Origin: Oscillospiraceae bacterium
GTDB taxonomy: Bacteria > Bacillota > Clostridia > Oscillospirales > Oscillospiraceae
NCBI GenBank assembly: GCA_017465625.1
Contig: JAFTVV010000019.1
Coordinates: forward strand, 1 to 56,364
DNA: 56,364 bases
Direction of reading: 5' to 3'
This document shows positions 1-56,364 of the stretch, in pieces. Both the position numbers and the translations under genes were made by a program. The notes beneath the pieces are model-generated. The model had not been told where the DNA came from, made no database searches, and worked only from the letters and a program-made list of their open reading frames with translations. Position 1 is the first letter of the stretch; the number at the start of each line of letters is the position of its first letter.

Positions 1-202
1 TACCTCGAGGGGAGATTGAAAAATATTTTTTAATCGGTGACATTTGAATCCATTCTTTATGTTTGTTGTCTCTTGAGATATTGTTGCATCGTGGACACCG
101 TGTTAAAGGAACACCAATAGGGTCCTCAACATATCCGTATATAGATGTGCTATACGAATAGTTGAATTTTGGACATCCCATGCGGATATATGTTCTCCCC
201 AT
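1..202 (-). CDS. Zinc-ribbon-like small protein, C-terminus outside window (partial)
   Basis: Reading the minus strand from ATG at 202 gives about 67 codons with no stop before the window edge. The start has a GGAG seven bases upstream. Two Cys positions stand out: Cys10 in a GCP motif, and a CPRC pair about residues 37-40. This resembles a treble-clef or zinc-ribbon N-terminus. The codons are AT-rich compared with the genes that follow. The gene diverges from spoVT across about 190 bp. I do not recognise the family, and function cannot be assigned from a partial sequence. Confidence 0.6.
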   Translation of the reverse strand, partial: MGRTYIRMGCPKFNYSYSTSIYGYVEDPIGVPLTRCPRCNNISRDNKHKEWIQMSPIKKYFSISPRG

Positions 203-320
203 CAAATCACTCCAATAAAGATATAGATATATAACAATTAGTATATTGTATTTCAATATCAATTGCAAGTATAAATCTTCCCCTTTTACAAATAATAGCA
301 TCGTAATTTGTAAAATAATT

Positions 321-374
321 GTAGGGACACCCGTCCTCGGGTGTCCGCGGACACCGCAGGAGCGGTGTCCCTAC
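321..374. repeat. Palindromic intergenic repeat (GTAGGGACACC family)
   Basis: A palindrome opens with GTAGGGACACC and closes with GGTGTCCCTAC. Inside are two further perfect hairpins: GGACACCCG/CGGGTGTCC at 325-346 and GGACACCGC/GCGGTGTCC at 349-370. It ends 21 bases before the spoVT start, so it probably lies in the spoVT leader. A fragment of the same unit (TAGGGACACC, then CAGGAGCG) reappears at 56221-56238 next to another repeat family. Dispersed units of this kind are common in gut Firmicutes; mobility or RNA function is not established. Confidence 0.75.
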
Positions 375-395
375 GGAAAAGGAGAAAGATATATT

Positions 396-938
396 ATGAA
401 GGCAACTGGCATTGTCAGAAGAGTGGACGATTTGGGGAGAATTGTTATCCCTAAAGAGATTAGAAGAACATTAAAAATCCGCGAGGGAGACCCCTTGGAG
501 ATTTACACGGAAAAGGATGGAGGCGTGATTTTCCGCAAGTACTCCCCCATGGGAGATTTGCAGGAATTTGCCGCCCAGATGTGCGACTCCATTTTTGGAA
601 GCTTTGGGCATATTGCTGCGGTGACAGATCGGGATGGCGTGATTGCGGTATCCGGTGCCAGCAAACGGGAGCTTTTGGAAAAACCCAACACCGCAGAACT
701 TCTGCACTTGATGGAAGAACGGAAAAACTACCGCTACAATGCCGGCTCTGCCGCCATTAAAATCACCGACTCCGCAGACCGGTATGCCATCGGCGTGGCA
801 GTGCCGATTTTGTGTCAGGGCGATCTGATGGGCAGTGTGGTGCTGCTGCTGGATGGGGATTGTGCCCCCATGACGGAAAACGATTTAAAGCTGGCGCAGG
901 CCACCGCATCCTTTTTGGGGCGTCAGATGGAGAGTTAA
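396..938 (+). CDS. spoVT: Stage V sporulation protein T (AbrB-like transcription regulator)
   Basis: The 180-residue protein matches SpoVT in length (B. subtilis 178) and layout. Residues 1-50 form the AbrB/MazE-type swapped-hairpin DNA-binding domain (MKATGIVRRVDDLGRIVIPK, then EIRRTLKIREGD). Residues 57-180 form a GAF-like sensor domain. SpoVT modulates sigma-G-dependent forespore genes late in sporulation. The open frame extends upstream to 246, but ATG 396 with an AGGAGA site is chosen because the family begins at MKATGIVRRVDD. A palindromic repeat lies just upstream. Presence of this gene implies a spore former. Confidence 0.95.
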   Translation: MKATGIVRRVDDLGRIVIPKEIRRTLKIREGDPLEIYTEKDGGVIFRKYSPMGDLQEFAAQMCDSIFGSFGHIAAVTDRDGVIAVSGASKRELLEKPNTAELLHLMEERKNYRYNAGSAAIKITDSADRYAIGVAVPILCQGDLMGSVVLLLDGDCAPMTENDLKLAQATASFLGRQMES

Positions 939-962
939 CAGCCCCAAATTCCAATAAAATGA

Positions 963-991
963 TTGCAATATATGGTTTCCTGTGATAAAAT
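963..991 (+). promoter_or_regulatory. Probable sigma-A promoter of typA
   Basis: TTGCAA at 963-968 and TAAAAT at 986-991 are separated by 17 bp, upstream of typA. The same pair of hexamers with the same spacing occurs at 48718-48746, which makes chance less likely. Confidence 0.5.
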
Positions 992-1036
992 GTTTTGCTG
1001 GAAATGAATGAAAACAAGAAAGAAGGCACTTTTTTA

Positions 1037-2866
1037 ATGATTTCTCAGGAAAACATTCGTAATATTGCCATCATTGCCCACGTTGACCACGGCAAGACCA
1101 CCTTGGTGGACGAAATGCTGAAGCAGGGCGGTATCTACCGTGAAAATCAGGTAACCCAGGACCGCGTGATGGACTCCGGTGATCTGGAACGGGAACGCGG
1201 CATTACCATTTTGGCGAAGAATACCTCCGTTACCTACGGCAATTACCGCATCAATATCGTGGATACCCCCGGTCACGCCGATTTTGGCGGTGAGGTGGAG
1301 CGCATCTTAAAGATGGTCAACGGTGTTATTTTGCTGGTAGATGCCGCAGAAGGTCCGATGCCCCAGACCCGTTTTGTGCTGCAGAAGGCACTGGAACTGG
1401 GACACAAGGTGATTGTGGCGGTGAACAAGGTGGATAAGCCGGACGCCCGTGTCCACGAAGTGATGGACGAGGTTTTGGAGCTGCTGTTGGATTTGAATGC
1501 CACCGACGAACAGTTCAACTCCCCCACGGTATTCTGCTCCGGTCGTCAGGGCACTGCCGCCTATGGTCCGGATGAAGTGGGCACAGACCTGAAGCCGCTG
1601 TTTGAAACCATTGTCAATTATATCCCTGCACCTCAGGGCGACCCCAATGCACCGCTGCAGATGTTGGTTTCCAGCATCGACTATAATGAATACGTGGGTC
1701 GTATTGCGGTGGGTCGCATCGAACAGGGTACGATCAAGGTCAATCAGGAAGTGATGATCTGCGACTACCACGATCCCCAGTACCGCCAAAAGGGCAAGGT
1801 GGTTGCATTGTACGAGTATGACGGACTGGGTAAAAATCCCATCACTGAAGCATCCTCCGGTCAGATTGTGGCTCTTTCCGGTATGGCGGACATCACCATC
1901 GGCCGCACATTGTGTGCGATGGATGCCCCCAATCCGCTGCCCTTTGTGAAAATCTCCGACCCCACCATCGAAATGACCTTTGCGGTCAACGATTCTCCCT
2001 TTGCAGGCAAGGAGGGCAAGTTTGTCACCTCCCGCAACATTCGGGATCGACTGGATAAGGAGCTGATGAAGGACGTTTCCCTCCGTGTCACCGAACAGGG
2101 CACCGATGCCTTTAATGTGGCAGGCCGCGGTGAAATGCACCTTTCTATTTTGATGGAGACCATGCGTCGTGAGGGCTTTGAATTCTCCGTATCCACCCCC
2201 AGAGTGCTGACAAAAGAAATCGACGGCGTGCTGTGCGAGCCCATCGAACGGATGGTTGCGGACGTGCCGGAGGATTGTATGGGTGCGGTGATCGAAAAAA
2301 TGGGCCGTCGCAAGGGTGATCTGCTGGGTATGACTCCCATGGGCAACCGTTACCGTCTGGAATTTTTAGTGCCTTCCAGAGGCTTGTTTGGCTATCGCAA
2401 CGAATTTTTGACTGATACCCGTGGCGAGGGCATTATGTCCTCGGTGCTGGAAAGCTATGCACCTATGAAGGGGCAGATTGAGCGTCGTCTCACCGGCTCT
2501 TTGATTGCTTTTGAAACCGGAGAGGCCTGTTCCTACGGCCTGTTCAATGCCCAGGAGCGTGGCGCACTGTTCATCGGTGCCGGCACACCGGTCTATGCCG
2601 GTATGGTGGTGGGCATTTGCAGCCGCAATGAGGATATGACTGTCAACGTCTGCAAGAAAAAGCAGCTGACCAATATGCGTGCTTCCGGCTCGGACGAGGC
2701 GCTGCGGCTGGTCAGCCCCAAGATCTTCTCCTTGGAGCAATGCCTTGAATTTTTGGCAGATGACGAGCTTTTGGAGTGTACACCTAAGAGCCTGCGCATC
2801 CGCAAGCGCACATTGGATCACGCCACCCGTATGCGTGAAGTGATGAAGCGCCGCAATCAGGAATAA
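1037..2866 (+). CDS. typA: Ribosome-binding GTPase TypA/BipA
   Basis: The 609-residue translational GTPase binds the 70S ribosome at the EF-G site and helps 50S assembly and growth under stress. The G1 motif AHVDHGKT is at residues 14-21; G3 (DTPGHADFGGEV) and G4 (NKVDK) follow. EF-G-like domains II, III and V and the BipA-specific C-terminal domain complete the usual length (about 605-615). ATG 1037 is chosen because the family begins at the RNIAIIAHVDHGKT stretch and GAAGG lies ten bases upstream; the frame is open back to 995. A strong hairpin follows the stop. Confidence 0.97.
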   Translation: MISQENIRNIAIIAHVDHGKTTLVDEMLKQGGIYRENQVTQDRVMDSGDLERERGITILAKNTSVTYGNYRINIVDTPGHADFGGEVERILKMVNGVILLVDAAEGPMPQTRFVLQKALELGHKVIVAVNKVDKPDARVHEVMDEVLELLLDLNATDEQFNSPTVFCSGRQGTAAYGPDEVGTDLKPLFETIVNYIPAPQGDPNAPLQMLVSSIDYNEYVGRIAVGRIEQGTIKVNQEVMICDYHDPQYRQKGKVVALYEYDGLGKNPITEASSGQIVALSGMADITIGRTLCAMDAPNPLPFVKISDPTIEMTFAVNDSPFAGKEGKFVTSRNIRDRLDKELMKDVSLRVTEQGTDAFNVAGRGEMHLSILMETMRREGFEFSVSTPRVLTKEIDGVLCEPIERMVADVPEDCMGAVIEKMGRRKGDLLGMTPMGNRYRLEFLVPSRGLFGYRNEFLTDTRGEGIMSSVLESYAPMKGQIERRLTGSLIAFETGEACSYGLFNAQERGALFIGAGTPVYAGMVVGICSRNEDMTVNVCKKKQLTNMRASGSDEALRLVSPKIFSLEQCLEFLADDELLECTPKSLRIRKRTLDHATRMREVMKRRNQE

Positions 2867-2873
2867 CCAAAAG

Positions 2874-2906
2874 AGGGAGTGTTGCAGTTTTATTGCAACA
2901 CTCCCT
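2874..2906. terminator. Intrinsic terminator after typA (possibly bidirectional)
   Basis: A perfect 13-bp stem (2874-2886 with 2894-2906; AGGGAGTGTTGCA) has a 7-base loop. It begins eight bases after the typA stop. The T-tract is modest on both strands (AATATTTTGT on plus; CTTTTGG on minus), so it probably also ends the convergent gene at 2925-3263. Confidence 0.8.
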
Positions 2907-2924
2907 AATATTTTGTACTTGTGG

Positions 2925-3263
2925 TTATGAACCCATGGGGGCGGTGGGTATGGGATTGCCGCCGGCATCAAAATAGGTGGCTTGGCAAAAAAGCTCGTTG
3001 CTTGCCATTTTGGCACGGAAAATAAACTCCAGCTTGCAGGCGTTCGGTCCTGCCGCCACCCGTACTTCCGTAGAGCCCTTCCAACTGCCGCCAATCATTT
3101 TGGGCGGCACAACGGTGACGGTATGCGCTTCGTCGGAGACGGTGAAGCTTTGCGTTCCGCCTGCACCGATCTTTCCAACCTCGTTGCCGTCAATGAGAAT
3201 CTGCCAGCTGCGTGCACAGCCGTGGACGTGAAATGCACGGGAAATGGTAAGCTGTCTTTTCAT
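2925..3263 (-). CDS. Small conserved beta-rich protein of unknown function
   Basis: The 112-residue protein has no signal peptide or membrane segment. Alternating hydrophobic strands and a PEGA-like section (IDGNEVGKIGAGGTQSFTV) suggest a small cytoplasmic beta-sandwich. The start has an AGGAGGAAAAACG site. It converges on typA and shares the hairpin at 2874-2906. I do not recognise a specific function. Confidence 0.75.
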   Translation of the reverse strand: MKRQLTISRAFHVHGCARSWQILIDGNEVGKIGAGGTQSFTVSDEAHTVTVVPPKMIGGSWKGSTEVRVAAGPNACKLEFIFRAKMASNELFCQATYFDAGGNPIPTAPMGS

Positions 3264-3397
3264 CGTTTTTCCTCCTGTTCGTTTCTGCCTGTATCATACT
3301 ACAGATGCGCTGTTTGTGCAAGAGAATTTCGTAGTAGCTTTTTGGAAATGCAGGCGTTATAATAAGCTTATCTTCTAATTCAGGGAGGAACATACAA

Positions 3398-4924
3398 ATG
3401 AGGCTCAATTACAGACGCACCGTTTTAGTAGGCTTTGCCTTTTTCCTGATCTGCGCATTCTGGCAGATCTACGACGTGTCCATTGCCATGACCCTGACCA
3501 ACAAATTCGGTATGAGCCAAGATCATTCCGGTATTGTGATGGCGCTGGATAATATTTTAGCGCTGTTTATGCTTCCGCTGTTTGGCGGTCTGTCCGACCG
3601 CTGTAAAAATCCCCGTGGACGTCGTACCCCCTTTATTGTTGTGGGTACGATTCTGGCGGTGATTTTGATGCTGGGTCTTTCCGTGGTGGATAACTTCCAG
3701 CTGAACAATATCGAAAAATATTCCCGTGTGGATGACCCGGCGACTATGGCAATCATCTATGATGAGCAGGCGGATACCGTGCTTAAAACTCCTGGCGGCA
3801 AGAGCTTTACTTTGGAAGAAACGTTTACCCGTGAGGAATTTGCACAGATCACCACCGAGGATGCCGACTATACCACCTACGTGGTGCCTGCCCGTCAGGC
3901 CTGTGCCGCCGCGGTCACAGCCCAAAATCCCACAACCCTGTATATCTATATTGGTGTTTTACTGCTGTTGCTCATTGCGATGGCATCCTTCCGCACGCCT
4001 GCGGTGGCACTGATGCCGGACGTGACCGTCAAACCCTTGCGCTCCAAGGCCAATGCAATCATCAATCTGATGGGCACGGTAGGCGGCATCATTGTGCTGG
4101 CTTTGGGATCTATACTGGCCATTTCCAAGGTGAAAAACGCCTATATGAGCTATACGGCCATTTATGCGCTGGTGGCGATGCTGATGCTGGGAGCACTGGC
4201 GGTGTTTATGCTCACGGTGAAAGAGCCGAAGTGGGCAAGTCAAATGCAGGAAAAGAGCCGTGAGCTGGCCATCAGCGAAGAGGATGAGGACGAGGATCAG
4301 AGAGAAAAGCGGAAAATGACGGGGGGCGAGAAAAAGAGCCTGCTGTTGATTTTGGGCTCTGTGGTCTTGTGGTACTTTGGCTATAATGCGGTGGTCTCCA
4401 AGTATGCGGTGTACGCACAAAGCGTACTGGATAAGGACGCAACCATGACCTTGATGATTGCCAATGCCGCCGCCATCGTCTCTTATCTGCCTGTGGGCAT
4501 CATCTCCTCCAAGGTGGGTCGGAAAAAGACCATTTTGGCAGGCGTTACTATGCTGTTTGCCGCGTTCTTTGTGGCAGGCTTTATGCGCTCTACCTCTCCT
4601 TCCTGGCTGATGTACGTGCTGTTCTGCCTGGCAGGTGTGGGCTGGGCCACCATCAACGTCAACTCCTTCCCCATGGCGGTGGAGCTGTGCAAAGGCAGTG
4701 ATGTAGGCAAATATACCGGACTGTACTATACCGCATCTATGGGTGCGCAGGCGCTGACCCCCTATCTGTCCGGTCTGTGTATGGAAAAAATCGCAATGGT
4801 CTCGCTGTTTCCGTATGCGGCACTGTTTGTAGGTCTTGCGTTTTTGACGATGTATTTTGTAAAACACGGCGACAACAAGCCTGCTGCAAAAAAAGGCCTG
4901 GAAGCGCTGGATATTGAGGACTGA
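3398..4924 (+). CDS. MFS transporter, GPH/SLC45-like sugar cation symporter
   Basis: The 508-residue protein has about twelve hydrophobic segments in two bundles. The MFS loop 2-3 motif reads GGLSDRCKNPRGRRTP at residues ~65-80. A long acidic cytoplasmic loop (SEEDEDEDQ, residues ~290-300) lies between the halves, and an insertion (~105-175) replaces a short loop. The closest resemblance is to the glycoside-pentoside-hexuronide/SLC45-like branch, so a sugar substrate is likely but unproven. The start has GGGAGGAACATACAA. The glycerophosphodiesterase starts two bases after the stop, so the two are translationally coupled. Confidence 0.9.
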   Translation: MRLNYRRTVLVGFAFFLICAFWQIYDVSIAMTLTNKFGMSQDHSGIVMALDNILALFMLPLFGGLSDRCKNPRGRRTPFIVVGTILAVILMLGLSVVDNFQLNNIEKYSRVDDPATMAIIYDEQADTVLKTPGGKSFTLEETFTREEFAQITTEDADYTTYVVPARQACAAAVTAQNPTTLYIYIGVLLLLLIAMASFRTPAVALMPDVTVKPLRSKANAIINLMGTVGGIIVLALGSILAISKVKNAYMSYTAIYALVAMLMLGALAVFMLTVKEPKWASQMQEKSRELAISEEDEDEDQREKRKMTGGEKKSLLLILGSVVLWYFGYNAVVSKYAVYAQSVLDKDATMTLMIANAAAIVSYLPVGIISSKVGRKKTILAGVTMLFAAFFVAGFMRSTSPSWLMYVLFCLAGVGWATINVNSFPMAVELCKGSDVGKYTGLYYTASMGAQALTPYLSGLCMEKIAMVSLFPYAALFVGLAFLTMYFVKHGDNKPAAKKGLEALDIED

Positions 4925-4926
4925 AT

Positions 4927-5745
4927 ATGGTGTTTCTTTGGATTTTTCTCGCGGTTATACTGCTTCTTGTAATAGCCTTTCTGTTTTCCATTCGCGGACG
5001 ACGGGGACACGCACTGCTGCCTCAGCTGCGGCAATGGCATTATGCCCATCGGGGACTGCATAATGAGGCTCGTCCGGAAAATTCTATGTCTGCCTTTCGT
5101 GCCGCACTGGAAAAGGGGTACGGTATTGAGCTGGATGTGCACCTGATGAGAGACGGCAATTTGGCAGTCATTCACGACAGCCTTTTGCAGCGCACCACCG
5201 GTGCGCAGGGACGCATCGAGGACCTGACGGAGCAGGAGCTTCCGAACTACCATTTGGAGGGCACGTCCGAGACCATCCCCACCCTCAAACAGGTGCTGCA
5301 GCTTTTTGACGGCAAAGCACCGATGATCATCGAGCTGAAAACAGACCTGAAAAACGGTGTTGCACCGCTGGTAAATCGGGTGATGGCGGAGCTGAAGGAT
5401 TACGAGGGACTTTACTGCATCGAATCCTTTGACCCCCGCTGTGTCCACTACCTGAAAAAGCACTACCCACAGGTGGTACGGGGACAGCTCACCGATTATT
5501 TTATGGATTTAAAGAATTTTGCACCCTGGTTTTTGCGGTTTGCACTGACCCATTCTATGGCCAATTTCCTGACGAAACCGGATTTTTTGGCCTGCAGCAT
5601 CCGCAGTCGGGGGATGTTTACCTCCAAAATATGCAAGAAGCTGTGGCACGTACAGGGTGTGTGCTGGACCGTGCAGGATTTAAAGACCCACCAAGCGGTT
5701 ACAAAAGACGGCTGGATGTCTATTTTTGAAAATTTCGAGCCCTGA
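4927..5745 (+). CDS. Membrane-anchored glycerophosphodiester phosphodiesterase
   Basis: The 272-residue protein has one N-terminal membrane helix (residues 3-21) and a GDPD TIM barrel. Family catalytic and metal residues are visible: His41-Arg42 (AHRGLHNEARPENS), Glu68 and Asp70 (IELDVHL), and His83. It hydrolyses glycerophosphodiesters to glycerol-3-phosphate and an alcohol, probably at the membrane. It is coupled to the upstream transporter. The hairpin at 5909-5934 is its likely terminator, with a dispersed repeat in between. Confidence 0.93.
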   Translation: MVFLWIFLAVILLLVIAFLFSIRGRRGHALLPQLRQWHYAHRGLHNEARPENSMSAFRAALEKGYGIELDVHLMRDGNLAVIHDSLLQRTTGAQGRIEDLTEQELPNYHLEGTSETIPTLKQVLQLFDGKAPMIIELKTDLKNGVAPLVNRVMAELKDYEGLYCIESFDPRCVHYLKKHYPQVVRGQLTDYFMDLKNFAPWFLRFALTHSMANFLTKPDFLACSIRSRGMFTSKICKKLWHVQGVCWTVQDLKTHQAVTKDGWMSIFENFEP

Positions 5746-5775
5746 TCTATATAAAAAAGCCCCCCCTGTTGGGAC

Positions 5776-5893
5776 AATGTCATTAAGTTTAGGTGTCATT
5801 GCGAGCGCCCTGAGCAAAGCGAAGGGTGTGTGGCAATCCGTAATCCTATTTAGAGACGGATTCCCACGGCTGCTGCGCAGCCTCGGAATGACA
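5776..5893. repeat. MITE-like dispersed palindromic repeat, copy 1
   Basis: A leading AATGTCATTAAGTTTAG is followed by a core with imperfect terminal inverted repeats (TGTCATTGCGAG at 5794, CTCGGAATGACA ending 5893; 11 of 12 match). The middle contains GTGGCAATCCGT and ACGGATTCCCACG, which also pair partly. The terminal hairpin is GGCTGC-TGC-GCAGCC. Copy 2 at 56242-56364 is nearly identical except for the terminal hairpin. No coding capacity. Confidence 0.85.
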
Positions 5894-5908
5894 AGGGTTT
5901 CTGAACTG

Positions 5909-5934
5909 AAAAGCCTCCCGACAGGGAGGCTTTT
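5909..5934. terminator. Bidirectional intrinsic terminator
   Basis: A perfect 11-bp stem AAAAGCCTCCC/GGGAGGCTTTT with a GACA loop and T-tracts on both strands. It serves the glycerophosphodiesterase gene on plus and the DUF2284 gene, whose stop is at 5938, on minus. Confidence 0.9.
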
Positions 5935-5937
5935 GCT

Positions 5938-6471
5938 TTAGAAGAAGAATAGAGAATACCACGTAACGATGTTGCTGCCGTATATAAAATCCAAGCCCTG
6001 TGCTTCCAGGGTGGGGATGATGTTGATGCCGTGGCTTTCCACACAGGGGTGCATTTTTTCCGGCATCCGGCAGGGCAGACCGTCTAAATAGGCACAGCGG
6101 CTGCAAATGGCGCAGGCTTCCGTGGATAAAACATAAGGCTCGGTCCCTTGCTCTCGCATCAAATCACGCACCTGATTGGTGATCATTTCGTGATCGTGAC
6201 GGGTGGCAAGGCTCTGCTCAATATCGGCACTGTCGGTTACTTCCACAATGGTGCCGATTACCAGACAATTTTTGTAGGATCGGCACTTTTTTTGGCAGTC
6301 CTCCACTGCCCCTACCGCCGGGGGACAGGCCCAGGTTCGGCCGTACATAGGACATTCTGCCTGGCAGATGTAGCGGATGCGCTGGGAAAATTCGATCGTG
6401 TTTGGGTCGGTATAAAAATAGGTGTACAGCGGCAGCTGGGAAAGCTGCTCTTCCAGTAACGGGATATTCAT
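5938..6471 (-). CDS. DUF2284 predicted metal-binding protein
   Basis: The 177-residue protein has Cys clusters typical of the DUF2284 family: CQAECPMYGRTWACPP (residues ~34-49), a CQKKC pair near 59-63, and CAICSRCAYLDGLPC (~120-133). The pattern suggests an iron-sulfur or zinc centre. The biochemical role of the family is not established. It lies 20 bp downstream of the LMW-PTP gene on the same strand and is probably co-transcribed. The C-terminus is unusually aromatic (SLFFF). Confidence 0.85.
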   Translation of the reverse strand: MNIPLLEEQLSQLPLYTYFYTDPNTIEFSQRIRYICQAECPMYGRTWACPPAVGAVEDCQKKCRSYKNCLVIGTIVEVTDSADIEQSLATRHDHEMITNQVRDLMREQGTEPYVLSTEACAICSRCAYLDGLPCRMPEKMHPCVESHGINIIPTLEAQGLDFIYGSNIVTWYSLFFF

Positions 6472-6491
6472 AAGTATACTCCTTAAAAGGT

Positions 6492-6923
6492 TTACATAAC
6501 AACTTCGCTCAGGATTTTCTTACAGCCGGTTTCAATGTCCTGCCAGGTCTGGGAAAAGTCTCCGGAGTACCAGGGATCGGCAACATCGTAGGGCAAAAAG
6601 GGCAGAAAATTGGCGTGTTCCGGAAACAGGCGGCGCAAATAACGGGCGTTGCTGCTGTCCATATAGTAAATGCGGTCAAATTCCTGCAGATCGGCGCTTG
6701 TGATCTGCCGCGCTCTGTGGGATGCGCCCACGATGCCGTGTTTTGTCAGCTCCCGTTGGGCAGGAGGATAGATGGGGTTGCCCAGCTCCTCCCGACTGAC
6801 TGCGGCAGAATCAATATAAAACCCATCCTGAAGCCCGGCCTTTTGCACCAAATCCTTCATCACAAACTCCGCCATGGGACTTCTGCAAATATTGCCATGG
6901 CAGACGAATAGTATTTTAATCAT
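6492..6923 (-). CDS. Low-molecular-weight protein-tyrosine phosphatase
   Basis: The 143-residue protein has the complete LMW-PTP active site. The P-loop Cys8-X5-Arg14-Ser15 (CHGNICRS) is at the N-terminus. The general acid is Asp116 in the DPWY loop, near the C-terminus. It dephosphorylates phosphotyrosine, and such enzymes often oppose BY-kinases; none is seen here. The start has GGAG upstream. It is first in a likely two-gene unit with the DUF2284 gene. A 12-codon remnant of a second LMW-PTP start is at 42888-42926. Confidence 0.95.
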   Translation of the reverse strand: MIKILFVCHGNICRSPMAEFVMKDLVQKAGLQDGFYIDSAAVSREELGNPIYPPAQRELTKHGIVGASHRARQITSADLQEFDRIYYMDSSNARYLRRLFPEHANFLPFLPYDVADPWYSGDFSQTWQDIETGCKKILSEVVM

Positions 6924-7070
6924 CGTTCAAAACTCCAAACTATGCTTACTTTTACCAACTTATCCGAGTTTACTATAAAACTTAAAACATTTCAAGTAGG
7001 TTGCTTTTTCTGCTTCGTAGTATATCTCGGCATATAGTGGCATATCTTTGCCATCAAAGGTAGTATAAAA

Positions 7071-7106
7071 AGTAGTAAATTCAAAAAATTCTTCAAATTT
7101 ACTACT
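7071..7106. repeat. 11-bp inverted repeat
   Basis: AGTAGTAAATT (7071-7081) and AATTTACTACT (7096-7106) are perfect inverted repeats around a 14-base AT-rich spacer. The 15-mer AAAAAGTAGTAAATT (7067-7081) also occurs at 42812-42826. It could be an operator or a recombination scar; function unknown. Confidence 0.5.
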
Positions 7107-7312
7107 TGATAAATTTAACGACTTTTCGGGTTTTTAGGGCATTTTCTTAACTTCTGCATACAGGTTTCTGAAAAGAGGTATGCTGTTGGCGACAATCATA
7201 CCCGGAGTTATTATATCAGAAAAAAGCAGACATCTTCTCCGCGCAATTGAACTTAGAGATATTGTTTAAAATGATATGATCAAATCTCGGAATGTATTAG
7301 ATTCAAAATAGA

Positions 7313-7365
7313 AAAGCAAACTTGGTCCTTAAGATTGTTGATATCACAAGGACCATGTTTGCTTT
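7313..7365 (-). terminator. Probable terminator of the AraC-family gene
   Basis: An 18-bp stem with one mismatch (7313-7330 with 7348-7365) has a 17-base loop. On the minus strand it is followed by TTCTATTTT, about 90 bp after the stop of the AraC-type gene. Confidence 0.6.
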
Positions 7366-7455
7366 AGACTAACAAGTGTAATCCGCTATTAGAGGGGGCG
7401 TCACCCTACATTTTGTTTCATGAAAGATTTTTACCGGCTTGGTGTTGGAAAGACT

Positions 7456-8334
7456 TTACTTGCGAATGGAGGAAGGAGATACGCCAAAATGCTTTTTGAA
7501 CAGGCAGCAGAAATGTGAAGCGGTTTCATAGCCTAACTGGGTGGAGATTTCCAAAACCGTCAAATTGGATTTGGTCAGCAGCTCTTTGGCGTGAGAGAGC
7601 TTGATGCCACTCCAATAAGAAACGATTGAAGTGCCCATATAGTATCGAAACTGTTTTTGAATATAGGAGTAGCTGTAGGAGATTCCTTCGATAAGCTCCG
7701 GGATTTTCTTGTTGAAATTATCGGGATTTTGCATGGAGAGTACCAAGGCATCCAGCCATTCTGGAAAGTCGTCGTGAATTTGGGTACATTGGTGCAGCAC
7801 ACAGGCACCAAGCAGCTCTATAATTACAGATTTACAAATCATCAAATTGCTGTCGGAGGGGTGTTCGCCCGGCGATTGGATATAAAGACAAGTCTTTTCG
7901 ATTTTGGAGATTACCGTGTTGGAGGCCTTAAATGCCAGTGGCTGATTGATAGCAAGCAACATAGAAAGGCAGTCAGGCCCAAAGGTTGCCAGCGCTTTTT
8001 CCATAAAATCCCGACGGCACATAAAATTGGCATTCAGGCAAATTTTTTGAGATTGGCCGGGTTCTTCCTCAAAAAAATGAGAATCATCAGGGCGAATCAA
8101 GCAGCAATCGCCTCGCTGCATCACATAGGACTCCCCATTGATATTATGAACGGTAGAGCCGTTGAAAATCACAACAATCTCGTAGTAGTCGTGGGTGTGT
8201 ACAGTCGGATAAGCGAAATTAACGATGTTAAAGCAAACGTCTGCGTTTTTCCAGGAGGCTGTCGGATCATACCGGAGAGTTTTGTCAATTTGCTCCGTCA
8301 TTTGCGGAATCAGGAAGGTGTTGCGTGACGACAA
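7456..8334 (-). CDS. AraC-family transcriptional regulator with cupin sensor domain
   Basis: An N-terminal cupin-like ligand domain carries HTHDYYEIVVIFNG and GDCCLIRPDDSHFFE. A C-terminal pair of helix-turn-helix motifs follows, with VLEISTQLGYETASHFCCLFKKHFGVSPS as the second (<20 residues apart from the end). The first in-frame ATG (8343) directly abuts AAGGAG, leaving no spacing. TTG at 8334, nine bases beyond the GGAG, is therefore preferred (292 residues). It is divergent from protein A at the edge of the glycan locus and is the obvious candidate activator responding to a sugar. The regulon is inferred from position only. Confidence 0.93.
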   Translation of the reverse strand: MSSRNTFLIPQMTEQIDKTLRYDPTASWKNADVCFNIVNFAYPTVHTHDYYEIVVIFNGSTVHNINGESYVMQRGDCCLIRPDDSHFFEEEPGQSQKICLNANFMCRRDFMEKALATFGPDCLSMLLAINQPLAFKASNTVISKIEKTCLYIQSPGEHPSDSNLMICKSVIIELLGACVLHQCTQIHDDFPEWLDALVLSMQNPDNFNKKIPELIEGISYSYSYIQKQFRYYMGTSIVSYWSGIKLSHAKELLTKSNLTVLEISTQLGYETASHFCCLFKKHFGVSPSSIRK

Positions 8335-8407
8335 AATAATCATCTCCTTTCAATGCTTAATCTATAACAAAAGAAAGTGTTCGTCAAGTGCCAAAAATCA
8401 CTAATTG

Positions 8408-8436
8408 TTGTTTAACAAGAGAGTTCTAAATACAAT
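8408..8436 (+). promoter_or_regulatory. Possible promoter of the protein A gene
   Basis: TTGTTT (8408-8413), a 17-bp spacer, and TACAAT (8431-8436). The -35 matches only at TTG, as expected for an activator-dependent promoter. This would give a leader of about 290 nt. Weak evidence. Confidence 0.35.
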
Positions 8437-8561
8437 AAAATGAAACTAAAATGTTAAATAATTTTGCTAAAATATACAAAATATGGATAAAGAGCCTTGG
8501 TGTGTTGGGGAAAATGCTGTTTTTGCAAAAATCACTTTGTACGAAAAAAAGAAAGGATTGT

Positions 8562-8612
8562 ATGAAAAATAATAAGAAATTTAAAGAAGAAAGTGATATG
8601 ATGTATTTGTAA
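8562..8612 (+). CDS. Possible 16-codon leader peptide upstream of protein A
   Basis: ATG 8562 is preceded by AAAGGATTGT and followed by a very Lys/Asn-rich 16-residue frame (MKNNKKFKEESDMMYL) ending at TAA 8610-8612, about 120 bp before the protein A start. It may be chance in AT-rich DNA. No attenuator hairpin was identified. Confidence 0.2.
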   Translation: MKNNKKFKEESDMMYL

Positions 8613-8731
8613 TGGGATGGCTGTAAACAGAATCCCTAAATACATAGTTTATGGCGGAAAGTAAGAAGGCATATTAACGATACAAAAATTCGTTAATAAT
8701 AAACTGGAGGCCAAAAAAGAGGAGGAATACA

Positions 8732-11700
8732 ATGAAACACCATGCGATTAAACGACTGATGGTACTGTTTTTAGCACTGGCAATGTTGCTCCCGAATTTC
8801 ACCGGGGCAATCATGACTGCGCAGGCAGAAACAGTCACGGCAGAGCCGAATGTCTATGACATTTACGACCTGACCGGTTCCAAGTCCAATACCATTAAGG
8901 GTACGGACGACACCTGGGACGGTCAGATCCATGCAAATGTCAAAGAGGAGCACAAGGAAAACATTGTGTTCAAGACCAAGCTGACCATGGGCGCGCAGGA
9001 AGTTCGCCTTTCCATCAACGCGCAGGATGGTGCCAGCATTTATGATCCGACCGGCTATTCGGTGTTTATCAACCACAACGGTGGTGCACCCTACATAGCA
9101 ATCAAGCGCAATATGCAGGACCTGGTAGTTGGCAGTGTTGCCGCTGTACAGGGCACCTGGGAGCTGGAGATCGGCCTGCTGGACATTCTGACCGACGGCG
9201 TCAGAACAGGCAAGCACCTCTATGTGAAAAAGGATGGTGCGGTAGTCTGCGAAGTGGATGATACCGATGGCTACCTGACCGGTGATGCCCTGGGCACTAA
9301 GATTGTAGACTTCCACTACGGTGCTGCCATTCAAATGGACACCACATACGCAAACAGCTACGGCACACCCAATGTTTACGACATTTACGACCTGACCGGC
9401 TCTACCGCCAATACCATTAAGGGTACGGACGAGACCTGGGACGGTCAGATCAAAGCTGATGTCAGCGCTGAGCACAAGGAAAACATTGTGTTCAAGACCA
9501 AGCTGACCATGGGCGCGCAGGAAGTTCGCCTTTCCATCAACGCGCTGGATGGTGCCAGCATTTATGATCCGACCGGCTATTCGGTGTTTATCAACCACAA
9601 CGGTGGTGCACCCTATGTGGCCATTAAGCGCAATATGCAGGACCTGGTGGTTGGCAGCGTTGCCTCCGTACAGGGTACCTATGTGCTGGAAATCGGTCTT
9701 TTGGACATCCTGACCGGTGGCACCAGGATCGGTAAGCACCTGTATGTGAAGATGGGTGATGCACTGATCTGTGAGGTGGATGATACCGATGGCTACCTGA
9801 CCGGTGATGCGTTGGGTACCAAGATCATTGATTTCCACTACGGTGCGGCCATCCAAATGGACTCCACCTACGAAAGCAGCTACGGCACACCCTATGTTTA
9901 CGACATTTACGACCTGACCGGCATACCGAACAATACCATTGCCGGCACAGAAACAACCTGGGACGGTCAGATCCGCGCCAATGTGAGCGCAGAGCACAAG
10001 GAAAACTTTGCATTCAAGACGAAGATGACCATGGGCACACAGGAAGTTCGCCTTTCCCTGACAGCCAAGGACGGCGACAGCCACTATGATCCTGTGGGCT
10101 ATGCAGTTTACCTGTACGGCGCATCCAACGAGATTGATATCCGCCGCAACAACACCTCTTTGAAGAAGGTGCGTGTGGCAGGCCTTGCAGGTACCTATGT
10201 GTTCGAAGTAGGCATCGTGGATATTCTGTTTAACGGGCAGAGAATCGGCAAGCATCTGTATGTGAAGATGAACGATGAAGTGGTCTGCGAATACGACGAT
10301 GCAAGCGGCTATCTGACTGGGGATGCTTTGGGCACCAAGATCATCGATTTCCACTACGGTGCGGCCATCCAAATGGATACCACCTACGAAAGCAGCTACG
10401 GCACACCCAATGTTTACGATATTTACGACCTGACCGGCGCTGCAAATAATACCATTACGGGCACAGATGTGAACTGGGACGGTCAGATCCACGCAAGTGT
10501 CAGCGCAGAGCACAAGGAAAACATTGTGTTCAAGACCAAGCTGACCATGGGCGCGCAGGAAGTTCGCCTTTCCCTCAATGCCAAGGACGGCGCCAGCATT
10601 TTTGACCCCTCCGGCTACGCCGTTTACCTGTACGGCGCATCCAACGAGATCGATATCCGCCGCAACAACACCTCTTTGATGAAGGTGAGTGTGGCGGGCG
10701 TTGCCGGCACTTATGTGTTTGAAGTGGGTATTTTGGATATCCTCCTCAACGGCAACCGAATCGGTAAGCACCTGTATGTAAAGATGGACGATACCGTCGT
10801 TTGCGCGTACGACGATGTTGAGGGCTACCTGACCGGCGATGCCCTGGGCACCAAGATCATTGATTTCCACTACGGCGCGGCCATTCAAATGGACACGCTG
10901 TATCCTGTGGACGTGCAGGAGCAGAAAACCTACGACGTGATGGACCTGACCGGCAAAGAGAGCAATATGTTCTACGGTGCTACCGGCAGTGCCATCGGCG
11001 GCTACGATGAATGGGTCGGTATGACCGTCGGCAATGTTGCCGCCGCGGATAAGGAAAACGTGAATTTCAAGGCGCTGGTCACAGTTATTGCAGGCAAGGA
11101 AGTACGTTTCTCTATGGGCGCACTGGACAGTGGCAATGCAGTAGACTATGCAGGCTATGCGCTGAGCATCGGAGATGGACAGTTCAAATTCCTCCGCAAC
11201 GGTCAAAGCATTTTTGACGGCACCGGAGACCTGACCGGCACCTACGTGCTGGAATTTGGTTTCCGGGATGTGATCATGAACGATCAGGTGCTGGGCAAGA
11301 GAATCACCGTTAAGCGGGACGGCGAGGTACTGGGCACTTATGATGACCGGTCCGGCTGTCTCACCGGTGATGCACTGGGTACGAAGATTGCGCTGTTTAC
11401 CTACAGTGACGGCGTAAAAGCAGACACCACCATTCCCAGTGTGGTCAACAGCTACAACCTGACCCTGGGCGGACGCACCGTGATGAACCTGCGTCTGGAT
11501 CCCATCGCTATTGCAAATCCCAACGCGACTGTCACCATCTCCGTGGCAGGCGCAGAAACCGTCTGCAGCCTGCAGGATCTGCCTGCAGATGCCTACGGCT
11601 ATCGGATCATCAGTGTGCCCCTGGCGGCCGCACAGATGAACGATGAGGTGGCGATCACTGTAGAGATGGCAGACGGTGAGACCGTTACCAAGACCTACAG

Positions 11701-14700
11701 TGTGGCAGGCTACAGCAGATACATTTTAGACGGTGAAGGCTATTCTGCTGAGCAGAAGGCAACCGTGGCGGCAATGCTGCACTACGGCGCGGCGGCACAG
11801 CTGTACTTTGTCTACAACAAAGACCATTTGGCAAACGAAGGCTATACCGACGAGGTAACCAATGTCATTGGCAGTACCGCTACACCTGTAGCATCCGGCT
11901 CTGTTGAGGGCGTGCGTTACTACGGTACATCCTTGCTGCTGCAGGACGATATTTCCCTGCGTCACTATCTGAATATCAGCGGTGATGTGAGCAGCTATAG
12001 CTTTACGTTCAACGGCAAGGCAGTAACGCCTGTCAGCGTTTCCGGTATATCCGGCGCAAACTGCTATGTACAGCTGGACGATATTCTGCCCAACGAGCTG
12101 GACAATAAGTGCACCCTGACCGTTTCCAAAGGCGATGCCGCTTGGACACTGGATTACAGCCCCATGAGCTACATTCAGAGAATGAGCACCAAGGACGATA
12201 CGAAGGATCTGGTGCAGCAGCTTTACGATTACCATCTGGCGACCAAGTCTTTGGCAAGCAGCAAGGTGGCAGACCAGGCGATCGTGCTGGACCTGTACGA
12301 GATCTCCGGCAAGGAAGCAGTGACTATTCCCGCAGGCACACCCTATCAGCTGGGTCTGTTGGTGGGTAAGGACGACAGCTTCGTAAAGAAGGAACTGACC
12401 AATAACGTGGCCATCCGCTTTAAGTACACCGGCGGAGAGGGTATGCGTCTGCTCTTCGGTGCGGCTTCTCCGGAAATCAGCAGTACTGCGGGCGCGCTGT
12501 TTATGTCTGTACCCGACAATAACTCCTTCGGTATTGCCAATATCGAGGATAACGGCACCTGGTGTCAGGATGCCGCCGGAAACGATCTGTTCTCCTGGCA
12601 GCCCTGCTTAGGCAGAGATCAGGTTTCCTACATCGAGATCGGCTGCGTCAAGCGCTATACCGATGGGGTCTACACCCACGACCGTTATTATGTGAGAGCT
12701 GCGGCAACTGTGGCGGATTTGGATGCCATGGCACAAGACGGCACATTCTCCGTTTACTACGACACCACAATGAAGGATAACAACGGCCACATTGTGCTTA
12801 TCCGTAGCAGAATGGACAATGGCGGCGATCTGCTGGAGACCACCTGGACGAATGCCCAGATCCAGGCCTATAATGCAAGAGTCAATGAGATTGCCCAGGG
12901 TACTACCTCCGGCAGCTATGATGCACTGGAAAAGAAGTATCCTGCCCAGGTGAGCACTGCCAATACTGCCGCTTCTGTGGCAACAGCAACCAAGCCCTCC
13001 ACCACCCAGGCGACCGGCGGCGATGAGCTGATCCTGTGGGCGGAGTCCTCCACCTCCAAGATCGTGCAGGACGACGACGGCAAGGCTGCAAGCGTGGCAG
13101 CGCAGAAGAACACCCTGTCCATCCAAATGGCAAAGAACGAATATGAGGGTGCACAGCTGATGCTGTTTGGTAAGCGCAATGTAAGCTATGAGGTCTTTGT
13201 AACCGACCTGGTAAACGGCGCCAATACCATCAGCGCCGACAGAATCCGCCTGTATCAGCTGAAGTATCTGACGGTTGACGACAAGGCTGATTCCGACAAC
13301 ACTTATGATACACCCAGCGCCTACGCAGGGGAGAAGCTGCCTGACGGTATGCTGCCCTTTGCCAAGGCTGTAGAGTACGGCGAAAACAGCATTATTGCCG
13401 GCAACAACCAGGCGATCTTTGTGGACGTTTCCACCAAGAGCACCGATGCCGCCGGTACTTACACCGGTACCGTCGTGGTGAAGACCGCAAGCCATACCTA
13501 CACATTGCCCATTAGCGTTGCGGTTGAGAATGTGGTGATGCCGGAAGCTTCCGCACTGGGCACTTATGCACCTTATTTGGGTCGTGACAGCTTCACCTCC
13601 GGTGAACTGAACGGCTCCGATGAAATGGCCGCGCTGTATGCTCAGACTCTGGCGGACTTCAATATGAGCTCCATTATTCCCGCCTCCGACGGCGTGATGA
13701 ACATCGAGAAATTCCTGGTAGAGCTGCGTAGAAGCTATGCTGATGTGACCAACTACCTGCTGCCTGTAGACAATACCGACAGCTACTACACCGTAGACGG
13801 CGTGAACACACTGGTTTACTGCAACTACACGCTGATGAAGGAATATGTGATCGCTTTGGCAGATATGTCCATTGCCGATGGCGTCAATTATTTGGACAAG
13901 GCGTTCTTCTATCCCTCCGACCACGTGGACGAATCCATCACTGAGGAACAGTTCAACCTGGCAAAGGCAACTTATCAGGCATTCTGCCAGATGCTGGACG
14001 ATGCAGATGCCCAGCTGACTGCAAAATATGCCGGCACTTCGATGTATACCCCCGCAATTGCAAATTCTGTGAAGAATGTGCGCTTCCTGCTGACTGTTCC
14101 TGTGGACGATTCCACCGGCAAGGCTTTGAATGTGGGCACACTGCTTACCGAATTTTTGGCGACAGCAGACAGAAAGAACGTGGTGCTTTGTACCACCAAT
14201 TCTGTACTGACAAGAGAAGGCTACGGCGAGGATGTTGCTTCCGCAATGAACGGCGCTTATGCTGACGAGCTGTGGACCTACCTGAGCTTGAAGCCTTACT
14301 ATCCCCACGCCAACTATGCTTTCGATACCCCCGTGGTGGGTCTGCGTACCTTAGGTTGGATCTGCTATCAGGAAAATGTGGATACGCTGATGACCTGGAA
14401 GTCTGTGAACTACCTCTACGGCACAGACGGTCTGTCCTTGGATCGCTGGACCACCTCTTCTGCCGGCACAAGCAGCATCACCCCCGGTGACGGCAATATC
14501 TTCTATCCCGGTGCCAAGTACGGCATTGACGGTCCTTGTCCCAGCCTGCGTGCAATAGCATGGAGAGACGGCGTGGACGACTACAACCTGATGACCGTTG
14601 TGGCAGAAAACGGCGGCTCTGCAAGCAGTCTGACAAGCCTTTACAGCCTGATCACCAAGACCTATACAGAGTCCATCAAGGCTTCCTCCGAAACCGGCAG

Positions 14701-15487
14701 TTGGCTGGGCTCTCTGATCAGCAAAAAGGTCAATGCAACCGTGCCCATCGACGATGATGCCAAGTTTACCGTGGTGCGCAATGCCCTGCTGCAGATGGCT
14801 GCATCCGATGCAAGTGCACACGCTGCGATCATCAGCAATGCCCAGACCGCAGTAAACGGCGTGGTGACTGCTACCGGTACAGTCAATGCTTTGGAGACAC
14901 CCGCTTCTGAAAGCACTGCAAGCATCAGCGGCAACATCTATAGGGACGGCTACTATCAGCTGGCGGACTTTGAGTCTTACACCGAGACCATTCAGAACAA
15001 GTTTAGCGGCAACGGTCAGATGGCTCTGAGCACATTGGCACAAAACGGCAATTACAGCCTGAAGGTGGCAGTACAGCCCGGACAGGAAGGCCAGGCTGTG
15101 TGGATTCCCACGACCAGCAAGTACTTCTCTGCAACCACCAATTTCTCCGGCGCAACCAAGATCACCTTCAAAGTCTATAATGCCCAGCCTGCCGACAGCA
15201 CCGTGCGCTTCTACCTGAATACCTACAATAGATCCGGCGATGTGTACAATGCAGGTACCTATTTCAAGGGCGATGCTGATATCTGGCATGATGACCATGC
15301 AAAGAATACTTCTCTGCGCTTTACCCTGGTACCCGGTTGGAACGAGATTACCATTAATGCAGCGGATATTGGTACGGATTACCTGTCTTATGTTGGTGCA
15401 TTTGTGATCGTCTTCGACAGCGGTGTAGGCTATGATGCCCAGCAGGTGTTCTATCTGGACGATGTCCGTGTTTATATGAGCAAATAA
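8732..15487 (+). CDS. Protein A: giant secreted GH123-like protein with tandem lectin-like repeats
   Basis: The 2251-residue protein has a signal peptide (cut after AQA, about residue 32). Five tandem copies of a ~172-174-residue domain begin at residues 41, 215, 389, 561 and 733 with (V/T)YD(I/V)xDLTG. Residues ~906-1180 are two unrecognised beta-rich segments. A divergent sixth repeat starts near 1184. A Thr/Ala linker is followed by a GH123-type region from ~1431 (ILWAESSTSKI) to ~2025. Its DHVDE stretch places the likely catalytic Asp1733-Glu1734 pair, and the DUF4091 signature GDGNIFYPG is present. A CBM-like jelly roll ends the protein (~2075-2251). There is no LPXTG and no membrane anchor. 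GH123 enzymes are beta-N-acetylgalactosaminidases; the substrate here is unknown. Confidence 0.9.
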   Translation: MKHHAIKRLMVLFLALAMLLPNFTGAIMTAQAETVTAEPNVYDIYDLTGSKSNTIKGTDDTWDGQIHANVKEEHKENIVFKTKLTMGAQEVRLSINAQDGASIYDPTGYSVFINHNGGAPYIAIKRNMQDLVVGSVAAVQGTWELEIGLLDILTDGVRTGKHLYVKKDGAVVCEVDDTDGYLTGDALGTKIVDFHYGAAIQMDTTYANSYGTPNVYDIYDLTGSTANTIKGTDETWDGQIKADVSAEHKENIVFKTKLTMGAQEVRLSINALDGASIYDPTGYSVFINHNGGAPYVAIKRNMQDLVVGSVASVQGTYVLEIGLLDILTGGTRIGKHLYVKMGDALICEVDDTDGYLTGDALGTKIIDFHYGAAIQMDSTYESSYGTPYVYDIYDLTGIPNNTIAGTETTWDGQIRANVSAEHKENFAFKTKMTMGTQEVRLSLTAKDGDSHYDPVGYAVYLYGASNEIDIRRNNTSLKKVRVAGLAGTYVFEVGIVDILFNGQRIGKHLYVKMNDEVVCEYDDASGYLTGDALGTKIIDFHYGAAIQMDTTYESSYGTPNVYDIYDLTGAANNTITGTDVNWDGQIHASVSAEHKENIVFKTKLTMGAQEVRLSLNAKDGASIFDPSGYAVYLYGASNEIDIRRNNTSLMKVSVAGVAGTYVFEVGILDILLNGNRIGKHLYVKMDDTVVCAYDDVEGYLTGDALGTKIIDFHYGAAIQMDTLYPVDVQEQKTYDVMDLTGKESNMFYGATGSAIGGYDEWVGMTVGNVAAADKENVNFKALVTVIAGKEVRFSMGALDSGNAVDYAGYALSIGDGQFKFLRNGQSIFDGTGDLTGTYVLEFGFRDVIMNDQVLGKRITVKRDGEVLGTYDDRSGCLTGDALGTKIALFTYSDGVKADTTIPSVVNSYNLTLGGRTVMNLRLDPIAIANPNATVTISVAGAETVCSLQDLPADAYGYRIISVPLAAAQMNDEVAITVEMADGETVTKTYSVAGYSRYILDGEGYSAEQKATVAAMLHYGAAAQLYFVYNKDHLANEGYTDEVTNVIGSTATPVASGSVEGVRYYGTSLLLQDDISLRHYLNISGDVSSYSFTFNGKAVTPVSVSGISGANCYVQLDDILPNELDNKCTLTVSKGDAAWTLDYSPMSYIQRMSTKDDTKDLVQQLYDYHLATKSLASSKVADQAIVLDLYEISGKEAVTIPAGTPYQLGLLVGKDDSFVKKELTNNVAIRFKYTGGEGMRLLFGAASPEISSTAGALFMSVPDNNSFGIANIEDNGTWCQDAAGNDLFSWQPCLGRDQVSYIEIGCVKRYTDGVYTHDRYYVRAAATVADLDAMAQDGTFSVYYDTTMKDNNGHIVLIRSRMDNGGDLLETTWTNAQIQAYNARVNEIAQGTTSGSYDALEKKYPAQVSTANTAASVATATKPSTTQATGGDELILWAESSTSKIVQDDDGKAASVAAQKNTLSIQMAKNEYEGAQLMLFGKRNVSYEVFVTDLVNGANTISADRIRLYQLKYLTVDDKADSDNTYDTPSAYAGEKLPDGMLPFAKAVEYGENSIIAGNNQAIFVDVSTKSTDAAGTYTGTVVVKTASHTYTLPISVAVENVVMPEASALGTYAPYLGRDSFTSGELNGSDEMAALYAQTLADFNMSSIIPASDGVMNIEKFLVELRRSYADVTNYLLPVDNTDSYYTVDGVNTLVYCNYTLMKEYVIALADMSIADGVNYLDKAFFYPSDHVDESITEEQFNLAKATYQAFCQMLDDADAQLTAKYAGTSMYTPAIANSVKNVRFLLTVPVDDSTGKALNVGTLLTEFLATADRKNVVLCTTNSVLTREGYGEDVASAMNGAYADELWTYLSLKPYYPHANYAFDTPVVGLRTLGWICYQENVDTLMTWKSVNYLYGTDGLSLDRWTTSSAGTSSITPGDGNIFYPGAKYGIDGPCPSLRAIAWRDGVDDYNLMTVVAENGGSASSLTSLYSLITKTYTESIKASSETGSWLGSLISKKVNATVPIDDDAKFTVVRNALLQMAASDASAHAAIISNAQTAVNGVVTATGTVNALETPASESTASISGNIYRDGYYQLADFESYTETIQNKFSGNGQMALSTLAQNGNYSLKVAVQPGQEGQAVWIPTTSKYFSATTNFSGATKITFKVYNAQPADSTVRFYLNTYNRSGDVYNAGTYFKGDADIWHDDHAKNTSLRFTLVPGWNEITINAADIGTDYLSYVGAFVIVFDSGVGYDAQQVFYLDDVRVYMSK
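8852..11440 (+). repeat. Five tandem coding repeats in protein A
   Basis: Units start at 8852, 9374, 9896, 10412 and about 10928, with a period of 516-522 bp. Units 1-4 are very close at DNA level. A 66-bp block starting GAGCACAAGGAAAACATT is identical at 8948-9013, 9470-9535 and 10508-10573. Unit 5 is diverged. The pattern indicates recent duplication or gene conversion. Confidence 0.9.
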
Positions 15488-15490
15488 TGC

Positions 15491-15580
15491 AAAAAGGGGA
15501 GGAGCTGCATTTGCAGCTCCCCCTCAGAGCATCCAAAAAACGCCCAAAAAAGGGAGGAACTGCATCTGCAGCTCCTCCCC
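15491..15580 (-). terminator. Twin near-identical hairpins ending the minus-strand ABC/YesL operon
   Basis: Two GC-rich hairpins share the core GGAGCTGCA/TGCAGCTCC, at 15496-15525 and 15552-15579. Each is followed by T5-T6 on the minus strand (15491-15495 and 15546-15551), so both are oriented as minus-strand terminators. Protein A, ending at 15487, has no plus-strand T-tract, but the stems may also stop it. Confidence 0.8.
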
Positions 15581-15595
15581 TGTATAAACTTTTGC

Positions 15596-16447
15596 TTAGA
15601 AGTGTCCGTTGACGCCTTTTCCCACAAGCTCCGGATACTGCGTTTTATTGTAATGCCTGTCCAGCTGATTGAAGCTGAACAGCATCCACCCTAGTAGACC
15701 CAAGGTGAAGACCATAATGGCGGGAAGCGTGCCGGTCAGGTGCAGCTGGGTGGAAGGAATCATCCACACCACAAGGCACAAACCAAAGTTTAAAAGCATT
15801 GCGCCAAAGGCCTTCAAAGGATTTTTCAGGTAGATGTAGAGGGCAATTTTCAGATTTCCCCAAAAGCTGTTGGTGTAGATGGCAATGACCACGATGCAAT
15901 AGGCAGTGACCGGCGCCACCAAGAAGGCCAAAAGCCCCATTAGAATGCCTTGGATCCATACGCTGTCTGCCTGAGAGACTATTGCGCTGTACCAGCCGAT
16001 CTTGGCAAGTGCGAAGAAGATGCCAAAGAGCAGGCCCACAGGGAAGATCTGCTTCCAATTCTGTCGGAAGCCCACGGAAAAATCGTGAAAAACCGTTACG
16101 TTTTCGCCCCAGGCCAGCTGCCGCAGAACACGGACTACTCCGGACAGCCCCAAAAACAGCAGTGCCAAAGCAGGTGCGCTGAACACGGCACAGTAAGTGT
16201 TCAGGGGCGCCAGTATGGCGGGCATTTCGTGAGGCGAAAAGGATGGGTCTTCTGTTACGGCATAAAAATAGCTGTCCTCATAAAGCGCGATCAGAAACAG
16301 GGGCAGGGCGAAAATCAGCAGGATCAGTGCCAGCAGAAGAAGCTTGCGCCACTGTAACTTCACCACGTCAAAAAACACTGCCTTTCGGGTTTGAGGGAGC
16401 ATTGCGCGCTCAAAATCCTTGGATGCTCTTTTAGTTTTCCGTGCCAT
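15596..16447 (-). CDS. YesL/DUF624-like membrane protein
   Basis: The 283-residue protein has about six hydrophobic segments (from residue ~36 to ~260). The stretch VFHDFSVGFRQNWKQIFPVGLL resembles the DUF624/YesL core. YesL-type genes often sit beside carbohydrate ABC transporters; the molecular role is unknown. ATG 16447 with GGAGGAAGATT is chosen over an upstream in-frame start, because it fits the ribosome binding site and gives a 17-bp overlap with the preceding gene. It is last in a four-gene overlapping operon. The family assignment is moderate. Confidence 0.75.
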   Translation of the reverse strand: MARKTKRASKDFERAMLPQTRKAVFFDVVKLQWRKLLLLALILLIFALPLFLIALYEDSYFYAVTEDPSFSPHEMPAILAPLNTYCAVFSAPALALLFLGLSGVVRVLRQLAWGENVTVFHDFSVGFRQNWKQIFPVGLLFGIFFALAKIGWYSAIVSQADSVWIQGILMGLLAFLVAPVTAYCIVVIAIYTNSFWGNLKIALYIYLKNPLKAFGAMLLNFGLCLVVWMIPSTQLHLTGTLPAIMVFTLGLLGWMLFSFNQLDRHYNKTQYPELVGKGVNGHF

Positions 16448-17078
16448 AATCTTCCTCCAATAAATATTCCAGGACCCGCAGGGCCGCATCGTCTTCAGGA
16501 TTGCCTTTGCCGTTCAGACCTGCAAGATTTACCGATTCCTTGCTCAGAAAAATGTAGTAGGTTCGGTCGCCGGAGCAGAAGGCGGAAAAGCGGCTCTGAC
16601 TGCCCGGCCGATAAGCCTCCAGCCCGTATTGGGCGGTGACGCCGTCCTCGGTTTGACTGTAGGTGGGCAGTGCCTTCAAAGATTGCGGCAGCTGCTCCGG
16701 AAGGGGGGCAAAGAAGCCGTAGGCGTGTAAATGATCCATAGTCTCACCGGAGAGCACCAGCAGGTCGTAATCATAGCTGCGTGCCATCAGCACAGAGCCC
16801 AATTGATTGCCTGCATCCATGGTTTGAAACACATCCACATATTCGATTTTTTGATCAGTCAGATCTCCAATGGCGGAACTCAGCTCTGCGTGCAGGGCAG
16901 AGGCGTCCAACTCCTGGCCGAAAAACACAATGCCCACCTTTTCGTTTTTTGCAGGCTTTGCAAGGTTTTGGAAGACGGTGGTCCAGATCAGCACAGAAAG
17001 CACTGCAAGCAGAACATAGCACCACCGATGATACTGCAAATGGGCGTTACGGCGCACAGGTTTCGCATTACGATTCAT
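16431..17078 (-). CDS. Membrane-anchored solute-binding-like protein of unknown function
   Basis: The 215-residue protein has an N-terminal membrane helix (residues ~19-38) and an exported domain. The section YDYDLLVLSGETMDHLHAYG resembles the hinge of family-1 solute-binding proteins. The C-terminus (GNPEDDAALRVLEYLLEE) also fits that family, but at half the usual length and with no lipobox. It overlaps both neighbours (11 bp upstream, 17 bp downstream), so its product probably acts with the ATPase and YesL-like protein. This assignment is inference from motif resemblance. Confidence 0.65.
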   Translation of the reverse strand: MNRNAKPVRRNAHLQYHRWCYVLLAVLSVLIWTTVFQNLAKPAKNEKVGIVFFGQELDASALHAELSSAIGDLTDQKIEYVDVFQTMDAGNQLGSVLMARSYDYDLLVLSGETMDHLHAYGFFAPLPEQLPQSLKALPTYSQTEDGVTAQYGLEAYRPGSQSRFSAFCSGDRTYYIFLSKESVNLAGLNGKGNPEDDAALRVLEYLLEEDYGTEN

Positions 17079-17523
17079 CTTCCTGTACCTCCACGATCAG
17101 CTTTCCCTTCAGACGGAACAAATAAGTTTTTCCCACGCTCAGCTCTATGGTGTCGGCAGGCAGAAACAGCCGACGGTCTTGGGTTGACACTAAAATACAG
17201 TCCACGCCGACATAGTGGGTTATGGCCTCGTCCAAGGCTGTTACAGTACCGGTTTCCTCCAGGGAAGCGGTGTCATACAGCTTCAGAAGCTTCCTTTGTG
17301 GGAAGACGCAAAAGCTCAGACGGGCGATGATAAAGCTTCCGCCAAGGATATCGGTGGCAATGTTGCAAAAAAGCATCAGGTTGTGATTATTTTTGTTACG
17401 GCCTGCGGTGCACACCAGATGCAAAACTGCCATCACGCAAAATACCCCAATGCATAGCAGAATATTTTTGGTGATGGTCTTTTTGTAGACAGACCGATCA
17501 GTCCCAAGAATCGCTTGTCTCAC
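17068..17523 (-). CDS. Small membrane protein with soluble C-terminal domain
   Basis: The 151-residue protein has two N-terminal membrane helices (about residues 20-40 and 50-70). A cytoplasmic or external beta-rich domain follows, from ~75 (LKLYDTASLEETGTVTALDE) to the end. I do not recognise it. It overlaps the ATPase gene by 26 bp and the next gene by 11 bp, so it is part of the same translationally coupled operon. Confidence 0.7.
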   Translation of the reverse strand: MRQAILGTDRSVYKKTITKNILLCIGVFCVMAVLHLVCTAGRNKNNHNLMLFCNIATDILGGSFIIARLSFCVFPQRKLLKLYDTASLEETGTVTALDEAITHYVGVDCILVSTQDRRLFLPADTIELSVGKTYLFRLKGKLIVEVQEDES

Positions 17524-18235
17524 TGTTTAAAAACACCTCCAACAATTCAGAACGGGGATCGTGTATCAGCTCCTCAGGTGTGCCAACGACCTGGATTTTA
17601 CCGTTTTGAAGCACCATCATCCGATCTGCCAAAGCAAAAGCCTCGGTTAGGTCGTGGGTGACAAAGAGCACCGTAGTGCGATACTTCTTGTGAAGCTGGT
17701 GCAAAAACAGGCGCATTTCCCGACGGGTCTTCGGGTCCAGGTTAGAAAAGGGTTCGTCCAAAAGCAGCAGATCGGGGTTTTTGATCAGGGCACGGGCAAG
17801 TCCCACCCGCTGATGCTGTCCGCCGGAAAGCTGTTTGGGCTTGCGGGTCAGCAGCCAGCGAATCCCCATAACATCCGCAATTTCCTTTACACGGCGGTCG
17901 ATCTCCTCATAGGGTGTGCGGCTCATCTGCAAGGGAAAGGCAATATTTTCGTATACAGTCTTGTTGGGATACAGAGTTACATCCTGGTCCACAAAGGCAA
18001 AATTGCAGGTTTTAATATCCAATTCGTCGATGGAAATGCCGTCTACCAGCATTTCTCCGTCCACATAGTCGATCATCCGCAGAATGCTCTTGAGCAGTGT
18101 GGTCTTTCCACAGCCGGATTCACCTACCACCACAAAAAGCTCTCCCCGTTTTACGGAGAAGGTGATTTGATCCAGGGCGGTAACCTGCTCTTTTTTATTC
18201 ACATAAAACGCAGAAAAATCCTTACATTGAATCAT
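17498..18235 (-). CDS. ABC transporter ATP-binding protein
   Basis: The 245-residue protein has a complete nucleotide-binding domain. Walker A GESGCGKT is at 38-45, the signature LSGGQ at 136-140, Walker B LLLLDE at 156-161 and the switch His194. It lacks the C-terminal TOBE/OB region of MalK/MsmX-type sugar ATPases. ATG 18235 (GGAG, then TTTACAA) matches the family start better than an upstream in-frame codon at 18298. It heads the minus operon, which has no recognisable canonical permease. The plus operon has two sugar permeases but no ATPase, so it could energise those instead. Which is true cannot be read from sequence. Confidence 0.92.
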   Translation of the reverse strand: MIQCKDFSAFYVNKKEQVTALDQITFSVKRGELFVVVGESGCGKTTLLKSILRMIDYVDGEMLVDGISIDELDIKTCNFAFVDQDVTLYPNKTVYENIAFPLQMSRTPYEEIDRRVKEIADVMGIRWLLTRKPKQLSGGQHQRVGLARALIKNPDLLLLDEPFSNLDPKTRREMRLFLHQLHKKYRTTVLFVTHDLTEAFALADRMMVLQNGKIQVVGTPEELIHDPRSELLEVFLNSETSDSWD

Positions 18236-18269
18236 TTGTAAACTCCAATTCTTGGCGAAATTCCATCCA

Positions 18270-18298
18270 TTCATAACAACTGAAAGGTATTCCGTCAA
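18270..18298 (-). promoter_or_regulatory. Promoter of the minus-strand ABC/YesL operon
   Basis: On the minus strand TTGACG (18298-18293) and TATGAA (18275-18270) are separated by 17 bp, 35 bp before the ATPase start codon. The -35 is 5 of 6 and the -10 is 4 of 6. Confidence 0.6.
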
Positions 18299-18447
18299 TC
18301 CGGCTCAAACGGCTTCAGCGCAGTTTGGCGGCGGAGAAAAACGAAACACCTGTATTTATTCTGTATCACAACTTTTTAAATTTTTCAACTGTTTTCTTTC
18401 AACATCGACCATAATCCCCAATAATGCTTCCGTTTTGGAGCAAGAGG

Positions 18448-18462
18448 GTTTATAATATAAAC
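18448..18462 (+). promoter_or_regulatory. Palindrome overlapping the -10 of the rhamnosidase operon
   Basis: The perfect 15-bp palindrome GTTTATA-A-TATAAAC contains a consensus TATAAT (18451-18456), and there is no good -35 at 17 bp. It is 44 bp before the GH78 start. It is a candidate operator/promoter needing an activator. Confidence 0.5.
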
Positions 18463-18505
18463 ACGTTTACTTTTCATTCACGATGCGCCCGACAGGAGAA
18501 TGCGT

Positions 18506-20698
18506 ATGAACCAGTTAGAGCAAGAAAAAGTCCGCTGGATCAAGGCTGACGATTGCTGTGAAAGCCCCATCATTGTGCACCGCTTTCAGGCACAGCAGCC
18601 GGTGGAAGGCAGTATAGAGATCACCGGTCTTGGCTACTTTGCAGTAAAGCTAAACGGCAAAGAAATCACTGCCGACCGATTTGTCCCCGCGGCAAGCGAT
18701 TACGAAAAAAGAGAATTTAAAAATCTGCTTTATCCCATTTCTGATACCTTTACCCATCGCATTTATTTCCTGCGTTACGATTGCGGTCACGCGCTCCAAA
18801 CAGGCGAAAATCAAATTGAGATTCAGCTTGCAAATGGCTTTTACCGACAGACACAGCGGGTCGCCGAGGGCAATATGGAATACGGGCAGGATCTGAAGAC
18901 CGCCTTTTGCCTGACCTTCCGTGATGAAAGCGGAACGCATCAGGTATACTCCGACGGAACGGAGCTTTGGCGCGACAGTGAGATCGTCAGCAGTCACCTG
19001 TTTATCGGTGAAGTGCACGATGCACGGAAGCTCAGCGCGACGCCCCAGTGGAAGCTGGTGCACCTGCTGAGCACCCCTCAGGCAGAGCTGAGTCTGCAGA
19101 CCTGTCCTGCGGATCGGGTGATCTCCACCGTTACCCCGGTGCTTTTGAAGCAGGATGGAAATCGGCAGATCTACGATGCGGGCGAGAACATCAGCGGCAA
19201 TGTGCGCATCACCACCTGTGCACCGGCGGGCACACAGATTCGTCTGCGCTTCGCGGAGAACTACATAGACGGGGAATTGGATTTTAAAAGCACCGGCAGT
19301 GCATACATCTGCACCAACGGAAGCCGCCAGATCATGGAGGACGTGTTCATTTGTGACGGAACGCGCCGCAGCTTTGAGCCAATGTTTGTGTGGCACGCAT
19401 TTCGTTATTTTGAAATCATCGGTCCTGTGGAAAGTGTGGCAGTACAGGTCATCCACAGCAACACCCCTGTAAATTCCGCTTTTTCCAGTGACGCGGAGGG
19501 AATGAATTGGCTGTACAATGCATTTCTTCGCACACAGCTGAACAATATGCACGGCGGCGTTCCTTCCGATTGCCCCCACAGAGAACGGTTGGGCTACACC
19601 GGTGACGGGCAGGTTTGTGCCGAAGCGGCAATGCTGACCCTACAAAGTCAGGCATTTTACCGCAAATGGATTCGAGATATTCTGGACTGCCAGGATAAAA
19701 CCGGCGGCCATGTGCAGCATACGGCACCCTTTATGGGTGGTGGCGGCGGTCCCGGAGGCTGGGGCTGTGCTATTGTGCTTGTACCCTATGCCTACTATCG
19801 GCATTACGGAGAGTCCCAGATACTCCGGCAGTGTTATGAACCAATGAAAAAATGGTGCGACTACCTGGATAGCCGGCTGGAAAACAATTTGGTATGCTCA
19901 GAAGAGCCTGGCGGCTGGTGCCTGGGCGACTGGTGTACACTGGAAAAGACGGTTTTACCGGAACCCTTTGTGAACACCTATTTCTACATAAAGTGCCTGC
20001 ATATTCTGAAAAAGATTGCAGATGTACTGGGTAAACCGGAGGAAATCGATGCATTTGCCACTCAGGCAGAGAAGTTAACAAAAGCCTTGCTGAAGACTTA
20101 TTTTGACGAGGAAACCGGAAACTTTTTCGGAAATGTACAGGGTGCAAATGCCTACGGCTTGGATATTGGGCTGGGAGATGTGCGCACACTGAATAATTTG
20201 GTTCATCATTATGAAAAGCTGGGCCACTTCGACACGGGATTTTTAGGAACGGATATTTTGCTGGATGTGCTTTTCCGTAACGGACAAAAAGACCTGGCTT
20301 ATGAACTTTTGAACAGCCGGGAGCTTGGCAGTTTCCTGTATATGAAGGACCGGGGGGCTACCACGCTTTGGGAGGACTGGCACGGAAGAGATTCCCACGA
20401 CCACCCAATGTTTGGTGCCTGCAGCCGGCAACTGTTTACTTCTGTTTTAGGCATTTGTCAGGCAGAAGATGCCGCCGGATACCGGAATCTGGTAATTTGC
20501 CCCCAAATTCCGCAGAAAATGCAGTGTGCCAAGGGCAGTATACGGACAGAATCGGGAACGATTTTTGTAAGTTGGCACAAGGAAGACAATCAAATTCATT
20601 TTGAGATACAAATTCCGGAAGGCACAACCGGTGTGTTCCGGTATGGTGCAGAAGAATGGAAGTTACAGGCAGAACAACCGTTTCAGACGGTACTGTAA
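18506..20698 (+). CDS. Alpha-L-rhamnosidase, GH78
   Basis: The 730-residue protein has no signal peptide and is probably cytoplasmic. It releases alpha-L-rhamnose from oligosaccharides. N-terminal beta-sandwich modules precede an (alpha/alpha)6 barrel. GH78 hallmarks are SDCPHRERLGYTGDGQ near residues 354-369 and TTLWEDWHG near 619-627 with HDHPMFGA after it. ATG 18506 is preferred over ATG 18500, since AGGAG sits one base from the first but seven from the second. It is the first gene of the long plus-strand glycan operon. Confidence 0.93.
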   Translation: MNQLEQEKVRWIKADDCCESPIIVHRFQAQQPVEGSIEITGLGYFAVKLNGKEITADRFVPAASDYEKREFKNLLYPISDTFTHRIYFLRYDCGHALQTGENQIEIQLANGFYRQTQRVAEGNMEYGQDLKTAFCLTFRDESGTHQVYSDGTELWRDSEIVSSHLFIGEVHDARKLSATPQWKLVHLLSTPQAELSLQTCPADRVISTVTPVLLKQDGNRQIYDAGENISGNVRITTCAPAGTQIRLRFAENYIDGELDFKSTGSAYICTNGSRQIMEDVFICDGTRRSFEPMFVWHAFRYFEIIGPVESVAVQVIHSNTPVNSAFSSDAEGMNWLYNAFLRTQLNNMHGGVPSDCPHRERLGYTGDGQVCAEAAMLTLQSQAFYRKWIRDILDCQDKTGGHVQHTAPFMGGGGGPGGWGCAIVLVPYAYYRHYGESQILRQCYEPMKKWCDYLDSRLENNLVCSEEPGGWCLGDWCTLEKTVLPEPFVNTYFYIKCLHILKKIADVLGKPEEIDAFATQAEKLTKALLKTYFDEETGNFFGNVQGANAYGLDIGLGDVRTLNNLVHHYEKLGHFDTGFLGTDILLDVLFRNGQKDLAYELLNSRELGSFLYMKDRGATTLWEDWHGRDSHDHPMFGACSRQLFTSVLGICQAEDAAGYRNLVICPQIPQKMQCAKGSIRTESGTIFVSWHKEDNQIHFEIQIPEGTTGVFRYGAEEWKLQAEQPFQTVL

Positions 20699-20716
20699 GA
20701 AAGGGAGAAATAGAAG

Positions 20717-21592
20717 ATGAAAAAAATAATGTGCCTGCTTTTGGCAGTGATGACAGTATGTGTGCTTTGCGCCTGCGGCAATACGCAGAACCGGCAGAAA
20801 ACTGACGACTATTTGAAAAGCTATTTGGCAGAAAACAGTTTTACGATGGAAGAAAACGGCGTCAAGAAGGTGTATACAGACTATGAAGCGACCCAAAAGC
20901 TGTTTGACCTGTATACGGCAGAGGGCAACGACGAAATGCTGAAGCGGTTTACCAAGGTGGAAGACAGACTGCTGAAAATGGAAAAGAATGTTCCGAATGG
21001 CACAGAAACCACCTACTGTCACTATGACGCACAGGGCGTACTGCAAAAAATCTACAGCAGCACGGATCTGAAGGTGTTCTTTACCTGCCATTATGACGAT
21101 TCCGGTCGTCTGGTGGAGAAGAAAATGTTCCGCACAGGTGTTGCAGAGCCGGAAGCGGTTTGCACATACAAGTATGATAAAAACGGCAACTGCACCCGTT
21201 ACCAGGATGAAAAGGGTAAGGTTTCCACTTTTAAGTGGGAATATGACGAAAATGGAACTGTTGTAACCGGCCCTCGTGTGGAATTTATGCCGGAGGGAAC
21301 GCTGGTCAGCGATACCATTCGGTATACTTATGAATACGACGAAAAGGGCCGGGTGAGCCATATGGCCGGTCAGCAGACAAACGGCAAGGATATCTCCTAT
21401 GAGTTTGTCTATGATGATCAGGGCAGAGTGGTGCAGGTCACCAATGTTATGCCTGAGGGAAATGTGACCGAGGCGTATCGCTACGAGGGTGACCGATTGA
21501 CCGAGAAATCGGAAACCCTGAAGGACGGAACGACCGTGCAGACCTATACCTATGGAACAAGATACATTTTCAATGTCGAGGGTCTTGGTTAA
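20717..21592 (+). CDS. Lipoprotein with RHS/YD-type repeats
   Basis: The 291-residue protein has a lipoprotein signal peptide (lipobox LCAC, Cys20). It is then built of repeats such as YDAQG, YDDSGRLVEK, YDKNGNCTRY, YDENG, YEYDEKGRVSH and VYDDQGRVVQV from about residue 100 to 270. YD repeats form beta-hairpin spirals and are linked to carbohydrate binding in other proteins. The family is known but the role here is not. It lies 18 bp after the rhamnosidase and 42 bp before protein B. Confidence 0.85.
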   Translation: MKKIMCLLLAVMTVCVLCACGNTQNRQKTDDYLKSYLAENSFTMEENGVKKVYTDYEATQKLFDLYTAEGNDEMLKRFTKVEDRLLKMEKNVPNGTETTYCHYDAQGVLQKIYSSTDLKVFFTCHYDDSGRLVEKKMFRTGVAEPEAVCTYKYDKNGNCTRYQDEKGKVSTFKWEYDENGTVVTGPRVEFMPEGTLVSDTIRYTYEYDEKGRVSHMAGQQTNGKDISYEFVYDDQGRVVQVTNVMPEGNVTEAYRYEGDRLTEKSETLKDGTTVQTYTYGTRYIFNVEGLG

Positions 21593-21634
21593 AAGCGTTA
21601 GCCCGAAAGATAGGAAAATGGGAGGAAGATACAC

Positions 21635-24600
21635 GTGAAAAGAATTCTGCAGAAAAGGATATTGGCATTTGTGCTGGTTCTTACGATGCTTTTACCCAAT
21701 GTGATGGGACTGTTGACGGATGTTCATGCTGTCACAACCCGGTCAAATACCTATGGGGAAGCGAATGTCTATGACATTTCTGATCTGACCGGCTCTAATA
21801 CCAATATCGTTAAGGGTACAGATGAAACCTGGGACGGTCAGGTTTTGGGAAATGTCAGTGAAGAACACAAGGAAAATATGATCTTCAAGACAAAGTTGAC
21901 TATGGGCAAGCAGCAAATTCGCCTTGCCATCAATGCCAAGGAAGGAACCAGTATTTACGATCCCCCCGGCTATGCGGTGTATATCAACGACAATAACGGC
22001 GCGCCGTACATAGCCATCAAGCGCAACCAAAAAGACCTGGTTGTGGGAAGTGTTCCCACTGTGGATGGTACTTATGAGCTGGAGATTGGTCTTCAGGATA
22101 TCCTGACAGACGGCGTCAGAACCGGTAAGCATATCTATGTCAAAATGGACGGTGAGACCGTCTGCGAAGCAGATGATACAGCCGGTTACCTGACAGGGGA
22201 AGCGCTGGGTACCGGAATTGTGGATTTCCACTATGGCGCAGCTATTCAGATGGATACGACCTGCACCGATGAATACGGCATGGCAACGGTCTACGATATT
22301 TACGACCTGACCGGTTCTGCGGCCAATACGGTCAAGGGAACGGATGAAACCTGGGACGGTCAGGTTCTTGGAGAGGTCAGTGTAGAGCACAAGGAAAATA
22401 TTGTGTTCAAGACCAAACTGACTATGGGTAAGCAACAAGTTCGTCTTGCCCTGAATGCCAAGGATGGCACCAGTATTTACGATCCCCCCGGCTATGCGGT
22501 GTACATTAACGACAATAACGGTGCGCCGTACATAGCCATCAAGCGCAACCAACAGGATTTGGTGGTAGGAAGTGTTCCCGCTGTGGATGGTACTTATGAG
22601 CTGGAGATCGGCATCGTGGACATTCTGGAGAGCGGTGTCAGAACAGGTAAGCATCTGTATGTAAAAATGGATGATGTGGTGGTCTGTGAATGTGACGATA
22701 TAAGCGGCTACCTGACGGGCGATGCCTTGGGCACCAAGATTGTGGACTTCCATTACGGCGCAGCCATTCAGATGGACACTACGAAAGAGATTGAGCCAAC
22801 AGAACCTACAGAGCCGGAAACAACCGAACCGAAACCCACTGAGCCGCCCAAGACAGTAGCCGAAGCTACGGTGTATGACATTTACGATCTGACCGGTTCT
22901 GCAGCCAACACCATTTCGGGAACCGATGCCGGTGCCTGGGATGGTCAGATCCATAAGAGCATCAACCCGGAGCATAAGGAAAATATGGCCTTCAAAACAG
23001 AGCTGACTATGGGTGCTCAGGAGGTTCGCCTTTCCCTCAATGCCAAGGACGGTGCCAGTGTATGGGATGCGCCCGGCTATGCGGTTTATTTGTACGGTGC
23101 CGATAATCGGGTACAGATCAGGCGGAACAATTCCTGCCTGCATGAGGCAACTGTGGAAGGTCTTGCAGGCACTTATGTGTTTGAAGCCGGTATCGTGGAC
23201 ATTCTGCAGGATGGAAACAGAAATGGCAAGCATCTTTATGTAAAAATAAACGATGCGGTGGTCTGCGAATACGACGATATGAATGGCTACTTGACCGGTG
23301 ATGCTTTAGGAACGAAGATCGTGGACTTCCATTACGGTGCAGCCATCCAAATGAACACCACCAAGGAGATTATACCCCCGGAACCCACTGAGCCGGAACC
23401 TACCGATCCGGAACCCACTGAGCCAGAAGCTACTGTTCCGCAGATCACAGCCGATGCCACGGTGTATGATCTGTATGCTCTGAAGGGCGTTGCACAGCTC
23501 ACTGTTGCCGGTCAGCTGCAGGGCGTTTGGGGTACGACCTTGGGTCATGTGAGCACTTCTCACAAGGAAAATATTGCCTTTGCAACCAAGCTTACTGTGG
23601 ATGAAGCGCAGACCATTATGCTGGGCTTAGGCTTGGGAGATATGTCTCAGGCTGTTCAGGTCAACAGCGGCTATGTGCTGGAAATTGTGAACAAAACCGG
23701 CGATGGCGAGATGGACACGGTGAAAATCCATAGAGCCGGCAAACAGATTCACATTCAGGATACAGCGGCAGACTTCCATGGAGAGCATAGCTTTGAATAC
23801 GGCATCGTGGATATTTTGTCAGAGGACACCGCAATCGGCAAGCGGATCTATGTGAAGCTGGACGGCGAAAATGTGTTCCATTTTGACGACACGGCGAACT
23901 TCCTGACAGCAGATAAGCTTGGCACAAAAGTGGACATTTATGTCAGCGGCAACGACCTTTTGCTGGGTTCTGCCAAAAACTATGCTGCCGGTCAGGCTCA
24001 TATTTATGACCTGTACGATATGCAGGGCAGGGAGCAGCTGACTCTGGAGGGACGCACCTCCAATCCGGATAACTGGGGCACGACTTTGGGCAACGTGTTG
24101 CCGGAGCATAAGGAAAATATGGCCTTTAAGACCACGGTTACGATGGATGAAGCCCAAACGGTTATGCTGGGTCTGGGCTTGATGGATCACTCCATGGCTG
24201 TCCAGCTAAACAGCGGATATGTGCTGGAAATCGTGACGAAGACCGGTGAGGGCGAAGCGGATACCGTGAAGATCCACAGAGCCGGTATGCAAATATACAG
24301 TGAAGATCAAAGCGTGGATTTCAACGGAGAATATGAGCTGCAATTTGGTGTCGTGGACCTGTATGATCCGGATGCCAATAACGAAGTGGTGGGCAAGCGG
24401 ATCTTTGTAAAGGTAAACGGAGAAGAGATTCTTCATTATGATGATACCATAAGCGCGCTTTCCAGCGACCAGCTTGGTACAAAGGTGGATGTTTATGTCA
24501 GCGGTATTGACCTGCCTATGGCTTCCTACAGAAACTATCAGGCCGGCAATGCCACGGTTTACAATCTGTACGATCTGACATTCCGGAAAACCCTGGCAGT

Positions 24601-27109
24601 GGACCACAGCGACGATAACGGCGAGGTGATCTGGGGCGTACTGATCGGTAACGTGGATGATGCCCATAAGGGCAATGTGGCGCTGAAGACAAAGGTTACG
24701 ATGAGCAGCAGCCAGCAGCAGAACCTGATTATCGGTCTGGGTCTGAATGGCCACTGGCCTGTAGGCAGCGGCCACGGCTATAAGGTTGAGCTGAACGGCA
24801 ACCCGGATAACAAAACCGACAGCCTGTTCGTTTACAAGAATTTGGAGGGCGAAGAGCCTGTATGCATCTACAGTATGGAGCAGGGCTTCGACTTTAACAG
24901 CAGCTTCCAGCTGGAGGTCGGCGTGGTAGACCTGACCGACGAGGCTAACGACGTTGTGGCACGGCGTGTCTATGTGCTGATCAACGGTCAGGAGCTGATG
25001 CATTTCGATGATACCAGAAATGTGATTTCCGGCAGCAATATGGGTACTGTGGTGGCAGCTTACGCCAGCAGCGGCAGTGTGACACTGGGTACCTGCGTCA
25101 ACGGCATCCCCAGCACCGGTGTGAAGACCTACGACATTTTTGATTTGCTGTCGAAGGCTACTTTGAAGCTGAACCGCACCGATGCAGGCGGCGAGGTGAT
25201 CTGGAGCAATGAGATCGGCACGATTACCGATACCAACAATATGAACTATGCCTTGCTGGCAGATCTGGATATCAGCAAGATTGACCGTAGCCAGCTGCAG
25301 GAGCTGATTGTGGGTCTGTGCAAGGAAAACGACCTGTTCGACAAGGTGGGTTACCGGCTGAGCCTGTACTTCTACCCCAACGGTACAACCAGCGTGGTTT
25401 TGCGTGACAGCAATACCGATGAGGTTTTGGCCAATGTGGATACAGTGCTGGCTGAGCATTCTGAGGTAGAGATCGGCATTACCGACTTCTTCGGCAGCAA
25501 CAAGAAGTTGCTGGGCAAGAAGATTTACCTGAAGGCAGACGGCAAGGAAGTGCTGGCCTATCTGGATGAGGATGCAAGCCGGGTTCGGGGCAATTACCTG
25601 TGCGCTTATACCACAACGCCCATTACCCTGGCCACGAAGTATGACTACTTCACCATCCCGGTGACCTATGTGGTCAACGGAGAAACTGTGGAAAGCAGTG
25701 CTTACGTCACCACCGGTACAGATGTGGTTGCGGGACGTCCCTCTTTGATCGACGTGGCCTTGGGCAATAAGACCGAATTCACCTCTGTGAAGATGGAGCA
25801 GGTATTGCTGAACGGTCAGCCTATCAAGGCTGTCAGCGAGAAAAAGGGCGTGTATGTATTTGTACTGGAGAACCCCTCTGCCAATGACCAACTGGAAGTG
25901 CAGATCCAGGTACGCAACCTGACCGTGGATGAGGCAGACGTGTATGACCTGTATGATCTGACCGGCAAGAAGGAGATTATCCTGCATGCCAACAGCGCGA
26001 ACCAGATCGGTACTCTGTTTGCAGACGGCAAGGAGGGAATCCTGAACCGTGCGATCCGGTTTGCCTATTACATCCCCAAGACCGGCGGCGGTCTGCGTCT
26101 GGGTTACGGCTCCGACACCAGCGATATCTGGTCAAGAGTTGGTACCCATATCGAAATTTGGTGTGGCTTTGCCACCATTTCCCACGGCTTCCACGTCAGC
26201 GCGCTGAGCTCCGGCAACACGGATGTATTCCAGCCGGATTCCTGGAGCATTGTGGAAGTGGGTATTGTCAAGTGCTATGAAGAAGGTGTTTACAAGTATG
26301 ACCGCTGGTATGTGAAGGCTGGCAGCACATTGGATACAATGGAACTGATCACCTATTATGACAGCACCCAGCGTTATGACAGCAGCCTGAATATTATGGT
26401 TCGTACCCCGGATACCGGCGACGATTTTGTCTTGACATCCACTCTGGAAATCGGACAGGTAACCGATGAATCCGAGGAAACAGCCAAAAATGAAGCAACA
26501 GTGGCATTCAAGCCTTTGTTCCGCAAGGGCGAGACTGTGAAGATCGTGGTATACCCCAAAGCAGGCAAGGCTTTGGAAAGCCTGACAGTGAACGGCCAAA
26601 CGGTGGAAACTGTGCTGACCTCCGATGGCGGCTACGTATTCACACTGGAAAATGCCCAGGAAGATGTGCATTTTAGCTACGTTTTGGCAGATGACGACAC
26701 GATGTACAATGTCACAGCAGATGCAGGTGATCACTTCACCGTTGCCCTGGATTCGGCATCTGTGATTGCCGGCGGCTCTGTGACAGTGCAGATCAAAGTG
26801 GACGGCGGTTATGTATTAAACAGCCTGACCGTCAACGGGGCAGACTTCCTGCCCATGGCAAGCTACGATAAGACAACTCTGACCTATACTGTGACTATCC
26901 GCGGTATCCGGGAGGATAAGCACATCGTGGTACAGGCTGAAAAGCTTTCTACCGATGGCCCTGTGGCAGCGGTCGTGGCAGAGCAAAATGAAAGCAAAAC
27001 AACAAACCGGCCTCTTGTGATTGTGATTGCAGCTGTTGCTGTGGCAGTCTTGGGCGGTGTGGTTGCAATTGCTGTGATCAGAGTAAGGAAGAAGGAACGC
27101 AAGCAATGA
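21635..27109 (+). CDS. Protein B: membrane-anchored surface protein of eight lectin-like repeats
   Basis: The 1824-residue protein starts at GTG 21635 (GGGAGGAAGATACAC). A signal peptide ends near residue 32 (DVHA). Repeat units begin at about residues 45, 219, 413, 610, 790, 975, 1165 and 1436. Units 1-3 closely match protein A. Units 2/3 and 3/4 are joined by Pro/Glu/Thr linkers (EPTEP type). Unit 8 matches the divergent sixth unit of protein A. Two InlB-type/Big-like beta domains (~1610-1780) precede a C-terminal membrane helix (~1793-1815) and a basic tail (RVRKKERKQ). There is no LPXTG. It has no catalytic domain and probably binds glycan at the membrane for the ABC system, whose first permease overlaps its stop by 4 bp. 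Confidence 0.88.
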   Translation: MKRILQKRILAFVLVLTMLLPNVMGLLTDVHAVTTRSNTYGEANVYDISDLTGSNTNIVKGTDETWDGQVLGNVSEEHKENMIFKTKLTMGKQQIRLAINAKEGTSIYDPPGYAVYINDNNGAPYIAIKRNQKDLVVGSVPTVDGTYELEIGLQDILTDGVRTGKHIYVKMDGETVCEADDTAGYLTGEALGTGIVDFHYGAAIQMDTTCTDEYGMATVYDIYDLTGSAANTVKGTDETWDGQVLGEVSVEHKENIVFKTKLTMGKQQVRLALNAKDGTSIYDPPGYAVYINDNNGAPYIAIKRNQQDLVVGSVPAVDGTYELEIGIVDILESGVRTGKHLYVKMDDVVVCECDDISGYLTGDALGTKIVDFHYGAAIQMDTTKEIEPTEPTEPETTEPKPTEPPKTVAEATVYDIYDLTGSAANTISGTDAGAWDGQIHKSINPEHKENMAFKTELTMGAQEVRLSLNAKDGASVWDAPGYAVYLYGADNRVQIRRNNSCLHEATVEGLAGTYVFEAGIVDILQDGNRNGKHLYVKINDAVVCEYDDMNGYLTGDALGTKIVDFHYGAAIQMNTTKEIIPPEPTEPEPTDPEPTEPEATVPQITADATVYDLYALKGVAQLTVAGQLQGVWGTTLGHVSTSHKENIAFATKLTVDEAQTIMLGLGLGDMSQAVQVNSGYVLEIVNKTGDGEMDTVKIHRAGKQIHIQDTAADFHGEHSFEYGIVDILSEDTAIGKRIYVKLDGENVFHFDDTANFLTADKLGTKVDIYVSGNDLLLGSAKNYAAGQAHIYDLYDMQGREQLTLEGRTSNPDNWGTTLGNVLPEHKENMAFKTTVTMDEAQTVMLGLGLMDHSMAVQLNSGYVLEIVTKTGEGEADTVKIHRAGMQIYSEDQSVDFNGEYELQFGVVDLYDPDANNEVVGKRIFVKVNGEEILHYDDTISALSSDQLGTKVDVYVSGIDLPMASYRNYQAGNATVYNLYDLTFRKTLAVDHSDDNGEVIWGVLIGNVDDAHKGNVALKTKVTMSSSQQQNLIIGLGLNGHWPVGSGHGYKVELNGNPDNKTDSLFVYKNLEGEEPVCIYSMEQGFDFNSSFQLEVGVVDLTDEANDVVARRVYVLINGQELMHFDDTRNVISGSNMGTVVAAYASSGSVTLGTCVNGIPSTGVKTYDIFDLLSKATLKLNRTDAGGEVIWSNEIGTITDTNNMNYALLADLDISKIDRSQLQELIVGLCKENDLFDKVGYRLSLYFYPNGTTSVVLRDSNTDEVLANVDTVLAEHSEVEIGITDFFGSNKKLLGKKIYLKADGKEVLAYLDEDASRVRGNYLCAYTTTPITLATKYDYFTIPVTYVVNGETVESSAYVTTGTDVVAGRPSLIDVALGNKTEFTSVKMEQVLLNGQPIKAVSEKKGVYVFVLENPSANDQLEVQIQVRNLTVDEADVYDLYDLTGKKEIILHANSANQIGTLFADGKEGILNRAIRFAYYIPKTGGGLRLGYGSDTSDIWSRVGTHIEIWCGFATISHGFHVSALSSGNTDVFQPDSWSIVEVGIVKCYEEGVYKYDRWYVKAGSTLDTMELITYYDSTQRYDSSLNIMVRTPDTGDDFVLTSTLEIGQVTDESEETAKNEATVAFKPLFRKGETVKIVVYPKAGKALESLTVNGQTVETVLTSDGGYVFTLENAQEDVHFSYVLADDDTMYNVTADAGDHFTVALDSASVIAGGSVTVQIKVDGGYVLNSLTVNGADFLPMASYDKTTLTYTVTIRGIREDKHIVVQAEKLSTDGPVAAVVAEQNESKTTNRPLVIVIAAVAVAVLGGVVAIAVIRVRKKERKQ
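21767..26435 (+). repeat. Eight coding repeats in protein B
   Basis: Units begin at 21767, 22289, 22871, 23462, 24002, 24557, 25127 and 25940. Each opens with (V/I)Y(D/N)xxDL or a close variant, then a HKEN(I/M) motif and a GKHLYVKM-like strand. Units 1-3 share blocks with protein A; units 4-8 are more diverged. The end coordinate is approximate. Confidence 0.8.
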
Positions 27110-28011
27110 GAGTTTTAAGCGGAAGAAAATCAAAAAATACCCGCCGTGAGAAGTGGTTCATTGTTGCTTTTTGCCTACCGGCTATCTTGCACCTGGTTAT
27201 TTTCTGGGCAGGTATGCAGTGGAACAGCCTTGTGATGACCTTTACCAATGTGCTTACCGGTGAGGTGGGCCTGGATAACTTCAGATGGGCCGTGGACGCG
27301 CTCACAATGGCTACCGGCGTGGATATGCCGCTGGCCTTTGCAAACACGATGATATTCTTCGTGATGAATGCACTGTTCATTCCGCTGTGTATGTTTTTCT
27401 CCTACCTGCTGTTCCGCAAGGTGTTGGGACACAAGTTTATCCGCCTGGCGCTGTATTTACCCGGCGCCATCGGCGGCATTATGATGGCACTGCTGTATGA
27501 GAACTTTATGGCCTCCGATGGCTGGCTGTTCCATCAGATCCAAAAGCTTACCGGATCATCCGACCCCTATTCCATGATGACCCAAAACGGTCTTCTGTAC
27601 GTTTTGATCTTCGACGTTTTGGTGGGCGTGGGTGCAAACCTGCTGACCTGGACCAGTATCGTCGGACGTATTCCTACAGATTTGATCGAGTACGGCAAAT
27701 TGGAGGGCATCACCCCCGGCAGAGAATTTTTCACCGTGGTACTGCCACTGGTATGGCCCAACTTTGTCAATATGCTGTCCATTCAGATCATTGGAATGTT
27801 TGGTGCCACCGGCTCGGTTTTGGTACTGACCCAAGGCAAATACGGCACCCAAACCCTGAGCTACTGGATGTACAGCGTGGTGCTCACCGGCGATGTGAAC
27901 GAATACAACCACGCCGCCGCACTGGGTATCATCTTTACCCTCTTGACTGTGCCGCTGTATGTGATCTTCCGTAAGGTTATGAAGCGATTTGGAACGGAGG
28001 TGGAGTACTGA
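27106..28011 (+). CDS. Carbohydrate ABC transporter permease 1 (CUT1, MalF/UgpA-like)
   Basis: The 301-residue protein has six predicted membrane helices. The permease coupling loop (EYGKLEGITPGREFFTVVLPLVWP, split here as EYGKLEGITPG then EFFTVVLPLVWP) is at residues ~195-222. It overlaps protein B by four bases (ATGA) and the second permease by one base, so the three are translationally coupled. It probably moves oligosaccharide across the membrane with its partner and the binding protein at 28947. No ATPase is encoded in this operon. Confidence 0.95.
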   Translation: MRVLSGRKSKNTRREKWFIVAFCLPAILHLVIFWAGMQWNSLVMTFTNVLTGEVGLDNFRWAVDALTMATGVDMPLAFANTMIFFVMNALFIPLCMFFSYLLFRKVLGHKFIRLALYLPGAIGGIMMALLYENFMASDGWLFHQIQKLTGSSDPYSMMTQNGLLYVLIFDVLVGVGANLLTWTSIVGRIPTDLIEYGKLEGITPGREFFTVVLPLVWPNFVNMLSIQIIGMFGATGSVLVLTQGKYGTQTLSYWMYSVVLTGDVNEYNHAAALGIIFTLLTVPLYVIFRKVMKRFGTEVEY

Positions 28012-28916
28012 TGTCAAAACTCAAAACACGGCGTAAGGAGCTCCGTTCCAACGGCTTTTGGGTCAACTTCTTAGGTGTGATTCCCCTGGTGTGGGGCAGT
28101 GTGCTGGTGTTTATGGCGCTTTGGGGTCTGAACGTGGCACTGGGCGATCCGATGACCTATTTGGACAAGGTTTTAAGTCACGATCTGTTCGTGGGCAAAT
28201 ATACCTTTCAAAACTTTATTGACGTTTCCGAGAAGTTTATGCAACCTGTCAGTGGCAGTAACGGTGTGATGCGCTGGATCTCCTACCCGGAGATGCTGCT
28301 GAACTCTTTGGTTTACAGCATCGGCTGTACCGCCCCCCGCCTGGTGGTGACCACTTTGTTTTCCTATGTCACCGCCCGTTATGAATTCCGTGGCAGAGGA
28401 TTTTTGTATGCCTTTATTATGGTGCAGATGATGATCCCCACCTACGGTCAGGATGCGGCAAAGTACAAGATGCTCTCCGAGATGAATATGGTGGACAACT
28501 GGTTTTACTACGTCAGTCAGGGCGCAGGACACGGTGGCTTATTCCTGATTATGTACGCCTACTTTAAGGGCCTGCCCAATGCCTATGCGGAAGCAGCGAA
28601 GATTGACGGCGCAGGACCGTTCTCCGTATTCAAAAACATTATGCTTCCCTGTGCGGTACCGATCATCACAGCCCAGGGCATTATGAACTTTATCTTCTAC
28701 TGGAACGATTACGCAACGGTGATGGTTTACCAGAAGACCCATCCCACGCTTTCCAGTACTCTTTATGTGCTGCGGTCGTTTATGTTCTATATCGGCCTGC
28801 AGACCCCCACATACTTTGCGGGAATCTTCCTTTCGATCATACCGGTTGTGGTACTATATATGATTTTCAGCGGTAAGCTGATGAACAATGTTTCTGCCGG
28901 TGGCATCAAGGGCTAA
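28011..28916 (+). CDS. Carbohydrate ABC transporter permease 2 (CUT1, MalG-like)
   Basis: The 301-residue protein has six membrane helices. The EAA loop AYAEAAKIDGAGPF is at about residues 187-200. An extended periplasmic loop lies between helices 1 and 2. Its start codon shares a base with the stop of permease 1 (TGATG). It is the heteromeric partner of permease 1. The substrate is inferred from context to be an oligosaccharide trimmed at the surface by proteins A, B and the lipoproteins. Confidence 0.95.
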   Translation: MSKLKTRRKELRSNGFWVNFLGVIPLVWGSVLVFMALWGLNVALGDPMTYLDKVLSHDLFVGKYTFQNFIDVSEKFMQPVSGSNGVMRWISYPEMLLNSLVYSIGCTAPRLVVTTLFSYVTARYEFRGRGFLYAFIMVQMMIPTYGQDAAKYKMLSEMNMVDNWFYYVSQGAGHGGLFLIMYAYFKGLPNAYAEAAKIDGAGPFSVFKNIMLPCAVPIITAQGIMNFIFYWNDYATVMVYQKTHPTLSSTLYVLRSFMFYIGLQTPTYFAGIFLSIIPVVVLYMIFSGKLMNNVSAGGIKG

Positions 28917-28946
28917 AGTAACAAGGATTATGAAAGGTGATTGATT

Positions 28947-30584
28947 ATGAAAATGAAAAGAATCATTGCATTACTTGTTTGCATTGTGCTGGTTATGGGC
29001 ACGGTGCTGACCGGCTGCGGCGGCGCCGGCGGCAGTCAGCAGTTGGTGGATAACACGGTTGAAGATACCACCAATCTGAACATTATGTATTACGCAATGG
29101 GCTATGGCACCCAGTGGATGGAAGCGATGGTCAAGGCATTTAAGGAAAAGAATCCCGGTGTGAACGTGAAGCTGGAGATCGTCAGAACTCCCGGCGTGAT
29201 CGAAAACAGCCTGCGTAACCCCAATTATAATGACGTAGACCTGTACTTCAGTAAGTCCGAGGGCTACGGCACACTCAATTCCTTCGCCAAGATGTACGAG
29301 GGCGGTCAGGCAATGCGGGATCTGACCCAGCTGTACAATACCACCATTCCCGGCGAGGATACCACCATTGCCGAAAAGCTGTTCCCCGGCCTGAAAAAGA
29401 TGTGCCAGGTGGATGGCCGTGACACAGAGGATCCTGCAGACGACACCTATTACTGGATGCCCTATGTTGCCGGTAACCACAGTCTGTTCTACAATGAGGA
29501 CGTGATCAACAACGCCCTGGGTGAGGGCAACTGGGAGCTGCCCAGAACCACCGATGAGCTGATCGCGCTTTGTGAAAGACTGAAGGAGAAGGAATGTGTA
29601 TTCTTCGTCCCCGGTATGGTGGACTATTGGTCTACTTCTTTGTATCAGATTTGGTGGGCACAGTACGAGGGCTTCGAGAACTACACCAAATTCTACGAGG
29701 GCATCGGCTATAACAGCAGTATGAACCGTGAGGAGAAGAACTCCAACAAGATCTTCAATCAGCCCGGTCGTCTGGCAGCGGCGCAGACCTGCTATGATAT
29801 TCTCAATTACGATGCCGGTTATGCTATTCAAAACGCCGCGGAAATCGGTGTAAACCGTCTCAACGAATATCAGACCCGCTTTATGATCAGCAAATATAAC
29901 TACGCATTTTACGTATCCGGCGACTGGCTGATGCAGGAGATTCAGAACAACACCACTGTGGAGCTGGATTCCACCATCAAGATGATGAAAGCCCCTGTTG
30001 CCAGCAACATTTTGGAGGCAACCAACAGCTACTCCGCAGGCAATGAAAAGCGCCTGCCCAATATCACCTCCGATGAGATGCTGTCTCAGGTGGTTGCATA
30101 CGTAGACGGCGAAGGGGAACTGCCTGAAGGCGTAACCGAGGAAGAAGTGGAATACATCCGCAGTGCACGCAATATGGTGGCCACTCTGGCACCCACCCAT
30201 ACTGTCTTTGCACCGGTCTACAGCAACGCCTCCACCTTGGCAGACCAGTTCCTGCTGTTTATGGCATCCGATGAGGGCATTCAGATCTTCAAGGACAACT
30301 GTGCCGGCGGCTTCTCTCCCTTCCAGTATGATTACGACTATGAGAAGCTCCACGAAACAGAGAAGTCCATCTTCAACTGCACCAAGGATGCGGTTTATGT
30401 AGGCTACTACCGTGTAGGCGATATCTTCAGCAAGGGCAACGTACAGCCCTACAACCTGAACACCTACTTTGTGGATATGATGACCGCCAAAAACGGACAA
30501 ACTCCAGAAGAATACAATAATGTCTTCCTGAAAGAGTATTCTGATGACCGCTGGAGCACCTATCTGAACAGACTTTTCGAGTAA
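28947..30584 (+). CDS. Extracellular solute-binding lipoprotein, family 1
   Basis: The 545-residue protein has a lipoprotein signal (LTGCGG, Cys about residue 24). The binding-protein fold includes WMEAMVKAFKEKNPGVNVKLEIV near residue 50. It is larger than typical CUT1 binding proteins (about 420-450), which suits a branched or long oligosaccharide. ATG 28947 (AAAGGTG, then ATTGATT) is chosen over an in-frame TTG at 28941. It follows the permeases by 30 bp and precedes the GH123-like lipoprotein by 13 bp. Confidence 0.93.
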   Translation: MKMKRIIALLVCIVLVMGTVLTGCGGAGGSQQLVDNTVEDTTNLNIMYYAMGYGTQWMEAMVKAFKEKNPGVNVKLEIVRTPGVIENSLRNPNYNDVDLYFSKSEGYGTLNSFAKMYEGGQAMRDLTQLYNTTIPGEDTTIAEKLFPGLKKMCQVDGRDTEDPADDTYYWMPYVAGNHSLFYNEDVINNALGEGNWELPRTTDELIALCERLKEKECVFFVPGMVDYWSTSLYQIWWAQYEGFENYTKFYEGIGYNSSMNREEKNSNKIFNQPGRLAAAQTCYDILNYDAGYAIQNAAEIGVNRLNEYQTRFMISKYNYAFYVSGDWLMQEIQNNTTVELDSTIKMMKAPVASNILEATNSYSAGNEKRLPNITSDEMLSQVVAYVDGEGELPEGVTEEEVEYIRSARNMVATLAPTHTVFAPVYSNASTLADQFLLFMASDEGIQIFKDNCAGGFSPFQYDYDYEKLHETEKSIFNCTKDAVYVGYYRVGDIFSKGNVQPYNLNTYFVDMMTAKNGQTPEEYNNVFLKEYSDDRWSTYLNRLFE

Positions 30585-30597
30585 GAAGGAGAACGAT

Positions 30598-33060
30598 ATG
30601 ATCCTGAAAAGACTACTTGCACTTTCCCTGGCGCTTGTGCTGTTGGTCTCGATGGCAGGTTGTGGCGATGAATCCGGCACTCAGGAGAAAATTGAGGGTG
30701 AAGATGTTGTCCTGTGGGGCGAATCAGCTACCGCCAAAATTGTCCTGGATGATGACGGCAAGGCTGCAGAAGCAGCTGCCGACAAAAATATCATCACCGT
30801 TTCTATGGCAAGAAACGAGGAGGAGGGCGCACAGCTGATGCTGTTCGCCAAGCAGGATATTCCGTATTATACGGTGACCGTATCCGATCTGGTGTGCGGT
30901 GAAGAAAAGATCCTGGCCGACGATATTGCTGTGTATATGCTGAAGTATCAGTCCATTGACGACAGCACCGGCAAAACCTACCCCGATTACTATGGCCATA
31001 AGCTGCCCGATCCTATGCTGCCCTTCGAAACAGCGGTGGCATACGGCGAGAATCTGGTGACATCCGGAAACAACCAGGCGGTATTTCTGGATGTTTCCAC
31101 CACAAAGGACACACCTGCCGGTCTGTATAAAGGCACGGTTACCGTAAAGACCGACCTGCAGACCTACAGCGTACCTATGGAGGTCACAGTTTACGATGTG
31201 ACACTGCCGGATACGTCAGCACTGAAGACCTATGCCCCCTATTTTGGCAGAGAGGCATTTGAATCTGCTGAGCTGGACGGCTCTGATGAAATGGCGATCC
31301 TGTACACCGAGGTTCTGATGGACTACAATATGAGCTCCATCGTACCCGGCACAGATGAGGTTATGGATCTGCCTACCTATCTGCAGCGGCTGAAGGAATA
31401 CTACAACTATCCCGGCTTTAACACCTATCGGATTGAATTTGACACCAATCCCGGCTGGTACGACGGCGTGGAAGTGCAGTTTAATGCAGGCCTGCTGCGG
31501 GAGTACATCGTTGCCATAGCAGAAATGTCTGTGACAGACAAGGTGAATTATCTGTCCAAGGCATTCTACTATCCCTATGACCACGTGGACGAGCCGCAGA
31601 ACGATGCACAGTTCGAAATCGCCCGAGCCTCTCTTGCCAGCTATTTGAAAGTACTGGCCGATGCGGATGCCATCCTCCAGGCGGAATATGCCGGCACAGA
31701 AGATTATGCCTATTATAACGGCGTAGTTTCCGAAACACTGCTGAATATTCCCTATATGCTCACCTGTAATATCTCCGGTGCTACCCTGAGAAGTAACGGG
31801 CTGGAGGAAGCAACCATCTGTATTCTCAATGACTTCTTCAACAATGCATCGGATCTTGCCCTGTTGAAAGAGGGACGTGAGGATAAGGAACTGTGGACTT
31901 ATGTGGCTTGTACGCCTTTCTATCCCCACGCGAACTATGCCTTTGACAGCCCGGCTGTAGGCACCCGTACACTGGGCTGGATGTGCAACAGCTACGACAT
32001 TGGCCTGCTAATGGCATGGAAAACCGTCAACTATAACTATGGCCCCAGTGGCGATGTGACACCAAACCGATGGGAAACCTCGTCCCCCGGCCCCAGTGGT
32101 ATTACTCCCGGTGACGGCAATTTGTTCTACCCCGGTGCGACCTACGGCCTAAAAGGACCTTGTCCCGGCCTGCGTGCCATGGCTTGGCGTGACGGTGTAC
32201 AGGACTATGACCTGATCGAGGCATTTAAGGAAATCTACTATGCCAACGGTCTGAATCCTGAAACAGCGTTACAGAGATTGTACAACCGGATGTTTACCGG
32301 CACCATTCCCACCACAGATGCTGACGTATTTAACAATGCGCGCAACGAATTGTTCCAGATGGTCGCAGACCTGAAGCAGCCTACGGCAGTTCTGTATAAG
32401 ACCCAGGATGTCTTTATGAACCAGGGTACAGTAGAGTTCGTTTGCGTGGACGAAAATGCTGTAGTATCTTACGGCGGCAGTACTTTGACACCGGATGAAG
32501 ACGGAATTTATACCATCGCTTTGGACCTGACTCAGGAAAAGAGCTGCAGCTTCAGCGTGTCCAACCAGGGTGTGTCTAAGGATTATACCTGCACGCTGGT
32601 GACCGGTAATTTGAAGGCAGAGAGCTTTGAAACGGGCACAACGGCAGACCAGCTGGTCTGTATGGGTGGAGATACCCTGGAAATCAGCAGCGATTATGCC
32701 TTGGATGGAGAAAAATCCGTCCGCGCCGTACTGAATCAGGGACAAACGGATGTTACGCCTTATGTGGCAGTACTGAAGGATTCTGCGATTGTAGGCGGAA
32801 CTTTCGCAACCGTCAAGAATATCAGCTTCTATGTGTATAACCCTGGTGTGGAGGAAATCAGTGCAACTGTTTCCTTCTATGATAATCAGGTGCATACTGT
32901 GGGGACGGTAAAGCTGCTGCCCGGTCAATGGACGAAGGTAGATGCGCCTGTACCCGGCAATGTCTCTAATCTGGATATGTTGGGCGAGCTGGATTTGGTA
33001 TTTGAATTAGGAAAAGCAGTGGAAGTTTACATTGACGGCTTTACTGTTCAGGAGGGTTAA
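30598..33060 (+). CDS. GH123/DUF4091-like lipoprotein
   Basis: The 820-residue protein has a lipobox (MAGC, Cys21). A GH123-like N-terminal beta domain begins at VVLWGESATAKI (~residue 37). A barrel follows with DHVDEP, giving a likely Asp331-Glu332 pair, and the DUF4091 signature GDGNLFYPGATYGLKGPCPGLRA split around GLKG near ~503-525. Residues ~680-820 form a jelly-roll module. The catalytic region is closely similar to residues 1431-2025 of protein A. It is probably a cell-surface exo-beta-hexosaminidase-like enzyme; the substrate is not determined. The start has AAGGAGAACGAT. Confidence 0.88.
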   Translation: MILKRLLALSLALVLLVSMAGCGDESGTQEKIEGEDVVLWGESATAKIVLDDDGKAAEAAADKNIITVSMARNEEEGAQLMLFAKQDIPYYTVTVSDLVCGEEKILADDIAVYMLKYQSIDDSTGKTYPDYYGHKLPDPMLPFETAVAYGENLVTSGNNQAVFLDVSTTKDTPAGLYKGTVTVKTDLQTYSVPMEVTVYDVTLPDTSALKTYAPYFGREAFESAELDGSDEMAILYTEVLMDYNMSSIVPGTDEVMDLPTYLQRLKEYYNYPGFNTYRIEFDTNPGWYDGVEVQFNAGLLREYIVAIAEMSVTDKVNYLSKAFYYPYDHVDEPQNDAQFEIARASLASYLKVLADADAILQAEYAGTEDYAYYNGVVSETLLNIPYMLTCNISGATLRSNGLEEATICILNDFFNNASDLALLKEGREDKELWTYVACTPFYPHANYAFDSPAVGTRTLGWMCNSYDIGLLMAWKTVNYNYGPSGDVTPNRWETSSPGPSGITPGDGNLFYPGATYGLKGPCPGLRAMAWRDGVQDYDLIEAFKEIYYANGLNPETALQRLYNRMFTGTIPTTDADVFNNARNELFQMVADLKQPTAVLYKTQDVFMNQGTVEFVCVDENAVVSYGGSTLTPDEDGIYTIALDLTQEKSCSFSVSNQGVSKDYTCTLVTGNLKAESFETGTTADQLVCMGGDTLEISSDYALDGEKSVRAVLNQGQTDVTPYVAVLKDSAIVGGTFATVKNISFYVYNPGVEEISATVSFYDNQVHTVGTVKLLPGQWTKVDAPVPGNVSNLDMLGELDLVFELGKAVEVYIDGFTVQEG

Positions 33061-33062
33061 GT

Positions 33063-33794
33063 ATGAGAAACAGAATACTTGCAGCTTTTCTGTTGGTGAG
33101 TCTTATGCTGTGCTTTGCCGGTTGCCAAAACCGGCAAAGCCAGACTGCCGGCAATCAGGAAACCAACCCAAATGCCGTCCGGCAAGAAAAACACAGAAGC
33201 AATGTGATGGAATATGACGAGGAAATCGGTAAAGATTACTACTTGATTGGTGATTTTGAGGACTATTTTGAATGCAGCCAGGTCAAGTATACCGGTGGCA
33301 AAATGGCACAGATCAAAAAGTCGGAAAATCCTGACCTGGTGACCTATGGTGAACAGAGCCTGCAGGTGATTGTGCCTGCCGGAGAGTCCGATGTGTCCCT
33401 GCGTATGGCTACGGACACTGCATTCTTCAACGCAACCACCGATTTTTCCAACCTGAGCAAAATATCCTTTGATGTGTATAACGATCAGGATGAGAGTCGT
33501 TCGGTTCGTTTCTACCTGAACCGGTTTATGCGTACCTCCACGCAAGATGGTACATGGAACTACGCATGGGAGGATATTTGGCACGATGACAATCAGTACA
33601 GCACATCCTTCCGATTTGACTTAAACCCCAACGGCTGGACACACATTGAGATCACTGCCCAGGAATTTGCCAACAAGCTTCAGCCGGATCTTTCTCAGGT
33701 AGATGGATTCTATGTGGAATTCGAAGATGGCCGTTTGTACGATACCGACCAGATTTATTATTTAGATAATGTCCGTGTATACATAGAGGAGTAA
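33063..33794 (+). CDS. CBM-like lipoprotein matching the C-terminus of protein A
   Basis: The 243-residue protein has a lipobox (FAGC, Cys20) and a polar linker. A single beta-jelly-roll module spans ~60-243. Shared blocks with the protein A C-terminus include SVRFYLN (TVRFYLN in A), DIWHDD, and the closing YLDNVRVY (YLDDVRVY in A). No catalytic motif. It probably binds glycan beside the GH123-like lipoprotein, whose stop is two bases upstream. The ribosome site GGAGG lies within the previous gene's end. Confidence 0.85.
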   Translation: MRNRILAAFLLVSLMLCFAGCQNRQSQTAGNQETNPNAVRQEKHRSNVMEYDEEIGKDYYLIGDFEDYFECSQVKYTGGKMAQIKKSENPDLVTYGEQSLQVIVPAGESDVSLRMATDTAFFNATTDFSNLSKISFDVYNDQDESRSVRFYLNRFMRTSTQDGTWNYAWEDIWHDDNQYSTSFRFDLNPNGWTHIEITAQEFANKLQPDLSQVDGFYVEFEDGRLYDTDQIYYLDNVRVYIEE

Positions 33795-35576
33795 ATGATG
33801 ATGACAGTAAATTGCGATCAGCTTTCTGATAATTTGAAAAATGGAATACAGAAGATTGCAGCTTACGGTCTGTTGAAACAAAGTAACACAGGGGTTGCGG
33901 TTACAGCAACCCCTGCAGTTTCTACGATTGTGGAAAAGACCGAACAAGGCATCCATATTTTTTATGATACCGTGCCCCATTTTTATATGGCACTGGCAAG
34001 ATCCTTGGTTATGCAGCCGGGGACATATCCCATTATCCCGGAGGCAGAGCAGCTTGGTCTGATGCTGGATTGCTCCCGCAATGCGGTGATGCTGCCGCAT
34101 CGAATCGAGGGACTCATTTGTATGATGGCCTTGGCTGGCTATACATACCTGGAATTATATACAGAAGATACCTATGAACTGCCCGATGAACCCTATTTTG
34201 GCTATAAGCGGGGACGTTATACGGTAGAAGAAATTCGAAATATCATAGCTTTTGCAGCTATTTTTCATATTAAGGTTATACCCTGTATCCAAACCTTATC
34301 CCATATGCCCCATCTGTCGTCCTGGGAACCCTATAAGGCAAAAATGCAGGACGGATGCACCATGCGAATCGGTGACGAAGGCGTTTACGAATTCATACGC
34401 AAATGTCTGCGCCATTGCAAGCAGGTGTTTGGCACCAGTCGCGTGCATATCGGTATGGATGAAGCACCGGTGGGTAAGGAGCAGTACTTAAAGCATTTTG
34501 CTAAAGTATTTCAGATTTGTGCAGAAGAGGGTATTCAGCCGGACTTTTGGGCAGATGCTTTCTATTTAGAGGGGCGAAAGGATGAAGTTCCTCAGGATTT
34601 GTTTGATGGCAGTCAAACCCCTGTATATTGGGAGTACTATGAAACAAACCCGGAAAGCTACCGCCATATTTTTAACAGACTGAAAAAAGCAGCCGGCAAG
34701 GTGATCTTTGCCGGAAATCTACATAAGGAAATGGGTGTGGCACCGGATAACGGCCTATCCCAAAGAGTCACGGATGTGGCATTTTCCGTGGCGAAAGAAT
34801 TTGGGGTAACGGATATTCTGATGACCACTTGGGGTGACCATGGAAACGAATGTCCCTTCTATGCCATTATGCCATCTTTTTGGTATGCGGCGCAGAAGCT
34901 TTACCCCTGCGATGCAAACCTGGATGCTATGGTTTTGGCTTATACAGGCTACACCTGCGACCAATGGCGGATCGCCGATGAAATCAACTATATTGTCCGC
35001 ATGGGCAATAAGGTTTGTAATGCAAGTGTTTGGGCGTTGCATAACGATCTGCTCATTGGTATGATGGATTACCATATTTCCGATGATGCAGAGGAACATT
35101 ACCGCAAAATTTACAATCGGTTGCTGCCCCTGTGTCTGAGCAACAGCCAATTTTCCTATATTTTCCGTTTTTATACTGCCCTTTGCGATGTGATGGCTAA
35201 AAAAGTCACCTTCGGCAAGCGTCTGCGTCAGGCTTATTTGGCCGGTGACAGGCAGACTATGGAGGCAATGCAGAAAGAACTTCCCGAACTGCAGGAGAAA
35301 ATTGAGAATTTCCGCCGTATTTTCCGGATGCTTTGGATGAAGGACAATAAGGGCTTCGGCTTTGAAGTGATGGATCTGCGGTTTGGCGGCATGGCTGCCC
35401 GTTGTCAGACGGTATACGATGTGCTGGAGGATTATTTCTGCGGCAACATTGCCCGTATTTACGAGTTGGAGGAAGAACGGCTGCCTTATTGGGCAGATGC
35501 TTTGGAGGAAGAGCATAGATATGCACCCTGGTTCTTCCATTGGTCCAAGAGTTTTACAGAAAATGATATTATATAA
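33795..35576 (+). CDS. Beta-N-acetylhexosaminidase, GH20 (GcnA-like)
   Basis: The 593-residue protein has no signal peptide and is probably cytoplasmic. An N-terminal alpha/beta domain precedes a TIM barrel with RVHIGMDEAP, giving the GH20 catalytic pair Asp222-Glu223. LELYTEDTYE (~117-126) is the typical second-strand motif. Trp-rich strands (DILMTTWGDHG) bear the substrate pocket. It removes terminal beta-GlcNAc/GalNAc by substrate-assisted catalysis. Three consecutive ATG codons make the start uncertain by 3-6 bases. It starts at the stop codon of the CBM lipoprotein. Confidence 0.9.
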   Translation: MMMTVNCDQLSDNLKNGIQKIAAYGLLKQSNTGVAVTATPAVSTIVEKTEQGIHIFYDTVPHFYMALARSLVMQPGTYPIIPEAEQLGLMLDCSRNAVMLPHRIEGLICMMALAGYTYLELYTEDTYELPDEPYFGYKRGRYTVEEIRNIIAFAAIFHIKVIPCIQTLSHMPHLSSWEPYKAKMQDGCTMRIGDEGVYEFIRKCLRHCKQVFGTSRVHIGMDEAPVGKEQYLKHFAKVFQICAEEGIQPDFWADAFYLEGRKDEVPQDLFDGSQTPVYWEYYETNPESYRHIFNRLKKAAGKVIFAGNLHKEMGVAPDNGLSQRVTDVAFSVAKEFGVTDILMTTWGDHGNECPFYAIMPSFWYAAQKLYPCDANLDAMVLAYTGYTCDQWRIADEINYIVRMGNKVCNASVWALHNDLLIGMMDYHISDDAEEHYRKIYNRLLPLCLSNSQFSYIFRFYTALCDVMAKKVTFGKRLRQAYLAGDRQTMEAMQKELPELQEKIENFRRIFRMLWMKDNKGFGFEVMDLRFGGMAARCQTVYDVLEDYFCGNIARIYELEEERLPYWADALEEEHRYAPWFFHWSKSFTENDII

Positions 35577-35612
35577 GAGCGCAAAATCTATGCAAGCAAG
35601 GTGCTTAAAATC

Positions 35613-36986
35613 ATGAAACAAGCTATTTATGAAAAACTGATCCGTATGAAAGAACACAATCTCAGCCAATCGATGAAGACAGCGGAAGGGGTTAGTGTTG
35701 AACGGTACCGCTCGCTGGTACGCGTCGATGAGTGCGGAATCAACATTTGGAGCGATGCCTTTCAGCAAGCGATAAACGAGAACGATCATATCATAATCCC
35801 TGCCTCCAAAGAACCTTATTATGTCGATAAAACGATCACAGTTCCTTCCAATAAATACATAGAAGCCCATTGCGATGCCCTTATTCGTTTGAAGGCGGGG
35901 GTAAAAACGCTTTTACTCCGCAATGAAAACAACGAAGATGGAACCCACAAAGCAGAGACCTTTGATGCCCCTGATACCAATATTCACATTTCCGGTGGGC
36001 GCTGGGAGGAAATGCTGGACAAGAGAGCGGGCTATGGGCAATCGGGAATGTACGATGCAGAACGAAGCTACTACGGTGTTTCCACATGTATGTTTTTTAA
36101 CAATGTAAAAAACCTGACGCTTGAAAATCTGGTTTTTATTCATACGGGTGGATTTGGCATTCAACTTGGGAATGTTAAAAATGTGGTGATCGAAAATATT
36201 GAATTTAAACAGTGCTTCGCAGATGGGATTCATATCAACGGCAATACCGAAAAAATATATATTTACAATATTAAAGGTCAAGTCGGTGATGATCTGGTTG
36301 CATTCAATATGTACGATTGGCAAAATTCCTCGGTTGATTTTGGACCGATAAAAATGGCATGGTGTGAAAAGCTGGAGTTGTATCCGGAAAGCGGATATAA
36401 AGCCTTTCGCATACAACCGGGCTTGTATTATTATGATGACGGCTCGGTGGTGGATTGCTCGCTTGAGGATGCAGTAATAAAGGATGTAAAAGGGATAAAT
36501 ACTTTTAAACTTTATTTTCAGACACCTTGTTACGATGTTGAGGAAGGCAGAGAACCCGGCGACACCGGAACCGGAAACAATATCTTCTTTGAGGATATTA
36601 CAATTGATCTTACAGGGCCTATCGATCCGCTGAGGGACTATACGCAATCAGATCCGGTAACCGGAAGCTTTGCCGGATTTGAAGTGGGTGCCAATATTCA
36701 GAATCTGTATTTTGAGAATATTACGGTTACTTTGTACCGGGAAAAGTACCCAATGTCGTTTTTCCTGTGTGTAGGGCCTAAATCCGTGCGTGATGGAAAA
36801 CTGGAGATATTTGACCCGGAGATCAACAGCTTTGTGGAAAATGTATACCTTAAAAATGTACATATTAATTCAGAAGATACGGAAAATTCAAAGAATTATA
36901 TTCATCAGATTGTGTTTGATGATATTTATAACGACGGTACAGCCACAGGTAAAGGCGTTATTAAAAACATCATTGTGCAAAAATAG
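35613..36986 (+). CDS. Right-handed beta-helix protein, GH28/pectate-lyase-like
   Basis: The 457-residue protein has no signal peptide. From ~60 to ~440 it shows parallel beta-helix coils (VKNLTLENLVFIHTGGFG, VKNVVIENIEFKQCFADG, and IQNLYFENITVTLY). The segment IHINGNTEKIYIYN is followed by GDDLVAFN, which resembles the catalytic GDD of GH28 polygalacturonases. It probably acts on an acidic or branched glycan as hydrolase or lyase; this is fold-level inference. ATG 35613 (AAGG upstream) is preferred over GTG 35601. The gene is clearly more AT-rich than its neighbours, suggesting later acquisition. Confidence 0.8.
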   Translation: MKQAIYEKLIRMKEHNLSQSMKTAEGVSVERYRSLVRVDECGINIWSDAFQQAINENDHIIIPASKEPYYVDKTITVPSNKYIEAHCDALIRLKAGVKTLLLRNENNEDGTHKAETFDAPDTNIHISGGRWEEMLDKRAGYGQSGMYDAERSYYGVSTCMFFNNVKNLTLENLVFIHTGGFGIQLGNVKNVVIENIEFKQCFADGIHINGNTEKIYIYNIKGQVGDDLVAFNMYDWQNSSVDFGPIKMAWCEKLELYPESGYKAFRIQPGLYYYDDGSVVDCSLEDAVIKDVKGINTFKLYFQTPCYDVEEGREPGDTGTGNNIFFEDITIDLTGPIDPLRDYTQSDPVTGSFAGFEVGANIQNLYFENITVTLYREKYPMSFFLCVGPKSVRDGKLEIFDPEINSFVENVYLKNVHINSEDTENSKNYIHQIVFDDIYNDGTATGKGVIKNIIVQK

Positions 36987-37095
36987 GTATATTTCTAAAA
37001 AATATCCAAGGATAAAGCAAAACGATCCCTGAGAAACCGAATTATGAATTGGTATCAGATCACCGCTGTGAAAATCAGCGCAGGAGTAGAATACG

Positions 37096-39036
37096 ATGAA
37101 AAGAAAAGATTGTTTTTTTGGCTTGCATTTTGATTATCACGCCAATGAACATACAAAGGATATCGGAAAAGGCTTTTCTCCGGATGTGGTGGAACGGATT
37201 GTCACGGAAGTGCAGCCGGATTTTATCCAATGCGACACCAAAGGACATCCCGGTTACTGCTCGTACCTAACGAAAATTGGCACGCCTGCACCCCATTTGG
37301 TGCGTGATCTGCTGGCTGGGTGGCGGGAAATTACAAAAAAGCACGGTGTACTGCTGTACTCCCATTATTCCGGAATTTGGGAGCGCTGCGCGGCGCAGCA
37401 GCACCCGCAGTGGACTTCCAAAGGGCCGAACGGGGAAATTTCAGAAAAAATGTCCGTATTTGGCCCGTATGCCCAGCAGCTTCTGATTCCCCAGCTGAAA
37501 GAACTGGCTGCCGATTACCAAATGGACGGTGCATGGGTGGATGGCGAATGCTGGGCGCAGGAACTGGATTACAGTCCGGAGGTAAAGGCACTGTTTGCAG
37601 CGAAAACCGGTAAGGACCCGGATGCTCTGACTGAAGATGAAAGAGCATTATGGGTAGATTTTCAGCGGCAGGCATTTTTCAGCTATGTAGAAAACTATAT
37701 CCGTCAGGTAAAAGCGGAGCATCCGGATTTTGAAATAACCAGCAACTGGCTGAATTCCTCCTGGGTGCCGGACAACATGGAGATTACAGATTTTATATCC
37801 GGAGATCTGGCTCCTACAAACAGTGTGGACAGCGCCCGTTTTGACGGTCGGCTTATGCAGTCTTACGGACGAAACTGGGATATTATGTCCTGGGGCATCA
37901 GCTATCCGGTGCATCATGTGAAAAGCGCTGTGCAGCTTCAGCAGGAAGCATCGGTGATTATGGCCTTGGGCGGCGGTTTCCAGGTATACAATATGCAGGA
38001 TCCCCAGGGAACGGTTAAAGATGAATGGGCCATCCCTATTTGGGCAAAGGTTTCCCAATTTGTCCGCAGCCGAAAGGCGTTTTGCCATAATGCCAAACTG
38101 AAACCGGATGTAGGTATTCTGTATTCTCCAAAGGCATATTACAGTTGTATGCCCCAGAGCCTTTTTTTCCGGGATAATACATACAATATGGAATTAAACG
38201 GTGTTTTGATGGCACTGTGCGATACCGGTCGGAGTGTCAGCATCCTGCATACACAGATCATGGAACAACAGAATCTATCCCAATATCAAACTCTGGTGGT
38301 TACCGACTATGTCCAAATGGAAGCCGGTGTCCAGGAACAGCTGATCCAATATGTGAAAAACGGCGGCAAGCTGCTGATCGTTGGCGCACAGGCAGCAGAA
38401 AATTTTGGGAAAATCTTGGATATTTCTATGGAAAAGGGGTCAGATCAGCCCGTTGTTGTGCTGAAGGGACAGGGCGCAGCGGTGGAAATGCGCTGCCCGT
38501 ATATGCGGCTTCTGAACACGGGCACATTTCAAATGGATGAATGTGAGGTAGAGGGCGACTTGGATTGCCACAATCCGCCTCCTACAATTTTTGTAGCGGG
38601 ACAAATCCCATCCTTTGCAATGTATCCCTTTGGACAGGGCTCGGTGGGTGTGATCCCCGTAAGCTTCGGACGCACCTATTTACAGGATCAAACCTGGGAA
38701 CTGAAGCATTTTGTAATGGATTGTGCGCAGGCTTTGGGTATGGGCCGGGCAAAGGTCAACAAGGCCGGCACGGTAGAGCTTTTGATAACAGAAAAGGACA
38801 ATAAGACATATGTGCATCTGATGAACCTTTTGGGAGAACACAGATCACAAACGGTCAAGACCTTTGAAAACATTCCGGCAGCTACGGATATTCAGGTGGA
38901 ACTGCCCTTAGCACACGCACCTGAATTTGTAAAGCTGCAGCCGGAAAATAAAGACATTCCCTATGAACGGACGGATCATGGAATCTCCATATCACTTCCT
39001 ATGGTGGAACTGTATACGATCATTGAGATCGGTTAA
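37096..39036 (+). CDS. Putative glycosidase: TIM barrel plus GATase-like domain (GHL6/GH29-like)
   Basis: The 646-residue protein has no signal peptide. The N-terminal barrel begins CFFGLHFDYHANEHT and includes DGAWVDGECW (~144-153; Asp149 and Glu151 are candidate active-site residues). A Rossmann-like domain of the beta-galactosidase-trimerisation/GATase type (VVTDYVQMEAGVQEQL, ~405-445) and a C-terminal beta-sandwich follow. This layout is seen in GH42-, GH29- and GH151-related groups. The exact family and the substrate, perhaps L-fucose, are uncertain. It is inside the operon, 14 bp before the next gene. Confidence 0.75.
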   Translation: MKRKDCFFGLHFDYHANEHTKDIGKGFSPDVVERIVTEVQPDFIQCDTKGHPGYCSYLTKIGTPAPHLVRDLLAGWREITKKHGVLLYSHYSGIWERCAAQQHPQWTSKGPNGEISEKMSVFGPYAQQLLIPQLKELAADYQMDGAWVDGECWAQELDYSPEVKALFAAKTGKDPDALTEDERALWVDFQRQAFFSYVENYIRQVKAEHPDFEITSNWLNSSWVPDNMEITDFISGDLAPTNSVDSARFDGRLMQSYGRNWDIMSWGISYPVHHVKSAVQLQQEASVIMALGGGFQVYNMQDPQGTVKDEWAIPIWAKVSQFVRSRKAFCHNAKLKPDVGILYSPKAYYSCMPQSLFFRDNTYNMELNGVLMALCDTGRSVSILHTQIMEQQNLSQYQTLVVTDYVQMEAGVQEQLIQYVKNGGKLLIVGAQAAENFGKILDISMEKGSDQPVVVLKGQGAAVEMRCPYMRLLNTGTFQMDECEVEGDLDCHNPPPTIFVAGQIPSFAMYPFGQGSVGVIPVSFGRTYLQDQTWELKHFVMDCAQALGMGRAKVNKAGTVELLITEKDNKTYVHLMNLLGEHRSQTVKTFENIPAATDIQVELPLAHAPEFVKLQPENKDIPYERTDHGISISLPMVELYTIIEIG

Positions 39037-39050
39037 TTGGAGGAAAAAAT

Positions 39051-40250
39051 ATGGCATTTGAAAGAGTCAGAAGCATCTTGGACAGCTTTGTACAGGAGGG
39101 TATTCCCGGCGTGGACTGTATCATAACCATAGACCACGAGGAAGTATTTCGCTACTTTACAGGCTATGCTGATAGGGAAACCGGCAGAAAAATTGACGGC
39201 AGCGAGCTGTATCTAATCTTCTCTATGACAAAAATGCTTACCTGCACCTGTGCTTTACAGCTTTATGAGCAGGGAAGGTTTCGGTTAGACGACCCTGTTT
39301 CTCAATATTTGCCTGCCTTTTTCCAAATGCAACTGACGGAGCAGACCATGGATACATCTGCCGGAGCCAGGGTAGCCACCGGAAGCGCTATGGGAGAGCA
39401 TACGGCTGTAACCCGGGATGATACGGCGAAAAACCCGATTACTGTGAAAAATTTGCTCACTATGACCGCGGGACTGGATTATAATCTCTATGCCCCCGGA
39501 ATCAGAGCAGCGATAGAAGCAGGGAAAAGCACCACCCAAGAACTGGTAGAGGCTATGGCACAGACGGTTTTGGGCTTTGAACCGGGTACACGGTTCCGTT
39601 ACAGCCTTTGCCATGATGTGCTGGGTGCGCTGATTGAAAAATGGTCTGGAATGTCGTTGGGTGAGTATATGCAAAAGCATATTTTTGCACCCTTGGGAAT
39701 GACCAATACTTTTTTTGGTATTCCCAAAGAGGAAAAACAACTGCAAGCCTTGCCTAAGCTTTACCGTTTTGACGAAGATCATAGAAAGGTAGTACCTGCT
39801 CGTCTGGAAAACCCCTATCAGTTATCGGAGCGTTACGAAAGCGGTGGCGCAGGATTAACGTCTACAACTTCAGATTATGCATTGTTTTTGGATGCACTGG
39901 CTTGTGACGGAATGAGCAAGAACGGCTATCAGTTGTTGCAGCCTTCCTCTGTGGAGCTGATGTCTCAAAATCATTTGACAGGACAGGCTTTGGAGGATTT
40001 TCACGCCCTTCACCGGGGCTATGGCTATGGTTTCGGGGTGCGCACCCATATGGACAGTAGCCAAAGCGGTTCACTCAGTCCGCTGGGAGAATTTGGCTGG
40101 GATGGTGCAGCCGGTGCATTTTCCCTGGTAGACCGGAAAAATAAACTCAGTGTATCCTATTTTCAACACGTTCACGAAACTGGCTTTGCCTTCCAAAGAA
40201 GATTGCGGAATGCATTATACCAGGATCTTGAGGAGAGAGTAAAAATATGA
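39051..40250 (+). CDS. Beta-lactamase-fold serine hydrolase (class C-like esterase)
   Basis: The 399-residue protein shows the serine beta-lactamase/DD-peptidase motifs. Ser58-Met-Thr-Lys61 is the SxxK. Tyr184-Ser-Leu replaces YxN. His375-Glu-Thr-Gly is the KTG equivalent. There is no signal peptide, which argues against antibiotic resistance or cell-wall work. A cytoplasmic esterase removing acyl groups from imported sugars is more likely. It overlaps the GH2 gene by four bases (ATGA). Confidence 0.88.
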   Translation: MAFERVRSILDSFVQEGIPGVDCIITIDHEEVFRYFTGYADRETGRKIDGSELYLIFSMTKMLTCTCALQLYEQGRFRLDDPVSQYLPAFFQMQLTEQTMDTSAGARVATGSAMGEHTAVTRDDTAKNPITVKNLLTMTAGLDYNLYAPGIRAAIEAGKSTTQELVEAMAQTVLGFEPGTRFRYSLCHDVLGALIEKWSGMSLGEYMQKHIFAPLGMTNTFFGIPKEEKQLQALPKLYRFDEDHRKVVPARLENPYQLSERYESGGAGLTSTTSDYALFLDALACDGMSKNGYQLLQPSSVELMSQNHLTGQALEDFHALHRGYGYGFGVRTHMDSSQSGSLSPLGEFGWDGAAGAFSLVDRKNKLSVSYFQHVHETGFAFQRRLRNALYQDLEERVKI

Positions 40251-42697
40251 AAAAAATAGTATTAGATGGTGTATGGGAAGGTATGCGCAGCAGTAACGGC
40301 AGTACCTTTCCGGCTACGGTACCCGGCTGTGTCCACACGGATCTGATCAAAAACGGTCAGCTTCCCGGCGATATTTATTGGCGTGATACGGCCCGGCAGG
40401 TACAGTGGATCGAAAATGAAGACTGGGTCTACACGAAGCAGTTTGCGGTGGATACCCTTGAAAACGGTGCTGTACTGGTATTTGAGTGTCTGGACACCTA
40501 TGCAGAAGTTTACTTGAATGAGCATCTTGTAGGCTCTGCGGATAATATGTTTATTACCCACCGATTTCCGGTGGATGGCCAGCTTCAGCAGGGGGATAAT
40601 ACCCTGCGCGTGGTATTTCATTCTCCCGTGAAGCAGGTAGAAGGCACACCGGACAGATTGGCGGCATTTTCCAAGGGCCGCCTGTATACCCGCCGTATGC
40701 AATGCACTTATGGCTGGGATTGGACCATGCGTTTTGTCACCTGCGGCATCTCCAAAAGCTGCTATCTGGAATTTGATAACTGCCCGAGAGCTGCCGATAC
40801 ATACATTTATACGGAGCAGGTGGATGAATTTGGCGCACAGCTTGTGTGCGATACCCATTTTGTCCATTATGAAAATGGACTGACATACAAGATTACGCTG
40901 GAAGATCCCCAGGGAAATATGGTGTATGCAAACACCCGTTACTGCGAGGAAAGCTGGCATCGGGAGTATATCACGGTGGAGAATCCCCGGCTTTGGTATC
41001 CTGTGGGATACGGTGAGCAGCCTCTTTATACCTTGAAAATTACCTGTGGGCAGGAAGTCTTGCAGCATACAATCGGTATCCGTACCGTAAAGATTTTGCA
41101 AATTGCCGATAAGCCCGGTACAGAGAGTTATGAACTGTGCCGGAAGCTGCAGGCATCTGATTCCGGCAAAGAGTGGGATTTCAATGAAAGCTATTCCTGC
41201 TTTACACCGGTCATCAACGGAAAGCGGATTTTCTGCAAGGGCGCAGACTGGGCGCCTATTGAGCCGTTTGTTTCCGAAGTGAAGAAGGAAAAAATCACAA
41301 ACATTCTGGAACTGTCTGTCCAAATGGGACTCAATATGATCCGTGTTTGGGGCGGCGGTATGTTCGAATCGGAACATTTCTATTCCGAGTGTGACCGGCT
41401 GGGTATTATGGTTGCGCAGGACTTTTTAATGGCCTGCGGCGATTATCCGGAGGAAGAGGACTGGTTCGTTCAGGCACTCCGAAAGGAAGCGGAATTTGCT
41501 GCCCTTTCTTTGCGGAATCACCCCAGCCTGGTATGGTGGAACGGCGATAATGAAAATGCGGTGAACGGCAACGAGCAGATGCCCGAATACTGGGGCAGAA
41601 CCGCTGCACTGAAGGCTATTGGGCCGGTGCTGAAGAAATTGGATCCTGCCCGGATTTTCCTGCCCTCCAGCCCCTATGGCGGTGACCGATATGCCTCCAA
41701 AACTGTGGGAACGACCCATAATACCCAGTTCTTGGGAACATTTTTTGCCTATCTTGAAAAGGACGATTTGTCAGATTACAAAGACGAGTATAAGCAGTAT
41801 TTAGCCCGATTCATAGCAGAAGAGCCGTCTATGGGCGCGGTGAGCACCTTCTCTTTGCGCCGTATGATGGAGGAGACGGATATTTACGGAGCAGAGGATA
41901 TGCTGCTTTATCATACCCAGGGTAATCCTGCTCTGCTCAGAGAGCTTTATGATTACGAAAAGCTCTTTACGGAAAAGGTGCTGGGTTCGTTCAAAAATGG
42001 AGAGGATCGGCTGTTTAAGCTGCAGTATATCCAGTATGAATGGGTGCGCATTTCTTTTGAGCTGGCACGGCGGAATCTGTGGTTTAACAGCGGCTTACTG
42101 TACTGGATGCTGGCGGATTGTTGGCCTGCGGCCTCCGGCTGGGCGTTGATTGACTACTATGGCTTGCCCAAGGCCTCTTTCTATAGCTTTAAGCGGTGTG
42201 CCAAGAAGGTAGTTGGCAGTATCGATCGGGAGAATGGCGGCTATGCTGCTTATATTACCAATGACGGACTGACAGGACAGACCTTGCAGGTAAGCATAAA
42301 TAAGCTGAATTATCAAACCGGAAAGCTTACCTCTTGCGTGGAACAAAAGGTTTCGGTGGATGCACAAAAATTTACCCGGATCGCCTTTGATTGCAAGCTG
42401 GATCAGGATGAAATCATCCTTTGTGATCTTCAAAATGAAAACATTCAGGACCGTTGCTTCTATAAAGAGGGCAAGCTGGAACTGATAAAAACAGATTGCC
42501 TGCGTGTTACCCAAAAAACGAACACTACCATTACGGTAGAAGCAAAGGAATATGTGCATGCGGTGGCATTGGAGGGTAACGGCGTATTCAGCGACAGCTA
42601 CTTCTCTCTGCTGCCCGGACAGTGCCGCAAAATTTCCTTTGTACCTCTTCAGGCTGGGGAATCGGATATTACCTGTGTTGGTTATACCCTTGCGTGA
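40247..42697 (+). CDS. Beta-mannosidase-like GH2 glycosidase
   Basis: The 816-residue protein is cytoplasmic. The GH2 jelly roll opens with LDGVWEG and PATVPGCVHTDL, typical of beta-mannosidases. The acid/base is Glu436 in WWNGDNENA. The nucleophile is probably Glu525 or Glu526 in RFIAEEPSMG, which replaces the usual SEFG. It hydrolyses terminal beta-mannose or a related sugar from imported oligosaccharides. It is the last gene of the operon before a strong terminator. Confidence 0.9.
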   Translation: MKKIVLDGVWEGMRSSNGSTFPATVPGCVHTDLIKNGQLPGDIYWRDTARQVQWIENEDWVYTKQFAVDTLENGAVLVFECLDTYAEVYLNEHLVGSADNMFITHRFPVDGQLQQGDNTLRVVFHSPVKQVEGTPDRLAAFSKGRLYTRRMQCTYGWDWTMRFVTCGISKSCYLEFDNCPRAADTYIYTEQVDEFGAQLVCDTHFVHYENGLTYKITLEDPQGNMVYANTRYCEESWHREYITVENPRLWYPVGYGEQPLYTLKITCGQEVLQHTIGIRTVKILQIADKPGTESYELCRKLQASDSGKEWDFNESYSCFTPVINGKRIFCKGADWAPIEPFVSEVKKEKITNILELSVQMGLNMIRVWGGGMFESEHFYSECDRLGIMVAQDFLMACGDYPEEEDWFVQALRKEAEFAALSLRNHPSLVWWNGDNENAVNGNEQMPEYWGRTAALKAIGPVLKKLDPARIFLPSSPYGGDRYASKTVGTTHNTQFLGTFFAYLEKDDLSDYKDEYKQYLARFIAEEPSMGAVSTFSLRRMMEETDIYGAEDMLLYHTQGNPALLRELYDYEKLFTEKVLGSFKNGEDRLFKLQYIQYEWVRISFELARRNLWFNSGLLYWMLADCWPAASGWALIDYYGLPKASFYSFKRCAKKVVGSIDRENGGYAAYITNDGLTGQTLQVSINKLNYQTGKLTSCVEQKVSVDAQKFTRIAFDCKLDQDEIILCDLQNENIQDRCFYKEGKLELIKTDCLRVTQKTNTTITVEAKEYVHAVALEGNGVFSDSYFSLLPGQCRKISFVPLQAGESDITCVGYTLA

Positions 42698-42732
42698 ATG
42701 TCATTGTTAGAGAAATAAATTGGAGACAAAAC

Positions 42733-42775
42733 AAAATCAGTCCTGTTGAGGGAGACCTCAGCAGGACTGATTTTT
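42733..42775 (+). terminator. Intrinsic terminator of the glycan operon
   Basis: A 13-bp perfect stem (42733-42745 with 42762-42774, core ATCAGTCCTG) has an inner TGAGG/CCTCA stem and ends in T5, 35 bp after the GH2 stop. Confidence 0.9.
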
Positions 42776-42887
42776 GTATTTATGATCATATCGAAACTCT
42801 GTGGATTTGTAAAAAAGTAGTAAATTGGTAGGAAACTAAAAATATAGCGTAATTAATCGTGGTTTATCAAGGTTTTTCGGTGCGAAT

Positions 42888-42926
42888 TCAGATAGTGCCA
42901 TGACAGACAAAAAGTACTTTGATCAT
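42888..42926 (-). pseudogene. Remnant of an LMW protein-tyrosine phosphatase start
   Basis: The minus strand from ATG 42926 encodes MIKVLFVCHGTI and then a stop. The intact gene at 6492-6923 begins MIKILFVCHGNICR. A GAGGAAAG ribosome site is retained upstream. Similarity ends where the catalytic Cys-Arg should follow, and the DNA beyond is unrelated. A 12-residue match including FVCHG with its own ribosome site is unlikely to be chance. Confidence 0.65.
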
Positions 42927-42944
42927 AGTCTTTCCTCGCTTTGA

Positions 42945-43093
42945 TGGGACGGGGAACCCGTCCCCTACATTTTCTTCGTGTATTATAGCACGCAATTTAG
43001 CTTTTTGTAACTTGTAGGGGGCGATGCCTACATCGTCCCGAGGATAGCCTCGCCCAGCACCGCCTGCACACAGAACCGTCCCCTGTGTTCTCG
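42945..43093. repeat. GC-rich hairpin repeat cluster
   Basis: Hairpins include GGGACGGG-GAA-CCCGTCCC (42946-42964), GGGGCGATG/CATCGTCCC with one mismatch (about 43017-43039), CGAGG-ATAG-CCTCG (43039-43052) and ACACAG/CTGTGT. CCCCTACA near 42963 and TGTAGGGG near 43012 are inverted copies that bracket an AT-rich core. This looks like a dispersed intergenic repeat of a different family from 5776-5893. Confidence 0.65.
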
Positions 43094-43094
43094 A

Positions 43095-44549
43095 ATGGAG
43101 ATGGATTTGTATACACCGGTTGTAAAGCAAATTCAATATAATAAGAAATATGACATTCCCAACACCTTTCTGCTGCAATACGACGCCATGCGCCGTCAGG
43201 ACTTCCGCGACCTGTTTTTACAGGAACGGGACGAAAATATGGAGCTGGGCGTTTGGTTTGAAAATTGCCGCGAGCTGATTGAAACCATCGGTCTGCCTTG
43301 GCGTGGCAGAGAAGGCTACGACTGGGACTGGTATGTGGATGTGGGCTTTTTGGAGGGCTATACACCTGCCGAACGGGAAGCCATTGTGGATGAGGTTTTC
43401 CGTTTGTTCAAGGAAATTTTCGGAGCATACCCTCAGGTCGTTGGCTCGTGGCTGATCGATGCCCACTCTATGGATTATATGTGCCGCAAGTATGATATAA
43501 AGGCGTTTTGCATCTGCCGGGAGCAGTATGCGGTGGATGCCTACACCCTGTGGGGCGGCTATTCCAACGGTGGCTACTATCCGTCTAAAAACAATATGCT
43601 CTGCCCGGCGCAAGAGAAAGAAAATCAGATTCCTGCACCGGTGTTCCGTATGCTGATGCCCGACCCCATTTACAATTATGACGGCGAAGCAAAGGGGTAC
43701 GGTGTATGCACCTTAGAACCGGCTTGGACATCGGGTCAAAATCCCGAAATTACCGACTGGTATTTGGATGCCTATTATAATACCCCCTGCCTGACCCACG
43801 CACACGCAACCACCGGACAGGAAAATTCCTTTGGCTGGGACTTGTTTGGGGAAGGCTACTGTATGCAGATTGATAAGCTGGTGAAGCTTCAACAAGAAGG
43901 CGTTGTTTCTCTGCAAAAGCTGGGCGACACCGGCTCTTGGTATCAGCAGAATTTCCCCGTGTCTGCCGCCACGGCTCAGGTTGCACTGCAGGACTGGCGT
44001 GATGAGGGGCAGAAGACGGTCTGGTATAACTGCAAAAATTACCGTGCCAACCTGCATTTTTCCGAGGGAAAACTGTATTTCCGTGACCTGACCAAATTTG
44101 ATGACCGCTATCAGGAACGGTATCTCCAAGCGCCCTGTGCCGGCTGGATCGCAACCTATGACAATCTGCCCATTGTGGATACCCGTCTTTGGAGCAGTCA
44201 GGAGCAGGCGTGTGGACTCCATCTGATACAACAGGTCTCAGAAATCGAAGTTGCAGAAGTCTCTGATACGCAGTTGCAAGTAAAGGTGCAATTTACAGAC
44301 GAGACAGTAGGCAGCGTGATTTTTGCGGAGGAAGGCATCCGTTTTGAAAACTGCGGTGACCTGTACTACAGTTGGGGTGCGATTGGCGAGAAAACCACCT
44401 TATGCTTTGCGGAAAACTGCCTGCAGGGCACACAAAGAGGCTTTGCGTACCGGATGCCGGTAATCGGCAGTGTGACGCAAAACGGTGCAGGATTTACACT
44501 GCGCCCTGAAAACGATGAAATCAGCTTAAAGCTGGATGCTCGGCTATAA
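43095..44549 (+). CDS. Carbohydrate-locus protein of unknown function, probably 5'-truncated
   Basis: The 484-residue frame begins abruptly at a repeat boundary with no ribosome binding site before ATG 43095 or ATG 43101. The first residues (DLYTPVVKQIQYNKKYDIPNT) read like an internal part of a fold, not a start. Conserved-looking motifs include GSWLIDAHSMDYM, LWGGYSNGGYYPSKNN, and FRMLMPDPIYNYDG; a beta-rich C-terminus follows from ~370. I recognise a carbohydrate-active-looking (deacetylase- or glycosidase-barrel-like) family but cannot name it. It sits 33 bp before the WbsX-like gene. Confidence 0.65.
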   Translation: MEMDLYTPVVKQIQYNKKYDIPNTFLLQYDAMRRQDFRDLFLQERDENMELGVWFENCRELIETIGLPWRGREGYDWDWYVDVGFLEGYTPAEREAIVDEVFRLFKEIFGAYPQVVGSWLIDAHSMDYMCRKYDIKAFCICREQYAVDAYTLWGGYSNGGYYPSKNNMLCPAQEKENQIPAPVFRMLMPDPIYNYDGEAKGYGVCTLEPAWTSGQNPEITDWYLDAYYNTPCLTHAHATTGQENSFGWDLFGEGYCMQIDKLVKLQQEGVVSLQKLGDTGSWYQQNFPVSAATAQVALQDWRDEGQKTVWYNCKNYRANLHFSEGKLYFRDLTKFDDRYQERYLQAPCAGWIATYDNLPIVDTRLWSSQEQACGLHLIQQVSEIEVAEVSDTQLQVKVQFTDETVGSVIFAEEGIRFENCGDLYYSWGAIGEKTTLCFAENCLQGTQRGFAYRMPVIGSVTQNGAGFTLRPENDEISLKLDARL

Positions 44550-44582
44550 CGATTATCCGTAATGCTATGAAGGAGGCATACA

Positions 44583-45698
44583 ATGATGAAGAAGTATGAT
44601 GTGGCGGCCTATATCTGGCCTGCCTATACCGGAGATGAACCTCGAACCAGAATGTTTTGGCCGGAAGGCATTGGTGAATGGCAAAGCGTGAAGAACGTTG
44701 CGGACACGATGCCCTTCAAGCCGGCAGGCTATAATTGGGATCGCAAACCCTTGTGGGGCTATGTGAACGAGGCAGACCCCTATGTGATGGAAATGCAGAT
44801 CGAAGCGGCAGTGGACCACGGCGTCAATGTGTTTATCTATGACTGGTACTGGTACGACAATCGCCCGTTTTTGGAAAACTGCTTAAATGACGGCTTTTTG
44901 AAGGCAAAAAACCGGGACAAAATGAAATTTTTTATTATGTGGGCAAACCATGATGCCAATACCTTGTGGGATCGGAGAACCTCCCAGCAGGAAACCACCA
45001 TCTGGGAAGGCAAGGTCACACCGGAGCAGTTTTACATCATTGGTAAGCGCTGGATTGAGCAGTATTTTGCGCTGGATTGCTACTATAAGATCGACGGAAA
45101 ACCTGTGGTCAGCATCTACGATGTGGCAAACTTCATCAACGGACTGGGCGGCGTCGAGCAGGCAAAGGACGCACTGAAGTGGCTGCGTGAAGAGGCTGTC
45201 CGTGCAGGCTTGCCCGGTGTGCACATTCAAATGATCAAATGGGGTGAGCGCCATTTGAACCTGTCCGGTGTGGACGGCAGTACCATGCAGCTGGGACAGC
45301 TGGAAGCATTGAAGGTTTTGGAATTTGACTCCTGCACCCACTATCAGTACGCCCACTTTGCGGATATTGATCAGGATTACGAGAAGATTATGCAGGAAGT
45401 GTATCAGGAATGGGCACGGGTACAAGACAATGTACAAGTTCCCTATTATCCCCACGTGTCCATTGGTTGGGACAATAATCCCCGTTTCTTTGCATTCCGC
45501 CCCGGTGTTACCACCAACAACACCCCCCAGCAGGTGCAAAAAGCCTTCGAGGCAGCCAAGGAATTCTCCGACCGGTATAATACTGTGCCGCTGATTACCG
45601 TCAACAGCTGGAACGAGTGGACAGAGACCAGCTATCTGGAGCCGGATACCATGTATGGCTACGGCTATTTAGAGGCCATCCGCAATGTCTTTTTATAA
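44583..45698 (+). CDS. WbsX/GH99-like family protein
   Basis: The 371-residue protein has no signal peptide. YDVAAYIWPAYTGD at the start, HGVNVFIYDWYWYD (~79-92) and the C-terminal SWNEWTETSYLEPD (~340-353) with YGYGYLEAI are hallmarks of the WbsX/Glyco_hydro_99-like family. The name WbsX comes from O-antigen loci, but the fold is GH99-like (endo-alpha-mannanase type). In a catabolic locus a hydrolase is likelier than a transferase. AAGGAGGCATACA precedes two adjacent ATG codons. Confidence 0.87.
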   Translation: MMKKYDVAAYIWPAYTGDEPRTRMFWPEGIGEWQSVKNVADTMPFKPAGYNWDRKPLWGYVNEADPYVMEMQIEAAVDHGVNVFIYDWYWYDNRPFLENCLNDGFLKAKNRDKMKFFIMWANHDANTLWDRRTSQQETTIWEGKVTPEQFYIIGKRWIEQYFALDCYYKIDGKPVVSIYDVANFINGLGGVEQAKDALKWLREEAVRAGLPGVHIQMIKWGERHLNLSGVDGSTMQLGQLEALKVLEFDSCTHYQYAHFADIDQDYEKIMQEVYQEWARVQDNVQVPYYPHVSIGWDNNPRFFAFRPGVTTNNTPQQVQKAFEAAKEFSDRYNTVPLITVNSWNEWTETSYLEPDTMYGYGYLEAIRNVFL

Positions 45699-45750
45699 GG
45701 TCTTTGATAAGTACGGAAGCAATGCAATATGGATGAATTTGAATAAAACG

Positions 45751-45778
45751 CAGCCGCTGGCCAAAAGGTCAGCGGCTG
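45751..45778. terminator. Intrinsic terminator, probably bidirectional
   Basis: CAGCCGCTGGCC-AAAA-GGTCAGCGGCTG is a 12-bp stem with one mismatch. It lies between the WbsX-like gene (plus) and ttcA (minus, stop 45792). On the minus strand CGTTTTATT follows. Confidence 0.8.
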
Positions 45779-45791
45779 TCTATATTAAGTG

Positions 45792-46532
45792 TTATTGCTC
45801 GTCTTTGGGGCGTTTATACCGTCCCTGAGGGGCCCATTCCGGCAAGGGCAGTCTCTGCATTGCACCGAAGATACGCTCCTTTAAATCCGGATAGGTGGCG
45901 CTCAGATTGAAAAGCAGCTCCTTGATCTCCGTGCGCTTGGTGACCTTGTCCACGGGGCAGCGATTTTCAATCACCGGAAGCTGCATCCGGGATACAAAGC
46001 CGTCGATGGTTTTTTCGTGAATGTACAGCATGGGGCGGATTTGGATAATGCCTGTGCGATCCAAATCGGTCACCGGCTGAAAGCAGTTAATCCGCCCTTC
46101 AAAAAGCAGGCTCATCATAAAGGTCTCCACCGCATCGTCGTAGTGATGACCCAGAGCCAGTTTATTGAGATTTCTGTCCAAAAGTGCCTGATTCAGCGCA
46201 CCGCGGCGCATTTTGGCACACATGGAGCAGGGGTTTTTCTCCTTGCGGTAGTCGAAAATGATGGGGGCAATCTCTGTTTTAATCAGGGAAAAGGGTACGC
46301 CCAGCCGACGGCACAGCTCCGCAATTTCGCTGTAGTCCATGGAAAGTCCCATATCAATGGTAATCGCCTCCAGATGGAAGCTGTGGGGGTAGTATTTTCG
46401 CAGCTCCGCCAGAAACACCAGCAGTGCCACAGAATCCTTGCCGCCGGATACGCCCACGCCGATGCGGTCGCCTTCCTTGATCATATTGTAGTCGTCGGTG
46501 CATCGGCGCACCAGGCCAATCATTCTTTGCAT
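45792..46532 (-). CDS. ttcA: tRNA 2-thiocytidine synthetase-type ATP pyrophosphatase (TtcA-like)
   Basis: The 246-residue protein has the PP-loop SGGKDS at 29-34 and [4Fe-4S] ligand candidates Cys102-X2-Cys105 (CSMC) and Cys192 (NRCP). These fit TtcA-type enzymes, which thiolate cytidine 32 of some tRNAs. It is shorter than E. coli TtcA (311). ATG 46532 with GGAG six bases upstream is chosen; the in-frame TTG at 46544 has no ribosome site. It is divergent from rplM. Confidence 0.88.
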   Translation of the reverse strand: MQRMIGLVRRCTDDYNMIKEGDRIGVGVSGGKDSVALLVFLAELRKYYPHSFHLEAITIDMGLSMDYSEIAELCRRLGVPFSLIKTEIAPIIFDYRKEKNPCSMCAKMRRGALNQALLDRNLNKLALGHHYDDAVETFMMSLLFEGRINCFQPVTDLDRTGIIQIRPMLYIHEKTIDGFVSRMQLPVIENRCPVDKVTKRTEIKELLFNLSATYPDLKERIFGAMQRLPLPEWAPQGRYKRPKDEQ

Positions 46533-46644
46533 AAAAAGCTCCAATTTTTATTAAAATAGAAAGTGAGCAATAAAGAGTATTTGAGAGAAAACAGGAGAAA
46601 AACAGAGTTTAATTCTGTTTTTACAAAAATTCTCAAAAAAGCGG

Positions 46645-46673
46645 TTGACAATAAAAATTGCTTGTGATATAAA
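46645..46673 (+). promoter_or_regulatory. Sigma-A promoter of rplM-rpsI
   Basis: Consensus TTGACA (46645-46650), a 17-bp spacer and TATAAA (46668-46673). The start of transcription would fall near the base of the L13 leader hairpin. Confidence 0.9.
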
Positions 46674-46676
46674 TAT

Positions 46677-46711
46677 CAGGCGCGTTGAGGTTATTGTACC
46701 TCCTGCGCCTG
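46677..46711 (+). promoter_or_regulatory. L13 ribosomal protein leader RNA
   Basis: CAGGCGC (46677-46683) pairs with GCGCCTG (46705-46711), and GAGGT (46687-46691) with ACCTC (46698-46702), with an asymmetric internal loop. This two-part hairpin directly after the promoter and 41 bp before rplM matches the known L13 leader type, in which L13 represses its own operon. Confidence 0.8.
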
Positions 46712-46751
46712 AAAAAGTCAAAAATTATTTACGATATTGGAGGAAGCAACA

Positions 46752-47183
46752 ATGTCCACTACTCTGGCTAAAACCGAGACCGTAGTGCGCAACTGGTACG
46801 TTGTTGACGCCGCCGGTAAGCCCCTGGGCCGTACCGCTGTGACCGTCGCCAACCTGCTGCGTGGCAAGCACAAGGTCGATTTTACTCCCAACGTTGACTG
46901 CGGCGATAATGTAATCGTCATCAACACCGACAAGGCAATCCTGACCGGCAACAAGCTGACTCAGAAGACCTACTACCGCGTATCCGGCTGGATCGGCGGC
47001 CTGAAGGAAACCAAGGCTCGCGATATGATGGAAAAGCGCTCCGACTACGCAATGGAGCTGGCCGTCAAGGGTATGCTGCCCAAGAACAGCCTGGGCCGTC
47101 ACTGCCTGGAGCGTGTACACCTGTACAAGGGTGCTGAGCATCCCCATGCTGCCCAGAAGCCCGTCGCATGGACTCTGGACTAA
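46752..47183 (+). CDS. rplM: 50S ribosomal protein L13
   Basis: The 143-residue protein is full length for L13. RNWYVVDAAGKPLGRTAVTVANLLRGK and the segment HCLERVHLYKGAEHPHAAQKP are family signatures (each split by one or two variable residues). ATG 46752 follows GGAGGAAGCAACA; the frame is open to a TTG at 46737 without a site. It forms the conserved rplM-rpsI operon with S9, 17 bp downstream. Confidence 0.98.
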   Translation: MSTTLAKTETVVRNWYVVDAAGKPLGRTAVTVANLLRGKHKVDFTPNVDCGDNVIVINTDKAILTGNKLTQKTYYRVSGWIGGLKETKARDMMEKRSDYAMELAVKGMLPKNSLGRHCLERVHLYKGAEHPHAAQKPVAWTLD

Positions 47184-47200
47184 TTTGGAGGTAGAAGATT

Positions 47201-47605
47201 ATGTACGAAAGCGCTAAGAAGTATAACTACGGCACCGGCCGCCGTAAGGCCTCCGTTGCCCGTGTTCGTGTTTACGAGAACGGCACCGGCTCCATCATCA
47301 TCAATGGCCGCGATATGGACGACTACTTCGGTCTGGAGACCTTGAAGCTGGTTGTTCGTCAGCCCCTGGTTGCTACCGATCTGGTTGGCAAGGTGGACGT
47401 TGTTGTCACCGTTTGCGGTGGCGGTGTTTCCGGTCAGGCCGGTGCAATCCGTCACGGCATCTCCCGTGCTCTGCTGACCCTGAACCCCGAGGTTCGCCCC
47501 ACTCTGAAGGCTGCAGGCTTCCTGACCCGCGACCCCAGAATGAAGGAAAGAAAGAAGTACGGCTTGAAGGCCGCTCGTCGCGCACCTCAGTTCTCCAAGA
47601 GATAA
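47201..47605 (+). CDS. rpsI: 30S ribosomal protein S9
   Basis: The 134-residue protein has [15 protein letters not shown] near the start. It has the S9 C-terminus [18 protein letters not shown], whose basic tail reaches the P-site tRNA. GGAGGTAGAAGATT precedes ATG 47201. A strong terminator follows. The 3' end of rpsI is a known integration site for some mobile elements in Firmicutes, and AT-rich foreign-looking genes follow. Confidence 0.98.
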
Positions 47606-47630
47606 TTCTCTTCTCATTCAGAACTTCAAA

Positions 47631-47663
47631 AACCCAGAAACCGCAATGGTTTCTGGGTTTTCT
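47631..47663 (+). terminator. Intrinsic terminator of rplM-rpsI
   Basis: A perfect 12-bp stem AACCCAGAAACC/GGTTTCTGGGTT with loop GCAAT, followed by TTCTTT. Confidence 0.92.
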
Positions 47664-47681
47664 TTATGCCTCAAAATACCG

Positions 47682-47703
47682 ATTTGACGCAAATTTGACG
47701 CAA
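47682..47703. repeat. Two 11-bp direct repeats downstream of rpsI
   Basis: ATTTGACGCAA occurs twice in immediate tandem (47682-47692 and 47693-47703), just after the rpsI terminator and before the AT-rich genes. It could be recombinase-binding repeats left by an integrated element; this is not demonstrated. Confidence 0.6.
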
Positions 47704-47749
47704 GTCGCTTTTTTCTTCTTTTCTCGTTATAGCATTTCTTATCCCTTTG

Positions 47750-47758
47750 TGATATAAT
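47750..47758 (+). promoter_or_regulatory. Extended -10 promoter of the 47783 gene
   Basis: TGA-TATAAT (TATAAT at 47753-47758, TG one base upstream) forms an extended -10 element with no clear -35. It is 24 bp before the start codon. Confidence 0.55.
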
Positions 47759-47782
47759 GATAGAAATTCTGGGGGTGGTCAT

Positions 47783-48592
47783 ATGCGAAGATTTGCTATC
47801 AAAAGAAAATTTGAGATACCACAAAATACAAACGATACCATGGCATTTATAGCTTGGATTGTTCAGATTTTCGGCACTCTATTGTTACATCTGCTTATCA
47901 CTGCTGGATTCGTCATTGGTGCTTACTTTTTTGTCAAACGTGCAATTTTGTCAGCTTTTTGGCTTACGACATTACTCGCCATCGTATTTGTTGCAGTCAG
48001 CTTGATTGGACTCTCTGCTATTATTATTGACATCACCGAGATTATCAGCATTATCAAGGAACTTAGAAAAGGAAATTACCACAATGCACTAAAATTCCTA
48101 AGACGGGTGTTAATGCTGTTTTTCGTACTGGTCTTTTGTGTTGCGCTTGTTGTTACAGTATTGAAATTCTCAGGTGATAACGAGAGCACTCCCAATACAA
48201 CAACTGAATCCACCCAAGAAACAGTTGCTAACGAATTACCTATAACAGACCTCTGGGTATATAGATATAATTATCAAACAGGTGTAAGTGACTTTGCCTC
48301 GTGTGGATATATCGACCAATACACATCACTTGTCAGTGAGACGGATGAATCTATAAGCAAATTCTTAACAGGTAGTTATATGTACTTAGGTACTATCAAG
48401 GGGTATCAAAACAACGACAAAACCATTGAGGTATATCAAGTAACATTACCCGAAATATCTGATAACTTTACTATAACTAACGATAATATTAAACTTGACT
48501 ATTCTGGAAATAAGAAAATGATTGAGGTCACTGGTTGGATTTATATGGATGGCACCACCATTTTGGCAGTATCCCCTCTTTATTCAGAATAA
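47783..48592 (+). CDS. Membrane protein of unknown function, AT-rich
   Basis: The 269-residue protein has three or four hydrophobic helices (about residues 20-50, 55-80 and 110-130). A Thr-rich linker and a C-terminal soluble domain (~155-269) follow. Codon use is strongly AT-rich compared with rpsI and the glycan genes, suggesting transfer. GGGGGTGG lies upstream of ATG 47783. I do not recognise the family. Confidence 0.75.
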   Translation: MRRFAIKRKFEIPQNTNDTMAFIAWIVQIFGTLLLHLLITAGFVIGAYFFVKRAILSAFWLTTLLAIVFVAVSLIGLSAIIIDITEIISIIKELRKGNYHNALKFLRRVLMLFFVLVFCVALVVTVLKFSGDNESTPNTTTESTQETVANELPITDLWVYRYNYQTGVSDFASCGYIDQYTSLVSETDESISKFLTGSYMYLGTIKGYQNNDKTIEVYQVTLPEISDNFTITNDNIKLDYSGNKKMIEVTGWIYMDGTTILAVSPLYSE

Positions 48593-48717
48593 TTATAGAA
48601 TTAGTTATATTTTTTGCAAGTGCATCTATAATGTAACAGATACCGAAAGGTATCGGCGCTCCAACCATAAATTACACCAAACGAGTATAAGGGCCTTCCT
48701 TGTCACCCACTGTAATA

Positions 48718-48746
48718 TTGCAATCTGTATTGAAATTTGTTAAAAT
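48718..48746 (+). promoter_or_regulatory. Promoter of the 48787 gene
   Basis: TTGCAA (48718-48723), a 17-bp spacer and TAAAAT (48741-48746), identical in both hexamers and spacing to the typA promoter. It implies that translation starts after ~48753. Confidence 0.6.
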
Positions 48747-48786
48747 GGCGGCAACCGGAATTGAAGAAATGGGAAAAGGGTGCGTT

Positions 48787-49170
48787 ATGATTTTTGTGGG
48801 TATAGCCAAAGCGTTTTGCTTAACCAATGAGCAGCAGTACGACACCATCGGGCAATTTTGGGACGAGATGGCGGAGCTGTATGGCTTGGAAAACCTGCAA
48901 GGTGTAGGTTACGAATGGAAAGATCGCAGCATCTATTATGCCATTGGTCTCAAAAACGGCTGCATCAAGGGGCACAATCTCCGTTTGGAACTACCGGATG
49001 ATGGCTGGGTAGTGGCAAGAGGAAAAACAGAAAATTTGAAACAAATATATGATGAAATATACAAAGATGGCGTTTTGCAGTATGAAATTGAAACTTTTGA
49101 TGAAAACGGAAACTGCGAAATAAGCTATTACCGAAAAAATACAAACCAAAAGCAAATTGCCAAACGTTGA
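48787..49170 (+). CDS. GyrI-like (effector-binding-domain-like) small protein
   Basis: The 127-residue protein is a single domain. IGQFWDEMAELYGLENLQGVGYEW, split as IGQFWDEMAEL and GVGYEW, resembles GyrI-like/AraC effector-binding domains. Such domains bind small molecules. ATG 48787 is chosen because AAAGGG sits seven bases upstream and earlier in-frame ATG codons lie in or before the promoter. Family assignment is moderate; function is unknown. Confidence 0.7.
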   Translation: MIFVGIAKAFCLTNEQQYDTIGQFWDEMAELYGLENLQGVGYEWKDRSIYYAIGLKNGCIKGHNLRLELPDDGWVVARGKTENLKQIYDEIYKDGVLQYEIETFDENGNCEISYYRKNTNQKQIAKR

Positions 49171-49203
49171 AAAAAGACTCCCTTTACACAAGGGAGTCTT
49201 TTT
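49171..49203. terminator. Bidirectional intrinsic terminator
   Basis: A perfect 14-bp stem AAAAAGACTCCCTT/AAGGGAGTCTTTTT with loop TACAC. It ends the 48787 gene on plus and the T-box operon (stop 49205) on minus. Confidence 0.92.
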
Positions 49204-49204
49204 A

Positions 49205-50356
49205 TTACTGCTGATATACGATTTTGCCGTCTACGATGGTGGTATAGGCCTTTGCGCTGACGGTGGTGAGGGGATTGGCGGCCCAAATGACCACGTCTGC
49301 ATCCTTGCCTGCTTCCAAAGAGCCCACACGGTCGGCAATGCCGATGGCACGGGCCGGATTAATGGTAATGGCGTGCCAGGCTTCTTCCATATCCAAACCG
49401 GCATTTGCGGCCATACCGGCGCACATTGCCAAACATTCCAAAGGAATCACGGGGGAGTCGGTGATGATGCTGATGTTTACACCGGCTTCGTGCAGGATGG
49501 CAGGGGTGGTGAAGGACTTGTGAGACAGCTCCACCTTGGACTTGGAACCCAAAGTAGGACCTACAAAAGCGGGATAGCCTTCCTTTGCCAGCTCGTCCGC
49601 GATGATGGCACCGTCGGTACAGTGATCCAGCGTCAGTCCCACGCCAAATTCCTTGGCAATACGGATGGAGGTGAGGATATCATCGGCACGGTGTGCGTGG
49701 CACTTCAGAGGAATTTTGCCCTCGATGACCGGCTGCATTGCTTCCATCTTCATATCGAAGGGGGGATTCTTACCGGCAGCCTTGTCCTCAGCGTAACGCT
49801 TTGCCTTAAACAGTGTTTCACGGAGAATGGCCGCTACGCCCATACGGGTCATAGGCGCTTTTTTGCCGCCCTGACCGTAGCAGCGCTTGGGATTTTCGCC
49901 AAAGGCGCACTTCATTGCGATGGGATTTTTCAGAATCATATCGTCAATGCGCTCGCCGTACAGCTTCATTGCCACGAATGTACCACCCACCACATTGGCA
50001 CTGCCCGGGCCGGTACAGGCGGTGGTGACACCACCCTGCAGGGCATTGGGGAATGCCTCGTCCTGAGGATAGATGGAGTCGATGGCGCGCATCTGAGGAG
50101 TGACAGGGTCTACGATTTCGTTGTAGTCCATACCCTCCCAGCCTACAGCCTGATTATCCAGACCGATGTGACAGTGGGCATCAATACAGCCGGGGGTGAC
50201 CAAACGACCCTCTGCGTCGATGACGGTGCAATCTGCAGGTGCATCAATGGAAGCGGCAACCTGCATAATTTTTCCGTCGTCGCCTAAAAGGACACAGCCG
50301 TTCGGCAGATCTGCGCCAACCATGGGCTTGATGTAGCCGTTTTTAATCAGAATCAT
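49205..50356 (-). CDS. Amidohydrolase family protein (imidazolonepropionase-like)
   Basis: The 383-residue protein begins with a beta-sandwich strand pair (MILIKNGYI). The metal motif GCIDAHCHIG (His61, His63) follows. Further metal-ligand candidates are HAHRADD (~222-228), DHCTDG and the late TDSPVIP (Asp). It hydrolyses a cyclic amide or amine bond; the substrate cannot be deduced. It starts 18 bp after serA on the same strand and may be the last gene of the T-box operon. The link to serine/tryptophan metabolism is unclear. Confidence 0.9.
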   Translation of the reverse strand: MILIKNGYIKPMVGADLPNGCVLLGDDGKIMQVAASIDAPADCTVIDAEGRLVTPGCIDAHCHIGLDNQAVGWEGMDYNEIVDPVTPQMRAIDSIYPQDEAFPNALQGGVTTACTGPGSANVVGGTFVAMKLYGERIDDMILKNPIAMKCAFGENPKRCYGQGGKKAPMTRMGVAAILRETLFKAKRYAEDKAAGKNPPFDMKMEAMQPVIEGKIPLKCHAHRADDILTSIRIAKEFGVGLTLDHCTDGAIIADELAKEGYPAFVGPTLGSKSKVELSHKSFTTPAILHEAGVNISIITDSPVIPLECLAMCAGMAANAGLDMEEAWHAITINPARAIGIADRVGSLEAGKDADVVIWAANPLTTVSAKAYTTIVDGKIVYQQ

Positions 50357-50374
50357 TGGTTTTTCTCCTTTAAA

Positions 50375-51538
50375 TCATTTAATTTTACGGACACGGAGCA
50401 CACCTTCGATTTTCTCCAGATGGGCGACCAGTGCATCCGATGCAGGCTGATCCATATCCAGCATGGTGTAGGCATAAGCACCGCGGCTGCGGTTGACCAT
50501 ATCGGAAATGTTGATGCCATCTTCTGCCATTGCAGTGGTGAAGCGGCTCAAGCTATTGGGGATGTTCCGGTGGGCAATGGCAATACGGCCTGCCTTGGTG
50601 CAGACGCCCATATTGCAGTTGGGATAATTGACGGAGTTTTGGATGTTGCCGTTTTCCAAATAATCCATAACCTGCTTTACTGCCATTTTGGCGCAGTTAT
50701 CCTCTGCTTCCTCGGTGGAAGCGCCCAAGTGGGGGATGGCAATGACGCCTTCCATTTGGGCAGTGCGGTCGTTGGGGAAATCGGTGACGTAGCACTTGAC
50801 CTTACCGGATTTCAGTGCTTCCTCCAGCGCATCGTCATCCACCAGCGCGTCACGGGCGAAGTTCAGAAGAATCACGCCGTCCCGCATCTTATCAAAGGCA
50901 TCCTTATTAATCATTTTACGGGTGGAATCCAGCAGAGGGGCGTGGAGGGAGATGATATCGCAGTTGGCGTAAATATCGTCCCGATTGTTGATATGTATAA
51001 TGTGCTCATCCAGATGCCACGCGGCCTCTACAGAGATATAGGGGTCACAGCCGTAGACCTCCATACCCAGCCGCCGTGCGGTATTGGCAAACGGTCCGCC
51101 CACAGCACCCAGACCGATGACGCCCAGGCGCTTGTTGGCAATCTCGTTGCCTGCAAAACGGGACTTGCCCTTTTCCACTTTTTTGGCAACGTCGCCGGTG
51201 TCTTTAATAGACTGCACCCAGTTGATGCCGCCGATTACATCACGGCAGCCTAAGAGCATACCGCACAGCGCCATTTCCATCACGCTTCCGGCGTTGGCAC
51301 CGGGGGTGTTGAATACCACCACGCCTGCATCCGCAAAGCGGTCCAACGGGATATTGTTGACACCTGCACCGGCACGGGCAACTGCCAGCAGATTTTTGGG
51401 AATTTCCATCTCGTGCATAGAAGCGCTGCGCACCAAAATCGCCTGTGCGTCCTCCGCACTGCTTGCGGTGCAGTACTGCTCCGTCAGCAGGGCAGTGCCC
51501 TTGGGCGAAATAGAATTCAGATAATGTATGGGATACAT
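50375..51538 (-). CDS. serA: D-3-phosphoglycerate dehydrogenase
   Basis: The 387-residue short-form SerA oxidises 3-phosphoglycerate to 3-phosphohydroxypyruvate with NAD. The Rossmann motif GLGAVG is at 142-147. The substrate/catalytic regions GAGVNNIPLD and HLGASTEEAEDN (catalytic His) are intact. A C-terminal ACT domain (~310-387) suggests amino-acid feedback. AAGGAG lies eight bases before the start. It is 12 bp after serC in the trpB-trpA-apgM-serC-serA series. Confidence 0.96.
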   Translation of the reverse strand: MYPIHYLNSISPKGTALLTEQYCTASSAEDAQAILVRSASMHEMEIPKNLLAVARAGAGVNNIPLDRFADAGVVVFNTPGANAGSVMEMALCGMLLGCRDVIGGINWVQSIKDTGDVAKKVEKGKSRFAGNEIANKRLGVIGLGAVGGPFANTARRLGMEVYGCDPYISVEAAWHLDEHIIHINNRDDIYANCDIISLHAPLLDSTRKMINKDAFDKMRDGVILLNFARDALVDDDALEEALKSGKVKCYVTDFPNDRTAQMEGVIAIPHLGASTEEAEDNCAKMAVKQVMDYLENGNIQNSVNYPNCNMGVCTKAGRIAIAHRNIPNSLSRFTTAMAEDGINISDMVNRSRGAYAYTMLDMDQPASDALVAHLEKIEGVLRVRKIK

Positions 51539-51550
51539 TTGATCATCTCC

Positions 51551-52630
51551 TTAGTGTTCCTTTTCAAAGGCGTGCATAAAGTCTACCAGTTTTTGCACAC
51601 CCTCTATGGGCATGGCGTTATAAATGCTGGCGCGCATACCGCCCACAGAACGGTGGCCTTTCAGATTTACAAAGCCTGCTTCGGTGGCCTGCTTGACGAA
51701 CAGGGCGTCCAGCTCGCTGTCACCGGTGACAAAGGGCACGTTCATCATGGAACGGTCCTTGGGACATACATTGTTGGAAAACAGGCGGCTGTTGTCTACG
51801 AAGTCGTAGAGAATGGCCGCTTTTTTGCGGTTATACTCGCCGGTATACTCCAGTCCGCCCCGTTCCAGCAGCCACTTGAAGGTTTTGCCGCACATATAGA
51901 TGTTGTAGGTGGGCGGAGTGTTGTACATGGAGCCGTTTTCTGCGTGGGTACGGTATTGCAGCATGGTGGGGGTGAAGGGGAGCACATCCTCCCGAATCAG
52001 ATCCTCCCGAATGATGACGATGGCCATACCGGCAGGTCCGATGTTCTTCTGCACACCGCCGTAAATCAGACCGTATTTGGTCACATCCACAGGCTCGGAA
52101 AGGAAGCAGGAGGATACGTCTGCTACCAGATCCTTGCCCTTGGTGTTGGGCAGCTCCTTGAATTTTGTGCCGTAGATGGTGTTATTTTCGCAGATGTACA
52201 CGTAGTCGGCATCGGCACTGATGGGCAGATCGGAGCAGTCGGGAATATACGTAAAGTTTTGATCGGCAGAGCTGGCAATGATGTTGGCCGTGCCGTATTT
52301 TGCGGCCTCTTTCTGTGCGGAGGAGGCGAACTTGCCGGTGACAATGTAATCGGCAACCTTGTTTTTCATCAGGTTCATGGGCACCATTGCAAACTGCATG
52401 GAAGCACCGCCCTGTAAAAACAGCACCTTGTAATTGTCGGGAATGCCCATCAGCTTCCGCAAATCCGCTTCTGTGCTGTCGATGATGGCCTGATAGGGCT
52501 TGGAGCGATGGCTCATCTCCATAACGCCCATACCGGTACTGCCGTAGCTGAGCATCTCAGCGGCGGCTTCCTGCAAAATGCTCTCCGGCAAAACCGCAGG
52601 ACCGGCGGAAAAATTATACACTCTATTCAT
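51551..52630 (-). CDS. serC: Phosphoserine aminotransferase
   Basis: The 359-residue PLP enzyme converts phosphohydroxypyruvate and glutamate to phosphoserine. FSAGPAVLPESIL at the start, HRSKPYQAI (~41-49) and the PLP-lysine motif GGVQKNIGPAGM are SerC signatures. It overlaps the upstream apgM gene by eight bases. No phosphoserine phosphatase (serB) is seen in the window. Confidence 0.97.
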   Translation of the reverse strand: MNRVYNFSAGPAVLPESILQEAAAEMLSYGSTGMGVMEMSHRSKPYQAIIDSTEADLRKLMGIPDNYKVLFLQGGASMQFAMVPMNLMKNKVADYIVTGKFASSAQKEAAKYGTANIIASSADQNFTYIPDCSDLPISADADYVYICENNTIYGTKFKELPNTKGKDLVADVSSCFLSEPVDVTKYGLIYGGVQKNIGPAGMAIVIIREDLIREDVLPFTPTMLQYRTHAENGSMYNTPPTYNIYMCGKTFKWLLERGGLEYTGEYNRKKAAILYDFVDNSRLFSNNVCPKDRSMMNVPFVTGDSELDALFVKQATEAGFVNLKGHRSVGGMRASIYNAMPIEGVQKLVDFMHAFEKEH

Positions 52631-53843
52631 TGTCCATACTCCTTTCAGATTCCAGAAAACGGCGCATCAGGGATTGCCCGTTGGGCATCATCAGGCCGCT
52701 TTGGGTGGCTGTTTTTTCGCTAAATTGGGATGCACTGCCCAGTGCCTGTGTGCTGTCGTACAGCAGGTAGGGGACAGGATCGGTGGTGTGGGTGCGCAAT
52801 GTAATGGGGGTGGGATGATCCGGCAGGAGCAGCAGACGAAAATCGGTTTTAGACTCCTGCATTGCCGCCACAATGGGGGCAATCACCCGTTTGTCGATGT
52901 ATTCAATGGACAGCACCTTGTTTTTTGCACTGCCCTGATGCCCCATTTCGTCCGGTGCTTCCACGTGGACGTAGGCAAAATCTTTGCCGTCCTTCAACAG
53001 GCCGTCAATGGCGGCCTGTGCCTTGCCCTCGTAGTTGGTGTGCAGACCGCCGGTGGCGTTTTCCACCTGCGCCACGGTCATATCCGCACCAACGGCAATG
53101 CCCTTGAGCAAATCCACTGCGGAGATCATAATGCCCTGCAGACCGGTTTTGCTTTGGAAATTCTCCAGAGAGGGCTTTGTGCCTGCGCCCCAAAACCACA
53201 GGGAGTTGGCCTTGTTCAGACCTTGGGCGGCACGCTGCAGGTTCAGGGGGTGGTTATTGAGAATGGAAAAGCTTTTTTCCATCATTTCACGGAGCAAATC
53301 ACATTTGGGAAGATAATCCCCAATGACACAGCCCAAATGGTCGTGAGGTGGCTCCAAATCCACAACCTGCCCCTTTTGCCACACTAAAATGTGACGGTAG
53401 CTGGTGCCGGTGTAAAATTGCAGGATGTCGCTTTGGAAAGCCTGCCGCACCGCATCCATTAAGATGTTCGCATCTTCTGTGGAGATCTCTCCGGAGGAGT
53501 GGTCTAAAATGGTCTTTTGGCTGTAAGGCTCTTCCTCTGTGAGGGTGACCAGATTGGCTCTGAAAATCACATCCGTATCTTCCATCTGCACGCCCACACT
53601 GAGGGCTTCCAGCGGAGATCGGCCGGAATAGCTTTTTAAGGGGTCATAACCCAGCACGGAGAGGTTGGCCACGTCACTGCCGGGCGCCATTCCGGGGGGC
53701 ACGGTGCGCACCATACCCAGCTCTGCCTGTGCGGCCAGCCGATCCATATTGGGGGTGGCGGCGTATTCCAAAGGTGTTTTATTGTCTAATTGGGGTATGG
53801 GGATATCGCCCATACCGTCTGCCAATACCACAATATATTTCAT
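52623..53843 (-). CDS. apgM: ApgM-family phosphoglycerate mutase / proposed homoserine kinase
   Basis: The 406-residue alkaline-phosphatase-superfamily protein begins YIVVLADGMGDIPI (metal Asp). GSDVANLSVLGYDP carries the likely nucleophile Ser. Archaeal-type cofactor-independent mutases have this form. A subgroup in bacteria lacking ThrB has been proposed to be a homoserine kinase. Here it sits between trpA (12 bp) and serC (8-bp overlap), which would suit supply of 3-phosphoglycerate to SerA, though another phosphoryl-transfer role is possible. Confidence 0.88.
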   Translation of the reverse strand: MKYIVVLADGMGDIPIPQLDNKTPLEYAATPNMDRLAAQAELGMVRTVPPGMAPGSDVANLSVLGYDPLKSYSGRSPLEALSVGVQMEDTDVIFRANLVTLTEEEPYSQKTILDHSSGEISTEDANILMDAVRQAFQSDILQFYTGTSYRHILVWQKGQVVDLEPPHDHLGCVIGDYLPKCDLLREMMEKSFSILNNHPLNLQRAAQGLNKANSLWFWGAGTKPSLENFQSKTGLQGIMISAVDLLKGIAVGADMTVAQVENATGGLHTNYEGKAQAAIDGLLKDGKDFAYVHVEAPDEMGHQGSAKNKVLSIEYIDKRVIAPIVAAMQESKTDFRLLLLPDHPTPITLRTHTTDPVPYLLYDSTQALGSASQFSEKTATQSGLMMPNGQSLMRRFLESERSMDNE

Positions 53844-53855
53844 AAAAATCGCTCC

Positions 53856-54605
53856 TTAAAGCTGCTGCGCAAACTGACGGATATAGTTTTGCACCTCTAC
53901 GGGGGCATTTGCGCCCTGTTTTTCGATGATGGAGACAATGGGCACATCCACGGTCACACCGTCTACCTTTTGGGACACCGCGGAAAAACGTGCAGGATCA
54001 GTGCCGTTGAGGCAGATCAGACAGGGCACGTCGGTACATTCCTTGACGGTGGCGGCCAGTGCGTTTAATTCCTGCTCCTTGTTGCCGGGGCAGGCCATAA
54101 TGTACAAAAAGCCTTTGGCTTCTAAAGCAATCGCCCGGATACGCTCCCGGGAGGTTACTGCCAGCATATAAATCAGGGGAACACCGGCTTTTTCACAGGC
54201 AGGCAAAAATTCCTGCCGTTCCTCGAAGGGGACATCCGGAATCAAGATGCCATCTATGCCTGTTTCTTTGCATTTTGCGGCAAATCGGTCTGCTCCGTAG
54301 GAGAACACCACGTTGGCGTAGGTGGATACCACAATGGGGGTGGTCAGCTCCTGACGGAGCTGCTGCACCAGCATAAATACCGAATCGGTGGTCACACCGT
54401 TTTTCAGCGCCCGAACGTTGGACTGCTGAATGACGGGGTCGGCGGCTGTGGGGTCGGAGAAGGGAATGTTCAGCTCCAGAATGTTGGCACCGCCTGCCAC
54501 AGCGGCCTTTGCAATGGCGATGGTGGTCTCCAAATCCGGGTCACCGCAGGTGATAAAGGCCATCAGTGCCTTCTTTTGCGCAAAGGCATTATGAAGATTA
54601 CTCAT
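53856..54605 (-). CDS. trpA: Tryptophan synthase alpha chain
   Basis: The 249-residue TIM barrel cleaves indole-3-glycerol phosphate to indole and glyceraldehyde-3-phosphate. The catalytic residues are present: Glu44 (ELNIPFSDP) and Asp56 (TAADPVIQ). The [12 protein letters not shown] loop follows. It is shorter than E. coli TrpA (268). ATG 54605 with GGGAGGAGCTTT is chosen; it overlaps the trpB stop by eight bases. The frame is open further upstream inside trpB. Confidence 0.95.
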
Positions 54606-55791
54606 AAAGCTCCTCCCCTCTGTAACGGGCGATGGCGGCGCAGTCTTTGTCACCGCGGCCGGAGACCGTTACAACAATCACTTGATCCTTGCCCATGGTG
54701 GGCGCCAGCTTTTTGGCGTAGGCAATGGCGTGGGCGGACTCGATGGCAGGAATAATGCCCTCGGTGCGGGACAGATACTCAAAGGCATCCACCGCTTCAT
54801 CGTCGGTAACCGGCACATATTGGGCACGGCCCATATCGTGCAGATTGCAGTGCTCCGGTCCGATGCCCGGATAATCCAGTCCGGCGGACAGGGAGTAAAC
54901 CGGTGCAATCTGACCGTAGGAATCCTGACAGAAGTAGGCTTTCATTCCGTGGAAGATGCCAACGCGTCCGGTGGCAATGATGGCGGCAGTCTGTGCCGTG
55001 TCTGCACCGCGGCCGGCGGCCTCACAGCCGATGAGCCGAACGGCTTTGTCTTCAATAAAGTTATAGAATGAGCCAATGGCGTTGGAGCCACCGCCCACAC
55101 AGGCGATTACCGCATCCGGCAGTTTGCCCTCTTTTTCCAGGATCTGAGTCTTGATCTCCTGAGAGATCACAGCCTGAAAATCCCGTACCATTTCCGGGAA
55201 AGGATGAGGACCTACCACAGAACCGATGCAGTAATGGGCTTCCTCCACCTGCTGTGTCCAGGCACGCATCGCCTCAGAAACCGCATCCTTTAAAGTGCCG
55301 GTACCGCTGGTGACCGATACCACCTCTGCGCCCAGCAGACGCATCTTGTACACATTCAGCGCCTGACGCTCAATATCCTCCTGCCCCATATAGACCACGC
55401 ACTTCATATCCATCAGTGCGGCGGCAGTGGCAGAGGCTACACCGTGCTGACCTGCGCCGGTTTCGGCAATGAGCAGCTTTTTGCCCATTTTCTTGGCAAG
55501 AAGCGCCTGACCCAATACATTATTTACTTTATGCGCACCGGTGTGATTTAAGTCCTCGCGCTTCAGATAAATCTTTGCGCCGCCTAAATCCCGGGTCATT
55601 TTCTCTGCAAAGTACAGACGGGAAGGTCTGCCTGCATAGTCGTTAAAGAGGGCACTCAGCTCTTGCTGAAAAGCGGGGTCATTTTTGTAGAAGTTGTAAG
55701 CTTCCTCCAATTCGTGCAGTGCATTCATCAAAATCTCCGGCACGTACTGACCGCCGTGAATGCCGAATCTGCCATTTGTGAGCTTGCTCAT
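54598..55791 (-). CDS. trpB: Tryptophan synthase beta chain
   Basis: The 397-residue PLP enzyme joins indole and L-serine to make tryptophan. The PLP lysine is Lys88 ([10 protein letters not shown]), and the glycine-rich phosphate loop is [11 protein letters not shown] 55791, seven bases after GGAGG, is preferred to in-frame ATGs at 55797 and 55818; the last lies just beyond the T-box terminator T-run. It is the TrpA-partnered TrpB1 form. No other trp genes lie in the window. Confidence 0.97.
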
Positions 55792-55817
55792 TTTCATTCC
55801 TCCCTTGCCCGGAGACA

Positions 55818-56098
55818 TTAAAAAAACGCCCCGGACAGAATCGTGTTTCTGCCAAGGACGAATAAATCATTTACCCGCGATGCCACCTTGATTCATAGGA
55901 ATACCCTATGCGCTCTGCGAGATACCAACATATCTCCGGCAACTGACGTATGCCCTCACGTTGCAGAATACTCGGCATAAAGCCTTTGACTGCACCCTCA
56001 GCGGCCCATCTTGCAGTAATTGCACCGCCCGGCTCTCAGCACCTCCGGACTCTCTGTGGGGAATTAACTGCCGCCCCTCCGCCTCATCGGTTTTCTGG
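55818..56098 (-). promoter_or_regulatory. T-box riboswitch, tryptophan specificity
   Basis: The minus-strand leader of trpB shows Stem I signatures (GATGAGG near the base; AGAGAG then GGAGGTGCTGAGAG). A candidate specifier UGG (56008-56006) lies in AGATGGGCCGC. The T-box sequence AAGGTGGCATCGCGGG is at 55889-55874. A terminator hairpin follows (CAGAA/TTCTG within CGTCC/GGGCG) with a T7 run at 55826-55820. The UGGC in the T-box pairs with a tRNA ending GCCA, matching the G discriminator of bacterial tRNA-Trp. Uncharged tRNA-Trp should stabilise the antiterminator and turn the operon on. Confidence 0.9.
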
Positions 56099-56128
56099 AT
56101 TATACCACAATACACGGACAGTTGTCAA
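56099..56128 (-). promoter_or_regulatory. Promoter of the T-box/trpB operon
   Basis: On the minus strand a perfect TTGACA (56128-56123) and perfect TATAAT (56104-56099) are separated by 18 bp, just before the T-box leader. Confidence 0.88.
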
Positions 56129-56241
56129 TCCTAAAAAGACAAAAAATGTGCCGCACTTGCGGCACGTTCAATAGATAATCGCGTTTTCCCATATATGCGC
56201 CCACCTGCCGTAATTTTTCGTAGGGACACCACAGGAGCGCA

Positions 56242-56364
56242 ATGTCATTCAGTTTAGAATGTCATTGCGAGCACCCTGAGCGAAGCCGAAGGGTGCGTGG
56301 CAATCCGTAACCCTATTTAGAGACGGATTCCCACGACCGGTTTACAACCGGTCTCGGAATGACA
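56242..56364. repeat. MITE-like dispersed palindromic repeat, copy 2 (reaches window edge)
   Basis: AATGTCATTCAGTTTAGA, then a core from TGTCATTGCGAG (56260) to CTCGGAATGACA (56364). Nearly identical to 5776-5893 except for the terminal hairpin, here GACCGGT-TTAC-AACCGGTC. It is fused on the left to a fragment of the GTAGGGACACC repeat (56220-56238). Nothing else is seen between it and the T-box promoter. Confidence 0.85.

Follow-up and report, generated by a model that had tools for sequence, protein, structure and literature searches.

The loci closest in kind to the one analysed here are the gpPULs of Roseburia and Eubacterium rectale, which the accessible part of the work describing them defines by a degrading enzyme, carbohydrate transport and a regulator within the locus boundaries, with three adjacent unrelated genes ending a locus (PMC5320581). 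Among GH123 enzymes, NgaCa of Group 1 would be the best-scoring solved relative, by the label of PDB 8k2f; in the accessible part of that report, it is active solely on Gal-b1-3-GalNAc-pNP, leaving GA1 and Gb5 oligosaccharides uncut, and NgaMg, the second tested Group 1 enzyme, is inactive (PMC11087588).

The window, by which we mean the whole stretch of DNA analysed, is 56,364 bases long and constitutes an entire contig (C19) of a 1.70-Mb genome that is 80% complete; a scan of all 56,364 bases found no tRNA genes. Its features are collected in Table 1, in which the frames of proteins A, B, G and C are intact at the coordinates that the first-pass annotation had assigned to them. As in gpPULs, enzymes, an ABC transporter and, more doubtfully, an AraC-type regulator occur in one region: Pfam matches above cut-off to GH78, GH20C, GH2 and GH123 would provide the degrading enzymes, and transport is represented by SBP_bac_1 and BPD_transp_1 matches, of which that of T1 is marginally below cut-off. 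No ATPase gene was seen in the operon, and we assume that a shared ATPase is used. Protein A stands outside the operon, separated from the GH78 gene by four genes on the opposite strand, and since the AraC gene lies beyond A and these four genes, the three-gene rule would cut A and the regulator off from the operon. An AraC gene 75% identical to this one, and likewise divergent from A, is present in a related genome (locus L053 of G068). Unlike the gpPULs as far as their accessible description goes, the transporter block here is opened by a membrane-anchored giant repeat protein, the enzyme is followed by a lipoprotein consisting of a CBM-like domain alone, and a fused, secreted copy of the modules lies alongside. 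This arrangement is undescribed in the titles, mostly from the open literature, on GH123/DUF4091, gpPULs, fusion logic, anchored versus secreted enzymes and galacto-N-biose transport.

Table 1. Genes and domains of the locus, in window coordinates
Feature	Position	Strand	Remarks
AraC-family regulator	7456..8343	-	divergent from A; Pfam HTH_18 5e-17, AraC_binding
Protein A	8732..15487	+	2251 aa; signal peptide, REP x4 + REP5, M, D, GH123-type, C-terminal CBM-like
Module M within A	11438..12244	+	one of 20 scored copies in the genome
GH123-type domain of A	13001..14881	+	DE motif as DHVDE
C-terminal CBM-like domain of A	14924..15481	+	groups with C
Four genes between A and operon, one an ABC ATPase	15596..18298	-	kept in G029 and G068
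GH78 rhamnosidase-like enzyme	18500..20698	+	Pfam 1.8e-77; without signal peptide
Small lipoprotein-like gene	20717..21592	+	between GH78 and B
Protein B	21635..27109	+	1824 aa; eight REP-family modules including D; C-terminal membrane helix
ABC permease T1	27106..28011	+	BPD_transp_1 26.1 bits, cut-off 26.4; UgpA-like 1.4e-10
ABC permease T2	28011..28916	+	BPD_transp_1 39.5 bits, over cut-off
Solute-binding lipoprotein S	28941..30584	+	nearest NCBIfam models TIGR03850 and NgcE (TIGR03851), both sub-cut-off; SBP_bac_1
Lipoprotein G, GH123-type enzyme	30598..33060	+	820 aa; DHVDEP; own C-terminal CBM-like domain
Lipoprotein C	33063..33794	+	243 aa; single CBM-like domain
GH20C beta-hexosaminidase-like enzyme	33795..35576	+	Glyco_H_20C_C 4e-50; PDB 5a69 (GH20C) E 3e-79; without signal peptide
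GH28-like, fucosidase/GHL6-like, beta-lactamase-fold and GH2 genes	35601..42697	+	without signal peptides

The first-pass annotation had described A as a three-part protein whose repeats, GH123-type region and CBM-like end recur in B, G and C, respectively. Pairwise alignment confirmed these similarities, which reach far past short motifs: residues 7–920 of A match the repeats of B at 53–54% over about 950–984 residues (53% for the 984-residue alignment), residues 1424–2184 match G at 39% over 804–807 residues (E 1e-162 to 6e-162), and residues 2074–2251 match C at 40% over 188 residues (E 5e-36), with a longer alignment to C at 35% over 252 residues (E 4e-37). The shared motifs that had been named are likewise present, DHVDE in A and G, DIWHDD in A and C, and the YLD-VRVY type in A and C as FYLDDVRVY/YYLDNVRVY. 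The GH123_cat model scores 42.0 bits in G and 36.9 bits in the A domain scanned alone, above the cut-off of 23.1, and is not reported when full-length A is scanned. The three-part description nevertheless overlooked module M (residues about 903–1171 of A, missing from B, G and C), a second A–B match formed by module D (A 1181–1371 versus B 1432–1602, E 5e-17), and the CBM-like domain that G itself carries, which is not the one that A's C-terminal domain resembles; that domain resembles C. The D profile recovers REP repeats too, so that D belongs to their family as a divergent member.

The assignment of a membrane anchor to B and of lipoprotein character to G and C also held, with a C-terminal hydrophobic helix at residues 1789–1819 of B located by a simple hydropathy script, and lipobox patterns in S, G and C located by a simple pattern script. 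By the same scripts, A has a signal peptide only, with neither C-terminal helix nor lipobox pattern, and its hydrophobic stretches at residues 482–500 and 654–672 fall within repeats. Since the alignments to A begin at residue 28 of G and residue 59 of C, and the last match to B stops at residue 1602, the membrane-attaching parts of B, G and C are among those missing from A. The domains of A (repeats, D, GH123, CBM) follow the operon order B, G, C minus the transporter genes, and A, which has neither the helix of B nor the lipoboxes of G and C, thus looks as if the neighbouring operon had been copied, fused and freed of its anchors. Across the clade of G, the anchors are consistent, with a C-terminal hydrophobic stretch in 8/8 B-type proteins and a lipobox pattern in 8/8 G and 7/7 C proteins.

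We therefore favour, with a probability of about 60%, a reading of the locus as a Gram-positive glycan-import system that has its enzyme and binding modules in both a tethered and a released version. In the tethered version, B would serve as a membrane-held array of repeats of glycan-binding type and lipoprotein C would contribute a CBM-like domain, so that B and C together would capture glycan, and G would cut HexNAc-containing chains at the surface into oligosaccharides. These would be imported by S and T1/T2, and cytoplasmic GH20C, GH78, GH2 and other enzymes would complete the breakdown. In the released version, A carries the repeats, D, GH123 and the C-type domain on one chain and would cut farther from the cell, having most likely arisen through copying and fusing of operon-1 genes. 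With its domains in operon order and without any of the three attachments, A could act away from the membrane; the first-pass view of A as a released or stand-alone version fits the loss of all three membrane-attachment ends, although M may hold A at the surface. Points against the reading, detailed below, are the low scores of S and its match to a xylo-oligosaccharide binder, the incomplete blocks at more distant loci, the shortened repeat set in the B of G068, the two genomes with no fused A and the loose placement of D. The locus would represent a clean case of one module set that exists both as membrane-held proteins next to an importer and as a fused protein for release, and it raises a testable question of how gut Firmicutes divide glycan digestion between surface and surroundings, and of the share of products left for neighbours.

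To place the locus among its relatives, we surveyed GH123 genes of the same kind, covering in the stretches examined all of the at least 25 places found in the initial survey; among the 21 loci of a second set, 11 were annotated, six (L069, L070, L072–L075) were the same DNA as G029/G068, and L085 and L087–L089 were left out. The source genome contains a paralogous operon 2 on another contig (C42), where B2, T1, T2, S2, G2 and C2 are followed by an M protein on its own and by X2, a giant secreted protein. The related genomes G029 and G068 retain both operons, and blocks like operon 2 occur in two more genomes, at loci L071 (G182) and L076 (G183). The B–T1–T2–S–G order was found in all eight loci of the G clade, which are all that were found of that clade, and C follows directly in seven of the eight, the contig at L076 ending inside G; the first-pass annotation had named split genes that never occur together in related genomes as grounds for rejecting its proposal, and these loci show the opposite. 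At L071, B is represented by two open frames. The fused A adjoins the operon in all three genomes that have A, and no fused A was found in the two genomes of operon-2 type (G182 and G183).

Outside this clade, the nearest loci at which a long G has a CBM-bearing neighbour are L055 and L056; there, the genes for S, G and the CBM-bearing protein stand in that order, with B and the permeases not found within the 15-kb stretch, and at nine distant GH123 loci (L077–L084, L086) S, T1 and T2 were not found, which makes the full block a feature of this clade. Among the 13 loci outside the operon-1/operon-2 clade (L055–L060, L062–L068), an S-like gene is present at eight and both permeases at five. GH123 of this kind is a rare family: with up to eight candidates scored per genome, a search of 136 genomes of the genus found it in at least 4 at E <= 1e-40. 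At E <= 1e-10, the repeats and the C-type domains were found in 3 of 119 relatives, and in all three A is present together with the two operons. Absences are soft, since many of the genomes are incomplete.

The same gene order bears on a stronger claim, namely that the ABC transporter is surrounded by a stable physical complex of B, G and C, whose existence the fused protein A reveals. The conserved B–T1–T2–S–G order with C next to it, the membrane attachment of all components predicted from their sequences, and the mirroring of operon order by the domains of A all speak for it, and A satisfies the Rosetta stone pattern of components that are fused in one protein and separate in others. However, fused-domain pairs for which contacts are near-certain lie under 30 residues apart according to the accessible part of the relevant study (PMC529437), whereas the linkers in A are about 75 residues between D and GH123 and about 40 between GH123 and CBM. 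Promiscuous domains are, moreover, a known confounder of fusion evidence (PMC2248599, in its accessible part), and as the modules here shuffle freely, such evidence is weak; tethering to the same membrane would also account for co-location without contacts. We consider such a complex unlikely. Of the first-pass proposal of a surface complex around the transporter, a functional linkage of the three products is well supported, given the gene order and the making of A from copies of the operon's genes, and the physical contacts stay conjectural.

The origin of A was traced by phylogeny. In a GH123 tree of 28 rows, the A domains from three genomes are sister to the G of operon 1 (100/98.7), and A and operon-1 G together are sister to the G of operon 2. 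A CBM tree of 12 rows places the CBM of A with the C of operon 1 (80/99.8), with a bootstrap under the usual mark and a long-branch warning. The repeats of A and B interleave in a single FastTree tree, and D of A and D of B show no firm grouping (support 0.235). The GH123 and CBM placements and the interleaved repeats make this operon the most likely source of A, at a time after it had split from the paralogous one. The dN/dS ratio is 0.10 for the GH123 and CBM domains of A versus G029 and 0.23 for whole A versus G068, with 0.09–0.10 for G, and these low values imply that A is maintained by purifying selection.

Comparison with G068 resolved the locus into tracts of different history. Between G068 and the window, the tract from A to GH78 (8846–20202) is 94.6% identical in DNA, no DNA alignment exists over 21559–24004, which holds the first repeats of B, and the S and T2 proteins are 98.7% and 100% identical. 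By these alignments the locus is a recombination mosaic in which the repeats of A and B need not match. An obligation of A and B to keep matching repeats is contradicted by G068, in which B is without the A-like first repeats that A retains. Recent gene conversion between the A and B repeats on the contig was ruled out, the best DNA identity being 78% over 494 bases.

The shared repeats could alternatively be docking modules, through which A is recruited to the cell via the like repeats of B and not released. Both operons do pair an anchored and a secreted giant by the class of their N-terminal repeats, REP in B and A, and R2, a class unlike REP, in B2, which begins with it, and in the neighbouring X2. 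Yet a common ligand would give the same pattern, the B of G068 has no A-like first repeats, and searches with the repeats found no known family below E 0.01, all of which leaves docking very improbable. Under the tethered-and-released reading that we prefer, the repeats of A and B would instead bind glycan.

The locus also brings to light two module families, REP and M, for which Pfam and the solved structures offer no convincing counterpart. For REP, 46 members searched against Pfam gave nothing better than E 0.016 and searches against PDB profiles nothing below E 0.26; a sub-cut-off match to the GH127 middle domain was seen in one A repeat when whole A was scanned (E 3e-4), and our impression is of a concanavalin-like or lectin-like fold. 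R2 gave nothing below E 0.4 against PDB, and the C-terminal half of X2 no useful match there. Four genomes each have some 20 or more secreted proteins with M, which also exists as a small secreted protein by itself. Searches with single M members found no family better than E 0.001 in Pfam or NCBIfam, and PDB profiles gave no match. The C family matches carbohydrate-binding domains weakly by profile (E 0.0025–0.005), marginally resembling those of endoglucanase H (E 0.0025) and mannanase (1v0a, 2lro, 1wky) with no binding residues or ligand that could be transferred, and C itself gave no Pfam family at E 0.1.

The DE motif is conserved in 3/3 A and 8/8 G copies and aligns with the DE of 8k2h. 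The best PDB match of G is 8k2f, labelled oligosaccharide-releasing, which by that label should be NgaCa of GH123 Group 1. With NgaCa, G and A have in common matches to GH123_cat (DUF4091) and to the N-terminal domain, and the DE motif; unlike NgaCa as described in the accessible part of that report (PMC11087588), they are distant in sequence, they occur in a lipoprotein or giant multi-module context, and G has a C-terminal CBM-like domain of its own. On family membership, A and G would have a GalNAc-type activity, with the inactivity of NgaMg and the failure of NgaCa on GA1 and Gb5 oligosaccharides counting against it.

For the solute-binding protein S, TIGR03850 (CPR_0540) scores 108 bits against a cut-off of 299, and in all six scanned relatives of S it is the top NCBIfam model at 54–117 bits, followed by NgcE, all of these matches being far below curated cut-offs. 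We take both to be models of amino-sugar-type binders. Profile searches against PDB gave 9h0n as the best match of S and also matched 3zkk, a xylo-oligosaccharide binder, at E 1e-6. The family matches of GH20C, GH123 and S point to amino sugars in the substrate, whereas polymers of rhamnose or uronic acids are suggested by the GH78 and GH28-like genes, which would fit a plant or bacterial polysaccharide just as well.

A comparable pairing was found in a second lineage, represented by genome G070. Six GH123 giants without lipobox pattern are encoded there on five contigs; they measure 1261–3128 residues, one being cut by a contig end, and carry the GH123 domain near the N-terminus. A short GH123 gene is also present on four of the five giant-bearing contigs within the stretches examined, with a lipobox pattern on three of those four, that of L144 having none. 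At L068, L140 and L144, the short GH123 gene and S come directly after the giant. The G070 giants have C-terminal modules in common with the lipoprotein giant of a transporter operon (29–41%), and those modules are found in further giants too. In a quick tree of 31 rows, from which the long-branched L057 and L060, four duplicates of the same genes and any match shorter than 450 residues had been removed, the fused GH123 forms lie at two places, requiring a minimum of two state changes, and a single origin of the fused forms was rejected (p-AU 6e-57, on this quick tree and with a long-branch warning). The two positions and the rejection of one clade argue that side-by-side split and secreted fused versions arose at least twice; the fused copy A, whose source can be traced to the operon beside it, thus has a counterpart in a like pairing that was repeated independently.

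That A and the operon are uncoordinated, brought about by plain shuffling of modules among surface proteins, has in its favour the 20 scored places of M in the source genome, the mosaic of tracts with widely differing identity between contig and G068, and the recurrence in further giants of modules common to the G070 lipoprotein and secreted giants, but is very improbable in view of the apparent origin of A's GH123 and CBM in this very operon, the adjoining position of A in all three genomes that have it, the purifying selection on A and the twofold origin of the fused/split pairing. The reading of tethered and released versions could also be extended, in a form that we hold to be speculative and probably wrong, to the genus as a whole: GH123 import operons would often be doubled by an untethered giant, which in one lineage would be B, G and C collapsed in-frame with the loss of exactly three attachments, and M would be a new non-covalent module for surface retention or assembly that sets the travel range of released enzymes.

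Finally, short-word BLAST was used to look for a regulatory motif common to the promoters of A and of the two operons, and the matches between different promoters were at chance level with one exception, a weak 17-base match between the A promoter of G068 and the operon-2 promoter (E 0.002).

The secreted giant A carries a module of about 270 aa, M (aa about 903-1171), that recurs throughout the genome of the window, where 20 copies were scored, 16 of them within frames longer than 1000 aa. Three further genomes (G016, G029 and G068) each hold at least 20-21 copies among the best 21 candidates scored. Across the fetched loci M lies at one end of the chain in 18 of 25 M proteins, and in operon 2, a paralogous operon of the same genome, C2 is followed in 3/3 genomes by a small secreted protein scarcely larger than M itself. 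None of these 25 M proteins, three of which are incomplete at an end, showed a C-terminal helix or LPXTG motif, and lipobox-like patterns were found in three. Single-member M queries against Pfam and NCBIfam gave nothing better than E 0.001, and a profile search of the PDB with M returned no match. We regard M as a candidate new surface-retention module.

Locations of module M, its stand-alone form and the R2-bearing giants
Feature	Location	Strand	Remark
Module M	window 11438-12244, plus many contigs of the same genome (G000)		about 270 aa
Small secreted near-M-only protein	L011 5689-6639	-	after C2
Small secreted near-M-only protein	L049 1424-2383	-	after C2
Small secreted near-M-only protein	L054 13465-14415	+	after C2
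R2-bearing giant	L011 231-5669		R2 unit about 95 aa
R2-bearing giant	L011 13463-18904		R2 unit about 95 aa
R2-bearing giant	L012 1452-7109		R2 unit about 95 aa

A distinct repeat class, R2, is common to the anchored giant B2 and secreted giant X2 of operon 2 and to one further giant, in which a metallophosphatase and a tyrosine-phosphatase-like domain stand alongside R2 and M. Pfam AA9 scored 48.5 bits against whole B2 (cut-off 27.8), with no individual stretch above the cut-off, and an R2 profile drew only chance-level PDB matches, three being oxidative-enzyme (GH61/LPMO) chains (E 1.2-1.3); this signal may point to a weak likeness to LPMOs or may be an artefact of the repeats. Elsewhere, a 3128-aa secreted protein (L140 2243-11629) joins a calcineurin-like phosphoesterase and a GH123 domain in one chain, and the L071 assembly carries a B-like protein in two open frames (1268-6421), either a broken gene or an assembly error.

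Relatedness to G068 changes sharply along the window: DNA identity is 94.6% from A to the GH78 gene (8846-20202) and, within the following tract (20217-27100), drops first to about 70% and then to no DNA match over B's first repeats, after which the solute-binding lipoprotein S and permease T2 share 98.7-100% protein identity. Judged from these identities, the jumps are the apparent product of recent between-species recombination. A lipoprotein-like gene within the operon (20717-21592), with short YD-like repeats discerned by eye, is conserved in G029 and G068.
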